From Citrus sinensis (lineage: Eukaryota > Streptophyta > Magnoliopsida > Sapindales > Rutaceae), in the NCBI RefSeq assembly GCF_022201045.2, contig NC_068561.1, forward strand, positions 25,364,501-25,428,500: 64,000 bases of DNA, in the 5' to 3' direction. Under the pieces are notes generated by a model. The model made no database searches, was not told where the DNA came from, and was given only the letters and a program-made list of their open reading frames with translations. Position 1 is the stretch's first letter. Each line of letters begins with the position of its first letter. The position numbers and the translations under genes are program-made. Below are positions 1 to 64,000 of this stretch, piece after piece.

Positions 1-1450
1 TTTGTGGGCTAATGCCTAATTGTTTCACTTTTTCTGACCAACCCAAATGAGCCTGACTTGATTAGATGGCAAATTGTTTGTTAGCCTGTTGTGTTTTTTT
101 GGGTAAAGGACCTGAAGGATGTGAATTCTGTGACAGAATTTGAGACGGGAAATGAGTAGGTAAAAGGAAGATGCCTATATCTTTGTCGCATATATTTTGC
201 ATTATTTAAGTGGCATTTAGTTGGCACCACCTTTATGTTATGGGCACAGCTTGAATATCAAATTCTCCGGAGTATTTTATGCACTGTCAAAGATTATGCG
301 GCGCCCTATAGCTTATAAAAATCTTTAAAAATGATAAGGCTCACAATTTTTTATTGAAAAAAATAGCTTTAATAAAAGTGAAAAATACCATGTGGTGATA
401 TATTGTGGAAACAAAAACGACAAAACCACTTTTTTTATTGTCAAAATGAAGAAGCTTCAGTTCTAGATGGGAATTCTTAATCTGAATGTTGCAGTTTCTC
501 GAACTCAAGTGGGGCGATGATAAGAATTTTTCTATTGCCGTCTCATCAAGGGCTTAAAAAAAAAATTGGAGTTTTTAGTGCCTTATTGGACTTTTGTGTG
601 GCTTTCAAAGGAAATGGTCTTGAGGTTTGAAACTTTGAAAAAGCAACAAATGCAAGCCACCATCCAACTTTTAGGATTCTTTTTCTACTTCTTTGGACCA
701 AAGATACAGAATAGACCTTGTCCCCCACCCCTCTTCTTAAGGTCACCAGCCATTGCTGACCGACCCATTTACATTTTCCACCAAACTTGCTTGCTTTCTT
801 CATTATTTAAGATCAACTACAATTATTACTAATACGACTACAATAGCTCGAGGAATTAGTTAATATGTTCTAATGAGAGGGTATAGGTCGGTGTAATGCT
901 GCTACAATAATTATTGAACTAATCCACTTTCCTGAAAAATAAACTATACTCCTAGTTTTTAATTCAACTAAACCATATTTACCTACTTCTTAATTAGTTT
1001 TAATTTCCCTATATTTTTTGGGGGTGGGGAAAAAAGAAATTCAAAGCCGGCTCACACCAGGATTGGAGAGGTGGGTTGAACTATTATTATACATCGTATG
1101 TGAAAAAGCAGAGCTGTGGAAAGTTTGAAAATGAATGATTAAGAGGAAAAGGCACTAATGCATCTTATGCGTATTGTAAATTTTCCAGGAAAGGAAAAAG
1201 TGTACAAGCTTTTTCTTTTCTTTTCTTTTCCTTTTTCTTTTTTCCCCTCCTTTCTGAAAACATGATGAGAGTATACAGCCATCAAGACACATGACTAGAA
1301 CACATTATTCTCTCTGTTCCCTATTGCATTTTCAATATGAATCTCCCTTCAAACATACCGAAAACTCCTCATTTCTGTACAGCAAGCAACTCAAAAAACA
1401 GAAAAACAAAAATAACAAGAACAAAAATGGTAAAAATTTATGCTTATGAA
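1..1450. other. Intergenic spacer, no gene seen
   Basis: AT-rich DNA with only short opposing open frames around 546-832 that show no family motif and no splice context. The part just above about 1250 is probably the 3' UTR of the minus-strand glutaredoxin gene. A pyrimidine-rich stretch (CTTTTC repeats) lies at about 1210-1250. Nothing else is supported. Confidence 0.6.
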
Positions 1451-2803
1451 CTAAAAGCAACATATGGGACATCTGGTTAGCCCATTCTCATTGCAATCAG
1501 GACATCTTTGGAAGCCAAAGTCAGCTTCTTCCCCGACCCATCCTCCTTCACTATCTTCTTCTACTTCTTCTTCCTTTTCGTAGTAAATTTTACAGCTCCC
1601 TGAACATGTTTCACAAGGCACAAATCTTACATCCCCACAGGCTTCACAAGCTCCAACATTGCCTCTGCCGCCATCATCAATCATTTCACAGCCTTCAACC
1701 ACCTTCTCCAGCTGTCCTTCCTCGTGCATTCGCCGTATCTCTTCAGCTCCACCAATGTACTTTTTCCCCACAAACACTCTTGGCAATCCTCCCCCACTAA
1801 ACCCATCTCCCAAAAGCTCTTTTAGCTCATTCTTGAACCCCGAATGCATTGATAAATCTCGCTCATCAACTCTAACACCTAAGCCTTTCAAGATCACTCT
1901 CACATGGCAACAATCCTCGTATGTTTTCCGAATTCCTCTAAGGCTAGTGAAGTACACGACAAGCTTTTCTTTCCCACATTTGTGATCTAAAACAGCCCCA
2001 TTTGATTTCTTGACATCCAAGGAATCTAATGCAGCCGGCAACTTGTCATTCTCCAATGGCCGGAGGTGAAATGGATGCCTTGGTGATAGCTCCTGAAATG
2101 ATTTTCTAAATGTTTTAATAACATCCGGATCAAATTCCAAAGCAAAAGGCTTGGAATTAGACTCACTATCACCATGATCATCACCATTAGCCATTTGCAG
2201 CCACATAGACATGGTTTTGCGTTCAGCACTAACATCTTCACATAGCTTAGACATTGAAGGGTCAGAATCCAACAAAGAACTTGGACCCCTAGCAAAATCA
2301 AAAGAAAAACTTCGAAAATGATTAGGTGATCTCAATGGACTAACATCTTCAAGACCCTCCATCAATTCCCAGGCATTGATAGTTTCAGGCTCACCAGGTG
2401 GAGTCCTAACTGGGGTTTTAGGCACAACTTTTGGGATTTTTTCTTGAATCATATTAGACCATTCCTTTGCTCGAATTAACCCCGTTGAAAATTCTTCACT
2501 TTTTCTTTTGCTCTTATCAAACTTATCCAAAAGATCACCATTACATTGATTATCGCTAACCTTTTGATCATCATCATGCTGCTGATGATGATCAGCATCA
2601 AGATCAATATCAACAAGGCTGCTCTGATTCTTGAAGTCCAGCTTGAGAGAACCCAGCGTGGATGATCTGAGTGCCACCACATGGTAGCTATCGCCTTTGG
2701 TTTGAGGAGGGTGATGAACGTGCATTGAGTAACTTCTCGACACCGGCGAGTACGGGCTCTTGCAGTGCCGGCATCGCTTTTGCTTTGAACTCGCACAACC
2801 CAT
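1451..2803 (-). CDS. Glutaredoxin-domain protein with C-terminal Cys-rich zinc-like region
   Basis: A single coding exon of 450 residues. The frame stays open upstream to 3019, but the start at 2803 is chosen because it gives MGCASS, an N-myristoylation/palmitoylation signal usual in this plant family; the upstream part is poor, low-complexity UTR-like sequence. Residues 1-278 are a polar, Ser/His/Asp-rich linker. Residues about 280-385 are a glutaredoxin fold: VVYFTSLRGIRKTYEDC, then LPRVFVGKKYIGGAEEI, which matches the cis-proline and GG glutathione-binding segments. Residues 386-450 contain four CxxC pairs (CEAC, CETC, CPDC, CPIC), a DnaJ-like zinc-binding arrangement. The classical CPYC or CGFS active site is replaced by TSLR, so ordinary dithiol reductase activity is doubtful. 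Such proteins are inferred to be membrane-tethered redox or metal-binding adaptors. Family assignment is firm; biochemical role is not. Confidence 0.88.
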   Translation of the reverse strand: MGCASSKQKRCRHCKSPYSPVSRSYSMHVHHPPQTKGDSYHVVALRSSTLGSLKLDFKNQSSLVDIDLDADHHQQHDDDQKVSDNQCNGDLLDKFDKSKRKSEEFSTGLIRAKEWSNMIQEKIPKVVPKTPVRTPPGEPETINAWELMEGLEDVSPLRSPNHFRSFSFDFARGPSSLLDSDPSMSKLCEDVSAERKTMSMWLQMANGDDHGDSESNSKPFALEFDPDVIKTFRKSFQELSPRHPFHLRPLENDKLPAALDSLDVKKSNGAVLDHKCGKEKLVVYFTSLRGIRKTYEDCCHVRVILKGLGVRVDERDLSMHSGFKNELKELLGDGFSGGGLPRVFVGKKYIGGAEEIRRMHEEGQLEKVVEGCEMIDDGGRGNVGACEACGDVRFVPCETCSGSCKIYYEKEEEVEEDSEGGWVGEEADFGFQRCPDCNENGLTRCPICCF

Positions 2804-3288
2804 TTCACCAAAAACTGAATTAAAGATGAAACAACCAAAACCCAAATGATAATTATAGATTTTTTTAAAAAACTTCTTTTTTGTATTGGAATTTGATGAA
2901 GAGATTAAAAAAAGCACTCTTGATCGAAATGAGATGGATTTGCAGAGTTTTGTAGCCGGTAAAAACAAAAACAAAAAAAAACACCAGAAGATAAAAAAAT
3001 TTACAAAGCAAATTAACAAATCATTGAAATAAGATGCAAAAGCTGAAAATTTTTGCTACCTTTCCATTATATTTCTTCTTAAAAGCATGCAATTAAGCTC
3101 AGAAACAGAGCAATAATTAACACGACGACGAAAAACAACAACCCATCAAGAAACTGCCAACAAAATTGGCAAAACTTTCAACGAGATCCTGAAGAAACCC
3201 GTGAAAAGATTTGTGGGAACGCAAAGAAAATTCTGGAGAAAACAAAGAATGGAATTTAGAAAGTCAAAAAAGAGAGCAGAGAGGCCAA

Positions 3289-3295
3289 ATTTATA
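3289..3295 (-). promoter_or_regulatory. Probable TATA box of the glutaredoxin gene
   Basis: On the minus strand the sequence reads TATAAAT at 3295-3289, about 490 bases upstream of the chosen ATG. Transcription would start near 3260, leaving a leader of roughly 450 bases. The leader is pyrimidine-rich and could hide an intron. Position and sequence fit a plant TATA box, but no transcript evidence is available. Confidence 0.4.
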
Positions 3296-4289
3296 AAGCC
3301 ATGACTGATCCCCACCACCAACATTTATATTACTTTTTTTTTTTTTGCTTTCAGTTTCTCTCTCTTTCTGAAGATTGTCTAGAGAGAGAAACAGAAACGA
3401 GAACGCGTAATGACCGAATGCGATAATCGAATATTCAAGTTTCAAAGAAGCCTCCTCTCTCGAATGCCAATTGATGTGTTATCTGCGTGAAATTTGAGTT
3501 TCCGACGTCGTCGAACAAAAGGCATTTACTTTTTCAAAATAATGACATATAAGTACCTAACTTATTAAAATTTCTCTGATGATGCTTTATATTTGTTTCA
3601 AGTAAGTCCACTGTCATGAAGACAACAAAATTGCACCTTATAAGGTAGTGTTTTTGTTAAGGACCTATTTGTTACAAGTTGAAATACTATGCCTCTATTT
3701 GAGAAAAGGTAAGAAATTAGGGGTTTCGGTGTTATTAGTTCCTTCTCTTTTGAAGGTCAAAAATGTTTGATTAACGATGATGAAAGTGCCGGTAAATGCG
3801 GGAATTATTTTGCTTGAATGGCTCCTCCATCCATATATACAAGTCCATTTTGATACAATCTTTTAAAATCTTTTCAAACAAATTAATTTTCATTGACCTT
3901 TTTTGACAAACAAATGAAAAATATACGGGTCTATCTATGTAGATATTATTATTTTCTTTGAGGCTATCAGCATTTAAAATTATGTTCTTATTTGATAAAT
4001 TATCAAAACACAGGCGTCTGAAAGTTTTACACCTTTGCTATAACTACTATAGGTGTTGCAATGGACGTATAATTTTCTCAAAATAGAGACCTTTCAGCAT
4101 TAATGTAATAAATTGTCGGAGAGTTTATCTAGTTGTGTACGTTCACTTTCCACCCTTTCATAATTGTCAGAGGCTGATGAATTGGAACGTTACAGCGATT
4201 GTATTGTAAATTAATCATAAATCAACATCCAAAGTAAGAAAAAGAGAGAGGAAGAATTGATGGAGAACTTTAAATAATTTATCATATTT

Positions 4290-4295
<6 letters not shown>

Positions 4296-4320
<25 letters not shown>

Positions 4321-4321
4321 T
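4296..4321. repeat. (AT)n microsatellite
   Basis: An uninterrupted alternating AT tract of about 26 bases in intergenic DNA, likely length-polymorphic. Confidence 0.9.
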
Positions 4322-4410
4322 GCGAGTTAAAACATTTATTTATTTATTCCATTCTTTTTGGGAATTAAAAATCATGAAGGAAACGATTTTGAAGGACCAA
4401 TTAGAGTTAC

Positions 4411-4478
4411 AAGTCTCTACTATTTCTTTTATGTAATAGAATTTAAGTCTCTACTATTTTTTTTATGTAATAGAATTT
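4411..4478. repeat. Two-copy 34-bp tandem repeat
   Basis: The unit beginning AAGTCTCTACTATTT and ending ATAGAATTT occurs twice in a row (from 4411 and from 4445), with one C/T difference. A simple local duplication. Confidence 0.85.
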
Positions 4479-5407
4479 ATGCAATTAATTAATGGTTGCA
4501 AAAAAACACCATAATGCTAAGAGTTTCAGTGGGTGCATTTATAGTAACTCTCCGATGACTTGCTTTTTAATTGATGTGCAACAGTGCCAATATTTTTGTG
4601 AACGAAGCACGTATCGATTTCTATTGCCACTTTTGGCGTTGTCTTAATATTTTGGCACGACACCATTAATAGAACATCCAAGTAAAAAACGTACATTAAT
4701 ATATGATTAAGAGAAAATTGATTGCAATTAATGGAAGTTATTGGAGAAAGTAGTGCATTAGTATATGTCGTAATTATGTCGGCAACAATAGAAACATATA
4801 GCTTATGGAAATATTGATATTTCACCGAGAATATTATAGCTTAATTATTTGAGCTGTTTCGATGGGATAGTATTTTTTATTTCGATGAACTCTGACTTTG
4901 TTTTAATCACTCTTCATTTAAAGAACATGATGAAGAGAAAGCATAGGATTTATATTTTATTGGTAACGCTATTCTTTGAGAGAGAATAGAAGGTTAAAAG
5001 ATAATTTTATTTCTTACAAAAGAGTAACATTTGAGTTGAAACTGAAACAAGCTTTGAAATCCTTACTTAGATGTACTAAATTAATGAATTACCGAAAACT
5101 TTATTAAAATGTCCATGTAGTTAGCAATCCGTGTAATTGTACCGTAAGAGATTAATTAAAAGTTGGTTGATCGATGGATATGAAGAATTGCATGGGGATT
5201 GGGTGAACTAATTATTATTGCACGTGCATGAAAAACATTGCCATATCCATGTGATGGCACGTGGATCCTTCGATCTTTACAGTTTCGAAAGGCAGTATGT
5301 GTCCTACTGTTTAACGTTTAATGAGCTTTAACTTATATAATTAATAATCGGCAGCGCTCAGCTGTAAAGGCAACCCAATCTGCTCATAAAGTTACTCCGT
5401 ATTTACC

Positions 5408-5543
5408 GTAAGGGAGCCCCTATGTTACAATTAATGTAACATACACACTCAACAACAACCACACAAATGATGGACCCATATAATTTGTGTGGTTGTTGTT
5501 GAGTGTGTATGTTACATTAATTATAACATAGCATTTGCCTTAC
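5408..5543. mobile_element. Foldback MITE-like element, 136 bp
   Basis: Arms 5408-5467 and 5484-5543 are inverted repeats of about 60 bp with roughly six mismatches, separated by a 16-nt loop. The inner 38 bp of each arm (5429-5467 side) pair without a mismatch. The whole element is therefore one long hairpin, as in short foldback MITEs. Outer ends read GTAAGG and CCTTAC. I could not identify a convincing target-site duplication, so the superfamily is undetermined. If transcribed, it would form a small-RNA precursor-like stem. Confidence 0.8.
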
Positions 5544-7635
5544 CATAAATATAAGATTATGTACTCTCCTCATTTGCTGCCTACGTTCGCATTTTAACGA
5601 AGTAAAATGCAAGACGTACAAAATTGAACAATACACTACTATTTTATTTATAGTAACCCAACAAAATAATAATACGTACACATGACGTTCGTATTTAAGA
5701 ACTTATTATAGAATTTTATTCAGGAAAAAAAAAAGAACTTGTATGGTATAATGACCGTGACATTATTATAGGATTTATTATGAGATTGGACGAAAATAAA
5801 ACGGATGAGAATATGATGTTAGATCAAAAAAATTGAACTTATTGGATTAGGTTACGTATTAAGTAATATTTGCAAGTAGGTGTAATAGTTTTTATACACT
5901 CAATTACCTTCTCCACCATTTTTCGTAACTTGGGTGAAAGCTAAAATAATGGCTTTGTCATGATTGTGTTTATGGCCAGTGTGTTTGTTACACAACTTAC
6001 AACTACCGATGACCTCGGTCATAATTTCTTTGATTTGACACCATGTGTTTAAAGATTTGAAATATCTTATTTTGGCCAAAAGTGGAACTTGTTTATGATC
6101 GAGAAAATAATAATAGAATTTAATTTTGTTAAACGTAATGTTGTATTTGTGTGCTAAAACTTCTAAATTGGTTAATTAATTTGATATGTATGTTTTTTTG
6201 TTATTTTAAAAGGTAAGAGTGGATGAAAAGTTCAAAATAATTTTTTAATTTAATTATTTTGGAACTCAAACTCAAGTAATTAATAAAATAAAACTACTTA
6301 AAAATTACTCAATCAAACTCTGTCAGGAGCTGATTAAGATCATGTTAGACTTTAATTTTTTAATTGATTTTTTTTTCATAGTTTACTAAATGTGATACCC
6401 ATAAGATCTTACGCCAATCTTGAGAGTTAAGGGTGGCTCACTAAGGTCAAGTGTCATCATAATAATTTTATTCTGTTGAATAAAAATTAAATATTTAATT
6501 TTATCTGAAATGAGATTGCAAAATTAAATGAAGAAAATCTAATAGAAAATCAAATTAAGCACAATGAATCTTGAAATTTGAAATTCTGCCCCAATAAAGA
6601 TGATAGTGATTGTTGCAAATTGCATTACTGTTTCGTTCATGAATCATGAACGTGCTTGTCACTCTAATTTAGCCGATTATTAAGAAAAAGTGTCTACGTC
6701 AATAACCCCAAATAGTTTTAAATTTCACATGTTAGCACACAACAATAAATAAAGTATTTGTGATATAAGAATTTATTGAAGCAAGGTATCGAAATGGGTG
6801 GTGAGCCTTAGTGGCTTCTACGATGGAATGTCTGTTGCTTGCTTCTCATTTAAGCATTTCTTCATGGCTTCCCACTAAGCATGCATGCTTTCTAATTAAA
6901 AATTTTGTCAATTCTTAATTTCTAAAGTGCTTTTTTGTAAAACTTTTTTACATTGGGTCCGGCACTTTGCATGTCAAATATTTGATCGAACGGCTGAGGT
7001 GCTCTAGACAACATGATTTTTGAGATGAGAATTAACCAAGTTGTCACACTTGTCCCCAACCCTAAGGTGGATTCGGAATTTGTGTGTGTGTGTCTAGACA
7101 CAGACAAAATATGATCCGGATTTGTGGGGGCATTTGATCATTCTTCATTATATTTGCATCACATACATGATTAAAGGCTTAGAAAATGATCCATGAGCTA
7201 CTTTGTCCACTCGCTTATATAGCTAGTATGATTTTGTAACTCTTCATGAATGCTTCAAGTACAGGTTAATCAAGCAGCTTCACAATATATGCTATACAAA
7301 CATGATTAATCTCGTTCACTATATAATTATTAGTTTATTATTTTAAATCCGAGTAATCTCCTGATATGATTGTTTATGGAAATTGCTAATCAGGATGATC
7401 CAAAATCTATTCTTGGCATCTTTTTGAAATTCTGTTCGTGTATACAGCTGCTGGGCCAAAGAGGTGGCTACAGGCCTGCAGTAAGGAACAAACCCATTTG
7501 AAGAAGCAGGCAAATCCAATCGGAGGAGTGTTTGTTGGACTTGATCAGAAAGACCAATGAATTGTTCTTGTATAATATTAATTTCAATCCCGGGCCTAGA
7601 TTGAGACATTCTCATTATTCATAAAAAGGTCGGTT
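5544..7635. other. Intergenic spacer, no gene seen
   Basis: AT-rich sequence without a credible exon on either strand. Two short minus-strand open frames (6922-7107 and 7343-7615) have no recognisable domain and no splice context. A short (TG)n run lies near 7080-7092. Confidence 0.5.
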
Positions 7636-8040
7636 TAGCTGGTGGCAAAAATACACACCCTGTCCAGACCCGGACTGCACGTAGGAGGTGATGTTACCCA
7701 GCCCATGTATGAAGCCGGACCGGTCATGAGCATCACTTGATAAACTCAAGATCCGGCTTGGAACTTGAATTTTATTAAAAAAATATTATAAAAAATTTAT
7801 TATTTTAAATATTTATATTTATTTGACTCATCTATTACACATATATAAAGTTTAAAACACTTGGAGTTTATATTTTAATGTCAAATTTTATTAAAATAAA
7901 TTTAAAAATTATAAAATTATAAAAATCCGGATTAAAAACTTGGACCTGGGGCTTTTTAAGCCCGGCTTAAATGTCTAAAAATTACATCCGGGCTGGGTCC
8001 GGACATTGCAATACTCGGACCAAGGTTTTGCCAGCCCTAT
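7636..8040. mobile_element. Possible hAT-type non-autonomous element remnant
   Basis: The right end reads TTTTGCCAGCCCTA, the inverse of the TAGGGCTGGCAAAA terminus typical of plant hAT elements. The left end TAGCTGGTGGCAAAAA resembles it imperfectly. GC-rich subterminal stretches with CCGG and GGTCC motifs flank an AT-rich core, also usual for these elements. No matching 8-bp target-site duplication was found, so the boundaries are approximate. Confidence 0.4.
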
Positions 8041-9539
8041 TTATCAATATTTACAAGCAAAAATATATTTAAAAAAAGAATCGTTAAATTGATCAACCGA
8101 ACTAATGTCACAAAACTTTTGAAATTTTGGACTTGCTAAATTAATCCAAACTAAGCCCAACGAAAAATAAAAGAAAAAGGATAAAAAGTGCCCACTGACT
8201 TGTATATCATTTTGATTTGTTGAAGAAATTGAATTTCAGTTATCAAATAAAATTTTGGTTAGTTGGTCCCGTATTGCATGGATGTGTAGATAAGTGTGTA
8301 GATAGCAAAACACATGTACTAAACATTAGCATTAAAAATATTCTTTTGTTGACGAAGAAGAATAGAAGATTTAAAGAAGATCAAAAGAACCTTTTATGGT
8401 TGATATATAAAAGAATAAATGATGATGATGAATCAATGAAAGAGAAAGAGAGAGAGAGAGAGAGAGAGATGAAGAAGCAAGGGCACATGGGAACAGTGGG
8501 GCATGTGGAGAAGATTCAGAAAGCTTCTTCTTTAATTTATATTGAGGTGAGCAACAAGGAATAACATGGATCCACCCTATTCTTTTAGGTGTACCCTTCA
8601 ACTCTTCCGATTAAGGGCATGTGAAGAGCTTGTTGTAGGCCAGGCTAAAGCTCTCTATATAGGGCCCACATTTCTAAAAACCACACCAAAAAGGAAAAAA
8701 AAAAAACCCACAACACCTCCACCACACGCAATTGTGTACCAATTCAATTTCAATTCTATCATACACACTTTTAACACTAGAAAAGGTCAAAGCACCTGCA
8801 AATCATTTCCCTATCAATGGATTGATTTTTATGTCGCATTCTTTTCCATACATTTTCCTTTTTAAGGCCACGTCTGTTAACCCATAAAGGTTGATGAGAT
8901 AAGCTATAGCCCAAATCAGCGTTGGATGCCAAAATTTGGAGATGCCCCTACTACATCAATTAATTAATAGGGAATCTTGTAAAATTTACTAAGTTAGGTT
9001 TACAGAATTAAGCTGCTCTCAGGTTATGGCCAATTAAATTGCTAATAGCTATGGGAAGGGTAGGAGGACCAACTTTGTGAGGCTTTTTATTTGTCTTATT
9101 TTCATGGGTTTTTCTTCTAGGCAAAGATTAAAAAAGCACCACCATCTTATAATGATGGGTGCCATTTGGAATTAAGAATGCATTAATTAAGAGAAGTTTA
9201 ACGAATTTTTTTTAATATAGTTTCAAAAGATTATTTTCTAAAGTCATGAGAGAAATTTAATACCAAAAAAAGCTTAGAAAATATAAGTTGATCTACTTTC
9301 TGACACATCAATAGAATGCTTTTAAAGTGAAAAAAAGCGATAAATCATAATCTATGTTTTCGAAGATTTCAAAAGTAGTTATATATTGTATCACCTTTTT
9401 GTCTTAAGTGGAGCCAAGGGGAGGAAAGTGTTTTATTGTTTAGAGTTTCGTGTTTAAAATCTTGTGTTTTATTTTGAAGTTTTGTTTTGTGGTGAATTTT
9501 TACTGGTTGTAAGTCCCGTTTTAGGATAAGGATTCCGCT
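8041..9539. other. Intergenic spacer with possible orphan promoter
   Basis: No gene called. A CTCTATATAGGGCCC motif near 8650-8670, followed by a CA-rich leader-like stretch, looks like a TATA box, but no supported coding region follows. A (GA)n microsatellite is listed separately. Open frames at 8217-8564 and 8566-8865 have low-complexity or unrecognisable content. Confidence 0.4.
8447..8469. repeat. (GA)n microsatellite
   Basis: A run of alternating AG of about 23 bases, interrupted only at its left edge. It explains the Ser/Leu- and Glu/Arg-repeat peptides seen in overlapping spurious frames. Confidence 0.9.
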
Positions 9540-9569
9540 GAGGGCTGTAAATCCATACCTGTAGCCATA

Positions 9570-11585
9570 TTGACCAAACCAAAAATAGACCATAAGGTCT
9601 TGACCATGGATCCTCCGATCTGTAGAACATCGTCCTTTTCTAGCTCTTCTTCCGGGAAGACTAGTAAGTCAAAGCATGTTGTGAGTTCAGAAGAATTCAT
9701 TATTGAGAACTTTGATAAAGCAATTGATTGTTGGGAACTTCCAAAAATTTCCAAAGAAAAGATTTACAAAACAAAAATGTTTGATCTTTTAAAGCATGAT
9801 TATATTATAAAGACTGAAGAACGCGATATAACTCTTTCAGAGCCTTTTGAAACAATTTATTTGTTTTCAGAAAAATCTTTAAAGAAATTAAAAGAAAAGA
9901 ATTTCAAATATATTCACATTGGTTTAATCCAAGTAGGAATAAAACCTTTGACCAAAGAAGGCTTTGATACTTCTATCCTTGCTGTCCTTAGAGATGGGCG
10001 ATTCATCTCTTTTGATGATTCTTTACTAAGTAGTATCGAATCTAGTCTATGTAAAGGTCCCATATCTTTTGATTGTTATCCAAATATAACAATTTCTCTT
10101 AAAGACAAAAATATTTTAAAAAGCATGATTTTACAAATCAAAACCCATAATTATCATATGATTAAGGGATCCATCCCAGTTACATTGATTTTTAAAATTT
10201 CTTACAAAGCCATGATTTCTGCATTTAGCACACAGCATAAATACCAGTCGAAAAGAGATGAGACCCTTCTCTTGCAGACTGATTTGTCCAAAGCAAACAC
10301 GGTCATTCCTAAACCAATCCAATGGAAAGATGTAAATCTTCCAGAGGAATGGATCCTTGAAGGAGCCGCTCCACCAGCGATTCCGAAACAACTTGAGCCC
10401 AATACAGAGTTGCAAAATGTGACTCAGTATTCCGATGGTAAAGTTAAACTGTCATTCAGGAGATCTACCTCATCCAGGTTTTCTGATAAAGCATCGTGCT
10501 CAAGCATTCCTTCATTAGAAAGGAAATTTACAAAAATACCCTCTGTTATAAATCTCCCTTTTCAGTCCATAAAAAGTCAACCTAGGTTTTCTACTTCAGA
10601 TATACCTAGTACCTCCATTCGATCAGTTGATTACACCACTAGTGTTCCTCATCCGATCTACACTAGTAATCAACATGTACAAAGTCAGGAAGAGAAGGAA
10701 CCTTCTCCTCCAACATCTCCTACGTTTTCTGCTGTTACAGAAAATGTTATTAATGTCATTGAAAAAGAATTTGAATTAGATAAAACTTCTCTGCATAATG
10801 ATTTTTATTCTGATTTAAACAAAGAAAAAAGACTTTGGTTTTTCAAACACTTTTTAAACCAAAGAAAAGAAATCCAACAAACTTACTATGAATTTGTGAA
10901 TTTTCATAAAATTCATATATTGTTTTTTGATTGGTTTGAGATATATTCTTCTGATAACAACATCTCTTATCCTTTTAAAGAGTCAAGCCCTATTACTATT
11001 AGGAAGAAAGTCCCTGAATGGAAACTTCTTGATAGTGATAGAACTATAGAGTCTGAACACCCACCTCTCCGGAGTGTAACCGTTGACCACGGTGAACCTC
11101 CTGTCCAAATCCGTGCTTCACCTTATAAAATCCCAAAACCAAATGATTCTGAGGCAAATTTAAGTAGTATCATCCAACATAATAATTTCTGTAATACTAA
11201 CTTAAATACAATTGGAAAACAGTTGACTAGGATAGAAAACCAAATCCAGAAGTCAACCGTTACTGTTCCATCAATTTCTCATATTCCAACAAAATCGGAT
11301 TCTGACAAAAAGCTTAAGGAACCTATTTTCAAACCCTTTCAGGTTTCGAAAACTAGCCAAAAGCTTGTTCAAGAGTCAAAATCAGATTTTGCCAAAGCCA
11401 TTAGAGAACAATTAGATAGGATAGAAGCTGCTTCTTCCTCATCTAGCAAAGTTCAGATAGCCCCTGATACTCCTCAATCTAGCAAGATTGGAGTATTAGA
11501 ACAAGACCAAATGTCTATAGCATCTTCTGATATAGAAGCCTTCAAAGAAGAACCTTCACATGAAATAATTTGGACCTTCACATAA
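9570..11585 (+). CDS. Pararetroviral polyprotein fragment: movement protein plus linker
   Basis: An uninterrupted frame of 671 residues. Residues about 90-220 match the movement-protein block of petuvirus-like endogenous pararetroviruses: IGLIQVGIKPLT, then ILAVLRDGRFISFDDSLL, then GPISFDCYPNITISL. This is the 30K cell-to-cell movement superfamily. The rest is Ser/Pro/Lys-rich, with a possible coiled-coil stretch near residues 540-560 (NLNTIGKQLTRIENQI). The frame ends at the junction with the inverted fragment, so the C-terminus is a rearrangement product. It is neither a complete viral gene nor a host gene. Lack of stops over 2 kb suggests limited decay. No promoter was identified. Confidence 0.75.
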   Translation: MTKPKIDHKVLTMDPPICRTSSFSSSSSGKTSKSKHVVSSEEFIIENFDKAIDCWELPKISKEKIYKTKMFDLLKHDYIIKTEERDITLSEPFETIYLFSEKSLKKLKEKNFKYIHIGLIQVGIKPLTKEGFDTSILAVLRDGRFISFDDSLLSSIESSLCKGPISFDCYPNITISLKDKNILKSMILQIKTHNYHMIKGSIPVTLIFKISYKAMISAFSTQHKYQSKRDETLLLQTDLSKANTVIPKPIQWKDVNLPEEWILEGAAPPAIPKQLEPNTELQNVTQYSDGKVKLSFRRSTSSRFSDKASCSSIPSLERKFTKIPSVINLPFQSIKSQPRFSTSDIPSTSIRSVDYTTSVPHPIYTSNQHVQSQEEKEPSPPTSPTFSAVTENVINVIEKEFELDKTSLHNDFYSDLNKEKRLWFFKHFLNQRKEIQQTYYEFVNFHKIHILFFDWFEIYSSDNNISYPFKESSPITIRKKVPEWKLLDSDRTIESEHPPLRSVTVDHGEPPVQIRASPYKIPKPNDSEANLSSIIQHNNFCNTNLNTIGKQLTRIENQIQKSTVTVPSISHIPTKSDSDKKLKEPIFKPFQVSKTSQKLVQESKSDFAKAIREQLDRIEAASSSSSKVQIAPDTPQSSKIGVLEQDQMSIASSDIEAFKEEPSHEIIWTFT

Positions 11586-11784
11586 CAATCAAAAGATATG
11601 GGACATTTACATAGACTAGATTCGATACTACTTAGTAAAAAATCATCAAAAGAGATGAATCGCCCATCTCTAAGGACAACAAGGATAGAAGTATCCAAGC
11701 CTTCTTTGGTCAAAGGTTTTATTCCTACTTGGATTAAACCAATGTGAATATATTTGAAATTCTTTTCTTTTAATTTCTTTGAAG
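11582..11784 (-). pseudogene. Inverted duplicate of part of the pararetroviral movement region
   Basis: Reverse complement of about 9877-10079 with several base differences. Minus-strand translation gives the same ILVVLRDGRFISFDD block seen in the main frame. The differences show it is not a recent exact copy: either it came from a different viral genome or it has diverged since. It interrupts the normal order between the first frame and the RT segment. Confidence 0.8.
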
Positions 11785-12153
11785 TTTAAACAATGGGTGG
11801 CATTCTGGGTTAAAATTTGTGGAATTGGGCCAAAAGTATTCCACCAATGATGGAACCAGTTTGGAAGGCTTTGGACGGTTATTTTTGGGTTAAAGAAAAA
11901 TAACCAAGAATTGGAGTCAAAAGGACTCATTGTTAAGTCAAGGTCCCCTTGGTCTTGTGCCGCTTTTTATGTTAATAAAAATTCTGAAATTGAAAGAGGC
12001 ACTCCTAGATTAGTTATAAACTACAAACCTCTTAATAACGCTCTAAAATGGATTAGGTATCCAATACCTAATAAAAAGGATTTACTTCAAAAACTATGTT
12101 CTGCTCTTATTTTTTCAAAATTCGACATGAAATCTGGTTATATATATATATAA
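11785..12153 (+). pseudogene. Truncated pararetroviral reverse-transcriptase fragment
   Basis: Plus-strand translation from about 11911 gives the N-terminal RT blocks: ESKGLIVKSRSPWSC, RLVINYKPLNN, YPIPNKKDLL and IFSKFDMKSGY. The last is the motif A region just before the catalytic Asp-containing core ends. An in-frame stop (TGA near 11846) interrupts the segment upstream. The sequence runs into a TATATA tract at 12142-12152 and the catalytic YxDD region is missing. No active polymerase can be made from it. Confidence 0.8.
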
Positions 12154-13366
12154 ATTTAAAATTTTAAAGTACAAAAATGAGTTTTTAAGCTTCTTAAACT
12201 CTACGGTTTTAAAATTTTCTTGGATTTTTTCTACTCTTTAAAATCTCTGACAAAAAATATACACACACAGATGATTTTATATATTTCTTTAAATTTTATT
12301 TTTCGACTAAAGCACACGTTAACATGTAATTACATGTTAAATTAAAGTCAATTTAAAATCTTTGAGTAAATGTTGAGAAATATATCTTCTTAATATTAAT
12401 GAAAAAATAGCATGTTGTTTCTTTATAGAATACATTTTGAATAGGAAGGTCTTGAATAGATACATTGATAAATCAAATTTTCATCTTTTTATAAGTCTTT
12501 ACTATCACATATTTCTTTTACATTTGTTCTTTAATTTAGAGTACATGGTGCATAATTTTACCTGGAAAATATTTATACTTTGTGAAACATCTCTATTTTT
12601 CCAATTATATAAAAAGTAATCAAAATTTGTATCTTTTCCCATATATTTGACATCGTATATTTCTTTTGAATTTTTTCTGCATGTACAAGTTAACAAATTT
12701 TCATGTTAATTTTTTTTTTAAAAAATCATATACATTGATACACTTTTGATGTATTGATATACTTCTAAATATATAAAAAGTAATGAGATTTTTATCTTTA
12801 GTCAGATTTATGATATCACTTTTTTTTTTTTTCAAGTTAATGGTCTAACTTAGAATACAGGTCGCATAACCCCACCCATGTTAAAAACATTTTGACTTCA
12901 CATATCTCAAAACGTTTACAACCTTTTTTATCCTTCATTTTCCATCAAAATATGTAAATTATGAGAAGCATTAACCACCAATGAAACTGGTAAGGCTTCA
13001 ATTTCTTGGCCTTGTTAGTAAGCATATACTGGAATTCAAAAGTGAATAAATATTCTGAAATGAAATTGACACCCACCATATCATATACACTAAAAATTTA
13101 AAGAAGCAAAAATAACCGAAATTCTCCAGCCAATGCCAGAGTCGCATTAATATATAAAGTAATAAATTAATAGTGCAAAAGGTCCACTAGTGTCGATGAA
13201 ATGTTTCTATAGAGCATGAAAGAGAGTCTGAGAGACATCTAATGCAAACAATTTTCTATTGTTTTATTTCCTTGGATTCTGGATTTTCATGTTGCCAGGT
13301 TTCCTCGTCACACATGGCTTGCGCCCTCACTGAATTCATTTCATGGCAACTAACAACAGCTATGGA
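12154..13366. other. AT-rich spacer, no gene seen
   Basis: Very AT-rich DNA with loosely repeated motifs (ATATAAAAAGTAAT near 12607 and 12772; short palindromic GTTAACATG runs). Small frames at 12437-12696 lack any domain. It may include degraded transposon sequence, but none could be classified. Confidence 0.5.
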
Positions 13367-13621
13367 AGATACGATCCATTTCTAAACCAACAAAGTGTTT
13401 GGCTTTATTAATAATGGAGTCTCCTTAAGTGATTTGACTGAGTTTGCTCCTCAGTTCGAGTCGCAGGGAAATCGCCTTTGTTGGGAGAACTTGTGCCTCT
13501 CGGTTCGAGTAGGGACTTCTAATCTTGGTTGTGGTACAGGTTTAAAGGTGCCTCCCATAATTGGGGCCCTCTTCAAGATACCTCGTGGTAAAAAAAAAAA
13601 AAAAAGATACAATCCATTTCT
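13367..13621 (+). mobile_element. SINE retroposon with 17-bp target-site duplication
   Basis: The body (13384-13604) starts with a tRNA-like part containing a good Pol III box B (AGTTCGAGTC near 13453) and ends in an A15 tail at 13590-13604. It is flanked by AGATACGATCCATTTCT (13367-13383) and AGATACAATCCATTTCT (13605-13621), a 17-bp duplication with one mismatch. Box B, terminal poly(A) and target duplication together define a SINE. An overlapping open frame at 13395-13757 is therefore not a gene. Confidence 0.8.
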
Positions 13622-14285
13622 TCTTTTTTTTTTCCTTTTTTTTTTAAGTAAAAATAAAAACCAATTCTTTCTTACACTGTTAATTTATATATATATATAT
13701 GAAAAGATTACTCTTCGAAAATTATTAGGTAAAGAACCTATCGACACTAAGCTATAATTGTTTTCAAATAAAAAAAAAATTGGAATAATGAGAGAAGATA
13801 AATCATAATAACCCATAGCTAGTTCCAATCGTCAAGCATGAATGATGTAAATAAACAAGTATTTTTTAAAGGCAAATTGTATGCCAAACATGTGTGTATA
13901 TGAAAGAGACACACACCCTCATATCATCAGAAGCTGGGTCCAGGAAAACCTCCCATCTCTGTGAATAATAATAATATTTCACAAATTCACACACATCTCC
14001 CATTCCCCCCCCCCCTCCCCTCTCCCCCCCCCCCCCCCCCCCCCTCAACCTAAAAATCGCTGTCTCTCTCAGTAGTTTCTGCAACCCATCATCCTTCTCA
14101 TGTCTTCTTCCCCTATAACCTGTCACCCATGAATTTCATGACACGGTCATTAGCCACTCCATAACAATAATAATTCACCTCTTCTCTCTTAGCTAGCTGG
14201 CCAGAGCTACCCTTATATTTGATTGTTCCAAGCATATGTCTCTTACATGTGTAGATAATTATTTGCAAATATTATTGTGACATTC
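13622..14285. promoter_or_regulatory. Upstream region and likely 5' UTR of the HD-Zip gene
   Basis: A 660-base non-coding region upstream of the HD-Zip start codon. It contains poly-T and TATATA stretches near 13620-13700 and the long C-tract at 14005-14044. CT-rich sequence after 14045 looks like a plant leader. No single TATA box could be assigned. Confidence 0.4.
14005..14044. repeat. Poly-C / poly-G tract
   Basis: C11-T-C4-TCT-C21 on the plus strand (G-runs on the minus strand), about 240 bases upstream of the HD-Zip ATG. Four or more G-runs can be drawn on the minus strand, so G-quadruplex or i-motif formation is possible. Run length is also prone to sequencing error. Confidence 0.9.
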
Positions 14286-15639
14286 ATGGCTTTTCCTCCC
14301 CACAGTTTCATGTTCCAATCCCACGAAGACAATGACCATCTCCCTTCTCCAACTTCCCTCAACTCTCTCCCTGCTCCTCATTTCTTCCATGGTATGCTCA
14401 TTTTATTTTCTCTCTTTTCTTCAGTTACACTATAATCTACTCACTTATATATTTGTAACCAGAAATCTACCCGAACCTCTTAAACGGGCTCTCTTTATTT
14501 GCTCATTATATTTATATATGTATGTGTAGGTGCACCATTCATGATGAAGAGATCGATGTCGTTTTCTGGGGTGAATGACAAATGTCATGAAGATCATCAT
14601 GTGCATGGAGATGAAGATTTGTCTGATGATGGATCACAAGTTGGGGAGAAGAAGAAGAGGCTGAATCTTGAGCAAGTTAAGGCGCTTGAGAAGAGCTTTG
14701 AGTTGGGTAACAAGCTTGAGCCTGAGAGGAAATTGCAGCTTGCTAGGGCCTTGGGGTTGCAGCCTAGACAAATAGCCATATGGTTTCAAAATAGGAGAGC
14801 CAGGTGGAAGACTAAGCAATTGGAGAAAGATTATGAAGTTTTGAAGAAACAATTTGAAGCTCTCAAAGCTGACAATGATTCCCTTCAAGCTCAAAACAAG
14901 AAACTTCATGCTGAGGTAATAGCTTATATTAAATTTTATGATTATGCATTATTCAGCTAAATGCTTGATCTGGTTTTATTCTTCTTGATCTTGAATTGAT
15001 GATAATATTTTAATTTGTGCACCAAGATCACAAAAGAACATCAGCTTAATTTTTGAGCTCATGATCCCATAAAGATAATGGTAATTAATTAATTAACTTC
15101 AAAGTTCATTGCGTGTTCCTTAATTTAGTATTTTTCTTGATTAGTTGATCATAACTTTGAGGTGTCAGATCCCAGAGCTGCCCTTCAGGAACATAAATTA
15201 AATTAATCTTAGTTGCAAATATTTAATACAATTTGATAATGATTTACAGTTAGTGTCCCTGAAGAATAAAGATTCAAATAATGGTCAAGTGATTCATCTG
15301 AAGAAAGAAAATGAGGGTTCAGCGAGCAATGGAAGTGACAACAGTTCGGATATCAACTTGGATATCTCAAGGACACAAGTGATAACAAGCCCTGTTTCGT
15401 CATCTCATTTAACAAGCAAGCAGCTCTTTCCCACATCAACTAGGCCCGCAGCTGGAAGCATGACTCAACTTCTACAAGGCTCATCAATTCCAGACCACCT
15501 CCAGTGCCTCAAAATTGATCATCATCAAATGGTTCAAGTACAAGATGAAAGCTTCTGTCACATGTTCAATGGCATTGAAGAGCAGCAAGCAACAGCTAGC
15601 AGCTTTTGGCAATGGCCTGGGCAACAAAATTTCCATTGA
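14286..15639 (+). CDS. HD-Zip class I transcription factor (ATHB-3/20/13 group)
   Basis: Three exons: 14286-14391, 14530-14915 and 15250-15639, all with GT-AG borders and correct phase, giving 293 residues. The first exon, [16 protein letters not shown], is the conserved N-terminus of the HAT7/ATHB-3 and ATHB-20 group. The homeodomain spans about 76-131 with helix 3 [15 protein letters not shown] leucine zipper starts at L133 with regular Leu heptads, running to about 165. The C-terminus ends in an acidic/aromatic [11 protein letters not shown] motif that acts in activation in this family. These nuclear proteins dimerise and bind the pseudopalindrome CAAT(A/T)ATTG, and affect leaf, root and stress growth. 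No defect is seen. The exact orthologue (ATHB-3 versus ATHB-20) is not settled. Confidence 0.95.
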
Positions 15640-18600
15640 ACACCAAGTCCTTTTCTCCTAAAAGTTAAAAAAAAAAAAAAAAAAAACGATTATCAATACA
15701 CATCCATTACGCAATTCGGGTATGCCTAGTGAGATTAATTAAGAGGAGATTTTAATTAGTTTTCTTCCTTATTATGATGATCATCAGTTTCAATTCTTGT
15801 ATTTGAAGTAGATTAGTATATAGAACTGAACCAAATCAGATTTGGTTCAATTAATATTATCAGTGTGGGAAGTGACTTGGCTCTGAATAATACACACTAT
15901 CTTTTCCTTTCCCATACTTTGGGTCATTTGGTGAATTGTGTGACATAGTATTTGCTAGATTAATTACTTAGTAATTTGATCATAGTATACGTATTTATAT
16001 TTTGTTTGAATTTTGAATTTTGATTAAGATACATGTGCTAGTGGGTGGTTTTCCAGCTCTGATAAGTGGCATGGGCAATGAAATAAATTTAAAATTAATT
16101 ACTAAAAGGGGTTCTCTTGCAAACATTGTTTAAACCTTTTGAAGTGTTGTGGTGGGTACTTTGGAATCATGAGTGCATGATTTTTAAAAAATTGTATGGA
16201 AGTCCTTTTGGAGAAAGGTAGAGTAGTGGGTGGGTAGCTAGCTACCAAAATGTGGGTAACTTCATAAATCAGAGAGCAAAATCTACTTGTGAAGTTAAAA
16301 TGAAAATGATGATGAAAGAATCAATTAACAGTAAGCACTACAGGGAGAAGAGGCAGGGAAAGGGGAGATTCTAAGCACACACAATTGGACATTCCAAGTG
16401 GAAACAAGCCGAAGGAGAACAAATAGAAAGAGAGAGAGTGAGATAGTGAGAGATTGAATTAAAGTATGTCATTTGTATGTTATATATTTTCTTATTTAAT
16501 TTTTTTTTCTGACAAGTGAAAGGATCTAACTGTGCTGCCCTATCTGTGAAATATCCATGTGACCTACTGCCACCATTTCTCTACCGTTCATCAAAGCAAC
16601 AACAACATATCTTTTTCTCTGTATGTTTCAGTCATTGTTCAACTTTATCATTCACTGTGATTGTAGGCTATGGCTACTGGCTTGGCATGGATTCAACGAA
16701 ACTGGCTAAGAGATTAATGTAACCAGCGAGCACTATAAATTTACTATATGTTGAGTATTGATATGTTCAACAGAATCAATTGCTTGGGTGTTTTTCACCT
16801 TACTTTTATTTCTTTTTTCAATTTATTTTCTAATTTATCGGATCCATGTTTATTTGGTTTTAACTCTAAATGAGGCCTGCTAAGCCTCATACCACCTTGA
16901 CGAATATGGCTTCGTTTGTTTTAGTTTTTGACAGCTCAAAAAATGACAATAAATATCCGTTAATTTTATTTAATAACTTTCGGTGTTTATCGAATATCCA
17001 TTTATTTTTTTTAATGGCTAGAGTTTCCCTTCCTCCGAATTTGGGCTTCCAAAGCCTTCTTAATAATATTAGAAGACCGTTTCTAAATAATTAAGAATCT
17101 ATTTGGGTGTAAGGCCCGTATGAAATTATTTTTGGGAAGTTTTAAAATGATTTTGAAAAATTTTAAAATTAATTTTGTATTTTAATTTTTTTAAAAAAAT
17201 TACTTTAGGTAAAATTACCCCAGTCTATCGTAGATTTAAAAAAAAGGAAGAAATAATTTTTCAAAATCTGATTTTTCAAATCAATTTTATACTTAATATA
17301 ATTCTGTATATATTCTCATATATATTATAAAAGTTCAAAATTATCCTTATTAATAAGAAACTAGAATCATTAATTTTAAAGAGATTGTTGTTATTACTAA
17401 TTATACTGAGATAATTAAAAAAATTAATAATATAAAATATTTATTTTAGTCATTAGTTATTACATATACACAATAAAAGTATTTAGTATATATGTTCATA
17501 GATGTGTAAATAACTTTCATTCAACATTGTGTTTAATTCAATCATTTACATCTTACAGTAATTTAATAGTAAATTTATCAAACATATATAATTGTTTTAA
17601 AACTCACAACGCATTATTTTTACAATACAATTAACAATGATTAACATAAAAATTACATTATTGCACTAAGTTTAAAATAAAAATCACCCTAAATGCTTGA
17701 TAACAGACAAATAACACCACAATTTGTGATTACTGTTGAAAAAAATCTCAACTGAAGTTAACGTTGAACAAACGGATTCATACTAACACAAAATCAAATT
17801 AAAAAAAAAAAAATTCTCGGTATGTTTGTGATCATGTATATGAATAATTTGGTTGAAGACTAGTGCATGTCACATGATTTGAGAGATTGGTCAACTATAA
17901 CAATCATAAAAAAAATGAAACAAAAAGATCTCTGGTTAGATTTATTTTTCTTTCTTTTTCATTTTAAGAAGGATGAAGAATCTACCGATTAACTCATTGG
18001 AACTTGGAAGCCAAGAAAAAAAATAAACGTTTGGTTATGTTTTGTTTTTTCACAACATCAATGAAGTAGAAAAATCATGCATAAAGCAAATTGTACTATT
18101 TTTTTAAGTCATGTGCTTATCATATAATTGAAAATTTTTTTAGCACAATTGCAGCTGCAAAAAATACTTTGATCCGAATTCAGTGGTTAGATAATATTAT
18201 CTAGCTATTATTTATCATGTTTTATTATCATTAGATAATGTTATTTGTATCAACTAATTCATATTTTAAAGTGCACAAGTGACTGCGTTAAAGAATTATC
18301 ATTAAATATAAAATAGTTAAATCTTTTTACTACTTAATAAATTTTGTATTTTAGTACAATTAATTAACGCAAGAGATAAAATTTTGAGCTACTTTTATAT
18401 TAAGGTACTTTTTTTGGTACCTTACAATGAGATTGATTCTTTCCTCCTTTTTTCATTTTGACTGCTGAATTAACTTCTGTTCACATTTGTAGTATTCTTA
18501 GGCCAAACTGTTGATGAAGTAAAAAGTGAAAAAAAAAAAAAACAGTTAATTAGAATAAAAAAATAAGTTATTCAAATCTCTTATGAATTTTGCTGCAGAA

Positions 18601-20407
18601 TGCAGAAAGGCACATGGTAGTAAAAGGAGAGTTTCTTTTTGTTTTTCATTTTCTGTGTCTGGTTGTGTATGGCTTGCAATGACTGAAGAAAAAAGAATCT
18701 CTACTATATATATTTCATGAATGCAATCGTTTTCATTCAAAATCGATGCATTATTGTATAAGAGTTTACATTGACGCAGGCTTGTGGGGAACACTTTCTG
18801 ATGATCAGAAAAAGGTTAAGGCTGATTCAATTGTCTGTTCTGTTGAAATTTCAAGGAATCTACTCATGCCTAGCTCTAGATTATAGTTTTAATGTTTCAA
18901 TTAAATCTGCTTTGGACCTTTTTGCACTTTGTCAATTCTGGCATCAAGCGATCCAATCTTCAGGCAAGGTAAATTTTAATTTTTCTGTCCGTTGAGGAGG
19001 CGGCCCTATCCTGATGTCATGTCATTAACACGAAAAGAACAGGCCATTCATCAAAAGAAGATCCTGAGAGTTTGGCTTGTGTAACACTGGACAATGTTTA
19101 TGGCAGGAACACACTGTAAATCCCAAAAATTAAGTGTACAAAAGAAATTTTAAGATCTGTCTATACATAAACACCAAATTATCAAAGAAACTGACTCACC
19201 AGAAATGTCTCAGGGTCTCTCTCACCACTTGCAAAAGCATTTTAGAGAAGTAAAAGGTAAATTACTACATAACAAGAGCTTGAAGAGATACCTTCAAGCC
19301 TTACAGATCATAGATTACATGGAACTTTAACCCCATATCATACGATTCAAGCCCAACCCAGTTCAAATAAACGCTTCTCAATTAGTTAATTTGCATTAAG
19401 AGGAGTAATGACTAATGAGTAAATGGTATTGTGGATTTTATACACATATACTGTTACTAATGTTCACCCTCGTCAAAGGCTATAACGTTAACATACGGAT
19501 CCAAAATAACAAGTCTGCCATAATAACGTGCAAAGTTCTTAATAAAATTCTGGCTAATCATCAGACTTGCCTATGCTATTATCAGACACAATTAGACCGT
19601 TCATCCGCATACATTTCACCAAGAAGAGTGCCCATTTATTTTTTGGAATACAAAATTTTAATCTGTCTTTATGATTGTTTGAGAACTTTCCTTTAATTCA
19701 GTATAGATGCAGGGATAAAGTCTTGTCGAGCTTTTCAAGCCGGTGGATATGATAGACGGACGAATGGATAGTGAAATCTGATGAAGCATCAGTATCAGCC
19801 ATGAAGTTCGGCGTAAGTCTTCCAAATGTCTTCATAACTGGAAAAACATCCCAATTGTTATATGATCAAGAATGCAGTAATGTTAAGCTATTAGTGGCTT
19901 GAATTTTCAGTTACAAGTTACTAAGTTATTGGTTCCTGGTCTGATGTGGCTTCCACCTGAATGACCAAGGACTACAACCGAAAGTTCTTTTTTTCATTTA
20001 CAAAGATCACATGCTTGATGAATATTTCCTGAGATGGTTTGCTGGAGGCAGGAACGTGATGGAAGCCGATTAGCTATGTAGGAGCCTAGCTATTTTTTGT
20101 ATCTTCTTATTGATAAAACAGCTAGACACAGTTAGAGATAAAAGATATACCTGCCCAATTTTTGTAGAAGCTGTCTCCTTCCGCCTCTATTATGCATAAG
20201 AGGATCCACCGCTATAATGAAATGATGATCATAATATTGAAAGAACTAGATTCAGTTCCATTTCTCTGTCTCTACCTGAGCGGCAGATTTTGAAACAAGA
20301 TTGCTAATATCTTAAAGATCCAATTCAAGTAATCCTTAAGTTTGAAGGTCATCAAGAAAAGTAATAGGTTGACAAAATGAGAAATCTTAAAATTTTGCTT
20401 GAATCAG
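15640..20407. other. Long spacer, no confident gene
   Basis: The first few hundred bases are the HD-Zip 3' UTR, with a genomic A-run at 15669-15687. The rest is AT-rich with many short frames (16516-16722, 16870-17094, 18546-18995, 19415-19696) showing no recognisable domain. Around 19700-20300 the minus strand offers short exon-like pieces with plausible splice sites, but I could not join them into a consistent protein. A decayed or non-coding transcription unit there is possible. Confidence 0.45.
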
Positions 20408-20516
20408 AAACCCTAAAATTTCTCTCATCACTCACGATCGATGCAAACAAACCAACTCGCTGGTGACTATTCTGATGCCGATAATAATCAATCACGCCGA
20501 TTAGACAAACATAAAG
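20408..20516 (+). other. Possible first exon with telo-box leader
   Basis: AAACCCTAA at 20408-20416 is a telo-box, common near start sites of plant growth and translation genes. A CT-rich leader follows, then ATG at 20441 opening a 25-codon stretch (MQTNQLAGDYSDADNN and on) that ends at a GTAATT donor at 20517. No convincing downstream exon was found. This could be the 5' end of a gene, a relic, or chance. Confidence 0.25.
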
Positions 20517-23286
20517 GTAATTTTTGAGTTCTTCAGCTTTGATTTTTTTTTTTTCTAGGATTTACGTTATTGGGGATAATTTTGTTCTAGGTTTTACATA
20601 CTATGGATTATTATCATGCTTAGGTTTAAAGTACTTGTGGTTTCTCGTTGCAACAATGGCCGGCGAGTGGAAATCGTAGTTATTACCTTCATGGTTGCTT
20701 GCATGGCTTGTATGAGGGGGTTTTATAATGATAGCCTTCAAGCTTGTATATCTAAAGCCATTAGTGGAGCAAAATGTGGCCACGATGCTGAGATCACTGT
20801 GTGTTGTACAGTGTAGTTACAGAGTTTGTTGAATTTTGATTGTTTAGACTCTTGAGAGAGATTTGGAGGAGTTATGGTTTAATATGGGTTAGAAGTTAGA
20901 AATTAGGGCGATCCTTTACTTTAGGATAATGACCCAGACAACTTGGGATTTGCTGTTAATTGAGTGAACTAAAGTTTTTATATTTTTAGAAATCTGGGCT
21001 TCAGTTCTGTGATTTTGTTTACATTGTTATGGAAACTGAAGTTTCTTGATCATTTGTTGACAAAGGAAAACTTGTTGACTTATTTGGTGCATTTAGCTTT
21101 GGATAATTTGGGTACACACTTGTGGGGTCTCTGTATGATCTTCCATGGCCCAGGAAAGTGAGATATGCTTAAGTCCTTAACTGTCATTTTTCGCCTTGAT
21201 CTTAATATGTTCCGAAGTGTTATGTTATTTTCTGTGAATGTATGGATGCTGACTTCAATTGACTTTTCTGGATTGGTTGTGGAATGCTCATTTATGAGAA
21301 GAAATAGTATAAAAATTAGGGTCAAATTATCAACTGTGAGATGACAAGTCTACCTTCATGAATTTTTTTTAGAGTTCATCATACCTATGATATGAATGCA
21401 TAAATAAAAGAGAAGTATTGAAATTGATCTCTATGCGCCTTGGTTAATTTCATATTTCCCTAGATCTTTCGTTTGCACTCGAGTAAGAACTGTAAAATTG
21501 TACTCATTAGCATGAAGGGTAATGATAGTAGTTCGTGACACTGTTACTTTTCATTGCTTATACTATCTGTTGTCTTGCTTTGCACATACCAAAAATGTAA
21601 GTTTATTGGGTTATGATGAATAATTGCCGCCATTATAGTTTATCATCTAATTTCGTGAAAAATAATCTAATTTTCTTTCCTTTTTTGCTCTCTTTTTGAT
21701 AATTTGGCTTAAAGATTTGACATTTGTTGGCTATCGTTTTCTATTTGATTGGTTGTTCTGAATTCATTTTCACATGTTAGATTCCAAACCAAATTTGAAT
21801 CATATGCTTCTTTTGTTTTGCTCTATCTCAAGCCAAGTTCAGTGTGTCTTATTATGATGAAATTTTAGTTATGAACAGGATGAACACTATTTGTTCTGTA
21901 CTCTGCACTTTATAATAATTTTGATGCGTTGATATTGTTCATTGCATTTGTACATAAAGATGAAGAGGAGAAATTATGATCTGACAAAAACTATTTAATA
22001 TCTTTACAGTCGAGATAAATTTATTGAGTGTATATATAGGAGGTGAAAGTTGAAAATCGTCCAAGAACTTCATTTTTTCTAAAGTTGGATGGACTAACTT
22101 GATTAAAAACTTGGTAAAGAAGTTGGAAGATCATATACTAAAGTTCACTTGAAAAATAAGTGGGATAACATAAAAAAAAATGAGTGAAAAATATGGAGGA
22201 AACTAAAATAAAATAAGAAAAAAAAAGGGTTTAGGATGGGATCTTGTTTTGAAGACTATTAACGCATCTCCAAATGGTGGAGTACTACATTAGAGGTATC
22301 TAGCTAGATTGTTTGATAGTTTGGAAATTTTCTTCCTTTGGTAGGATCTTTAATTCACTTTAATACGACACCGACATATGTAGGAATTTCCTTAAGTAAA
22401 CAGATTTCGAAGATCCAAAGTTAAGAGGAAAATTAAATAAAATGTATTTTAAGACAACAACTAGCGGTGACCATGCTTGGGCATCATCTGAGAATACTGG
22501 GATATCTACTACTAATCCGGTTCAAGTTAAAGCCTTGAAGAAAGCACTTGTAATTCCGATGAGCTTGTTCCTATTGAAGTTTTTAAAAGGAAAAAAAAAT
22601 GGTAAAAGAGTGGTTGCAAGAGGGAGGAAAGTGGGAGGAGCTGCAAAACTGTCACGACAAATGTGGAGGTTGATATTCATCAAGAAAATTATGGTAGTAA
22701 TGTTCATGAAGGTCGAGAAATGGAGAGATTGGGAAATGATTTTACTGCAAGTTTAATGAGTGGATAATCTTATAGTTATATTTTTTCGCACATACATATA
22801 TATAATGTTACATTTATATGAAGTACTTTGACTACAATAGTTTCACACGCATAAGAGTTTATATAAGGATTGAATTTTTAAATTTCTTTTGGCACTCGAT
22901 TTACTAAATTTTTAATATTAAAAAAATTTATTAATCAATTTAATAATAATAATAATGATGATGATGATGATGATGATAGTGAATAACTTTTCTAGTTAAA
23001 AAAATTATTAAAGTTGAATTTATTGCAAAATAAAATAGTTAATGAAAAAATGATTTAAATATGTAATAAAAAAATAGAATATACTCCAAGAAAAAAGCAG
23101 TGAAAAAATGATTTGCATATAATATTCTAAAGAAATTACAAATTAGTAAACAAGTCTATTTTTGTCATTACACATGAAAACCACACTTTTGATTTTTACT
23201 TACCAAACATGTACAGTAGATTATTTCACAAGTAATTGTCAAATAATTTTCCAAACACATTGCTAAATTATTTGTAATGTTGATTT
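20517..23286. other. Spacer, no confident gene
   Basis: Mixed sequence with moderate GC near 20600-21300 and AT-rich sequence after. The frame at 20616-20816 is Cys-rich but matches nothing I recognise. The frame at 22442-22756 may be a shifted relic of a transposon-encoded protein; evidence is too thin for a call. Confidence 0.4.
22941..22977. repeat. Compound (AAT)n(GAT)n microsatellite
   Basis: Five or so AAT units run directly into about eight GAT units in intergenic DNA. Confidence 0.9.
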
Positions 23287-23535
23287 TTAGAGAATCAAGT
23301 AGAAGTTGATTCCTTGGGAAGCAAAAGCAATCCCAGTACAGATCTCTAACACACTTCTCTGAGTCAGGGTTCCTTCATCATCAAATCGTAATCTCCTATG
23401 TGACTCAAGCTTATAAACTGCTCGTGTGACTACAGTAGAAAATTTACTAAAATGCCTTTGAACAGAAAGATCTTTATTCTCCTGGGTGCCAAGGTTGTAG
23501 AAGCATGGCAATTCTTTCCTTGTTTTCGGGAACAA
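23287..23535 (-). pseudogene. Possible relic of an F-box/FBA gene 3' end
   Basis: Minus-strand translation gives PCFYNLGTQENKDL followed by KFSTVV and a Leu/Arg-rich tail. The YNLGT(K/Q)E block matches the C-terminal region of the F-box/FBA proteins present elsewhere in this window (SYNLGTKEIKKL). Only this short C-terminal stretch is present, with no F-box upstream. Homology rests on one motif, so it is a tentative call. Confidence 0.3.
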
Positions 23536-25858
23536 AGTCGTTTATTACTACAATAAACAAGACCTAACCCGAACCATGGTATTTCGGTAGGTACCAAATT
23601 AAGTATACCGCGTCTGACACTTTCCTAAAAGAGAAAATTATATATTGATTTTCCCTTTAAATATTGTTTAGAGACATTTATATCCTAACTCAATTTATGA
23701 CTCTTCTAGAGTGTCTATATTCTGTGGTATATACTATATACCATGTACACTGATCACTCCTCTTGAAAAACCATGTCTAAGATATTCTTATAAATCTGCG
23801 TGAGACCTTCTGCTCACTTCAACATGCTAGGATGTGTACTATGCATCCTAGCATGTAATTCTTTATGTACTCGAAAAGTGAAAAAAAAAATGTACTCGAA
23901 AAGTGATGATGATGATTTCTGCCTAAGCTCAAGTCATGCAAAGCTCAAGTACATATGCTAGAAATAATAGGCTACCAGTGCTAGTGTATAGAAAATATAA
24001 AGCTATGTATCAACCAACAACCGATTTACTTGGTACCCTTGGACAATGTTCGTAGGGGTTTCAGTTGCAAGCATTTCATCTACAGCTCGAATGAACTTTA
24101 GCTTGAAGTTTTCAAATTTTTCGGTGTTTTGTATCCGCTTAAGATCTCACAAAAGTGCTCAACATTTGGGAAACCTCTTTCTGATATCTCAAATATCCTG
24201 TCCAACCACATTCATAACTCGACCAACATTTGAAACTGATTTTCTTTTTCTTTTATAAATTCGAAATCGGCGCCAATTTGATGGTTACTTTGATTAGATG
24301 AAAATACCACTTCATTTGTTTTTATTATATTATGTTTGAGTAAATAAATGATATAGTTTTTTATGGAAAAAAATTAAATTTTGATGAGTTGTTAAAAGAT
24401 TATATAATTAATAATGTATTGATATATTAGTTTGTTTGCAAAAAGTCTATCCCTTTTTATCATGAATCTCTTATGTATTTATTCATACAATATTACTATG
24501 TAACATCAATTAATGCAAGTAGTGCTACGTATCCTATACTTTTTATTCTAAATAATATGACATTTGTCAATTGGTTAGTGAGATAATACAACTTATCACT
24601 TGTCATATGACACATTATTTAAAATAAATTTTGGGGAAAATTTTGGAATGCCTATTAATACTCAAATAATTTATATAAAAAGTTAGTAACACTAATATTA
24701 TTAAGATTATTGTTAAACAACAATTTCAATATGAACTATTTTTCTAACGTGACTAAAATGTATTACCCACAGAAAGTCGTAAGAAAGATTGAATGAGATT
24801 ATGCAACGTACGATAAGATCTTTTCTAAATAACAAGGTAGGCTGTTTCGATCTAAAAATTTTTAGCTTACAAAGATAGTGAAAAAAAGATAAGCGGTTAT
24901 TAAAATATATCATTTTCAAGCCCATTGCAGCTTCCAAATCTTAATTTCCATTTTAAGTTAATTATATAACTCACAGCACATTAGAAGATCCAAAATTTTT
25001 ATTTGGACATTTACTCGTGTTGTTGCAATCTAAAGGTTATTTAAGTTTATTTTATCAAACTCAATTTGATAATGGATTATTTCATGGATAATGCAAAATC
25101 TTGATTAATTAATTAATCGAAATAATAAAGTAATCCAATCCAATGAAAAGACAAAAGGACAACATCGGTTTTGTAACACAACAGCCAACCAAGCCAAACT
25201 AAAAGTACCGAAATTCTAGCTTTGGCTGCCTCCTGTAACTTGTTTTTTTGTATTTGTTTTTGTTTGTTTTTTTTTTTTAAATTTTCACGAATGTAACGCA
25301 CGTTTCTTTATCTCACTCACTCACTGAGTCACTGTTCATTTCTTCCATAGCTTTCTATAGAGCCTCGTGTGTGTGCGCACTTACTTGGCATTGTGTGAGT
25401 GAGTTGGCCTGTGTATTCGTGTTGCGTGTGTCTGTTTTGTTTGGTAAGCTGAAACATAACTGACAAATTTATACTCCATTTGTCACTGTGTGAGTATTAG
25501 TCAGTTTCTGGGATTTTTATTTTCATTTTTTTTCCGGGGTTCTCTGAATTGGGCCACCTCTTTCAGATTACTCTAAATGGTGCTTCTTTAACTTTGCATG
25601 TCACTTTTCTGATCTGGGTTATGCCCATTGGTGGCACATTTACTTTCTTTACATGTATTCTTATCCGGGGTTTAAATGATTTTGTGTTTTTCCCAATTAA
25701 GGCTATTCATTTTTAAAAAATTTGAAATTGCTTCTTTTATCCTATCTGGGTTTGGTTATAAATGTTGTTTGGGGTCATTTGGGTGTTTGGTGGGTTTGTG
25801 GGCAGTGGTTTTAGGCTTAAGAAAGGTCAGAATATTGGTTTTTGAGGCTTAGAAGAAG
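23536..25858. other. Spacer and upstream region of the kinase gene
   Basis: No gene called. On the minus strand around 24040-24250 there is a decayed coding-like stretch (FKLKFIRAVDEMLATE) with stops, unidentified. From about 25300 a CT/GT-rich region precedes the kinase start and is probably promoter and 5' UTR. Confidence 0.4.
23822..23855. repeat. Short perfect inverted repeat
   Basis: ACATGCTAGGATG (23822-23834) and CATCCTAGCATGT (23843-23855) pair perfectly across an 8-nt loop. It lies in non-coding DNA next to a doubled ATGTACTCGAAAAGTGA motif. Function unknown. Confidence 0.8.
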
Positions 25859-28800
25859 ATGGGATTAGGTCTTGAGGATTTCAATGGGGGTGCTTTGAAC
25901 GTGGATAAGTCAAAAAGTAAGAAAAAGAAAGATGGTGAATCTGGAGTCACAGGATGTTGGATTAAGTTTAGGTTTATAGGAGGCTGCTTGTCTTCAAGTT
26001 CCAAAACGGACGGTGCCAATAGTGGCACTAGCACTCAATATGGTATATCTAACTTGTTCTTATTTATTGTTTCAGCATATAATGGCTTTAATTCCTTAGC
26101 TTGATTTATATTCTGCTTGTAGTTAGATTCTGTTTGATTCTCTGGCTATATTATATCAGGTTTTGATCATATTCTATTTGTTCTTGTTTGGTGCCACGCA
26201 GATTTAGAATCATGTAATTTATTTGATTCTGTTCTGTTTTTGCCTGCATTTTATGGTATTAACATCGAGCATGACAATCTCATAATTGAACATTTATAAC
26301 TGTTTTGTCGTATAGCCTCTTTAATTGTTATCGTATTCCAATTGTGTACACTTGATGGATATTGAGTTGAATTAATGGTTTCTAGTCTAGATTGATCGAG
26401 ATAGTTACTTATAATCATTGGTTTTGTCGTTTCCGGTTCATTACTTGATCAATAAGACTGATGGCCAAATAGAAATTCGACCATGTGGTCCTCTTTTGAT
26501 TGGTTGCATCATTTTGCCCCATCTTTTGAGAAATGAAGTGATTTTGAGTTATATAATAGCTCAACAGTACTGGCCATTTCTGAATGTTTTGCGTCTGGAA
26601 AATGGTTTGTTGGATAAAGAAAGGAATAAGTGTGTAGTGGTAATTTATGCAGGTTATTGGTTTATGCTGTTGTGAAGAATTTTAGTAGATATACCTTTTT
26701 GCACTGTGGATGGGACAAGCTATATATATGATCTTTTTATGGTAATTTACCCACATATCATGATTCATTAAGCATTTATGCTTAAAGGTTCTGTAGTCTC
26801 CATAAAAGTATAACTTATAGATTTGTGAGCAAGTTTCAAACTTTATGTCCAAGTACTTGTAGAAATTGGAAATCATACTTATTCACTCTCAACTGTTTCC
26901 TTTTCTCAGAGTATGTAATGCCTTTAGTCTTGCTTTACTGCTTCACATAGAATTGCAAGTTTATGATGGATTAACGCATCATAAGTAGTTTAATATAAAA
27001 GTGAACTGTATTCGGTTGCTTTTTATTAGTAAATAGTCAAAGTCAAATTTTTTCCTTCATATTGTGTACATTTAAATCTGTTGCCTGCAATATGTTGCAT
27101 CAGACTGACATTATTTAACTTCATCTTACAGGGTGTGATTTAGTTTATTTAGTAATTTGTCAAGTACGAACCGCAAATGCTTTTTTGCATGTCTTACATG
27201 ATTACTGTTGGATTTGAAACACTGATATTGTTATTATTTTATTTTGTCCTGTGATTTTGTGTGTGGATTAGCGGAAAGTAAATCTACAAATGATACCAGT
27301 CGAGGTCAACCAGTTGTTCCTATAGGGTCATCTTCAACAACTAGCAATGCAGAAAGTACAACACCATCCACTCCCAAGATAGGCGAGGAACTGAAAATAT
27401 CTCCTCAGCTTCGTAAATTCTCCTTCAATGAGCTTAAGTCAGCAACAAAGAGTTTTAGACCTGAGTGTCTTCTCGGTGAGGGTGGCTTTGGTTGCGTATA
27501 TAAAGGTTGGATCAACATGAATGGTACAGCTACGGTGAAACCTGGCACTGGGCTACCTGTTGCTGTGAAGACCCTCAACCACGATGGACTTCAGGGTCAT
27601 AAGGAATGGCTTGTAAGAGAACATTATCATCTAATTTAATGTCTTAATCTGCAGATTCATGTGTCTGCAGACACATCGTCAACACACACACACACACACA
27701 CAGAGGCATGAATAAGATTTGGCCTACTTCTAATGCCTGATTATCTTGATTGCCTGTGATTAAAAGACAACTTTAATCTCTACTCTATGGCAGGCTGAAG
27801 TTAATTATCTTGGTGGGCTCATCCACCCTAATCTGGTTAAGTTAATCGGTTGTTGCATTGAGGATGATCAAAGGCTGCTTGTATATGAGTTTATGCCTCG
27901 AGGAAGTTTGGAGAATCACCTCTTTAGAAGTATGTACTGGAACTTACTATTCCCACAATTACAATTATATAAATGTCCTCTTAACCATTTATGGAATGTA
28001 CATCCTGCTTGATCCAAATTGTCAGCTCTACTAGCGAAAACATGGAAGGTTCAAAAGAATAATTTGACAAAAGATAGAGCAGTGGAATGAAAAAAATTAG
28101 CTTTATGTTCCTTATATTAAAATGTGAAATTTTAGAATTTTGTTTTCCTTGTTTCTGAAGGGATTTTATGAGTAACCCAGAGTTGTGCATCCAAATTGCC
28201 CTTTATTTTGATTTACCAACACTGGCACCTTGTTGACCAAATCATGATCTGCTATTATATATTTTTGTTACATTTGATTTTTCAGTAATTCTTTTTTTTT
28301 TTTTTTTTGCTGCAGGGTCTTTGCCTCTTCCCTGGTCCATCAGAATGAAAATTGCTCTTGATGCAGCGAAGGGCCTTGCCTTTCTTCATGAGGAAGCTGA
28401 AAAGCCAGTGATATATCGTGATTTTAAAACATCTAATATTCTCCTAGATGGGGTACGTGACCCGTGTTGTGCAAGAAGACAACTAACCATTTCTTACTAA
28501 TCCCCTTTTAATTTATTTTCTAAAAATTGCTCTTCTAGGAATACAATGCTAAGCTTTCAGATTTTGGACTAGCCAAAGATGGCCCGGAGGGTGATAAGAC
28601 TCATGTATCTACCAGAGTGATGGGCACTTATGGCTATGCAGCACCTGAGTATGTGATGACAGGTGAGCATGGTTAAATAATGTGTCTCCTTTTATTCTTT
28701 TCCTTTTAATTGGGAAAAACTTTGTCTGCATCCTGTGACGAATATAACATATTGCAGCTCTTAAATTCCTTTTCATGAGTTTTAGTATGTGCAGTGGCTT

Positions 28801-29669
28801 ATATTTATTCAATGGTATTTCTTTGTATATGTCCTGTGTATTCAATATTGTACTGTGTGCTCCTTAGAGACAACTACCACCATCAGTATCAAATTCACCC
28901 TCACCTCCACCACCTGAACAGAAAACAGAAGAAATTGATGCAACAGAAGTATAAACCCCGAAGGAATTTAGTTAGTTTCTTGCATGTCAAAGAGTGTATA
29001 AAGAACAATTTAAGGAACTTTATGCAAGGAATTTAAGGAATCTGCATGCAAGTCATTTTCACATATATCACACCTGCACAGGATATGCTTGAGCTATGGA
29101 ATCCATTCATCATTGTGAATGTAAATCAGTTCATTACTAATGGAACTATTCTTGCGCCAGGCCATCTTACTGCAAAAAGTGATGTCTACAGCTTTGGAGT
29201 GGTTTTACTTGAAATGTTGACTGGTCGAAGATCAATGGACAAAAATCGACCCAATGGAGAGCACAACCTGGTGGAATGGGCTAGGCCACAGCTTGGAGAG
29301 AGGCGAAGGTTCTACCGACTAATAGATCCTTGCCTTGAAGGATGCTTCTCAATCAAAGGTGCTGAGAAAACCATTCAGTTGGCTGCTAGTTGCCTTAACC
29401 GTGACCAAAAAGCCAGACCTCGGATGAGCGAAGTGGTTGAAGCACTTAAGCCCTTGCCATACCTTAAGGACATGGCCTCTTCTTCATCCTACGTCCAAGC
29501 CATGCAAGCTGAGCGTGTGAGGCTCAATCTGAATGCTAAACATGGCAGTAGAGTGCCGAGGAAAGGACAACCAACGAGGAGCCTTTCCATACCTAATGCT
29601 CCTCATATCTCTCCATATCACCTTAACAATCCTCATTACTCACCAAAACCGAATGTTTCACAACCCTAG
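25859..29669 (+). CDS. Receptor-like cytoplasmic kinase, class VII (PBL34/35/36-like)
   Basis: Six exons: 25859-26042, 27272-27612, 27794-27929, 28316-28452, 28539-28662, 29161-29669. All have GT-AG borders and consistent phase; product 476 residues. The N-terminus ([11 protein letters not shown], a Lys-rich run, then [13 protein letters not shown]) is typical of the PBL34 subgroup, where Cys residues allow membrane attachment. Kinase landmarks: Gly loop [12 protein letters not shown] (130-141), VAVK Lys161, catalytic YRDFKTSN with Asp256, DFG Asp274, activation-loop [15 protein letters not shown]. In place of HRD it has YRD, normal for class VII. These plasma-membrane Ser/Thr kinases act below receptor kinases in immune and growth signalling. 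The Ser/Pro/His-rich C-terminal tail is usual. No defect seen. Confidence 0.94.
27682..27702. repeat. (CA)n microsatellite in kinase intron 2
   Basis: About ten AC units within the intron between kinase exons 2 and 3. Confidence 0.9.
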
Positions 29670-30252
29670 CAGTAAGCATGGAAGTTAATGAGGGGGAAGC
29701 TCTTTTCTGAGAGGTAATTGAACAATTCTAGAAGCCAAATTGCGGCTTGTAGTTTGTGTCTTGAGTATTGGAAAACTGTAACCAAGGATGATTTTTGGCT
29801 TTCTTGTTTTAACCTCTTGATCCCTCAAATTTTAACTTTCCTTTAATTATAAGTTCTTGCAGATTATTGCTTCTGAAACTATTGAGATACATAAAAACAG
29901 AGGCCTTTAGGGTTTTATCATATACATATTTCTTTCCAAAAACATGAATAAGTTTTGCTATTGCATCTTCTTGAACATTGGACACTGCATCTTTAGCTTA
30001 AGTTACCTATTCATAAAGCAAGCACACTCCCTGCCTCCACTTAACTTAAAATATCGATTTCAAATTTATTTATCAAACACATCAAATTTAAGATTAACAT
30101 AAATCAAGGTACTTAATAACTAAATTAGTAACTGACTTGCATACATAAATCTCTCCAATTTCAAGGTTTAGTATGGTGGCAACTGCATGAATAATTAAAT
30201 CAATTGAATGATTCGGACGCCAAGCTAGGCTACTAGAGGGAAATCAATTAAA
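29670..30252. other. Kinase 3' UTR and spacer
   Basis: Sequence after the kinase stop codon; no further gene features recognised. The 3' UTR probably ends within the first 250 bases. Confidence 0.5.
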
Positions 30253-30443
30253 GATCATTCGTTAGTTAATAGACGAAATGTCATTTGTTTAATAAATTAT
30301 ATACGTCATGTCGTCCATGAAGTTTGAAGAGAATGTATTGTCGTGTTAGTAAAAAGTTGAGAATCGACGCCCCCTGGAATTTGAACGCCGGAGCCAAAAG
30401 TTCCCACTGGTCGTTTTCTCAAAGAAGTTAAACGAAATGTCGA
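30253..30443 (+). repeat. Diverged dispersed repeat, copy 1
   Basis: Shares blocks in the same order with 33776-33963 and 49468-49655: GATCATTCGTTAGT, GTCATTTGTTTAATAAA, ATACGTCATG, a CGCC-containing block, and AAGTTC(A/C)C(A/G)CTGGTC. It is probably part of an old transposable element; the family is unknown. Confidence 0.6.
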
Positions 30444-30609
30444 GCATTATGTAAATGAAGGATGTCATGTCGATTTGTGAAAATTTAATAAACGACTCCG
30501 CGTATGCATTTTACTGATCACAATTTCTTTTAACTTTATTTTGATATTAAGATGTCATGTCGTTAATATATGGACGACCAATCATCTCGAACGAAAACTT
30601 ATTTATTGT

Positions 30610-31860
30610 GATAATGAAACTTTTTCTCTTGAAAGATGCTGGATTTTCTTATGAAAATCGCTTCTATGTCTTGAACAGAGAAAAACAAAAACATACCGTG
30701 TGAACTCAAATGTTCGTGACAAATTCAACAATTAATGTTGAAGAACAAGTAGCAAAAAAAACACATTGTTGCATTTATTCCTGAGAGTAATGGTTATCAT
30801 GAATGAAGATCTTCTGTTGGCTTTCGACTGGTCTTCCAGAAATCTTGATCCGTTCAAGCTTCACGAGGTGTTTCCTGTTGGTGTATTTGTCACGCTTCCA
30901 AGATCCTCAAGACAGAGCCCAATTGTGTTAAAATCGATGACTTTGACCAGCATTTAGTGGATGGAGACAAGCATGGGCTTGCACCACGTTCTTTTTCTCT
31001 TAAAAGATGCTGGATTTCCTAAAATCACTTCTATGTCTTTAACAGAGATTGTGTTGACAGAGGAGCTTGGGGTCTTGAAACTTGCTTACTTTCATTAGCC
31101 TGGAATTCCCTGTTTTCTTTTCTAATTTTTAGTCTTTAACTGAGAAATAAATGTTTATTTTAACATATATTTTCGTTTTTGTAGGTTTCTTTTCGCGGAA
31201 TCATGAATCAAAGTCCTGTAAATCAGGTTATGGCTTTAAAAATGAAGTTGAGGCGAAGTACGACGAGGATTCGTACAAGAAATGTTTAGAGTGCTTCAAA
31301 AAGCTTCCTTTGGCTTCATGAATTGGTCAGCATGTTTTTACGACTCACGGGGGACTTTTTCTCATGCTACATCAAAGAAAGGGAACAGAAAGGATGAAAA
31401 TTGGGGAGCCGAACCCTTATCTCTTGGTTTGTTTGACGATTTGGCTAAAGCTCAAAGGTAAGTTCTTGATCCTCCATGGAAGGAGGACAGTCCAAACTTG
31501 ATTTTGGGGATATTCTCTAGTCAGATCCATCGTTGGACCCTGGTCTTTCTAGAAATGAATTAAGAGGCACAGGTCTATTCTTGGATCCGAGATTGCTCTG
31601 AGGACTTGTTGAAAAAGTTTGGCCAAAAGGTGATCCGTAGTTTTATCTTTTAGTCTGATGTATTTGATATCTCTAAGTAGTGTTAGAAAATTTACTGAAC
31701 TTTAAAGTGGGAAAAGCTGTTCTAATATTGCAGTTATTATTATTTTTTTTTCTGATGTTAATTGTTAGCACACACGAACGGCCTGATGCAAAAGAAAGGA
31801 GGTCTAAATTGGAAGGCATGAATAATGGGTACACAGTATATCGCTTCGAAATTTAATAAG
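30610..31860 (+). pseudogene. Serine/threonine-protein phosphatase 7 (PP7)-like pseudogene
   Basis: Ordered PP7-type pieces in several frames: AFDWSSRNLDPFKLHEV (about 30818), then a frameshift to CVKIDDFDQHLVDGDKHG, CVDRGAWGLETCLL (about 31048), FRGNHESKSCKSGYGF (about 31195), KCLECFKKLPLAS, VLDPPWKED, and finally HERPDAKERR/EGMNNGYTV (about 31780-31840). The PPP motif GDxHG is missing because the segment that should hold it is deleted. GDxVDRG has become RDCVDRG. GNHE is kept. Intron-like gaps between the blocks show it derives from genomic DNA rather than a retrocopy. The segment LLKDAGF...FYV appears twice (near 30620 and 30990), an internal duplication. No active enzyme is possible. Confidence 0.75.
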
Positions 31861-32170
31861 TACCCAAGTAATCAATATCAAACAAACTAAATACTTCAAA
31901 AAAAAAAAAAAAGAACATTCAACTCTCTTAATACCACATCATTGATCATAATCATAATAAAATTTATCTATTGCAAGTTTTACAGTTGAAAAGGGATTAG
32001 CTTTTGTTTTCCCATTTTCTACCTCTTTAAGGCCTGCTTTTCCTTTGCTTTCTGGATATTCAAAACCTTCTTCACAATCTTCTGTTAATTATCCTATAAA
32101 GCATTCAACAACTAAAGAAATCCATCAGAAATTTGCCTTGAATCACTTTTAGCCGATTAAGAGGAACAAA
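31857..32170 (-). pseudogene. Ghost copy of the RPL34 3' end
   Basis: Matches 62474-62790 (the intact eL34 gene) base for base over long stretches, with scattered changes. It covers the 3' UTR, the last exon ([19 protein letters not shown]) and part of intron 3. Against the intact gene the last exon lacks about 18 bp at its start (the region coding for AFLVEE), and the homology ends before exon 3. The recent tandem unit A begins inside it, at the ATCCT at 32091. Not functional. Confidence 0.85.
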
Positions 32171-32215
32171 TGCTATGGTATATAAATGTATATGCGCACC
32201 ATTTTTTATGTATCA

Positions 32216-33090
32216 GGGGTATTATCATTTTACCGTTAAAGTTACTCGGACATATTATGGCAGTACCAAGATTTGCTAAAAAGTGTATTTTACCACAAAA
32301 CGTTTGCGCCGTTATCAATTTACCACCCTTTCGTTAAAAAAATAAAAAATTTATTGATGTTTTGCTGATGTCATAAAGACATTAAAGACATTTCTTTTAA
32401 ATCCAAAACACTGCATTGCAAGTGTAAAATAAACAATAAAACAAAGTAAAAAAGTTCAAGGGAAATAATTAAAGAATTAGAAAATTGATAACCCTAAAAT
32501 TGGCCCCTCTCTCTCATTAATTTTTTTCCTTAATTAAATTGTTATTGTTTTTAATTGTGATTAATATTTGAATTTTATAGATTACAATATTAATTTTGAA
32601 GCATAATTTTTTAATTTTTTTTTTGTTGTTTGTTGTAATTTTGCATATTGTTCATTATTTTTATTAATTAGAATTTTCAGTTGTTTTCTAAATCTTATTA
32701 ATTGTTATTGTTATTGTAAATTGTTATCATTTTTAGTTGTGATTAATACTTGAATTTCATAGGTTATAATATTAATTTTGAAACATAAATTTTTTATTGA
32801 TTGTTTTCTTTGCCATTTATCATAGTTCTGCATATTATTCATTATCTTTCATTAATTACTTTTTTTAGTTGTTTTTTAAATCTTGTTTTTGTTCTTTTCA
32901 AATGGTAAAATTGTCTTTTATTCTCCTGGGGTAAAATCGACTTTTAACTCATTTTATGTTAAACATTAACGTTTTCTTAACGGAAATGTGATAAATTGAT
33001 AACAATACAAATATTTATTAGTAAAATGTAATTTTCAACAAAATATGATACTGACATAATATATCATAATAATTTTAGTGGTAAAATCCC
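32216..33090. mobile_element. Long-TIR DNA element, unit A copy (about 875 bp)
   Basis: The left end (GGGGTATTATCATTTTACCG and on) and the reverse complement of the right end (GGGATTTTACCACTAAAATT and on) align over about 120 bp as imperfect terminal inverted repeats. Shared blocks include CATATTATGGCAGTA versus ATATTATGTCAGTAT and GTTATCAATTTA followed by CGTTAA. The core contains two diverged direct copies of a unit of about 180 bp (about 32525-32700 and 32701-32886). No coding capacity. Long TIRs suggest a Mutator-like non-autonomous element, but a target-site duplication was not clear. Confidence 0.65.
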
Positions 33091-34067
33091 TCTTTGTTGA
33101 AGAGGAGTTTGGAAGCAACAAAGGCACCAAACAATTTGATGCATGCCCTGGACAAACAATTTTGAGTGTACTCAGGGAGATACTTAAGACTTATTGCAAA
33201 GAGTCTTCGGCAACATTAGTAGTGCTTCATCATACATTGCATCATCTGACTAGTGACCACAAATAATCTCGACTCAAGATCTAAGATGGGGTTTCGAAGA
33301 TACAAGAGACACAAAGTTAAACTCAGATTCTCTGTATATATAGAAATCCTAACAATAAGAAAATTGCAGAAATAGTAACCAATTAGTCATTTCAGCAATG
33401 GCTATGAGCTTTATCAATGAGTCTGATATCAGGGCCGCCAGCTGTGGGATATAATTGCCTGAAAATAAAAGTTCATTGGTCAGAAAACTTTCTTGTTCTG
33501 AAATTCAGTGATCTTAAACCATTTTAATTTGTTAAGTAATTACCTTCCTAGGTTAGAACAATAAGAAAGAATTCAGAGTCCTTGCACCGTGGAAATTCAT
33601 CCATCCAATTAAGAATAAATCTCAAATCATCCTGAGATGCAATATCCCAAGTTCCATAAATATTAATTCTTGAGAAGCTGTCCATTTCGTCCTGGCTAGA
33701 AAGGAGCATGTTCCATGAATGCACCAAAACCAAGTCCAAACCGAGGAACGTGAAATTTCTGATGAAATCAGTTGAGATCATTCGTTAGTCTGCAACGAAT
33801 TTCCAAGATAGACGAATCGTCATTTGTTTAATAAACAAAATACGTCATGGCGTCTTATAATTTTTTTCCAATATTGATAATTGACGCCCGTCCAATTTTG
33901 CACTCCAGAGTAGAAGAAAGTTCACGCTGGTCTTTTTTCTGAGAGAAGGTAAACGTCAAGTCGTACGGTTTTTCATGTGCCCTCAATAATTTAGACCGAG
34001 ATTTATATTTTCATGTGCACACAGAGAATCATGTGCCCTCAATAATTTTTATGACCGAGATTTATAT
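33091..34067. other. Unidentified coding-like relics in unit A
   Basis: A plus-strand frame near 33097-33266 (VEEEFGSNKGTKQFDACPG) and a minus-strand frame at 33548-33781 (INIYGTWDIASQDDLRF) have protein-like composition. The minus one is followed by a possible GTAATT donor. Neither matches a family I recognise. They may be gene fragments carried with the duplication. The diverged dispersed repeat also lies here. Confidence 0.3.
33776..33963 (+). repeat. Diverged dispersed repeat, copy 2
   Basis: Same ordered blocks as 30253-30443 (GATCATTCGTTAGT, CGTCATTTGTTTAATAAA, TACGTCATGGCGTC, TTCACGCTGGTC). Repeated again in unit B at 49468-49655. Confidence 0.6.
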
Positions 34068-34076
34068 TCTATTAAT

Positions 34077-35522
34077 GGACGAAGCTACGGTGCCCCGGGT
34101 GCATGGTACCCTTGTTTTTGGTAAATTACTTTGCAAGCCCTCTTATTTGCTGAAAAGTGAAAAAATTAAAAGTTTTGAAATTTTAATATATAAGTCCAAA
34201 ATATTTCTACTATTTACACTTAAGAGTATATTTCTATTATTTATATTTGAATACTAAACCATAATTGATTATTATGAAATTTTTTAACATTGTCATTTGG
34301 TCATATTATTATTGATAAATTAAAATTTAATTACATATTTAAATTATTTATTATTGATTAAATGAATTTTATATTGTTTCTAAAAATTGTTTAATATGAT
34401 TGATAAATTAATGTATTTGATTATATATTTAAATTATTTATTACATATTAAATTAATATTATATTATTTTCAAAAAAAATTATGCATTAATTTTTTTTTC
34501 AAGTTATTGGCCTTATATTGTCATTAATTTTAATAGTAAATTAGATCACTTGATCAAAATATAAAATTTTAAAATTATCCAAAATTATTTATCAAACTTT
34601 TGATCATTTTGTTTTTTTGAAAAACAATAGAGATGTCAATGTTAAAAGCCAAATAGAATACATCCATGCTGTTGAAGCAAGTTTTGCGTTAGATCTAATG
34701 GGCAACTCATATATGGATAAAATATGGGGTAACATGCACCAAGTGAACGGTAGCTGGACCTTTTTTTTAAATCACACTACTTCATAGACCAAAGAATCAA
34801 TAGTAGGACTTTTGTCGATCAAAAAATCTACTTTTAAAATATGATGGTTTTAAACTTTTAATTAAAACTATTTTATTAGGTTAGAGTTTATGAAAAAAAG
34901 GAAACAAAAATAGAGGATAGAGTTCATGGGTGCTAAACTGCTAATTATGAATAAAGAAAGAACATAAATAAAGAAGATAATAGTATCAAAATAAAAACAT
35001 ATTTAATTAAATATACCTTACGAATTACGCAACTTGTTCATTAATAATATTATTAGAAACATTTAATTTAGGCATATGCATGTTCGTTATGGTCATATAT
35101 TATTATTGTTAACAAATTAATATTTTTTATCAGGTATTATTTTTTAATTGACATATTCAAATAATTATTGTATATTAAATAGATATTATGTTAACAAAAT
35201 ATTTTTTAAGGCGTGTTAATTTTTCGTGCATTTTAAAATTTATACATGAGATTACATTATTATCCATACATTATACTCATGCTAATAGTCAAACTAGGTC
35301 AATAGATTTAATTGTAAAAAAAATTGAAACAATCTGGACATATATGTCAACATTTAGAAACTTTTACCTTTTTTAATTTTTCAGAAAACATCAGGGATGA
35401 CAATGTTAATAACCATGCAAACCCATCTGCACGGCCATGCAACTCTTTGGTTAGATTTAATCATTAAATCACTAAATGACAAAATAGGGGTACCAAACAC
35501 CAGTTGCAAAGTAGCAGGACCC
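34077..35522. mobile_element. Mutator-like non-autonomous element, present only in unit A
   Basis: A 1446-bp insertion flanked by TCTATTAAT (34068-34076 and 35523-35531). Unit B has a single TCTATTAAT at the same place, so the empty site is seen directly. The ends are imperfect TIRs of about 40 bp: GCTACGGTGCCCCGGGTGCA on the left and, inverted, GCTACTTTGCAACTGGTGTT on the right, both then reading TGGTACCC. A 9-bp target duplication is the hallmark of Mutator/MULE transposition. A second, similar right end occurs internally (about 34613-34760), so the element is compound. No transposase is encoded. Confidence 0.85.
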
Positions 35523-35531
35523 TCTATTAAT

Positions 35532-37369
35532 AACAGACATCTGAAGCTTTCTATTGAAATATCATATGTTTTAAAATTCTAAATATTGAATTTATTATGG
35601 ACTTTCGAAGTTGGTACACCGTTCTTGGAAAATTACGCTTTTCTCCAATCTTTCCAATTTGGATGATTTTTGTTATTAGTAAAGAATCAATTAAAATTTA
35701 TGAAACTTTTATTATGCATTTATAAACTGTTTATTTATCATGTGTTTAATTTCGGAATTATTATGTAGTAGATTAATTATGAAAATTCAGTAAGTAGGGT
35801 TACTGCAATTTATGGAATCATTATCCAGAATTGATGGGTCCAAAATATGATATGTTTTAAGCATGTTTTTAATTTAAAATCAAGTGAAATTTTTATCAAA
35901 AGTTCCTTTACATGTCTAGTATGTGCATATTTAGTTTCATGAGTTTAGGGCTTGTATAATAAATACAAATTTTGAAATTTGCGTTTGCAATCCTGAAACT
36001 ATTTTCCAGAATTGAAAGATCACATTACTAATCAATTTTTATTATGTTTAAATGGTCATGAAATTTTTGCTAGGTGTTATTAACTTGTTTCACTATTTTT
36101 TGATTTTTATAATTAAAGTTACGAATTTTTGGGTCAGATGACCACAAGTCTAAATTTTTCTAGACAAGTTTTGGATACATGAAACGAAAATTTATTTTAA
36201 ATATTTTTTGTTATAAAATAAATCTCTTACTTTTATCTCTGAGTCTTTGTTATCTTTCCTGACATAATTTAAAATGGCATGATTTTTAGAGTTTTATTTA
36301 AATATTTATGAAATTTCAAATTGTTACTATGTAGTATTAAATACTGAAAAGACTTTTTTGTCCGCCTTAAAATTAAATGATTTTTGAATAAATTTACAAC
36401 TCTTTCAATTATTAGGTACTTTCATAAGAAATCTCACCTGTTAAAATAGAATCTTTGCAAGGTTTTATAATTCTTGGAGTGACATATTATTAAATTAATT
36501 TCAAAATGTATAGGGTGGTTAGAATTTTAATCGTTTTGTCAGTTTGGTATTTTCATATCTAAGAAGGTTGATGTATTGAAGAGTGAATTCGTGCATAATA
36601 TTTATTAGATGTATATATATGTAATTATGTATGAAAAGATTTCATATGAATTGGAATTTATGGTTTTTAAAGCAATTTTACCATTATAGTTTATGACAAT
36701 AAGTTATATTTTGGTTAAAAGTTTATTTAAAATGTTTTCCAAAAATTGTTTTAATAATGACTTTAAAATACTTATCTTTTCATAAATTATTTCTTGTAAA
36801 AATATTTGTAAAGCTTTGCTAGTTAAATGTCTTATAAAAGCATTTTATTGATATATTAGTTGATTGATTGATATTGAAAGACTAAAAAATGTTTTCATGG
36901 TCTTGGCTCATTTTCTATAGTTACCGTTATTGAGATTACAAAATGGCTAATTGTATTGTGAACACCTATTAAAAGAGAGGGACTCAAATGATATTATCAG
37001 TTCGGTTCGAATTTTTTAAAATTTAATTCGAAAATCGAACAAAAAAATAAACCCAAAAAAACGAACCGAACCGATTTTTTTCGGTTCCGGTTTGATTTTG
37101 CCCACCACTAGGTATTAGGATATTGTGTGAGGGTATTTATTTCCATTAAGATTAAGTCTTCAAAAATCTTAATCAATCCCCTGAGAATAGAACAGAAACT
37201 TTAAGTTCCGACTCTGAAACAGCGAAGGCTGACGCAAAGCAAAATAACACCAAACAAAAAGCACAATTCATCAATCCCTAAATTCCCTCTCTTATAATCC
37301 CCTTTTTCTGCATATGCCCATTACGTGATTTTATCTATTTCTGATTCTCCTTCTGGGTTTTCTTCACTG
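35532..37369. other. AT-rich upstream region of the F-box gene, unit A
   Basis: No coding sequence seen. A hAT-like terminus lies at 36999-37110 (listed separately). The last 200 bases are CT-rich with a TATAAT-like motif near 37290 and probably hold the F-box promoter and first untranslated exon. Confidence 0.5.
36999..37110. mobile_element. hAT-like element terminus, unit A
   Basis: CGGTTCG/GAACCGAACCG repeats followed by TTTTGCCCACCACTA, the inverse of the TAGTGGTGGGCAAAA terminus seen in plant hAT elements. The other end was not located. Repeated in unit B at 51236-51347. Confidence 0.4.
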
Positions 37370-37827
37370 GTAAGCGTCTCTCTAGATCCCAACCCATTTA
37401 GTCTTTTTGTATACGAAGCTCTGTTTGATTGGAAGCTTCGATTTTTAGTTTCTTTTTGATGATTTATTAATCTGATTTCGTGTTTGCATGATAACAAGTT
37501 ATAATCTTTTACTTTAATTTGATGTCAAGGATTGAAATATATGATTGATTGTTTTTTGTGTATCGGTTTTGCTATTAGGACATAGTGATTATTATATTTT
37601 AAATATAATCATTTAAATTTTATTTAACCATTTATTATTTAATAGATAAAAATAAATTTGTAATTTTATTTAATAATCTATTGTTTACCAATATTATATC
37701 TTCTATATAAAATTGACTTATTAATACCCGCACACATGCAAACTATGTTATTTCTTAATTTAATGGCTAGATTTTTGAAAAATATTCCTCAACAAATGAT
37801 AGTATCAGTATGCATTGCATTTTGCAG
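37370..37827 (+). other. Predicted 5' UTR intron of F-box gene A
   Basis: Donor GGTAAGCG at 37369-37376 after a CT-rich leader; acceptor TTTTGCAG ending at 37827, just 27 bases upstream of the ATG. The intervening sequence is T-rich as expected of an intron. Inferred from splice signals only; the same sites exist in unit B (51607-52064). Confidence 0.55.
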
Positions 37828-37854
37828 ATATATTAGAAGCAAGGGCGGAAATCA

Positions 37855-39045
37855 ATGGCAGGGTTTAGTGATCTTCCTGAAGAATTGGTGTTCAAGATTC
37901 TTGTATTACTGCCTGTAGACTCGCTGTTGTGTTCCAAATGCGTACAAAAGTCATGGTATTCTCTCATTACGAACTCTAGATTCGTAGTTAAGCATCTCCG
38001 CAACCAGATACGTAACAAGAACAGTTGTGCTCTTGTCATTTCACGGCCCATTTCATTTGATATTTCAGAAGCAAATGGCTTGTTCTTCCACTTCTGTGAT
38101 TGTAATCACATTTTTACTGTTGGTAAGATTATTGAATATCGGTGGTACGAGGATAAACCAGATTATAAACTCGTGGGTCATTGCCATGGCATTGTATGTT
38201 TCGCTTTGCTTTCTGGTAGAGTTGTTTTGGCTAACCCAGCTATTAGAGAATTCAGACACCTCCGTGAACACTGTTACCACTCTTTTCGCTACTGGATGGG
38301 TTGTGTTGGCTTTGGTTACGATGTCAAATCCAATGATTACAAAGTTGTACGAATATTGTGTATTTCGGATGGCTCTGGTCTTTGTCATTTAAAGGTCGAG
38401 GTGTACACCTTGAGTGCAGATTGCTGGAGGGAACTAGCCGCAAACATAGACTTTTTAGGAGCTGGGACTCGTTTTCTAAAGGACAATTTTGAATGTCAAT
38501 ACTTCAGAGGAGCTTGTTATTGGATTTCGTGGAATAAGTCGGTTGGGATTAATTATAATAATCTGGTTAATGGGGATTTTATTTTTTCTTTTGACATGAG
38601 TGATGAGGTCTTTCAAAAGTTACCAGTGCCAAATATTCCTAATGAGATTGATCAGGAATTTTCAAAGCTTACAGTTTTGAATGAATCTCTTGCCTTTGTT
38701 TTGCGTGATAAGTACAGAAAATCGTATGAGATCCAGATATGGGTCATGGATGAATTTGGAGCCAATGAAATCTGGAAAAAATTATTTACCACTGAACCCT
38801 TTTGCGAAATCAAGAGACCATTATCATTTTGTGAAAGGGGTGAGCTTATCATGGATGACTACTATAGAGAAGCATGTTCCTACAACCTTGGCACCAAAGA
38901 AATCAAAAAGCTTCCTGTTCTAGCGTGTACCCTGAAAATTCAAGATAAATTTGGCACTTCGTTGTTTGGTTTTCGGCTGCTTTATGTAGTAAATTACATG
39001 AGCAGTCTAGTTTCAGTCAGAGGAGGACATAAGCTCATAACCTAG
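37855..39045 (+). CDS. F-box/FBA protein, unit A copy
   Basis: One coding exon, 396 residues. The N-terminal F-box spans residues 1-45 (LPEELVFKILVLLPVDSLL, CVQKSW), which binds SKP1 in an SCF E3 ubiquitin ligase. It is followed by an FBA_1-type substrate-binding region: LVGHCHGIVCFAL, VLANPAIREFRHL, FGYDVKSNDYKVVRI, CYWISWN, and a C-terminal CSYNLGTKEIKKL plus NYMSSLVSVRGG. This is the CPR1/CPR30-like architecture, whose members target proteins (including immune receptors in Arabidopsis) for degradation; the target here is unknown. The start is chosen at the ATG preceding the F-box, within 30 bases of a likely UTR-intron acceptor. Identical in sequence to the unit B protein. Confidence 0.92.
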   Translation: MAGFSDLPEELVFKILVLLPVDSLLCSKCVQKSWYSLITNSRFVVKHLRNQIRNKNSCALVISRPISFDISEANGLFFHFCDCNHIFTVGKIIEYRWYEDKPDYKLVGHCHGIVCFALLSGRVVLANPAIREFRHLREHCYHSFRYWMGCVGFGYDVKSNDYKVVRILCISDGSGLCHLKVEVYTLSADCWRELAANIDFLGAGTRFLKDNFECQYFRGACYWISWNKSVGINYNNLVNGDFIFSFDMSDEVFQKLPVPNIPNEIDQEFSKLTVLNESLAFVLRDKYRKSYEIQIWVMDEFGANEIWKKLFTTEPFCEIKRPLSFCERGELIMDDYYREACSYNLGTKEIKKLPVLACTLKIQDKFGTSLFGFRLLYVVNYMSSLVSVRGGHKLIT

Positions 39046-39966
39046 GAGGGATGGAAATAAGCTTGACATAGGACGTCATAACTCATAACTTGATGAATGA
39101 AACTATGCCTCAGCTGACTTGGAGAAGTGTCTAATATATTTGGGCCAAGTATTAGATTAGTTTTCTTATCATCTAATGATATTTTAATAGAAGTCTTTTG
39201 TCAGTTATTTCTCTTCTTGATTGCCCTCTTGCTTAAAGCTTACTTTATTTGGCTTTTTCAGCAAGTAGCTGTTTGCAGTTTATAAACTTCAATGAATTGC
39301 TTGTGGTTAAGTCGAGAACAGGCTTGTATTTTTCGACCCTTACCCAAGATTTGGCTTAGTGTTAGACAATCTTTCTTATCATTTGTCAATTTGATGCTTC
39401 TAGAATGCCTCCATGTTTAATGCTTTTATTTAATTTTAACAGATGAATTACAATGAATCATGTAAATATGAGTAGATATCTGTTCCTCACGGAAGATGAG
39501 GATTGGAGTAGTGATAGGGTATAAATTTAGCACCCTGAAAGTTCTAAATTTCTTGCCACTCATGGCTGGGGATTATTTACAGTTTTTCCTGAACATTATA
39601 TGAGCCAGCCAAGTTTATCCATTGACATGGAAGATTATGCTTCTGTTATAATTGCATGTGAACTATCTGTTACCGCAGGGATTGGATCATGCTTTGAATT
39701 AACTCATTGAATTCTGACTGTTTGTTTATCGCTGCTGTATTATCTTGTGAACTTGATTATTGATATTTAATAAGGGTCTTGAAACATTTCACGGCTAATT
39801 TGAGACATGTCCGGTAGATTTGAAATCTTTTCCATTAGAATAAAGTTGTGTCGGATGCTTCTCATATTTACAACTATAAGCACGTGAAGAATTTCCACGT
39901 TGCTTAGTTTGCGTAGCTCCGTTTAGCTTGGCTTTTCAAATAGAGCTTATTTAGATAGAGATTTTG

Positions 39967-40151
39967 TCCACGATCTGTAATGCTGACAGTGTACTTGAGC
40001 AAGATCAATGAATCCTCTAATGTATAAGAGACTCAAAAGTAAAATAATTTCTACAGAAAATTGTGCAGTGAACTTTTATCTTTGAGATATACTAATTAAT
40101 TTCTCTATCTGTCAAACTATTTTGTTTTATTGTGATGTATTTTCTATCATC
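39967..40151 (+). repeat. 185-bp direct repeat, left copy, unit A
   Basis: Nearly identical to 41359-41542 (begins TCCACGATCTGTAATGCTGA, ends GTATTTTCTATCATC). The two copies enclose about 1.2 kb. The right copy ends near the 3' end of the ubiquitin-hydrolase-like gene. Confidence 0.9.
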
Positions 40152-41358
40152 TATTGATGAATATTGCTAGATACAATACCCTGATTGAATTACCGACCGG
40201 GTCACCGGGAGTACAAGTGACACTATGTGATATAAACAATTGTTTTAAACGAAATGATTTATTGAACACATGGTTATATGTTCAAATGATTTTTGGCCAG
40301 CAATTGAATGAAGGTTTTATTGTTAAATGAAAAATGATTGTATATTGAAAATAATTATTACAATATGACTTAATTTATTATGTGTTTTGCCGTACATATG
40401 TAATAGAATATAAAATGATTACTTTTTTTTTTAATAATTTATGGTACTTTATAATTATTATTATATAATTGTTTGTCAATATGTTTAACGATAATTATAA
40501 TTGTTCACTATGATGTAGTATCAATTTATACTGGATATATGGTTTCAAATTACTTAATTGTTTTTAGCGTCTAAAAGATTTAAATTCTCATTGTTAAAGA
40601 TCTAAGTGTTTCAATATATAGTTATTATTTAGTAGATAAATATAGGATGATGTTATATATGGGTTTATTGACGGCTACCCCTCGTCTTTAATATTTTACA
40701 CATTGAGTTTTTAGATGGATGTTTTTGTTGGAGGCTTCAATATGTTGTGTTAGGCTCTTTGGATGAGCGAATTCTAATATAGTTAATAAGCGAAGATTTT
40801 TCTGAAATTCAGTCATGGGTCGGATGTCAAGTTCAGATTATGGAACCCCCTAAGTTACATGCATGTAACTTAACATTAGCCTCAGATTATTGTTTTTGTT
40901 TATATTGTTTTTGAGGTTTAAGAATGATCGAAAGGAATATTTCATAACATCTCGGTTCCGAAAGGCTTCGGGGAGCCGGGGTGTTACACTTTAATTATCC
41001 TGCATCGTGGGAGATTTTCCTAATGACTGATCCCTTTCTTGAAGCAGTCAGAAACTGAGCAGAGACAACTCCAATATGAACTGAAATGCTGATGATAAGT
41101 TCCTAAAGCAAATTCATGATTTCACTGTTAGTTTTGAAGTAGATATTATCCAGCTCTTTTCATGAAAAATATGATAAGAAATGTAAAGATAACAAACTAG
41201 AATTGGAAGAAACAAGCATTTACCTCTGGTCGCCCTTCGAGTTCTAAACAGAACAAAAGGTAAAAGAAAAATCCGACTGCATGAAGCTGGGAATTCGAAA
41301 TAATGACAGTTTAACTGGGTGGGTTAACAGTTGTATGACAAGCCACCCACATCTTTTA

Positions 41359-41542
41359 TCCATGATCTGTAATGCTGACAGTGTACTTGAGCAAGATCAA
41401 TGAATCCTCTAATGTATAAGAGGCTCAAAATGAAATAATTTCTACAGAAAATTGTGCAGTGAACTTTTATCTTTGAGATATACTAATTAATTTCTCTACT
41501 TGCCAAACTATTTTGTTTTATTGTGATGTATTTTCTACCATC
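41359..41542 (+). repeat. 185-bp direct repeat, right copy, unit A
   Basis: Partner of 39967-40151 with a handful of substitutions and small indels. A TG...CA core can be drawn (41368-41540), but no target duplication or tRNA primer site supports an LTR interpretation. Confidence 0.9.
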
Positions 41543-41618
41543 AATAAGAAGAGACCAAAAAAAGGAGAAAGAAAAATCCTAGATCTTTAATTGCTAATCG
41601 GATCATGATCCAGCGCGC

Positions 41619-44600
41619 TCAGTATGTGGCGCTGTTGCAAACATAAAACAGAATCTTCGGTAGTAGGCTTCTTGCTTTGCAGGTGGAAACAACATCAATC
41701 CAAGAACCAGTGACCTGTAAATGCACATAAAATTTCGATTACACAAAGACTCAAGGAAAGAAATAAAAGAAATTAATAAATTTCGCAACCCCTTCAGAAT
41801 TTACCCCAACACTATTGGTGTCTTGATGCTGTTTATATTGCTTATCGTCACCATTGTAAAAAAAACAGAAGGACTATTGACGATCCCTAGAAAAGCAAAC
41901 CTGGAAAATCAAAGACGAAACTTGTAATTGTACCTTGAGTAAGATAGGTTCAATTTTAAAGCTCAAGGAGTTTCAAGCACTTGGAAATTTACCATTGAAA
42001 GGAGGAAGTATGAGCAATCATTGATATCATTGATCCCTTCATATAATTTCTTTAGATTCACCTTATTATGAAGAATATTCCAGGTTTTTGATATATTTTC
42101 AGAACTCTCATCATCTCTCGGCCAACTTATAACTGAAAATTCAAGCCATAAATAATTAAGATTACTACATTATTCATCATATGAAAATTTTGAATGCTTT
42201 TTCTAAGAGAATCGGGAGGACACCAGTTGCGAAGACTTTTGGAGTACGCAGAAGTTCATGGGTGATTCGGATACTTCGTCGGTTGCAGTATTCACAATTC
42301 AATCGTCCGAACATGACCGCCCGCTCGAAAAGCTCGACAAAAGACTCTCGATTGTACAGATACTGAGTTAAAAGAACAATGTTCAAACTAGCACATACAA
42401 AGACTAAACTTATATATATATATGTACGGGAACTTATGTGAATGAACAATTGCAATTTAACCAACCTGCAGCTTTGTGAGAGAGGATGCATCTAGAGAGA
42501 GAAAAAGGGAAGAATACTTCTGATGCCTAGATTCTTTACGACAGATTCTGGCGTCACATTTTATATGATCTAAACGATCCATTCCAAATCTTCTGTGCAC
42601 CCAACACTCAGAATCTAAGCAATCCCAATTGCCCTTGTACAGGTCGTCTGGAACTATATCGTGATTACCTGTATAAAATGCCTCATGAAGAGATCTCAAG
42701 ATTATCACAAGGAATTCAGAAGCATCCATCACTTGTCCCTGGAAAACAGGCATTCGATTGAGTGACAATAAATAGATGTACAGGAATGAACAAACAAAGA
42801 GAGAATAAAGAAAAGCATTTGCTTATCTTCTCACAATCAAGTTCTGCAATTCCATGGTGGTGAAAATTATTCAAAATTGAAAAGTGGTCTCCATACAAAC
42901 CTCTATGGGGTCGTTCCGATCACGATCGTAAGTGCTCAAAGCAATTCTTAATTCAGTAGGATCAACAGCTTCTCCCTGATGATTGGCACCACAGATTTTA
43001 AAAAAGGCACAGACAATGCAGGGGTCTCCAATGTGATTATGATGTGAATGGCATAACTTCATGCACTCATCTTGGAAGTCTCCTAGTTGCCATAGGGACT
43101 GCACAGCACATGACAGATAAGATTTCAGGAAAAGAAAATGGAGAGGGAAGTGACCATCATTTCAGTAGAACAGTTGTGGAATGATAACCTGTAGAAGCAT
43201 AATTAGAAAGCTATCCGCAGCTTCTTTTCCTAGTCCAGTTCCGAGAACATTGACTTCATCTGCAGATTGCCTCTGATACTCCAAATTTTGTTCAGGTGAT
43301 CTATCGTCAATCTCAATCGGTTGTTGCAGGTCATCAGCTCTTTCACCCATCTCAGTATTTGGATTTTCTCTGAGTACAATTGATAAATTTTGTTCTGTGC
43401 CTATGATCTTTCTCCTTTTTTGTACCTTTAGTATACTGTCATGAACCAGCTGTTCTAGTCGTGCCTACAGAGGACGGAATTTCAGTAAGGAAAGACGTAA
43501 CAAAAAACATCAAGAAGGAAAGGAAAGAACTGTTGAGAAGACTGAGAGATTTCACTATAAACCTTCATGAATGACTTCAATATGGGCAACACAATTAATC
43601 CATAGTCACAAGCACATAGCTCTCCAAGCTGTAGGTTATGTAGCTTCATGATGCCAATACTTTCCTTTATCCTTTCATATAAACCAGCAATCTGAGGGAT
43701 TGAATATAGTCAGACAACAAGGAAACAAAACAGCTGAATGATTAAGGAATCACTTGGCTGAAGAAATGAAAGCCAATGGTACTCACATTCGCTTGCAGCT
43801 GCTTTCTCCAAAATGATATTTTTTCACTTACACAATCATCTGACGGATTCAAGCTTTCGTGAATTCTGGGCTTTTCTTCAAACTGGTAAGCAGTCACAGG
43901 GTCTGTTTCCAGAAGATTAAAAATAAATTCTAGTTCAAACTGATCACTCGTGGCATTACCATTCCCCTCTTCTAGCACTTCTTGCCGTCCTCTAAGCAGG
44001 GATGCAAAAGCTTCCTTCATAGACTCTGGATTTTTTTCCCTTCGCTTAGTCTCGTCACCACATATACCATCAACTGCTTCTACTACTTTCTGTTTTATCA
44101 GATACTCGTGTCTTTCCTCACATAGTCTCAGAAAATTTGAACGTTCCGTTTTAAAGAACAGAAACAACTCAGCTTTCAGTACTTCATTAGATTCTCTTAG
44201 GCTTGTCCATAATCTAAATGCTTCCTCAACGTCATGGCCCTCATATAACCATGAAACAAAATCATCAGAAATATTCTGAATCCCATCCAAACTCAGACAG
44301 GAGGAGTCCTCGCTAAGAACAAGCTCCTCTTTGATACCAAAAGTCTGAGAACCAGCAAGTTGTTCTTCCATTGAATTATCCATACTAGGAATTCTACATA
44401 AAGCACCAGAAACATTCTGCAACCTACCAAGGATTCTTGTAAGCTGTGAAGATTCCAAAAAGAAAACTAGCCTAAGTGAATTTAGGCCTATATTCCTCAA
44501 CTGTGAATCAGAAAATCTAGTTTTAAGGATGCATATGGCATCGTTTATCACCCCAACAATATCAGTTTGCGTAAGATATTTATATCTGAGAAGCATTTGA

Positions 44601-45637
44601 AGCGTACCACAGAGTCTCTCTAGAAGCGCGAGGCGTTTTTTATCATCACTTAATGGCCAATTCTGATCTTCTAGGCCCTTTCTTGCTGCTTCAGTAGTAT
44701 CAACGGGCTTCCACCCACGTTTCGTAATCAACTCAACTGAATCGTTATCAACCTTTATCGGAAGGATTTTTAGAACATGATGTTGAAATTTCAAGTCATG
44801 AGAAACACGAAGGTGCCCCATGCAAGAATGCCATTCATTGAAAATCGTGCAACATTCCCCACACTCCCAGAACCTCCATGTCTTCCGTTCCTTGGCAAAT
44901 TTTATAGCTTCCAAAAAAAGATCTTTCTGCGTACCGTAAATCAGAACTCGTTCAAGCTCTTCGATTCTTACTTGAAAAAAGTTTGATTTTGCCTCGGCAC
45001 TCATTTCAGTATTCCAGAAAGATTTTGCTGTATCCAAACAGACCAAAAAAATTTTTGGCGAATACCTCAAACTCCTGAGCTGGTTTTGATTACTCTGTAC
45101 TCTTTCTGTGGCTGCATTTGCACTTTCGTTGGCTCTCCGCTCTGAACTGATTGCAACCCACCTTTTCTTCCTCTCACATTTGTTTATCAAATCCCTCAAT
45201 TCTTGTTTTGTTTTCTCAATTTCCCAATCTTGGCTTGGATCTTTGAAAAAAAAAGAAGATATTTCATCCGTCGGATTCTTGATTTCTAATGCCCTGTTGC
45301 ATTCCTTGATCACCTCGTCATATTCTTGGTCGGAAGTCGCCAAATCATAGAGTGTGCAGGCGCAAAAGTGAGCTAGAATGGTGGAGCTTGGGCACAGAAT
45401 CGATGCTTGACGAGCCGAGATGGCTGCTTCGTCTATGTGATGTCGAACTGCACCACGATCTCTACTTCGCATAGCAAGTTGGTAGTGAATAAATGCTTGT
45501 GCGTGGTGAAAAGGAGCACAGTTCTTTTTTAATAGATTCAAGGATCCACTGTAGTCTTCTTGTTCATATGCTGCAATGGCAGCTGTAACATCATTGGACG
45601 GTGTTTGCGGTTGTTTGCTTGGACCTTTCTTGTTCAT
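41619..45637 (-). CDS. DUF627/DUF629 ubiquitin hydrolase-related protein, likely inactive, unit A
   Basis: Eight exons: 45637-43787, 43691-43563, 43464-43189, 43098-42901, 42738-42466, 42362-42224, 42132-41993, 41714-41619; 1033 residues. Residues 1-200 form the TPR-like DUF627 region. A C2H2-like finger (C259, C262, H275, H280) lies in the DUF629 region. A C19-type ubiquitin-hydrolase domain spans about 735-1033. The Cys-box aligns without gaps as GLGKEAADSFLIMLLQ: the catalytic Cys is Ser745 and the motif Asn residues are lost. Landmarks kept: HIGDPCIVCAFF, MDASEFLVIILRSLH, CRKESRHQKYSS, THELLRTPKVF, GSWIDVV. The exon expected to carry the His-box (41900 downward) has an in-frame stop; skipping it keeps frame. 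Probably a non-catalytic ubiquitin-related adaptor, or early decay. Confidence 0.8.
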
Positions 45638-47150
45638 TTTGATGGTGGATTTCTTGTTTTTCTTGACATAGAATTAGCGCTTATGGCTGTTCTTTGTTTT
45701 CGTTACTTCTGGTTTATGAAAAAGGGAGCTTGTCTTGCTTAAGGCGGGAAAATAACGGTGCAGGGCAAGTTGGGAAATCAAAAGTATCTTTTCTGATTTA
45801 CGGTTAGTTCGTTGGAGAAGCTTTTTAACGCCTCTGTAAATTTCTTATAATGCTCCTTTCAAATATTATTTTTTAAAATACCTCCAGTTTAATTTACAAC
45901 ATATAAACACATATATTACAATTAATCATCATCTTATAAAATTTTTATGTTAAAAATGTTTTTTTTTTAATCTTCTATTTATAAATTACATACAAATCCT
46001 AAAATCTCAGTTTTTTTTTTTGTTATAAAGTTTCTATTTTCATAATTTTAAATTCTTATAATTTTCTCAAAAATTTTTTTTATTAAAATTAAAATATAAA
46101 CATAAATTATGAAATGGGGTGGGTGTAAAATTTTTTTTTAGAAGAATAATTCATTTAAGTGTTTATTTAAATTTTTATTTTAAAAAATAAGAAATGAAAT
46201 CAATTGTATTTGATTATTTAGATAGTTTCAAGTAAAAATAAATTTTAAAAAGAGTTTTGAGGGCGTGTCAAAAGGCCTACCCATTCTTCATTTGAAATGA
46301 AAGCCCGTAATAAAAAATAAATAAAAAAGAAATGAAAGGCCAAATTTCTAGAGCCCACTAATTTATACAAAACCAGCTTGCAAGGCCCACGAAACAATCG
46401 TATTCAAGAGCGCATTCGCATTCCACTGATGAATTTCCTCAACAGTTTCTTTGGAATCTAATTGGGGCGGCATGTCAATGGTCATACAATAAAACATCTA
46501 CATTATTGATCACCCAATTAAGATTATACTCAAACAAATGATTAATCAGGGAATTGTTGAAGATGGAGGAGTTTCTAAGAAGCAGTTGGTTTTTGTGCCA
46601 AATTAATTTCTTGTCGTTTCACTATTTCTCAACTAGAGCACCTGTTTTCTTTTGGTAGAGTTAAAATAAAAATGAACGCTCTTCTTGATTAATGTTAAAC
46701 AATGGCTAGTCATTTTCATGTTGAAGAATGAATTAAACTTATCATTTATTACATGTTTGGTCCAAAGAAATAAGAAAAAAAAAAGAGGAAGGAAAATGGA
46801 AAGGAGATGGAGGGGTAGAGAATGAAAGAAAATAAATAGTAATCTCAATTTAATTATTTAATTTGACATAAAATCATTTCTTACTCCTTTATTTCTTAAA
46901 TCAAATGGTGCCATCCAAGCATCCATACTCTTGCACATTTTGCATCTACAGAAGGCATAATAAACAAATCATCAGTTGACTTAAAAATTTAAAAATGCAT
47001 ACAAAATATTTTTTTATTGAGTGTGTATATATCTATATATTTATTTAGATTTCTATCTTAATGTAATTGGCAAATGGCAATAATAATAATAATAATAATC
47101 CTTTTAATAATATAATTGTGCGAAATTAATTAAAGCACGCGTTTGAGATT
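45638..47150. other. Upstream region of the ubiquitin-hydrolase-like gene, unit A
   Basis: The promoter of the minus-strand gene presumably lies within the first few hundred bases. The rest is very AT-rich, with an A10 run near 46780 and an (AAT)n microsatellite at about 47080-47099. Both are length-variable between units. No gene seen. Confidence 0.5.
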
Positions 47151-47690
47151 GGGTTTCCCAACAACCACTTGCTGCCCAAGTCTCTCAATCTATTGGATTA
47201 TCGGGTGAAAGAATTAACTAAATCCTATGGACTTGAGTATGTTCATGTCGGTGAACGTAAAAAAGATCACGATGTTGCTTTGCATACTGTTACTTTTTTA
47301 AAAGCCATTGTTTCTTCTTCGCGCAGTACTCTCGATGAAATGGTAATTGATGATGGGTTTGCTATAATGGCTTCAAGCGGTAAAGTGCTGACCCAGTTCG
47401 TTGAGATGTGAGTCATGGATGGCTCTGATGTCAATGGAACTTGGAAAAAAATTGTTAACGATTAGACCCAATTTGAAATCTCACAGGTCAATAGCATTTT
47501 GGAAAAATGATGAGCTTGTTGTGGGAGCCAGGGATGGAATTCGAAGATGCTACAACCTTGGCATCCAAGAAATCAGAGGTTTCATATTCATAAGGATCTA
47601 AGATTACATTTTGCTGAAATTTACATGAGTAGCGTAGTTTCACTCAGAGGCGGAAATAAGCTTGACTCGGAAGATTACAGCTTAACAAAG
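47151..47690 (+). pseudogene. Chimeric relic: unidentified fragment joined to F-box/FBA 3' end, unit A
   Basis: Bases 47151-47411 encode an open, protein-like stretch (LDYRVKELTKSYGLEYVHVG, then MVIDDGFAIMASSGK) that I do not recognise. From about 47411 on, the translation in shifting frames matches the C-terminus of the neighbouring F-box/FBA protein: VMDGSDVNGTWKKI (versus VMDEFGANEIWKKL), CYNLGIQEI (versus SYNLGTKEI) and YMSSVVSLRGGNKLD (versus YMSSLVSVRGGHKLI). Frameshifts and a stop break the FBA part. No F-box is present. It is an older duplicate of a related F-box gene, not of the intact copy itself. Confidence 0.7.
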
Positions 47691-47906
47691 GAAACAATGC
47701 CTCTAATTTAATTTCATATTATAGATTGCTTTGAAAGAACAAACTGTTGTTTGTAAATCTTTTACTTCTTTCTCCATTACCATCCTATAAAGCATTCAAC
47801 AACTAAAGAAATCCATCAGAAATTTGCCTTGAATCACTTTTAGCCGATTAAGAGGAACAAATGCTATGGTATATAAATGTATATGCGCACCATTTTTTAT
47901 GTATCA

Positions 47907-48782
47907 GGGGTATTATCATTTTACCGTTAAAGTTACTCGGACATATTATGGCAGTACCAAGATTTGCTGAAAAGTGTATTTTACCACAAAACGTTTGCGC
48001 CGTTATCAATTTACCACCCTTTCGTTAAAAAAATAAAAAATTTATTGATGTTTTGCTGATGTCATAAAGACATTAAAGACATTTTCTTTTAAATCCAAAA
48101 CACTGCATTGCAAGTGTAAAATAAACAATAAAACAAAGTAAAAAAGTTCAAGGGAAATAATTAAAGAATTAGAAAATTGATAACCCTAAAATTGGCCCCT
48201 CTCTCTCATTAATTTTTTTCCTTAATTAAATTGTTATTGTTTTTAATTGTGATTAATATTTGAATTTTATAGATTACAATATTAATTTTGAAGCATAATT
48301 TTTTAATTTTTTTTTTGTTGTTTGTTGTAATTTTGCATATTGTTCATTATTTTTATTAATTAGAATTTTCAGTTGTTTTCTAAATCTTATTAATTGTTAT
48401 TGTTATTGTAAATTGTTATCATTTTTAGTTGTGATTAATACTTGAATTTCATAGGTTATAATATTAATTTTGAAACATAAATTTTTTATTGATTGTTTTC
48501 TTTGCCATTTATCGTAGTTCTGCATATTATTCATTATCTTTCATTAATTACTTTTTTTAGTTGTTTTTTAAATCTTGTTTTTGTTCTTTTCAAATGGTAA
48601 AATTGTCTTTTATTCTCCTGGGGTAAAATCGACTTTTAACTCATTTTATGTTAAACATTAACGTTTTCTTAACGGAAATGTGATAAATTGATAACAATAC
48701 AAATATTTATTAGTAAAATGTAATTTTCAACAAAATATGATACTGACATAATATATCATAATAATTTTAGTGGTAAAATCCC
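47907..48782. mobile_element. Long-TIR DNA element, unit B copy
   Basis: Same element as 32216-33090 with two substitutions (47969 and 48514) and one extra T near 48080. Inherited through the duplication, not independently inserted. Confidence 0.65.
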
Positions 48783-51606
48783 TCTTTGTTGAAGAGGAGT
48801 TTGGAAGCAACAAAGGCACCAAACAATTTGATGCATGCCCTGGACAAACAATTTTGAGTGTACTCAGGGAGATACTTAAGACTTATTGCAAAGAGTCTTC
48901 GGCAACATTAGTAGTGCTTCATCATACATTGCATCATCTGACTAGTGACCACAAATAATCTCGACTCAAGATCTAAGATGGGGTTTCGAAGATACAAGAG
49001 ACACAAAGTTAAACTCAGATTCTCTGTATATATAGAAATCCTAACAATAAGAAAATTGCAGAAATAGTAACCAATTAGTCATTTCAGCAATGGCTATGAG
49101 CTTTATCAATGAGTCTGATATCAGGGCCGCCAGCTGTGGGATATAATTGCCTGAAAATAAAAGTTCATTGGTCAGAAAACTTTCTTGTTCTGAAATTCAG
49201 TGATCTTAAACCATTTTAATTTGTTAAGTAATTACCTTCCTAGGTTAGAACAATAAGAAAGAATTCAGAGTCCTTGCACCGTGGAAATTCATCCATCCAA
49301 TTAAGAATAAATCTCAAATCATCCTGAGATGCAATATCCCAAGTTCCATAAATATTAATTCTTGAGAAGCTGTCCATTTCGTCCTGGCTAGAAAGGAGCA
49401 TGTTCCATGAATGCACCAAAACCAAGTCCAAACCGAGGAACGTGAAATTTCTGATGAAATCAGTTGAGATCATTCGTTAGTCTGCAACGAATTTCCAAGA
49501 TAGACGAATCGTCATTTGTTTAATAAACAAAATACGTCATGGCGTCTTATAATTTTTTTCCAATATTGATAATTGACGCCCGTCCAATTTTGCACTCCAG
49601 AGTAGAAGAAAGTTCACGCTGGTCTTTTTTCTGAGAGAAGGTAAACGTCAAGTCGTACGGTTTTTCATGTGCCCTCAATAATTTAGACCGAGATTTATAT
49701 TTTCATGTGCACACAGAGAATCATGTGCCCTCAATAATTTTTATGACCGAGATTTATATTCTATTAATAACAGACATCTGAAGCTTTCTATTGAAATATC
49801 ATATGTTTTAAAATTCTAAATATTGAATTTATTATGGACTTTCGAAGTTGGTACACCGTTCTTGGAAAATTACGCTTTTCTCCAATCTTTCCAATTTGGA
49901 TGATTTTTGTTATTAGTAAAGAATCAATTAAAATTTATGAAACTTTTATTATGCATTTATAAACTGTTTATTTATCATGTGTTTAATTTCGGAATTATTA
50001 TGTAGTAGATTAATTATGAAAATTCAGTAAGTAGGGTTACTGCAATTTATGGAATCATTATCCAGAATTGATGGGTCCAAAATATGATATGTTTTAAGCA
50101 TGTTTTTAATTTAAAATCAAGTGAAATTTTTATCAAAAGTTCCTTTACATGTCTAGTATGTGCATATTTAGTTTCATGAGTTTAGGGCTTGTATAATAAA
50201 TACAAATTTTGAAATTTGCGTTTGCAATCCTGAAACTATTTTCCAGAATTGAAAGATCACATTACTAATCAATTTTTATTATGTTTAAATGGTCATGAAA
50301 TTTTTGCTAGGTGTTATTAACTTGTTTCACTATTTTTTGATTTTTATAATTAAAGTTACGAATTTTTGGGTCAGATGACCACAAGTCTAAATTTTTCTAG
50401 ACAAGTTTTGGATACATGAAACGAAAATTTATTTTAAATATTTTTTGTTATAAAATAAATCTCTTACTTTTATCTCTGAGTCTTTGTTATCTTTCCTGAC
50501 ATAATTTAAAATGGCATGATTTTTAGAGTTTTATTTAAATATTTATGAAATTTCAAATTGTTACTATGTAGTATTAAATACTGAAAAGACTTTTTTGTCC
50601 GCCTTAAAATTAAATGATTTTTGAATAAATTTACAACTCTTTCAATTATTAGGTACTTTCATAAGAAATCTCACCTGTTAAAATAGAATCTTTGCAAGGT
50701 TTTATAATTCTTGGAGTGACATATTATTAAATTAATTTCAAAATGTATAGGGTGGTTAGAATTTTAATCGTTTTGTCAGTTTGGTATTTTCATATCTAAG
50801 AAGGTTGATGTATTGAAGAGTGAATTCGTGCATAATATTTATTAGATGTATATATATGTAATTATGTATGAAAAGATTTCATATGAATTGGAATTTATGG
50901 TTTTTAAAGCAATTTTACCATTATAGTTTATGACAATAAGTTATATTTTGGTTAAAAGTTTATTTAAAATGTTTTCCAAAAATTGTTTTAATAATGACTT
51001 TAAAATACTTATCTTTTCATAAATTATTTCTTGTAAAAATATTTGTAAAGCTTTGCTAGTTAAATGTCTTATAAAAGCATTTTATTGATATATTAGTTGA
51101 TTGATTGATATTGAAAGACTAAAAAATGTTTTCATGGTCTTGGCTCATTTTCTATAGTTACCGTTATTGAGATTACAAAATGGCTAATTGTATTGTGAAC
51201 ACCTATTAAAAGAGAGGGACTCAAATGATATTATCAGTTCGGTTCGAATTTTTTAAAATTTAATTCGAAAATCGAACAAAAAAATAAACCCAAAAAAACG
51301 AACCGAACCGATTTTTTTCGGTTCCGGTTTGATTTTGCCCACCACTAGGTATTAGGATATTGTGTGAGGGTATTTATTTCCATTAAGATTAAGTCTTCAA
51401 AAATCTTAATCAATCCCCTGAGAATAGAACAGAAACTTTAAGTTCCGACTCTGAAACAGCGAAGGCTGACGCAAAGCAAAATAACACCAAACAAAAAGCA
51501 CAATTCATCAATCCCTAAATTCCCTCTCTTATAATCCCCTTTTTCTGCATATGCCCATTACGTGATTTTATCTATTTCTGATTCTCCTTCTGGGTTTTCT
51601 TCACTG
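48783..51606. other. Unit B region upstream of the F-box gene, with empty insertion site
   Basis: Counterpart of 33091-37369 without the Mutator-like insertion. A single TCTATTAAT at 49760-49768 marks the uninterrupted site. The same unidentified coding-like relics (48789-48958 plus strand; 49240-49473 minus strand), the dispersed repeat (49468-49655) and the hAT-like terminus (51236-51347) are present. Confidence 0.6.
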
Positions 51607-52064
51607 GTAAGCGTCTCTCTAGATCCCAACCCATTTAGTCTTTTTGTATACGAAGCTCTGTTTGATTGGAAGCTTCGATTTTTAGTTTCTTTTTGATGAT
51701 TTATTAATCTGATTTCGTGTTTGCATGATAACAAGTTATAATCTTTTACTTTAATTTGATGTCAAGGATTGAAATATATGATTGATTGTTTTTTGTGTAT
51801 CGGTTTTGCTATTAGGACATAGTGATTATTATATTTTAAATATAATCATTTAAATTTTATTTAACCATTTATTATTTAATAGATAAAAATAAATTTGTAA
51901 TTTTATTTAATAATCTATTGTTTACCAATATTATATCTTCTATATAAAATTGACTTATTAATACCCGCACACATGCAAACTATGTTATTTCTTAATTTAA
52001 TGGCTAGATTTTTGAAAAATATTCCTCAACAAATGATAGTATCAGTATGCATTGCATTTTGCAG
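51607..52064 (+). other. Predicted 5' UTR intron of F-box gene B
   Basis: Same donor and acceptor as in unit A (37370-37827), with no difference seen. Confidence 0.55.
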
Positions 52065-52091
52065 ATATATTAGAAGCAAGGGCGGAAATCA

Positions 52092-53282
52092 ATGGCAGGG
52101 TTTAGTGATCTTCCTGAAGAATTGGTGTTCAAGATTCTTGTATTACTGCCTGTAGACTCGCTGTTGTGTTCCAAATGCGTACAAAAGTCATGGTATTCTC
52201 TCATTACGAACTCTAGATTCGTAGTTAAGCATCTCCGCAACCAGATACGTAACAAGAACAGTTGTGCTCTTGTCATTTCACGGCCCATTTCATTTGATAT
52301 TTCAGAAGCAAATGGCTTGTTCTTCCACTTCTGTGATTGTAATCACATTTTTACTGTTGGTAAGATTATTGAATATCGGTGGTACGAGGATAAACCAGAT
52401 TATAAACTCGTGGGTCATTGCCATGGCATTGTATGTTTCGCTTTGCTTTCTGGTAGAGTTGTTTTGGCTAACCCAGCTATTAGAGAATTCAGACACCTCC
52501 GTGAACACTGTTACCACTCTTTTCGCTACTGGATGGGTTGTGTTGGCTTTGGTTACGATGTCAAATCCAATGATTACAAAGTTGTACGAATATTGTGTAT
52601 TTCGGATGGCTCTGGTCTTTGTCATTTAAAGGTCGAGGTGTACACCTTGAGTGCAGATTGCTGGAGGGAACTAGCCGCAAACATAGACTTTTTAGGAGCT
52701 GGGACTCGTTTTCTAAAGGACAATTTTGAATGTCAATACTTCAGAGGAGCTTGTTATTGGATTTCGTGGAATAAGTCGGTTGGGATTAATTATAATAATC
52801 TGGTTAATGGGGATTTTATTTTTTCTTTTGACATGAGTGATGAGGTCTTTCAAAAGTTACCAGTGCCAAATATTCCTAATGAGATTGATCAGGAATTTTC
52901 AAAGCTTACAGTTTTGAATGAATCTCTTGCCTTTGTTTTGCGTGATAAGTACAGAAAATCGTATGAGATCCAGATATGGGTCATGGATGAATTTGGAGCC
53001 AATGAAATCTGGAAAAAATTATTTACCACTGAACCCTTTTGCGAAATCAAGAGACCATTATCATTTTGTGAAAGGGGTGAGCTTATCATGGATGACTACT
53101 ATAGAGAAGCATGTTCCTACAACCTTGGCACCAAAGAAATCAAAAAGCTTCCTGTTCTAGCGTGTACCCTGAAAATTCAAGATAAATTTGGCACTTCGTT
53201 GTTTGGTTTTCGGCTGCTTTATGTAGTAAATTACATGAGCAGTCTAGTTTCAGTCAGAGGAGGACATAAGCTCATAACCTAG
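52092..53282 (+). CDS. F-box/FBA protein, unit B copy
   Basis: 396 residues, identical to the product of 37855-39045: F-box at residues 1-45, then FBA_1-type substrate region ending in the CSYNLGTKEIKKL and YMSSLVSVRGG blocks. The upstream 2.3 kb, including the predicted UTR intron, is also unchanged, so both copies should have the same promoter out to the insertion site of the Mutator-like element 2.3 kb upstream. The two genes can differ in expression only if that insertion or local chromatin matters. Role inferred as substrate receptor of an SCF ubiquitin ligase; target unknown. Confidence 0.92.
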   Translation: MAGFSDLPEELVFKILVLLPVDSLLCSKCVQKSWYSLITNSRFVVKHLRNQIRNKNSCALVISRPISFDISEANGLFFHFCDCNHIFTVGKIIEYRWYEDKPDYKLVGHCHGIVCFALLSGRVVLANPAIREFRHLREHCYHSFRYWMGCVGFGYDVKSNDYKVVRILCISDGSGLCHLKVEVYTLSADCWRELAANIDFLGAGTRFLKDNFECQYFRGACYWISWNKSVGINYNNLVNGDFIFSFDMSDEVFQKLPVPNIPNEIDQEFSKLTVLNESLAFVLRDKYRKSYEIQIWVMDEFGANEIWKKLFTTEPFCEIKRPLSFCERGELIMDDYYREACSYNLGTKEIKKLPVLACTLKIQDKFGTSLFGFRLLYVVNYMSSLVSVRGGHKLIT

Positions 53283-54203
53283 GAGGGATGGAAATAAGCT
53301 TGACATAGGACGTCATAACTCATAACTTGATGAATGAAACTATGCCTCAGCTGACTTGGAGAAGTGTCTAATATATTTGGGCCAAGTATTAGATTAGTTT
53401 TCTTATCATCTAATGATATTTTAATAGAAGTCTTTTGTCAGTTATTTCTCTTCTTGATTGCCCTCTTGCTTAAAGCTTACTTTATTTGGCTTTTTCAGCA
53501 AGTAGCTGTTTGCAGTTTATAAACTTCAATGAATTGCTTGTGGTTAAGTCGAGAACAGGCTTGTATTTTTCGACCCTTACCCAAGATTTGGCTTAGTGTT
53601 AGACAATCTTTCTTATCATTTGTCAATTTGATGCTTCTAGAATGCCTCCATGTTTAATGCTTTTATTTAATTTTAACAGATGAATTACAATGAATCATGT
53701 AAATATGAGTAGATATCTGTTCCTCACGGAAGATGAGGATTGGAGTAGTGATAGGGTATAAATTTAGCACCCTGAAAGTTCTAAATTTCTTGCCACTCAT
53801 GGCTGGGGATTATTTACAGTTTTTCCTGAACATTATATGAGCCAGCCAAGTTTATCCATTGACATGGAAGATTATGCTTCTGTTATAATTGCATGTGAAC
53901 TATCTGTTACCGCAGGGATTGGATCATGCTTTGAATTAACTCATTGAATTCTGACTGTTTGTTTATCGCTGCTGTATTATCTTGTGAACTTGATTATTGA
54001 TATTTAATAAGGGTCTTGAAACATTTCACGGCTAATTTGAGACATGTCCGGTAGATTTGAAATCTTTTCCATTAGAATAAAGTTGTGTCGGATGCTTCTC
54101 ATATTTACAACTATAAGCACGTGAAGAATTTCCACGTTGCTTAGTTTGCGTAGCTCCGTTTAGCTTGGCTTTTCAAATAGAGCTTATTTAGATAGAGATT
54201 TTG

Positions 54204-54388
54204 TCCACGATCTGTAATGCTGACAGTGTACTTGAGCAAGATCAATGAATCCTCTAATGTATAAGAGACTCAAAAGTAAAATAATTTCTACAGAAAATTG
54301 TGCAGTGAACTTTTATCTTTGAGATATACTAATTAATTTCTCTATCTGTCAAACTATTTTGTTTTATTGTGATGTATTTTCTATCATC
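54204..54388 (+). repeat. 185-bp direct repeat, left copy, unit B
   Basis: Counterpart of 39967-40151; pairs with 55596-55779. Confidence 0.9.
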
Positions 54389-55595
54389 TATTGATGAATA
54401 TTGCTAGATACAATACCCTGATTGAATTACCGACCGGGTCACCGGGAGTACAAGTGACACTATGTGATATAAACAATTGTTTTAAACGAAATGATTTATT
54501 GAACACATGGTTATATGTTCAAATGATTTTTGGCCAGCAATTGAATGAAGGTTTTATTGTTAAATGAAAAATGATTGTATATTGAAAATAATTATTACAA
54601 TATGACTTAATTTATTATGTGTTTTGCCGTACATATGTAATAGAATATAAAATGATTACTTTTTTTTTTAATAATTTATGGTACTTTATAATTATTATTA
54701 TATAATTGTTTGTCAATATGTTTAACGATAATTATAATTGTTCACTATGATGTAGTATCAATTTATACTGGATATATGGTTTCAAATTACTTAATTGTTT
54801 TTAGCGTCTAAAAGATTTAAATTCTCATTGTTAAAGATCTAAGTGTTTCAATATATAGTTATTATTTAGTAGATAAATATAGGATGATGTTATATATGGG
54901 TTTATTGACGGCTACCCCTCGTCTTTAATATTTTACACATTGAGTTTTTAGATGGATGTTTTTGTTGGAGGCTTCAATATGTTGTGTTAGGCTCTTTGGA
55001 TGAGCGAATTCTAATATAGTTAATAAGCGAAGATTTTTCTGAAATTCAGTCATGGGTCGGATGTCAAGTTCAGATTATGGAACCCCCTAAGTTACATGCA
55101 TGTAACTTAACATTAGCCTCAGATTATTGTTTTTGTTTATATTGTTTTTGAGGTTTAAGAATGATCGAAAGGAATATTTCATAACATCTCGGTTCCGAAA
55201 GGCTTCGGGGAGCCGGGGTGTTACACTTTAATTATCCTGCATCGTGGGAGATTTTCCTAATGACTGATCCCTTTCTTGAAGCAGTCAGAAACTGAGCAGA
55301 GACAACTCCAATATGAACTGAAATGCTGATGATAAGTTCCTAAAGCAAATTCATGATTTCACTGTTAGTTTTGAAGTAGATATTATCCAGCTCTTTTCAT
55401 GAAAAATATGATAAGAAATGTAAAGATAACAAACTAGAATTGGAAGAAACAAGCATTTACCTCTGGTCGCCCTTCGAGTTCTAAACAGAACAAAAGGTAA
55501 AAGAAAAATCCGACTGCATGAAGCTGGGAATTCGAAATAATGACAGTTTAACTGGGTGGGTTAACAGTTGTATGACAAGCCACCCACATCTTTTA

Positions 55596-55779
55596 TCCAT
55601 GATCTGTAATGCTGACAGTGTACTTGAGCAAGATCAATGAATCCTCTAATGTATAAGAGGCTCAAAATGAAATAATTTCTACAGAAAATTGTGCAGTGAA
55701 CTTTTATCTTTGAGATATACTAATTAATTTCTCTACTTGCCAAACTATTTTGTTTTATTGTGATGTATTTTCTACCATC
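55596..55779 (+). repeat. 185-bp direct repeat, right copy, unit B
   Basis: Counterpart of 41359-41542. Confidence 0.9.
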
Positions 55780-55855
55780 AATAAGAAGAGACCAAAAAAA
55801 GGAGAAAGAAAAATCCTAGATCTTTAATTGCTAATCGGATCATGATCCAGCGCGC

Positions 55856-58800
55856 TCAGTATGTGGCGCTGTTGCAAACATAAAACAGAATCTTCGGTAG
55901 TAGGCTTCTTGCTTTGCAGGTGGAAACAACATCAATCCAAGAACCAGTGACCTGTAAATGCACATAAAATTTCGATTACACAAAGACTCAAGGAAAGAAA
56001 TAAAAGAAATTAATAAATTTCGCAACCCCTTCAGAATTTACCCCAACACTATTGGTGTCTTGATGCTGTTTATATTGCTTATCGTCACCATTGTAAAAAA
56101 AACAGAAGGACTATTGACGATCCCTAGAAAAGCAAACCTGGAAAATCAAAGACGAAACTTGTAATTGTACCTTGAGTAAGATAGGTTCAATTTTAAAGCT
56201 CAAGGAGTTTCAAGCACTTGGAAATTTACCATTGAAAGGAGGAAGTATGAGCAATCATTGATATCATTGATCCCTTCATATAATTTCTTTAGATTCACCT
56301 TATTATGAAGAATATTCCAGGTTTTTGATATATTTTCAGAACTCTCATCATCTCTCGGCCAACTTATAACTGAAAATTCAAGCCATAAATAATTAAGATT
56401 ACTACATTATTCATCATATGAAAATTTTGAATGCTTTTTCTAAGAGAATCGGGAGGACACCAGTTGCGAAGACTTTTGGAGTACGCAGAAGTTCATGGGT
56501 GATTCGGATACTTCGTCGGTTGCAGTATTCACAATTCAATCGTCCGAACATGACCGCCCGCTCGAAAAGCTCGACAAAAGACTCTCGATTGTACAGATAC
56601 TGAGTTAAAAGAACAATGTTCAAACTAGCACATACAAAGACTAAACTTATATATATATATGTACGGGAACTTATGTGAATGAACAATTGCAATTTAACCA
56701 ACCTGCAGCTTTGTGAGAGAGGATGCATCTAGAGAGAGAAAAAGGGAAGAATACTTCTGATGCCTAGATTCTTTACGACAGATTCTGGCGTCACATTTTA
56801 TATGATCTAAACGATCCATTCCAAATCTTCTGTGCACCCAACACTCAGAATCTAAGCAATCCCAATTGCCCTTGTACAGGTCGTCTGGAACTATATCGTG
56901 ATTACCTGTATAAAATGCCTCATGAAGAGATCTCAAGATTATCACAAGGAATTCAGAAGCATCCATCACTTGTCCCTGGAAAACAGGCATTCGATTGAGT
57001 GACAATAAATAGATGTACAGGAATGAACAAACAAAGAGAGAATAAAGAAAAGCATTTGCTTATCTTCTCACAATCAAGTTCTGCAATTCCATGGTGGTGA
57101 AAATTATTCAAAATTGAAAAGTGGTCTCCATACAAACCTCTATGGGGTCGTTCCGATCACGATCGTAAGTGCTCAAAGCAATTCTTAATTCAGTAGGATC
57201 AACAGCTTCTCCCTGATGATTGGCACCACAGATTTTAAAAAAGGCACAGACAATGCAGGGGTCTCCAATGTGATTATGATGTGAATGGCATAACTTCATG
57301 CACTCATCTTGGAAGTCTCCTAGTTGCCATAGGGACTGCACAGCACATGACAGATAAGATTTCAGGAAAAGAAAATGGAGAGGGAAGTGACCATCATTTC
57401 AGTAGAACAGTTGTGGAATGATAACCTGTAGAAGCATAATTAGAAAGCTATCCGCAGCTTCTTTTCCTAGTCCAGTTCCGAGAACATTGACTTCATCTGC
57501 AGATTGCCTCTGATACTCCAAATTTTGTTCAGGTGATCTATCGTCAATCTCAATCGGTTGTTGCAGGTCATCAGCTCTTTCACCCATCTCAGTATTTGGA
57601 TTTTCTCTGAGTACAATTGATAAATTTTGTTCTGTGCCTATGATCTTTCTCCTTTTTTGTACCTTTAGTATACTGTCATGAACCAGCTGTTCTAGTCGTG
57701 CCTACAGAGGACGGAATTTCAGTAAGGAAAGACGTAACAAAAAACATCAAGAAGGAAAGGAAAGAACTGTTGAGAAGACTGAGAGATTTCACTATAAACC
57801 TTCATGAATGACTTCAATATGGGCAACACAATTAATCCATAGTCACAAGCACATAGCTCTCCAAGCTGTAGGTTATGTAGCTTCATGATGCCAATACTTT
57901 CCTTTATCCTTTCATATAAACCAGCAATCTGAGGGATTGAATATAGTCAGACAACAAGGAAACAAAACAGCTGAATGATTAAGGAATCACTTGGCTGAAG
58001 AAATGAAAGCCAATGGTACTCACATTCGCTTGCAGCTGCTTTCTCCAAAATGATATTTTTTCACTTACACAATCATCTGACGGATTCAAGCTTTCGTGAA
58101 TTCTGGGCTTTTCTTCAAACTGGTAAGCAGTCACAGGGTCTGTTTCCAGAAGATTAAAAATAAATTCTAGTTCAAACTGATCACTCGTGGCATTACCATT
58201 CCCCTCTTCTAGCACTTCTTGCCGTCCTCTAAGCAGGGATGCAAAAGCTTCCTTCATAGACTCTGGATTTTTTTCCCTTCGCTTAGTCTCGTCACCACAT
58301 ATACCATCAACTGCTTCTACTACTTTCTGTTTTATCAGATACTCGTGTCTTTCCTCACATAGTCTCAGAAAATTTGAACGTTCCGTTTTAAAGAACAGAA
58401 ACAACTCAGCTTTCAGTACTTCATTAGATTCTCTTAGGCTTGTCCATAATCTAAATGCTTCCTCAACGTCATGGCCCTCATATAACCATGAAACAAAATC
58501 ATCAGAAATATTCTGAATCCCATCCAAACTCAGACAGGAGGAGTCCTCGCTAAGAACAAGCTCCTCTTTGATACCAAAAGTCTGAGAACCAGCAAGTTGT
58601 TCTTCCATTGAATTATCCATACTAGGAATTCTACATAAAGCACCAGAAACATTCTGCAACCTACCAAGGATTCTTGTAAGCTGTGAAGATTCCAAAAAGA
58701 AAACTAGCCTAAGTGAATTTAGGCCTATATTCCTCAACTGTGAATCAGAAAATCTAGTTTTAAGGATGCATATGGCATCGTTTATCACCCCAACAATATC

Positions 58801-59874
58801 AGTTTGCGTAAGATATTTATATCTGAGAAGCATTTGAAGCGTACCACAGAGTCTCTCTAGAAGCGCGAGGCGTTTTTTATCATCACTTAATGGCCAATTC
58901 TGATCTTCTAGGCCCTTTCTTGCTGCTTCAGTAGTATCAACGGGCTTCCACCCACCTTTCGTAATCAACTCAACTGAATCGTTATCAACCTTTATCGGAA
59001 GGATTTTTAGAACATGATGTTGAAATTTCAAGTCATGAGAAACACGAAGGTGCCCCATGCAAGAATGCCATTCATTGAAAATCGTGCAACATTCCCCACA
59101 CTCCCAGAACCTCCATGTCTTCCGTTCCTTGGCAAATTTTATAGCTTCCAAAAAAAGATCTTTCTGCGTACCGTAAATCAGAACTCGTTCAAGCTCTTCG
59201 ATTCTTACTTGAAAAAAGTTTGATTTTGCCTCGGCACTCATTTCAGTATTCCAGAAAGATTTTGCTGTATCCAAACAGACCAAAAAAATTTTTGGCGAAT
59301 ACCTCAAACTCCTGAGCTGGTTTTGATTACTCTGTACTCTTTCTGTGGCTGCATTTGCACTTTCGTTGGCTCTCCGCTCTGAACTGATTGCAACCCACCT
59401 TTTCTTCCTCTCACATTTGTTTATCAAATCCCTCAATTCTTGTTTTGTTTTCTCAATTTCCCAATCTTGGCTTGGATCTTTGAAAAAAAAAGAAGATATT
59501 TCATCCGTCGGATTCTTGATTTCTAATGCCCTGTTGCATTCCTTGATCACCTCGTCATATTCTTGGTCGGAAGTCGCCAAATCATAGAGTGTGCAGGCGC
59601 AAAAGTGAGCTAGAATGGTGGAGCTTGGGCACAGAATCGATGCTTGACGAGCCGAGATGGCTGCTTCGTCTATGTGATGTCGAACTGCACCACGATCTCT
59701 ACTTCGCATAGCAAGTTGGTAGTGAATAAATGCTTGTGCGTGGTGAAAAGGAGCACAGTTCTTTTTTAATAGATTCAAGGATCCACTGTAGTCTTCTTGT
59801 TCATATGCTGCAATGGCAGCTGTAACATCATTGGACGGTGTTTGCGGTTGTTTGCTTGGACCTTTCTTGTTCAT
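55856..59874 (-). CDS. DUF627/DUF629 ubiquitin hydrolase-related protein, likely inactive, unit B
   Basis: Same eight-exon model as in unit A shifted by 14237: 59874-58024, 57928-57800, 57701-57426, 57335-57138, 56975-56703, 56599-56461, 56369-56230, 55951-55856; 1033 residues. The only coding difference seen is at 58956, which turns Arg307 (CGT) of copy A into Gly (GGT) just after the C2H2-like finger. The Cys-box Ser745 and the eroded His-box exon are shared, so loss of catalysis predates the duplication. The frame of both copies is otherwise intact. That suggests either selection for a non-catalytic role or too little time since duplication for decay to show. Confidence 0.8.
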
Positions 59875-61392
59875 TTTGATGGTGGATTTCTTGTTTTTCT
59901 TGACATAGAATTAGCGCTTATGGCTGTTCTTTGTTTTCGTTACTTCTGGTTTATGAAAAAGGGAGCTTGTCTTGCTTAAGGCGGGAAAATAACGGTGCAG
60001 GGCAAGTTGGGAAATCAAAAGTATCTTTTCTGATTTACGGTTAGTTCGTTGGAGAAGCTTTTTAACGCCTCTGTAAATTTCTTATAATGCTCCTTTCAAA
60101 TATTATTTTTTAAAATACCTCCAGTTTAATTTACAACATATAAACACATATATTACAATTAATCATCATCTTATAAAATTTTTATGTTAAAAATGTTTTT
60201 TTTTTAATCTTCTATTTATAAATTACATACAAATCCTAAAATCTCAGTTTTTTTTTTTGTTATAAAGTTTCTATTTTCATAATTTTAAATTCTTATAATT
60301 TTCTCAAAAATTTTTTTTATTAAAATTAAAATATAAACATAAATTATGAAATGGGGTGGGTGTAAAATTTTTTTTTAGAAGAATAATTCATTTAAGTGTT
60401 TATTTAAATTTTTATTTTAAAAAATAAGAAATGAAATCAATTGTATTTGATTATTTAGATAGTTTCAAGTAAAAATAAATTTTAAAAAGAGTTTTGAGGG
60501 CGTGTCAAAAGGCCTACCCATTCTTCATTTGAAATGAAAGCCCGTAATAAAAAATAAATAAAAAAGAAATGAAAGGCCAAATTTCTAGAGCCCACTAATT
60601 TATACAAAACCAGCTTGCAAGGCCCACGAAACAATCGTATTCAAGAGCGCATTCGCATTCCACTGATGAATTTCCTCAACAGTTTCTTTGGAATCTAATT
60701 GGGGCGGCATGTCAATGGTCATACAATAAAACATCTACATTATTGATCACCCAATTAAGATTATACTCAAACAAATGATTAATCAGGGAATTGTTGAAGA
60801 TGGAGGAGTTTCTAAGAAGCAGTTGGTTTTTGTGCCAAATTAATTTCTTGTCGTTTCACTATTTCTCAACTAGAGCACCTGTTTTCTTTTGGTAGAGTTA
60901 AAATAAAAATGAACGCTCTTCTTGATTAATGTTAAACAATGGCTAGTCATTTTCATGTTGAAGAATGAATTAAACTTATCATTTATTACATGTTTGGTCC
61001 AAAGAAATAAGAAAAAAAAAAAAGAGGAAGGAAAATGGAAAGGAGATGGAGGGGTAGAGAATGAAAAAAAATAAATAGTAATCTCAATTTAATTATTTAA
61101 TTTGACATAAAATCATTTCTTACTCCTTTATTTCTTAAATCAAATGGTGCCATCCAAGCATCCATACTCTTGCACATTTTGCATCTACAGAAGGCATAAT
61201 AAACAAATCATCAGTTGACTTAAAAATTTAAAAATGCATACAAAATATTTTTTTATTGAGTGTGTATATATCTATATATTTATTTAGATTTCTATCTTAA
61301 TGTAATTGGCAAATGGCAATAATAATAATAATAATAATAATCCTTTTAATAATATAATTGTGCGAAATTAATTAAAGCACGCGTTTGAGATT
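59875..61392. other. Upstream region of the ubiquitin-hydrolase-like gene, unit B
   Basis: Counterpart of 45638-47150 with an A-run two bases longer (near 61011), one substitution in the following A-rich tract, and one extra AAT unit in the microsatellite near 61319-61342. No gene seen. Confidence 0.5.
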
Positions 61393-61932
61393 GGGTTTCC
61401 CAACAACCACTTGCTGCCCAAGTCTCTCAATCTATTGGATTATCGGGTGAAAGAATTAACTAAATCCTATGGACTTGAGTATGTTCATGTCGGTGAACGT
61501 AAAAAAGATCACGATGTTGCTTTGCATACTGTTACTTTTTTAAAAGCCATTGTTTCTTCTTCGCGCAGTACTCTCGATGAAATGGTAATTGATGATGGGT
61601 TTGCTATAATGGCTTCAAGCGGTAAAGTGCTGACCCAGTTCGTTGAGATGTGAGTCATGGATGGCTCTGATGTCAATGGAACTTGGAAAAAAATTGTTAA
61701 CGATTAGACCCAATTTGAAATCTCACAGGTCAATAGCATTTTGGAAAAATGATGAGCTTGTTGTGGGAGCCAGGGATGGAATTCGAAGATGCTACAACCT
61801 TGGCATCCAAGAAATCAGAGGTTTCATATTCATAAGGATCTAAGATTACATTTTGCTGAAATTTACATGAGTAGCGTAGTTTCACTCAGAGGCGGAAATA
61901 AGCTTGACTCGGAAGATTACAGCTTAACAAAG
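61393..61932 (+). pseudogene. Chimeric relic: unidentified fragment joined to F-box/FBA 3' end, unit B
   Basis: Same as 47151-47690: an unidentified open stretch (61393-61653), then a frameshifted FBA C-terminal remnant with CYNLGIQEI and YMSSVVSLRGGNKLD blocks. The unit B border lies about 90 bases downstream. Confidence 0.7.
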
Positions 61933-62028
61933 GAAACAATGCCTCTAATTTAATTTCATATTATAGATTGCTTTGAAAGAACAAACTGTTGTTTGTAAAT
62001 CTTTTACTTCTTTCTCCATTACCATCCT

Positions 62029-62629
62029 TTTTGACGCAGGGGAATAAAAAAAACCACTAAAAATCCATCTTCTCTTATCGGTTTCCACAGATCTAATGAT
62101 TATTAACTTCAGTGTTGCTTCTGCTTGGCATAATCGCAGGCCATATATTTCAGATTGGACAAGATCGAATAATTGGCATCAGTTGCAAGAACTGAGTGCA
62201 TGTCCCTAGTCCAGTACGGTTGTCATTTGCGTTTCTTCTGCTACTTCAACTGAGATTAATGGAAGTCGAATGTTGAAACCGAAGCAAGCGGACCTAAGTC
62301 TGAGTCTACGGCCACGAGTTCCGACGACCAAAGGGGCAAACGGACAGAATCTCACTTTCATTGTCTATGTTGTACTTAACAAACCAAAACAAAATCATTA
62401 AAAATTCAACACTTTTGAATGATTCTCAAAATTAACTACTTAATTTTAATAAACCAAGAACCGGTAATTGATTTCTCTTCAAAATTTAAGTAATCAATAT
62501 CAAGCAGACTAAATAATATAAAAGAACGTTCAACTCTCTCAGTACCACATCATTGATCATAATCACACCAAAATTTCTCTATCCCACGTTCTACAGTTGA
62601 AAAAGGATTAGCTTTTATTTTCCCATTTT
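62029..62629. other. Spacer after the duplication; RPL34 3' UTR
   Basis: Unique sequence from 62029 to about 62470 with no recognised gene. From 62474 it matches the RPL34 ghost at 31857 and is the 3' flank of the intact RPL34 gene. Confidence 0.55.
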
Positions 62630-63863
<1,234 letters not shown>

Positions 63864-63944
63864 TTTAGTCTCTTTTCTTTTAATGAGATTTTAAAAAAAA
63901 AAATCACTTTCGTGGGATATAGAGGTGGAAGAAGAAGAGCTTTA

Positions 63945-63950
63945 TGGGCT
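63945..63950. promoter_or_regulatory. Site II-like element upstream of RPL34
   Basis: TGGGCT on the plus strand about 85 bases upstream of the RPL34 ATG. TGGGCC/T (site II) elements recur in promoters of plant ribosomal protein genes and bind TCP factors. A CTTCTTCTTCC pyrimidine tract on the coding strand, just downstream, may hold the transcription start. Confidence 0.4.
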
Positions 63951-64000
63951 GTGAGGGATTTGAGAGTTGAAAAAACCTAGATCGAATGGCTGTGATTTTA

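Follow-up and report, generated by a model that had tools for sequence, protein, structure and literature searches.

Two almost identical stretches of about 14.2 kb lie side by side in Citrus sinensis DNA, and they are probably a real and recent tandem duplication that was made by a single microhomology join. We analyzed a window of 64,000 nucleotides, and comparison of this window with itself shows that the two units, A and B, are arranged head-to-tail and are directly adjacent. The key features and their positions are summarized in Table 1. If the 5-bp overlaps at the ends are counted in, A (32091-47786) aligns to B (47782-62028). BLAST aligns A with B in two pieces, of 12,269 columns at 99.94% and 1,987 columns at 99.85% identity. 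In a global alignment the units differ by four SNPs, three small indels and one extra stretch of 1,455 bp, located at 34068 and present in A only. Two of the nine simple repeats in B that exceed the set thresholds are altered between the units. A reading made from the sequence only had described near-identical head-to-tail units over 14.2 kb, and both the self-comparison and the global alignment bear this out. It had noted a difference in length between A and B and given no cause. The difference is real, and is due to a transposon-like insertion in A; without this the units are 14,236 bp (A) and 14,242 bp (B) in length.

Table 1. Positions of the units, their borders, and the genes, repeats and differences within and around them (numbering is that of the window)
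Feature	Position	Strand	Remarks
ATCCT at left border	32091-32095	+	Context ...AATT/ATCCT/ATAAAG
ATCCT at A/B junction	47782-47786	+	Context ...TACC/ATCCT/ATAAAG
ATCCT at right border	62024-62028	+	Context ...TACC/ATCCT/TTTTTG
Unit A	32091-47781	+	15,691 bp including the insertion
Unit B	47782-62023	+	14,242 bp
SNPs, A vs B	32278, 32822, 44719, 46828		Global alignment
Small indels, A vs B	32390 (1 bp), 46774 (2 bp, run of A), 47078 (3 bp, AAT repeat)		Global alignment
F-box gene, copy A	37855-39045	+	396 aa, single open frame; F-box plus FBA_1/FBA_3
F-box gene, copy B	52092-53282	+	Match 52092-53279 with stop codon added
Predicted ubiquitin-hydrolase-like gene, copy A	41622-45637	-	DUF627/DUF629 exon 45637-43742, further exons after; exon matches
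Predicted ubiquitin-hydrolase-like gene, copy B	55859-59874	-	Exon matches
Relic of second F-box gene (C-terminal FBA part)	47392-47598	+	Just inside right border; B copy 61634-61840
Missense SNP	44719	-	Residue 307 Arg in copy A, Gly in copy B (58956); A derived
MULE-like insertion, A only	34077-35522	+	1,446 bp
TSD of insertion, TCTATTAAT	34068-34076 and 35523-35531 in A		Single copy in B at 49760-49768
Old dispersed element, inverted ends, common to A and B	32215-33087	+	B copy 47906-48779; used for polarizing two SNPs
R1	31866-32174	+	Likely old relic of ribosomal L34e gene 3' end; contains left border
R2	62488-62801	+	Direct-repeat partner of R1; likely 3' end of L34e gene, coding strand -

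The outer borders share a run of exactly 5 bp, ATCCT, and the junction between the units is simple and without filler. It had been claimed that three borders share this sequence. ATCCT is indeed present at all three, but only two of them are independent, the middle one being their product. In the modeled single-copy locus 5 bp or more were shared in 0.90% of 200,000 random border pairs, and in 0.79% of pairs drawn within 300 bp of the actual borders. The match therefore fits a microhomology join, and is unexpected for an arbitrary joining of contig ends. Alignment of the borders and the simulation of random pairs (0.9%) thus agree on the 5-bp microhomology join that the sequence-only reading had proposed. 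Yet a match of 5 bp is short; it is still met in about 1 in 110 random joins, and this counts against our preferred explanation. The microhomology-mediated class (MMBIR/FoSTeS or MMEJ) is recognized by adjacent, near-identical direct units together with a match of a few base pairs at the borders, and both are found here.

Two haplotypes of a single-copy locus that had been placed in series during assembly would have the appearance of a tandem duplication. Heterozygosity is often described for citrus genomes (PMC9832951, PMC11992330), and a transposon polymorphism with a few SNPs would be plausible as the differences between two alleles. Such an artefact does not sit well with the gapless junction, with the 5 bp shared by the borders or with the identical 9.2 kb at the center of the units. 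Assemblers usually collapse long identical stretches. There is no N in the 164 kb surrounding the duplication, and a 201-bp query spanning the junction has at least four matches in the 299.7-Mb genome (11 contigs; the counts are lower bounds), and all four listed are within this window. In sweet orange 96.2% of sequence is reported to be shared overall between the haplotypes (PMC9832951), and A and B differ by just 0.03%, so that an artefact would probably need a stretch that is nearly identical by descent. We therefore consider misassembly unlikely, and the duplication is likely to be real in the plant.

Recombination between long repeats had been set aside in favor of a microhomology origin. 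Simple recombination of this kind is indeed rejected, but a pair of repeats, R1 and R2, had been overlooked. These are about 310 bp in length, 81% identical and in direct orientation, and are spaced by 14.9 kb in the modeled single-copy locus. R2 begins 464 bp past the right border, so that the pair brackets the unit. R2 seems to correspond to the 3' end of a minus-strand L34e gene. In a Pfam search PF01199 (L34e) matches the frame just upstream of R2 (62757-62957, 9.9e-9), and more weakly, under its cut-off, a stretch at 63569-63847, whereas no L34e match was obtained for the frame that lies inside R2. The presumed last L34e exon was read by eye in R2 by comparison with the known end of L34e. 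R1 is likely a relic of the end of such a gene.

In 148 kb comprising the modeled single-copy locus and its flanks there are five pairs of direct repeats of at least 80 bp (E 1e-5) that are separated by more than 1 kb, of which R1/R2 alone is near both borders. Random placement brings the borders to within 500 bp of repeats in 0.47% of cases for a unit of 14,242 bp and in 0.09% for units of 5-30 kb, the coincidence having been noticed after the fact. It is unlikely that R1 and R2 lie near both borders by chance. Their proximity suggests that the repeats had a part in the event, for which a pure microhomology model has no need, and this also counts against our preferred explanation.

NAHR should leave an in-register hybrid of two long similar repeats at the junction. 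There is no such hybrid. Relative to R1/R2 the join is offset by about 0.7 kb, the stretch from 62024 to 62721 being missing, and alignment of the borders reveals nothing of R2 at the A/B junction. Plain, in-register unequal crossing-over is therefore rejected. Two steps might achieve the same result, i.e. unequal crossing-over of R1 with R2 followed by loss of about 0.7 kb between the ATCCT of the right border and that of the hybrid repeat. The repeats are direct and bracket the unit as this would require, and because R2 also carries ATCCT at the aligned place (62721) the two-step and one-join routes yield the same junction. However, the former costs one event more, and no R2 sequence is seen at the junction. 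Moreover, about 310 bp with 19% divergence is a poor substrate for homologous recombination. We regard the two-step route as very unlikely.

The best fit is a replication-based or end-joining origin, as had been suggested at the outset; it is favored by the 5-bp microhomology and the out-of-register junction. A nascent strand, or a DNA end, located at the right border would anneal via ATCCT to the left border of a sister copy, and the resulting single join would reach back by about 14.2 kb. It is likely that this was a single event. Its likely path would be a template switch in replication repair (MMBIR/FoSTeS), and microhomology end-joining of two sister chromatids would be a near-equivalent path; the sequence would seem to fit both alike. 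As a conjecture, the two sites may have come into proximity through the old R1/R2 repeats. In an extended form of this idea the sisters would have been aligned by R1/R2 with an offset of about 15 kb, and the break sealed at ATCCT about 0.7 kb from there. On this view the locus would be a duplication hotspot; the species would have gained the F-box/hydrolase pair more than once, and gene conversion would keep the middles of the units alike. We consider that version rather improbable. Following the single microhomology join, the MULE-like element would have inserted into unit A, which would also have acquired three or more base changes.

The insertion in A is flanked by a clean 9-bp TSD, and B has the empty, intact target site. 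Since the insert is present in A and absent from B, it should have arrived later than the duplication, or in just one allele if the two units were alleles. Excision from B was rejected as an alternative to insertion in A: there is one intact target in B and there are two flanking copies in A. The TSD lies within the 9-11 bp of Mutator-like elements. When the termini are compared as inverted repeats 24 of the 38 outermost bases match, dropping to 32 of 65. The 9-bp duplication and the possibly inverted, short and degenerate ends resemble what is described for CitMule, and the insert is therefore read as probably MULE-like. CitMule is described as having 9-bp TSDs and short degenerate terminal inverted repeats, and as being about 6.9 kb in length with a predicted transposase (PMC4334395), whereas our insert is 1.4 kb, no transposase was seen in it, and the two are likened by TSD and possible inverted ends.

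The family of the insert is dispersed, with at least 52 matches genome-wide (best 40 of 401 candidates scored). Among the matches listed the closest copy is on contig C3, with 5 of 1,446 bases different. In a simple test of six other full-length copies a perfect 9-bp flanking repeat was found for two and an 8/9 repeat for one, with none for the remaining three. The copy at 7.39 Mb on C6 was considered as an autonomous MULE and rejected; its halves border on the same repeated open frame, so that it resembles a copy interrupted by another element. The matches listed for the insert and for the old dispersed element (best 40 of 401 and 40 of 232 scored) are on contigs C1 to C9 only of the 11. Citrus has nine chromosomes.

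Transposons might have made the duplication itself, by reversed-ends transposition or by an element jumping at the borders. Maize Ac is described as producing tandem duplications in this way (PMC3744419), and the unit does contain the MULE-like insert as well as the other dispersed element. Yet no element end is seen at either border, and the dispersed element starts 124 bp inside. The MULE-like insert is located 2 kb into A, where it has an intact TSD of its own, and its absence from B makes it post-duplication; it was thus rejected as the cause. A transposon-made duplication seems to us highly improbable.

Three of the four SNPs, those at 32278, 32822 and 44719, were polarized; the indel site 32390 varies within the dispersed-element family. 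Eighteen copies of that family were fetched. At 32278 there is G in 15 of the 17 covering copies and A in two, while all 18 have G at 32822. The third site alters residue 307 of the hydrolase-like protein, which is Gly in all nine homologues (P0058-P0066), four of these probably being splice forms of one gene. These majority states indicate that unit A is derived at all three sites. The three polarized SNPs and the insertion are all in A; units that aged equally would give such one-sidedness in one case out of eight, and this too counts against our preferred explanation.

The four SNPs in about 14,235 sites correspond to a divergence of 2.8e-4 (Poisson 95% 0.8e-4 to 7.2e-4). The Arabidopsis mutation rate is 7e-9 per site per generation, and taken as no more than a yardstick it gives an age of about 20,000 generations (5,500 to 51,000). 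If the units came from two homologues this estimate is too high. The differences gather near the ends of the units, on either side of the identical middle. By chance this would occur with a frequency of 0.2% for all eight differences, 1.3% for six (omitting the two indels in repeat runs) and 2.6% for the four SNPs; the clustering is weak evidence. The central part of both units may have been homogenized by gene conversion, in which case the age could be too low. The units had been called very young. With four SNPs they are indeed recent, but those SNPs cluster at the ends and gene conversion may mask some of the age, although the indication is weak.

Junctions of this kind are known from Arabidopsis. 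In the portions of the papers on BOR1 and NRAMP1 available to us, four of the six junctions described have microhomology of 2-6 bp (PMC13037888, PMC9116884). The BOR1 duplications of Cape Verde are likewise recent tandem duplications over a gene, one of about 38 kb, and of three Fogo junctions two have microhomology of 3 and 6 bp and the third has 26 bp of new sequence (PMC13037888). Those were proven by reads, arose in several independent events and were tested for their effect on boron, whereas the citrus case is one assembly; the citrus locus also differs in having diverged repeats near its borders. Two of three Fogo junctions at NRAMP1 have microhomology of 2 and 3 bp, the third being templated (PMC9116884). 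NRAMP1 is under selection and was confirmed by depth and assembly, whereas the citrus duplication is known from its sequence.

In sweet orange 170 tandem duplications have been reported between haplotypes, with one of 5,617 bp in accession T78, and insertions of three MULEs lie behind 31 of 40 spontaneous structural variants; in the parts covered, that paper makes no mention of junction microhomology (PMC9832951). A limited search of the literature found no citrus paper on a tandem duplication joined by microhomology, which does not prove that there is none. A barley paper lists the same mechanisms of duplication (PMC3706897). The duplication is probably another case of a process already known in plants, and leaves knowledge of the mechanism unchanged. 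Fresh tandem duplications display the join prior to decay, so that the way in which gene copies first arise becomes readable. This locus adds a citrus case, with a readable junction and a probable order of events (duplication, then the transposon and base changes in A). With the diverged R1/R2 pair close by, related accessions could be used to test what part imperfect homology plays.

It had been proposed that an F-box gene and a ubiquitin-hydrolase-like gene are doubled, and domain searches and exon matches place both genes in each unit. The duplication would likely provide a second dose of the two genes, each with its upstream DNA. If it is real and variable between trees it could serve as a dosage marker for them. 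The F-box proteins of copies A and B are identical, and the nearest sequence to them is P0001, at 98%. The hydrolase-like protein has 97-98% identity over ungapped aligned positions to named proteins of Citrus sinensis and Citrus x changshan-huyou. Copy B is nearest to P0058, from which it is one residue apart, and the USP domain PF00443 is present in the relatives P0059 and P0060. A tandem array of hydrolase-like genes in sweet orange was considered and rejected: the four sweet orange proteins P0060-P0063 are all placed on a contig of one and the same length, and were read as splice forms of one gene. For the relic of a second F-box gene a Pfam search gave nothing relevant, and BLASTP against a set of 58 F-box proteins matched it to P0003 (3.7e-12). 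Each unit also contains a pair of repeats of about 193 bp, 95% alike and 1.4 kb apart.

When the exons of the predicted ubiquitin-hydrolase-like gene are joined as in its protein relative P0059, the stretch expected to contain the Cys that ubiquitin hydrolases use for catalysis reads DSFLIMLLQSLW. Judged by the ubiquitin-hydrolase motif, the presumed catalytic Cys appears to be swapped for Ser in this stretch, and from the sequence the predicted enzyme may therefore be inactive. Two direct repeats, present in unit B as well, lie in the neighborhood of this gene, immediately downstream of its matched exons. Self-comparison of the window also revealed a distant segment that resembles part of the gene. 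The segment has no protein match to P0059 or to a second relative, P0060, at E 1e-4, so it may represent either a relic or an element common to both sites.

Coordinates of the features
Feature	Position	Extent and similarity
Palindrome	5400-5551	~150 bp, imperfect, 84% self-complementary
Inverted pair	9874-10079; 11582-11787	206 bp, 97% identity, spacing 1.5 kb
Segment resembling hydrolase-like gene	19648-19919 against 42124-42417 (minus)	67%
Protein-kinase gene exons	27764-29666	
R1; R2	31866-32174; 62488-62801	
Direct repeats	39962-40154; 41354-41545	~193 bp, 95% identity
Expected catalytic-Cys stretch	~43.1-43.25 kb (minus)	
MULE-like copy (L023 + L029)	C6:7.393-7.402 Mb	99%

R1 and R2 are an old pair of direct repeats, probably what remains of the 3' end of a ribosomal L34e gene. 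R1, within which the left border of the duplication falls, has lost 19 bp, and this deletion stops 4 bp to the left of that border. Upstream of the duplication are the exons of a protein-kinase gene; Pfam kinase matches were obtained for two of the three open frames tested there.

Further left, self-comparison of the window gave an inverted pair, at whose ends a target-site duplication is not clearly present, and a palindrome that is probably a foldback or MITE-like element.

The copy on C6 of the MULE-like element found in unit A appears to be interrupted by another element. The same open frame lies on the inner flank of each half, and this repeated frame looks like an LTR.
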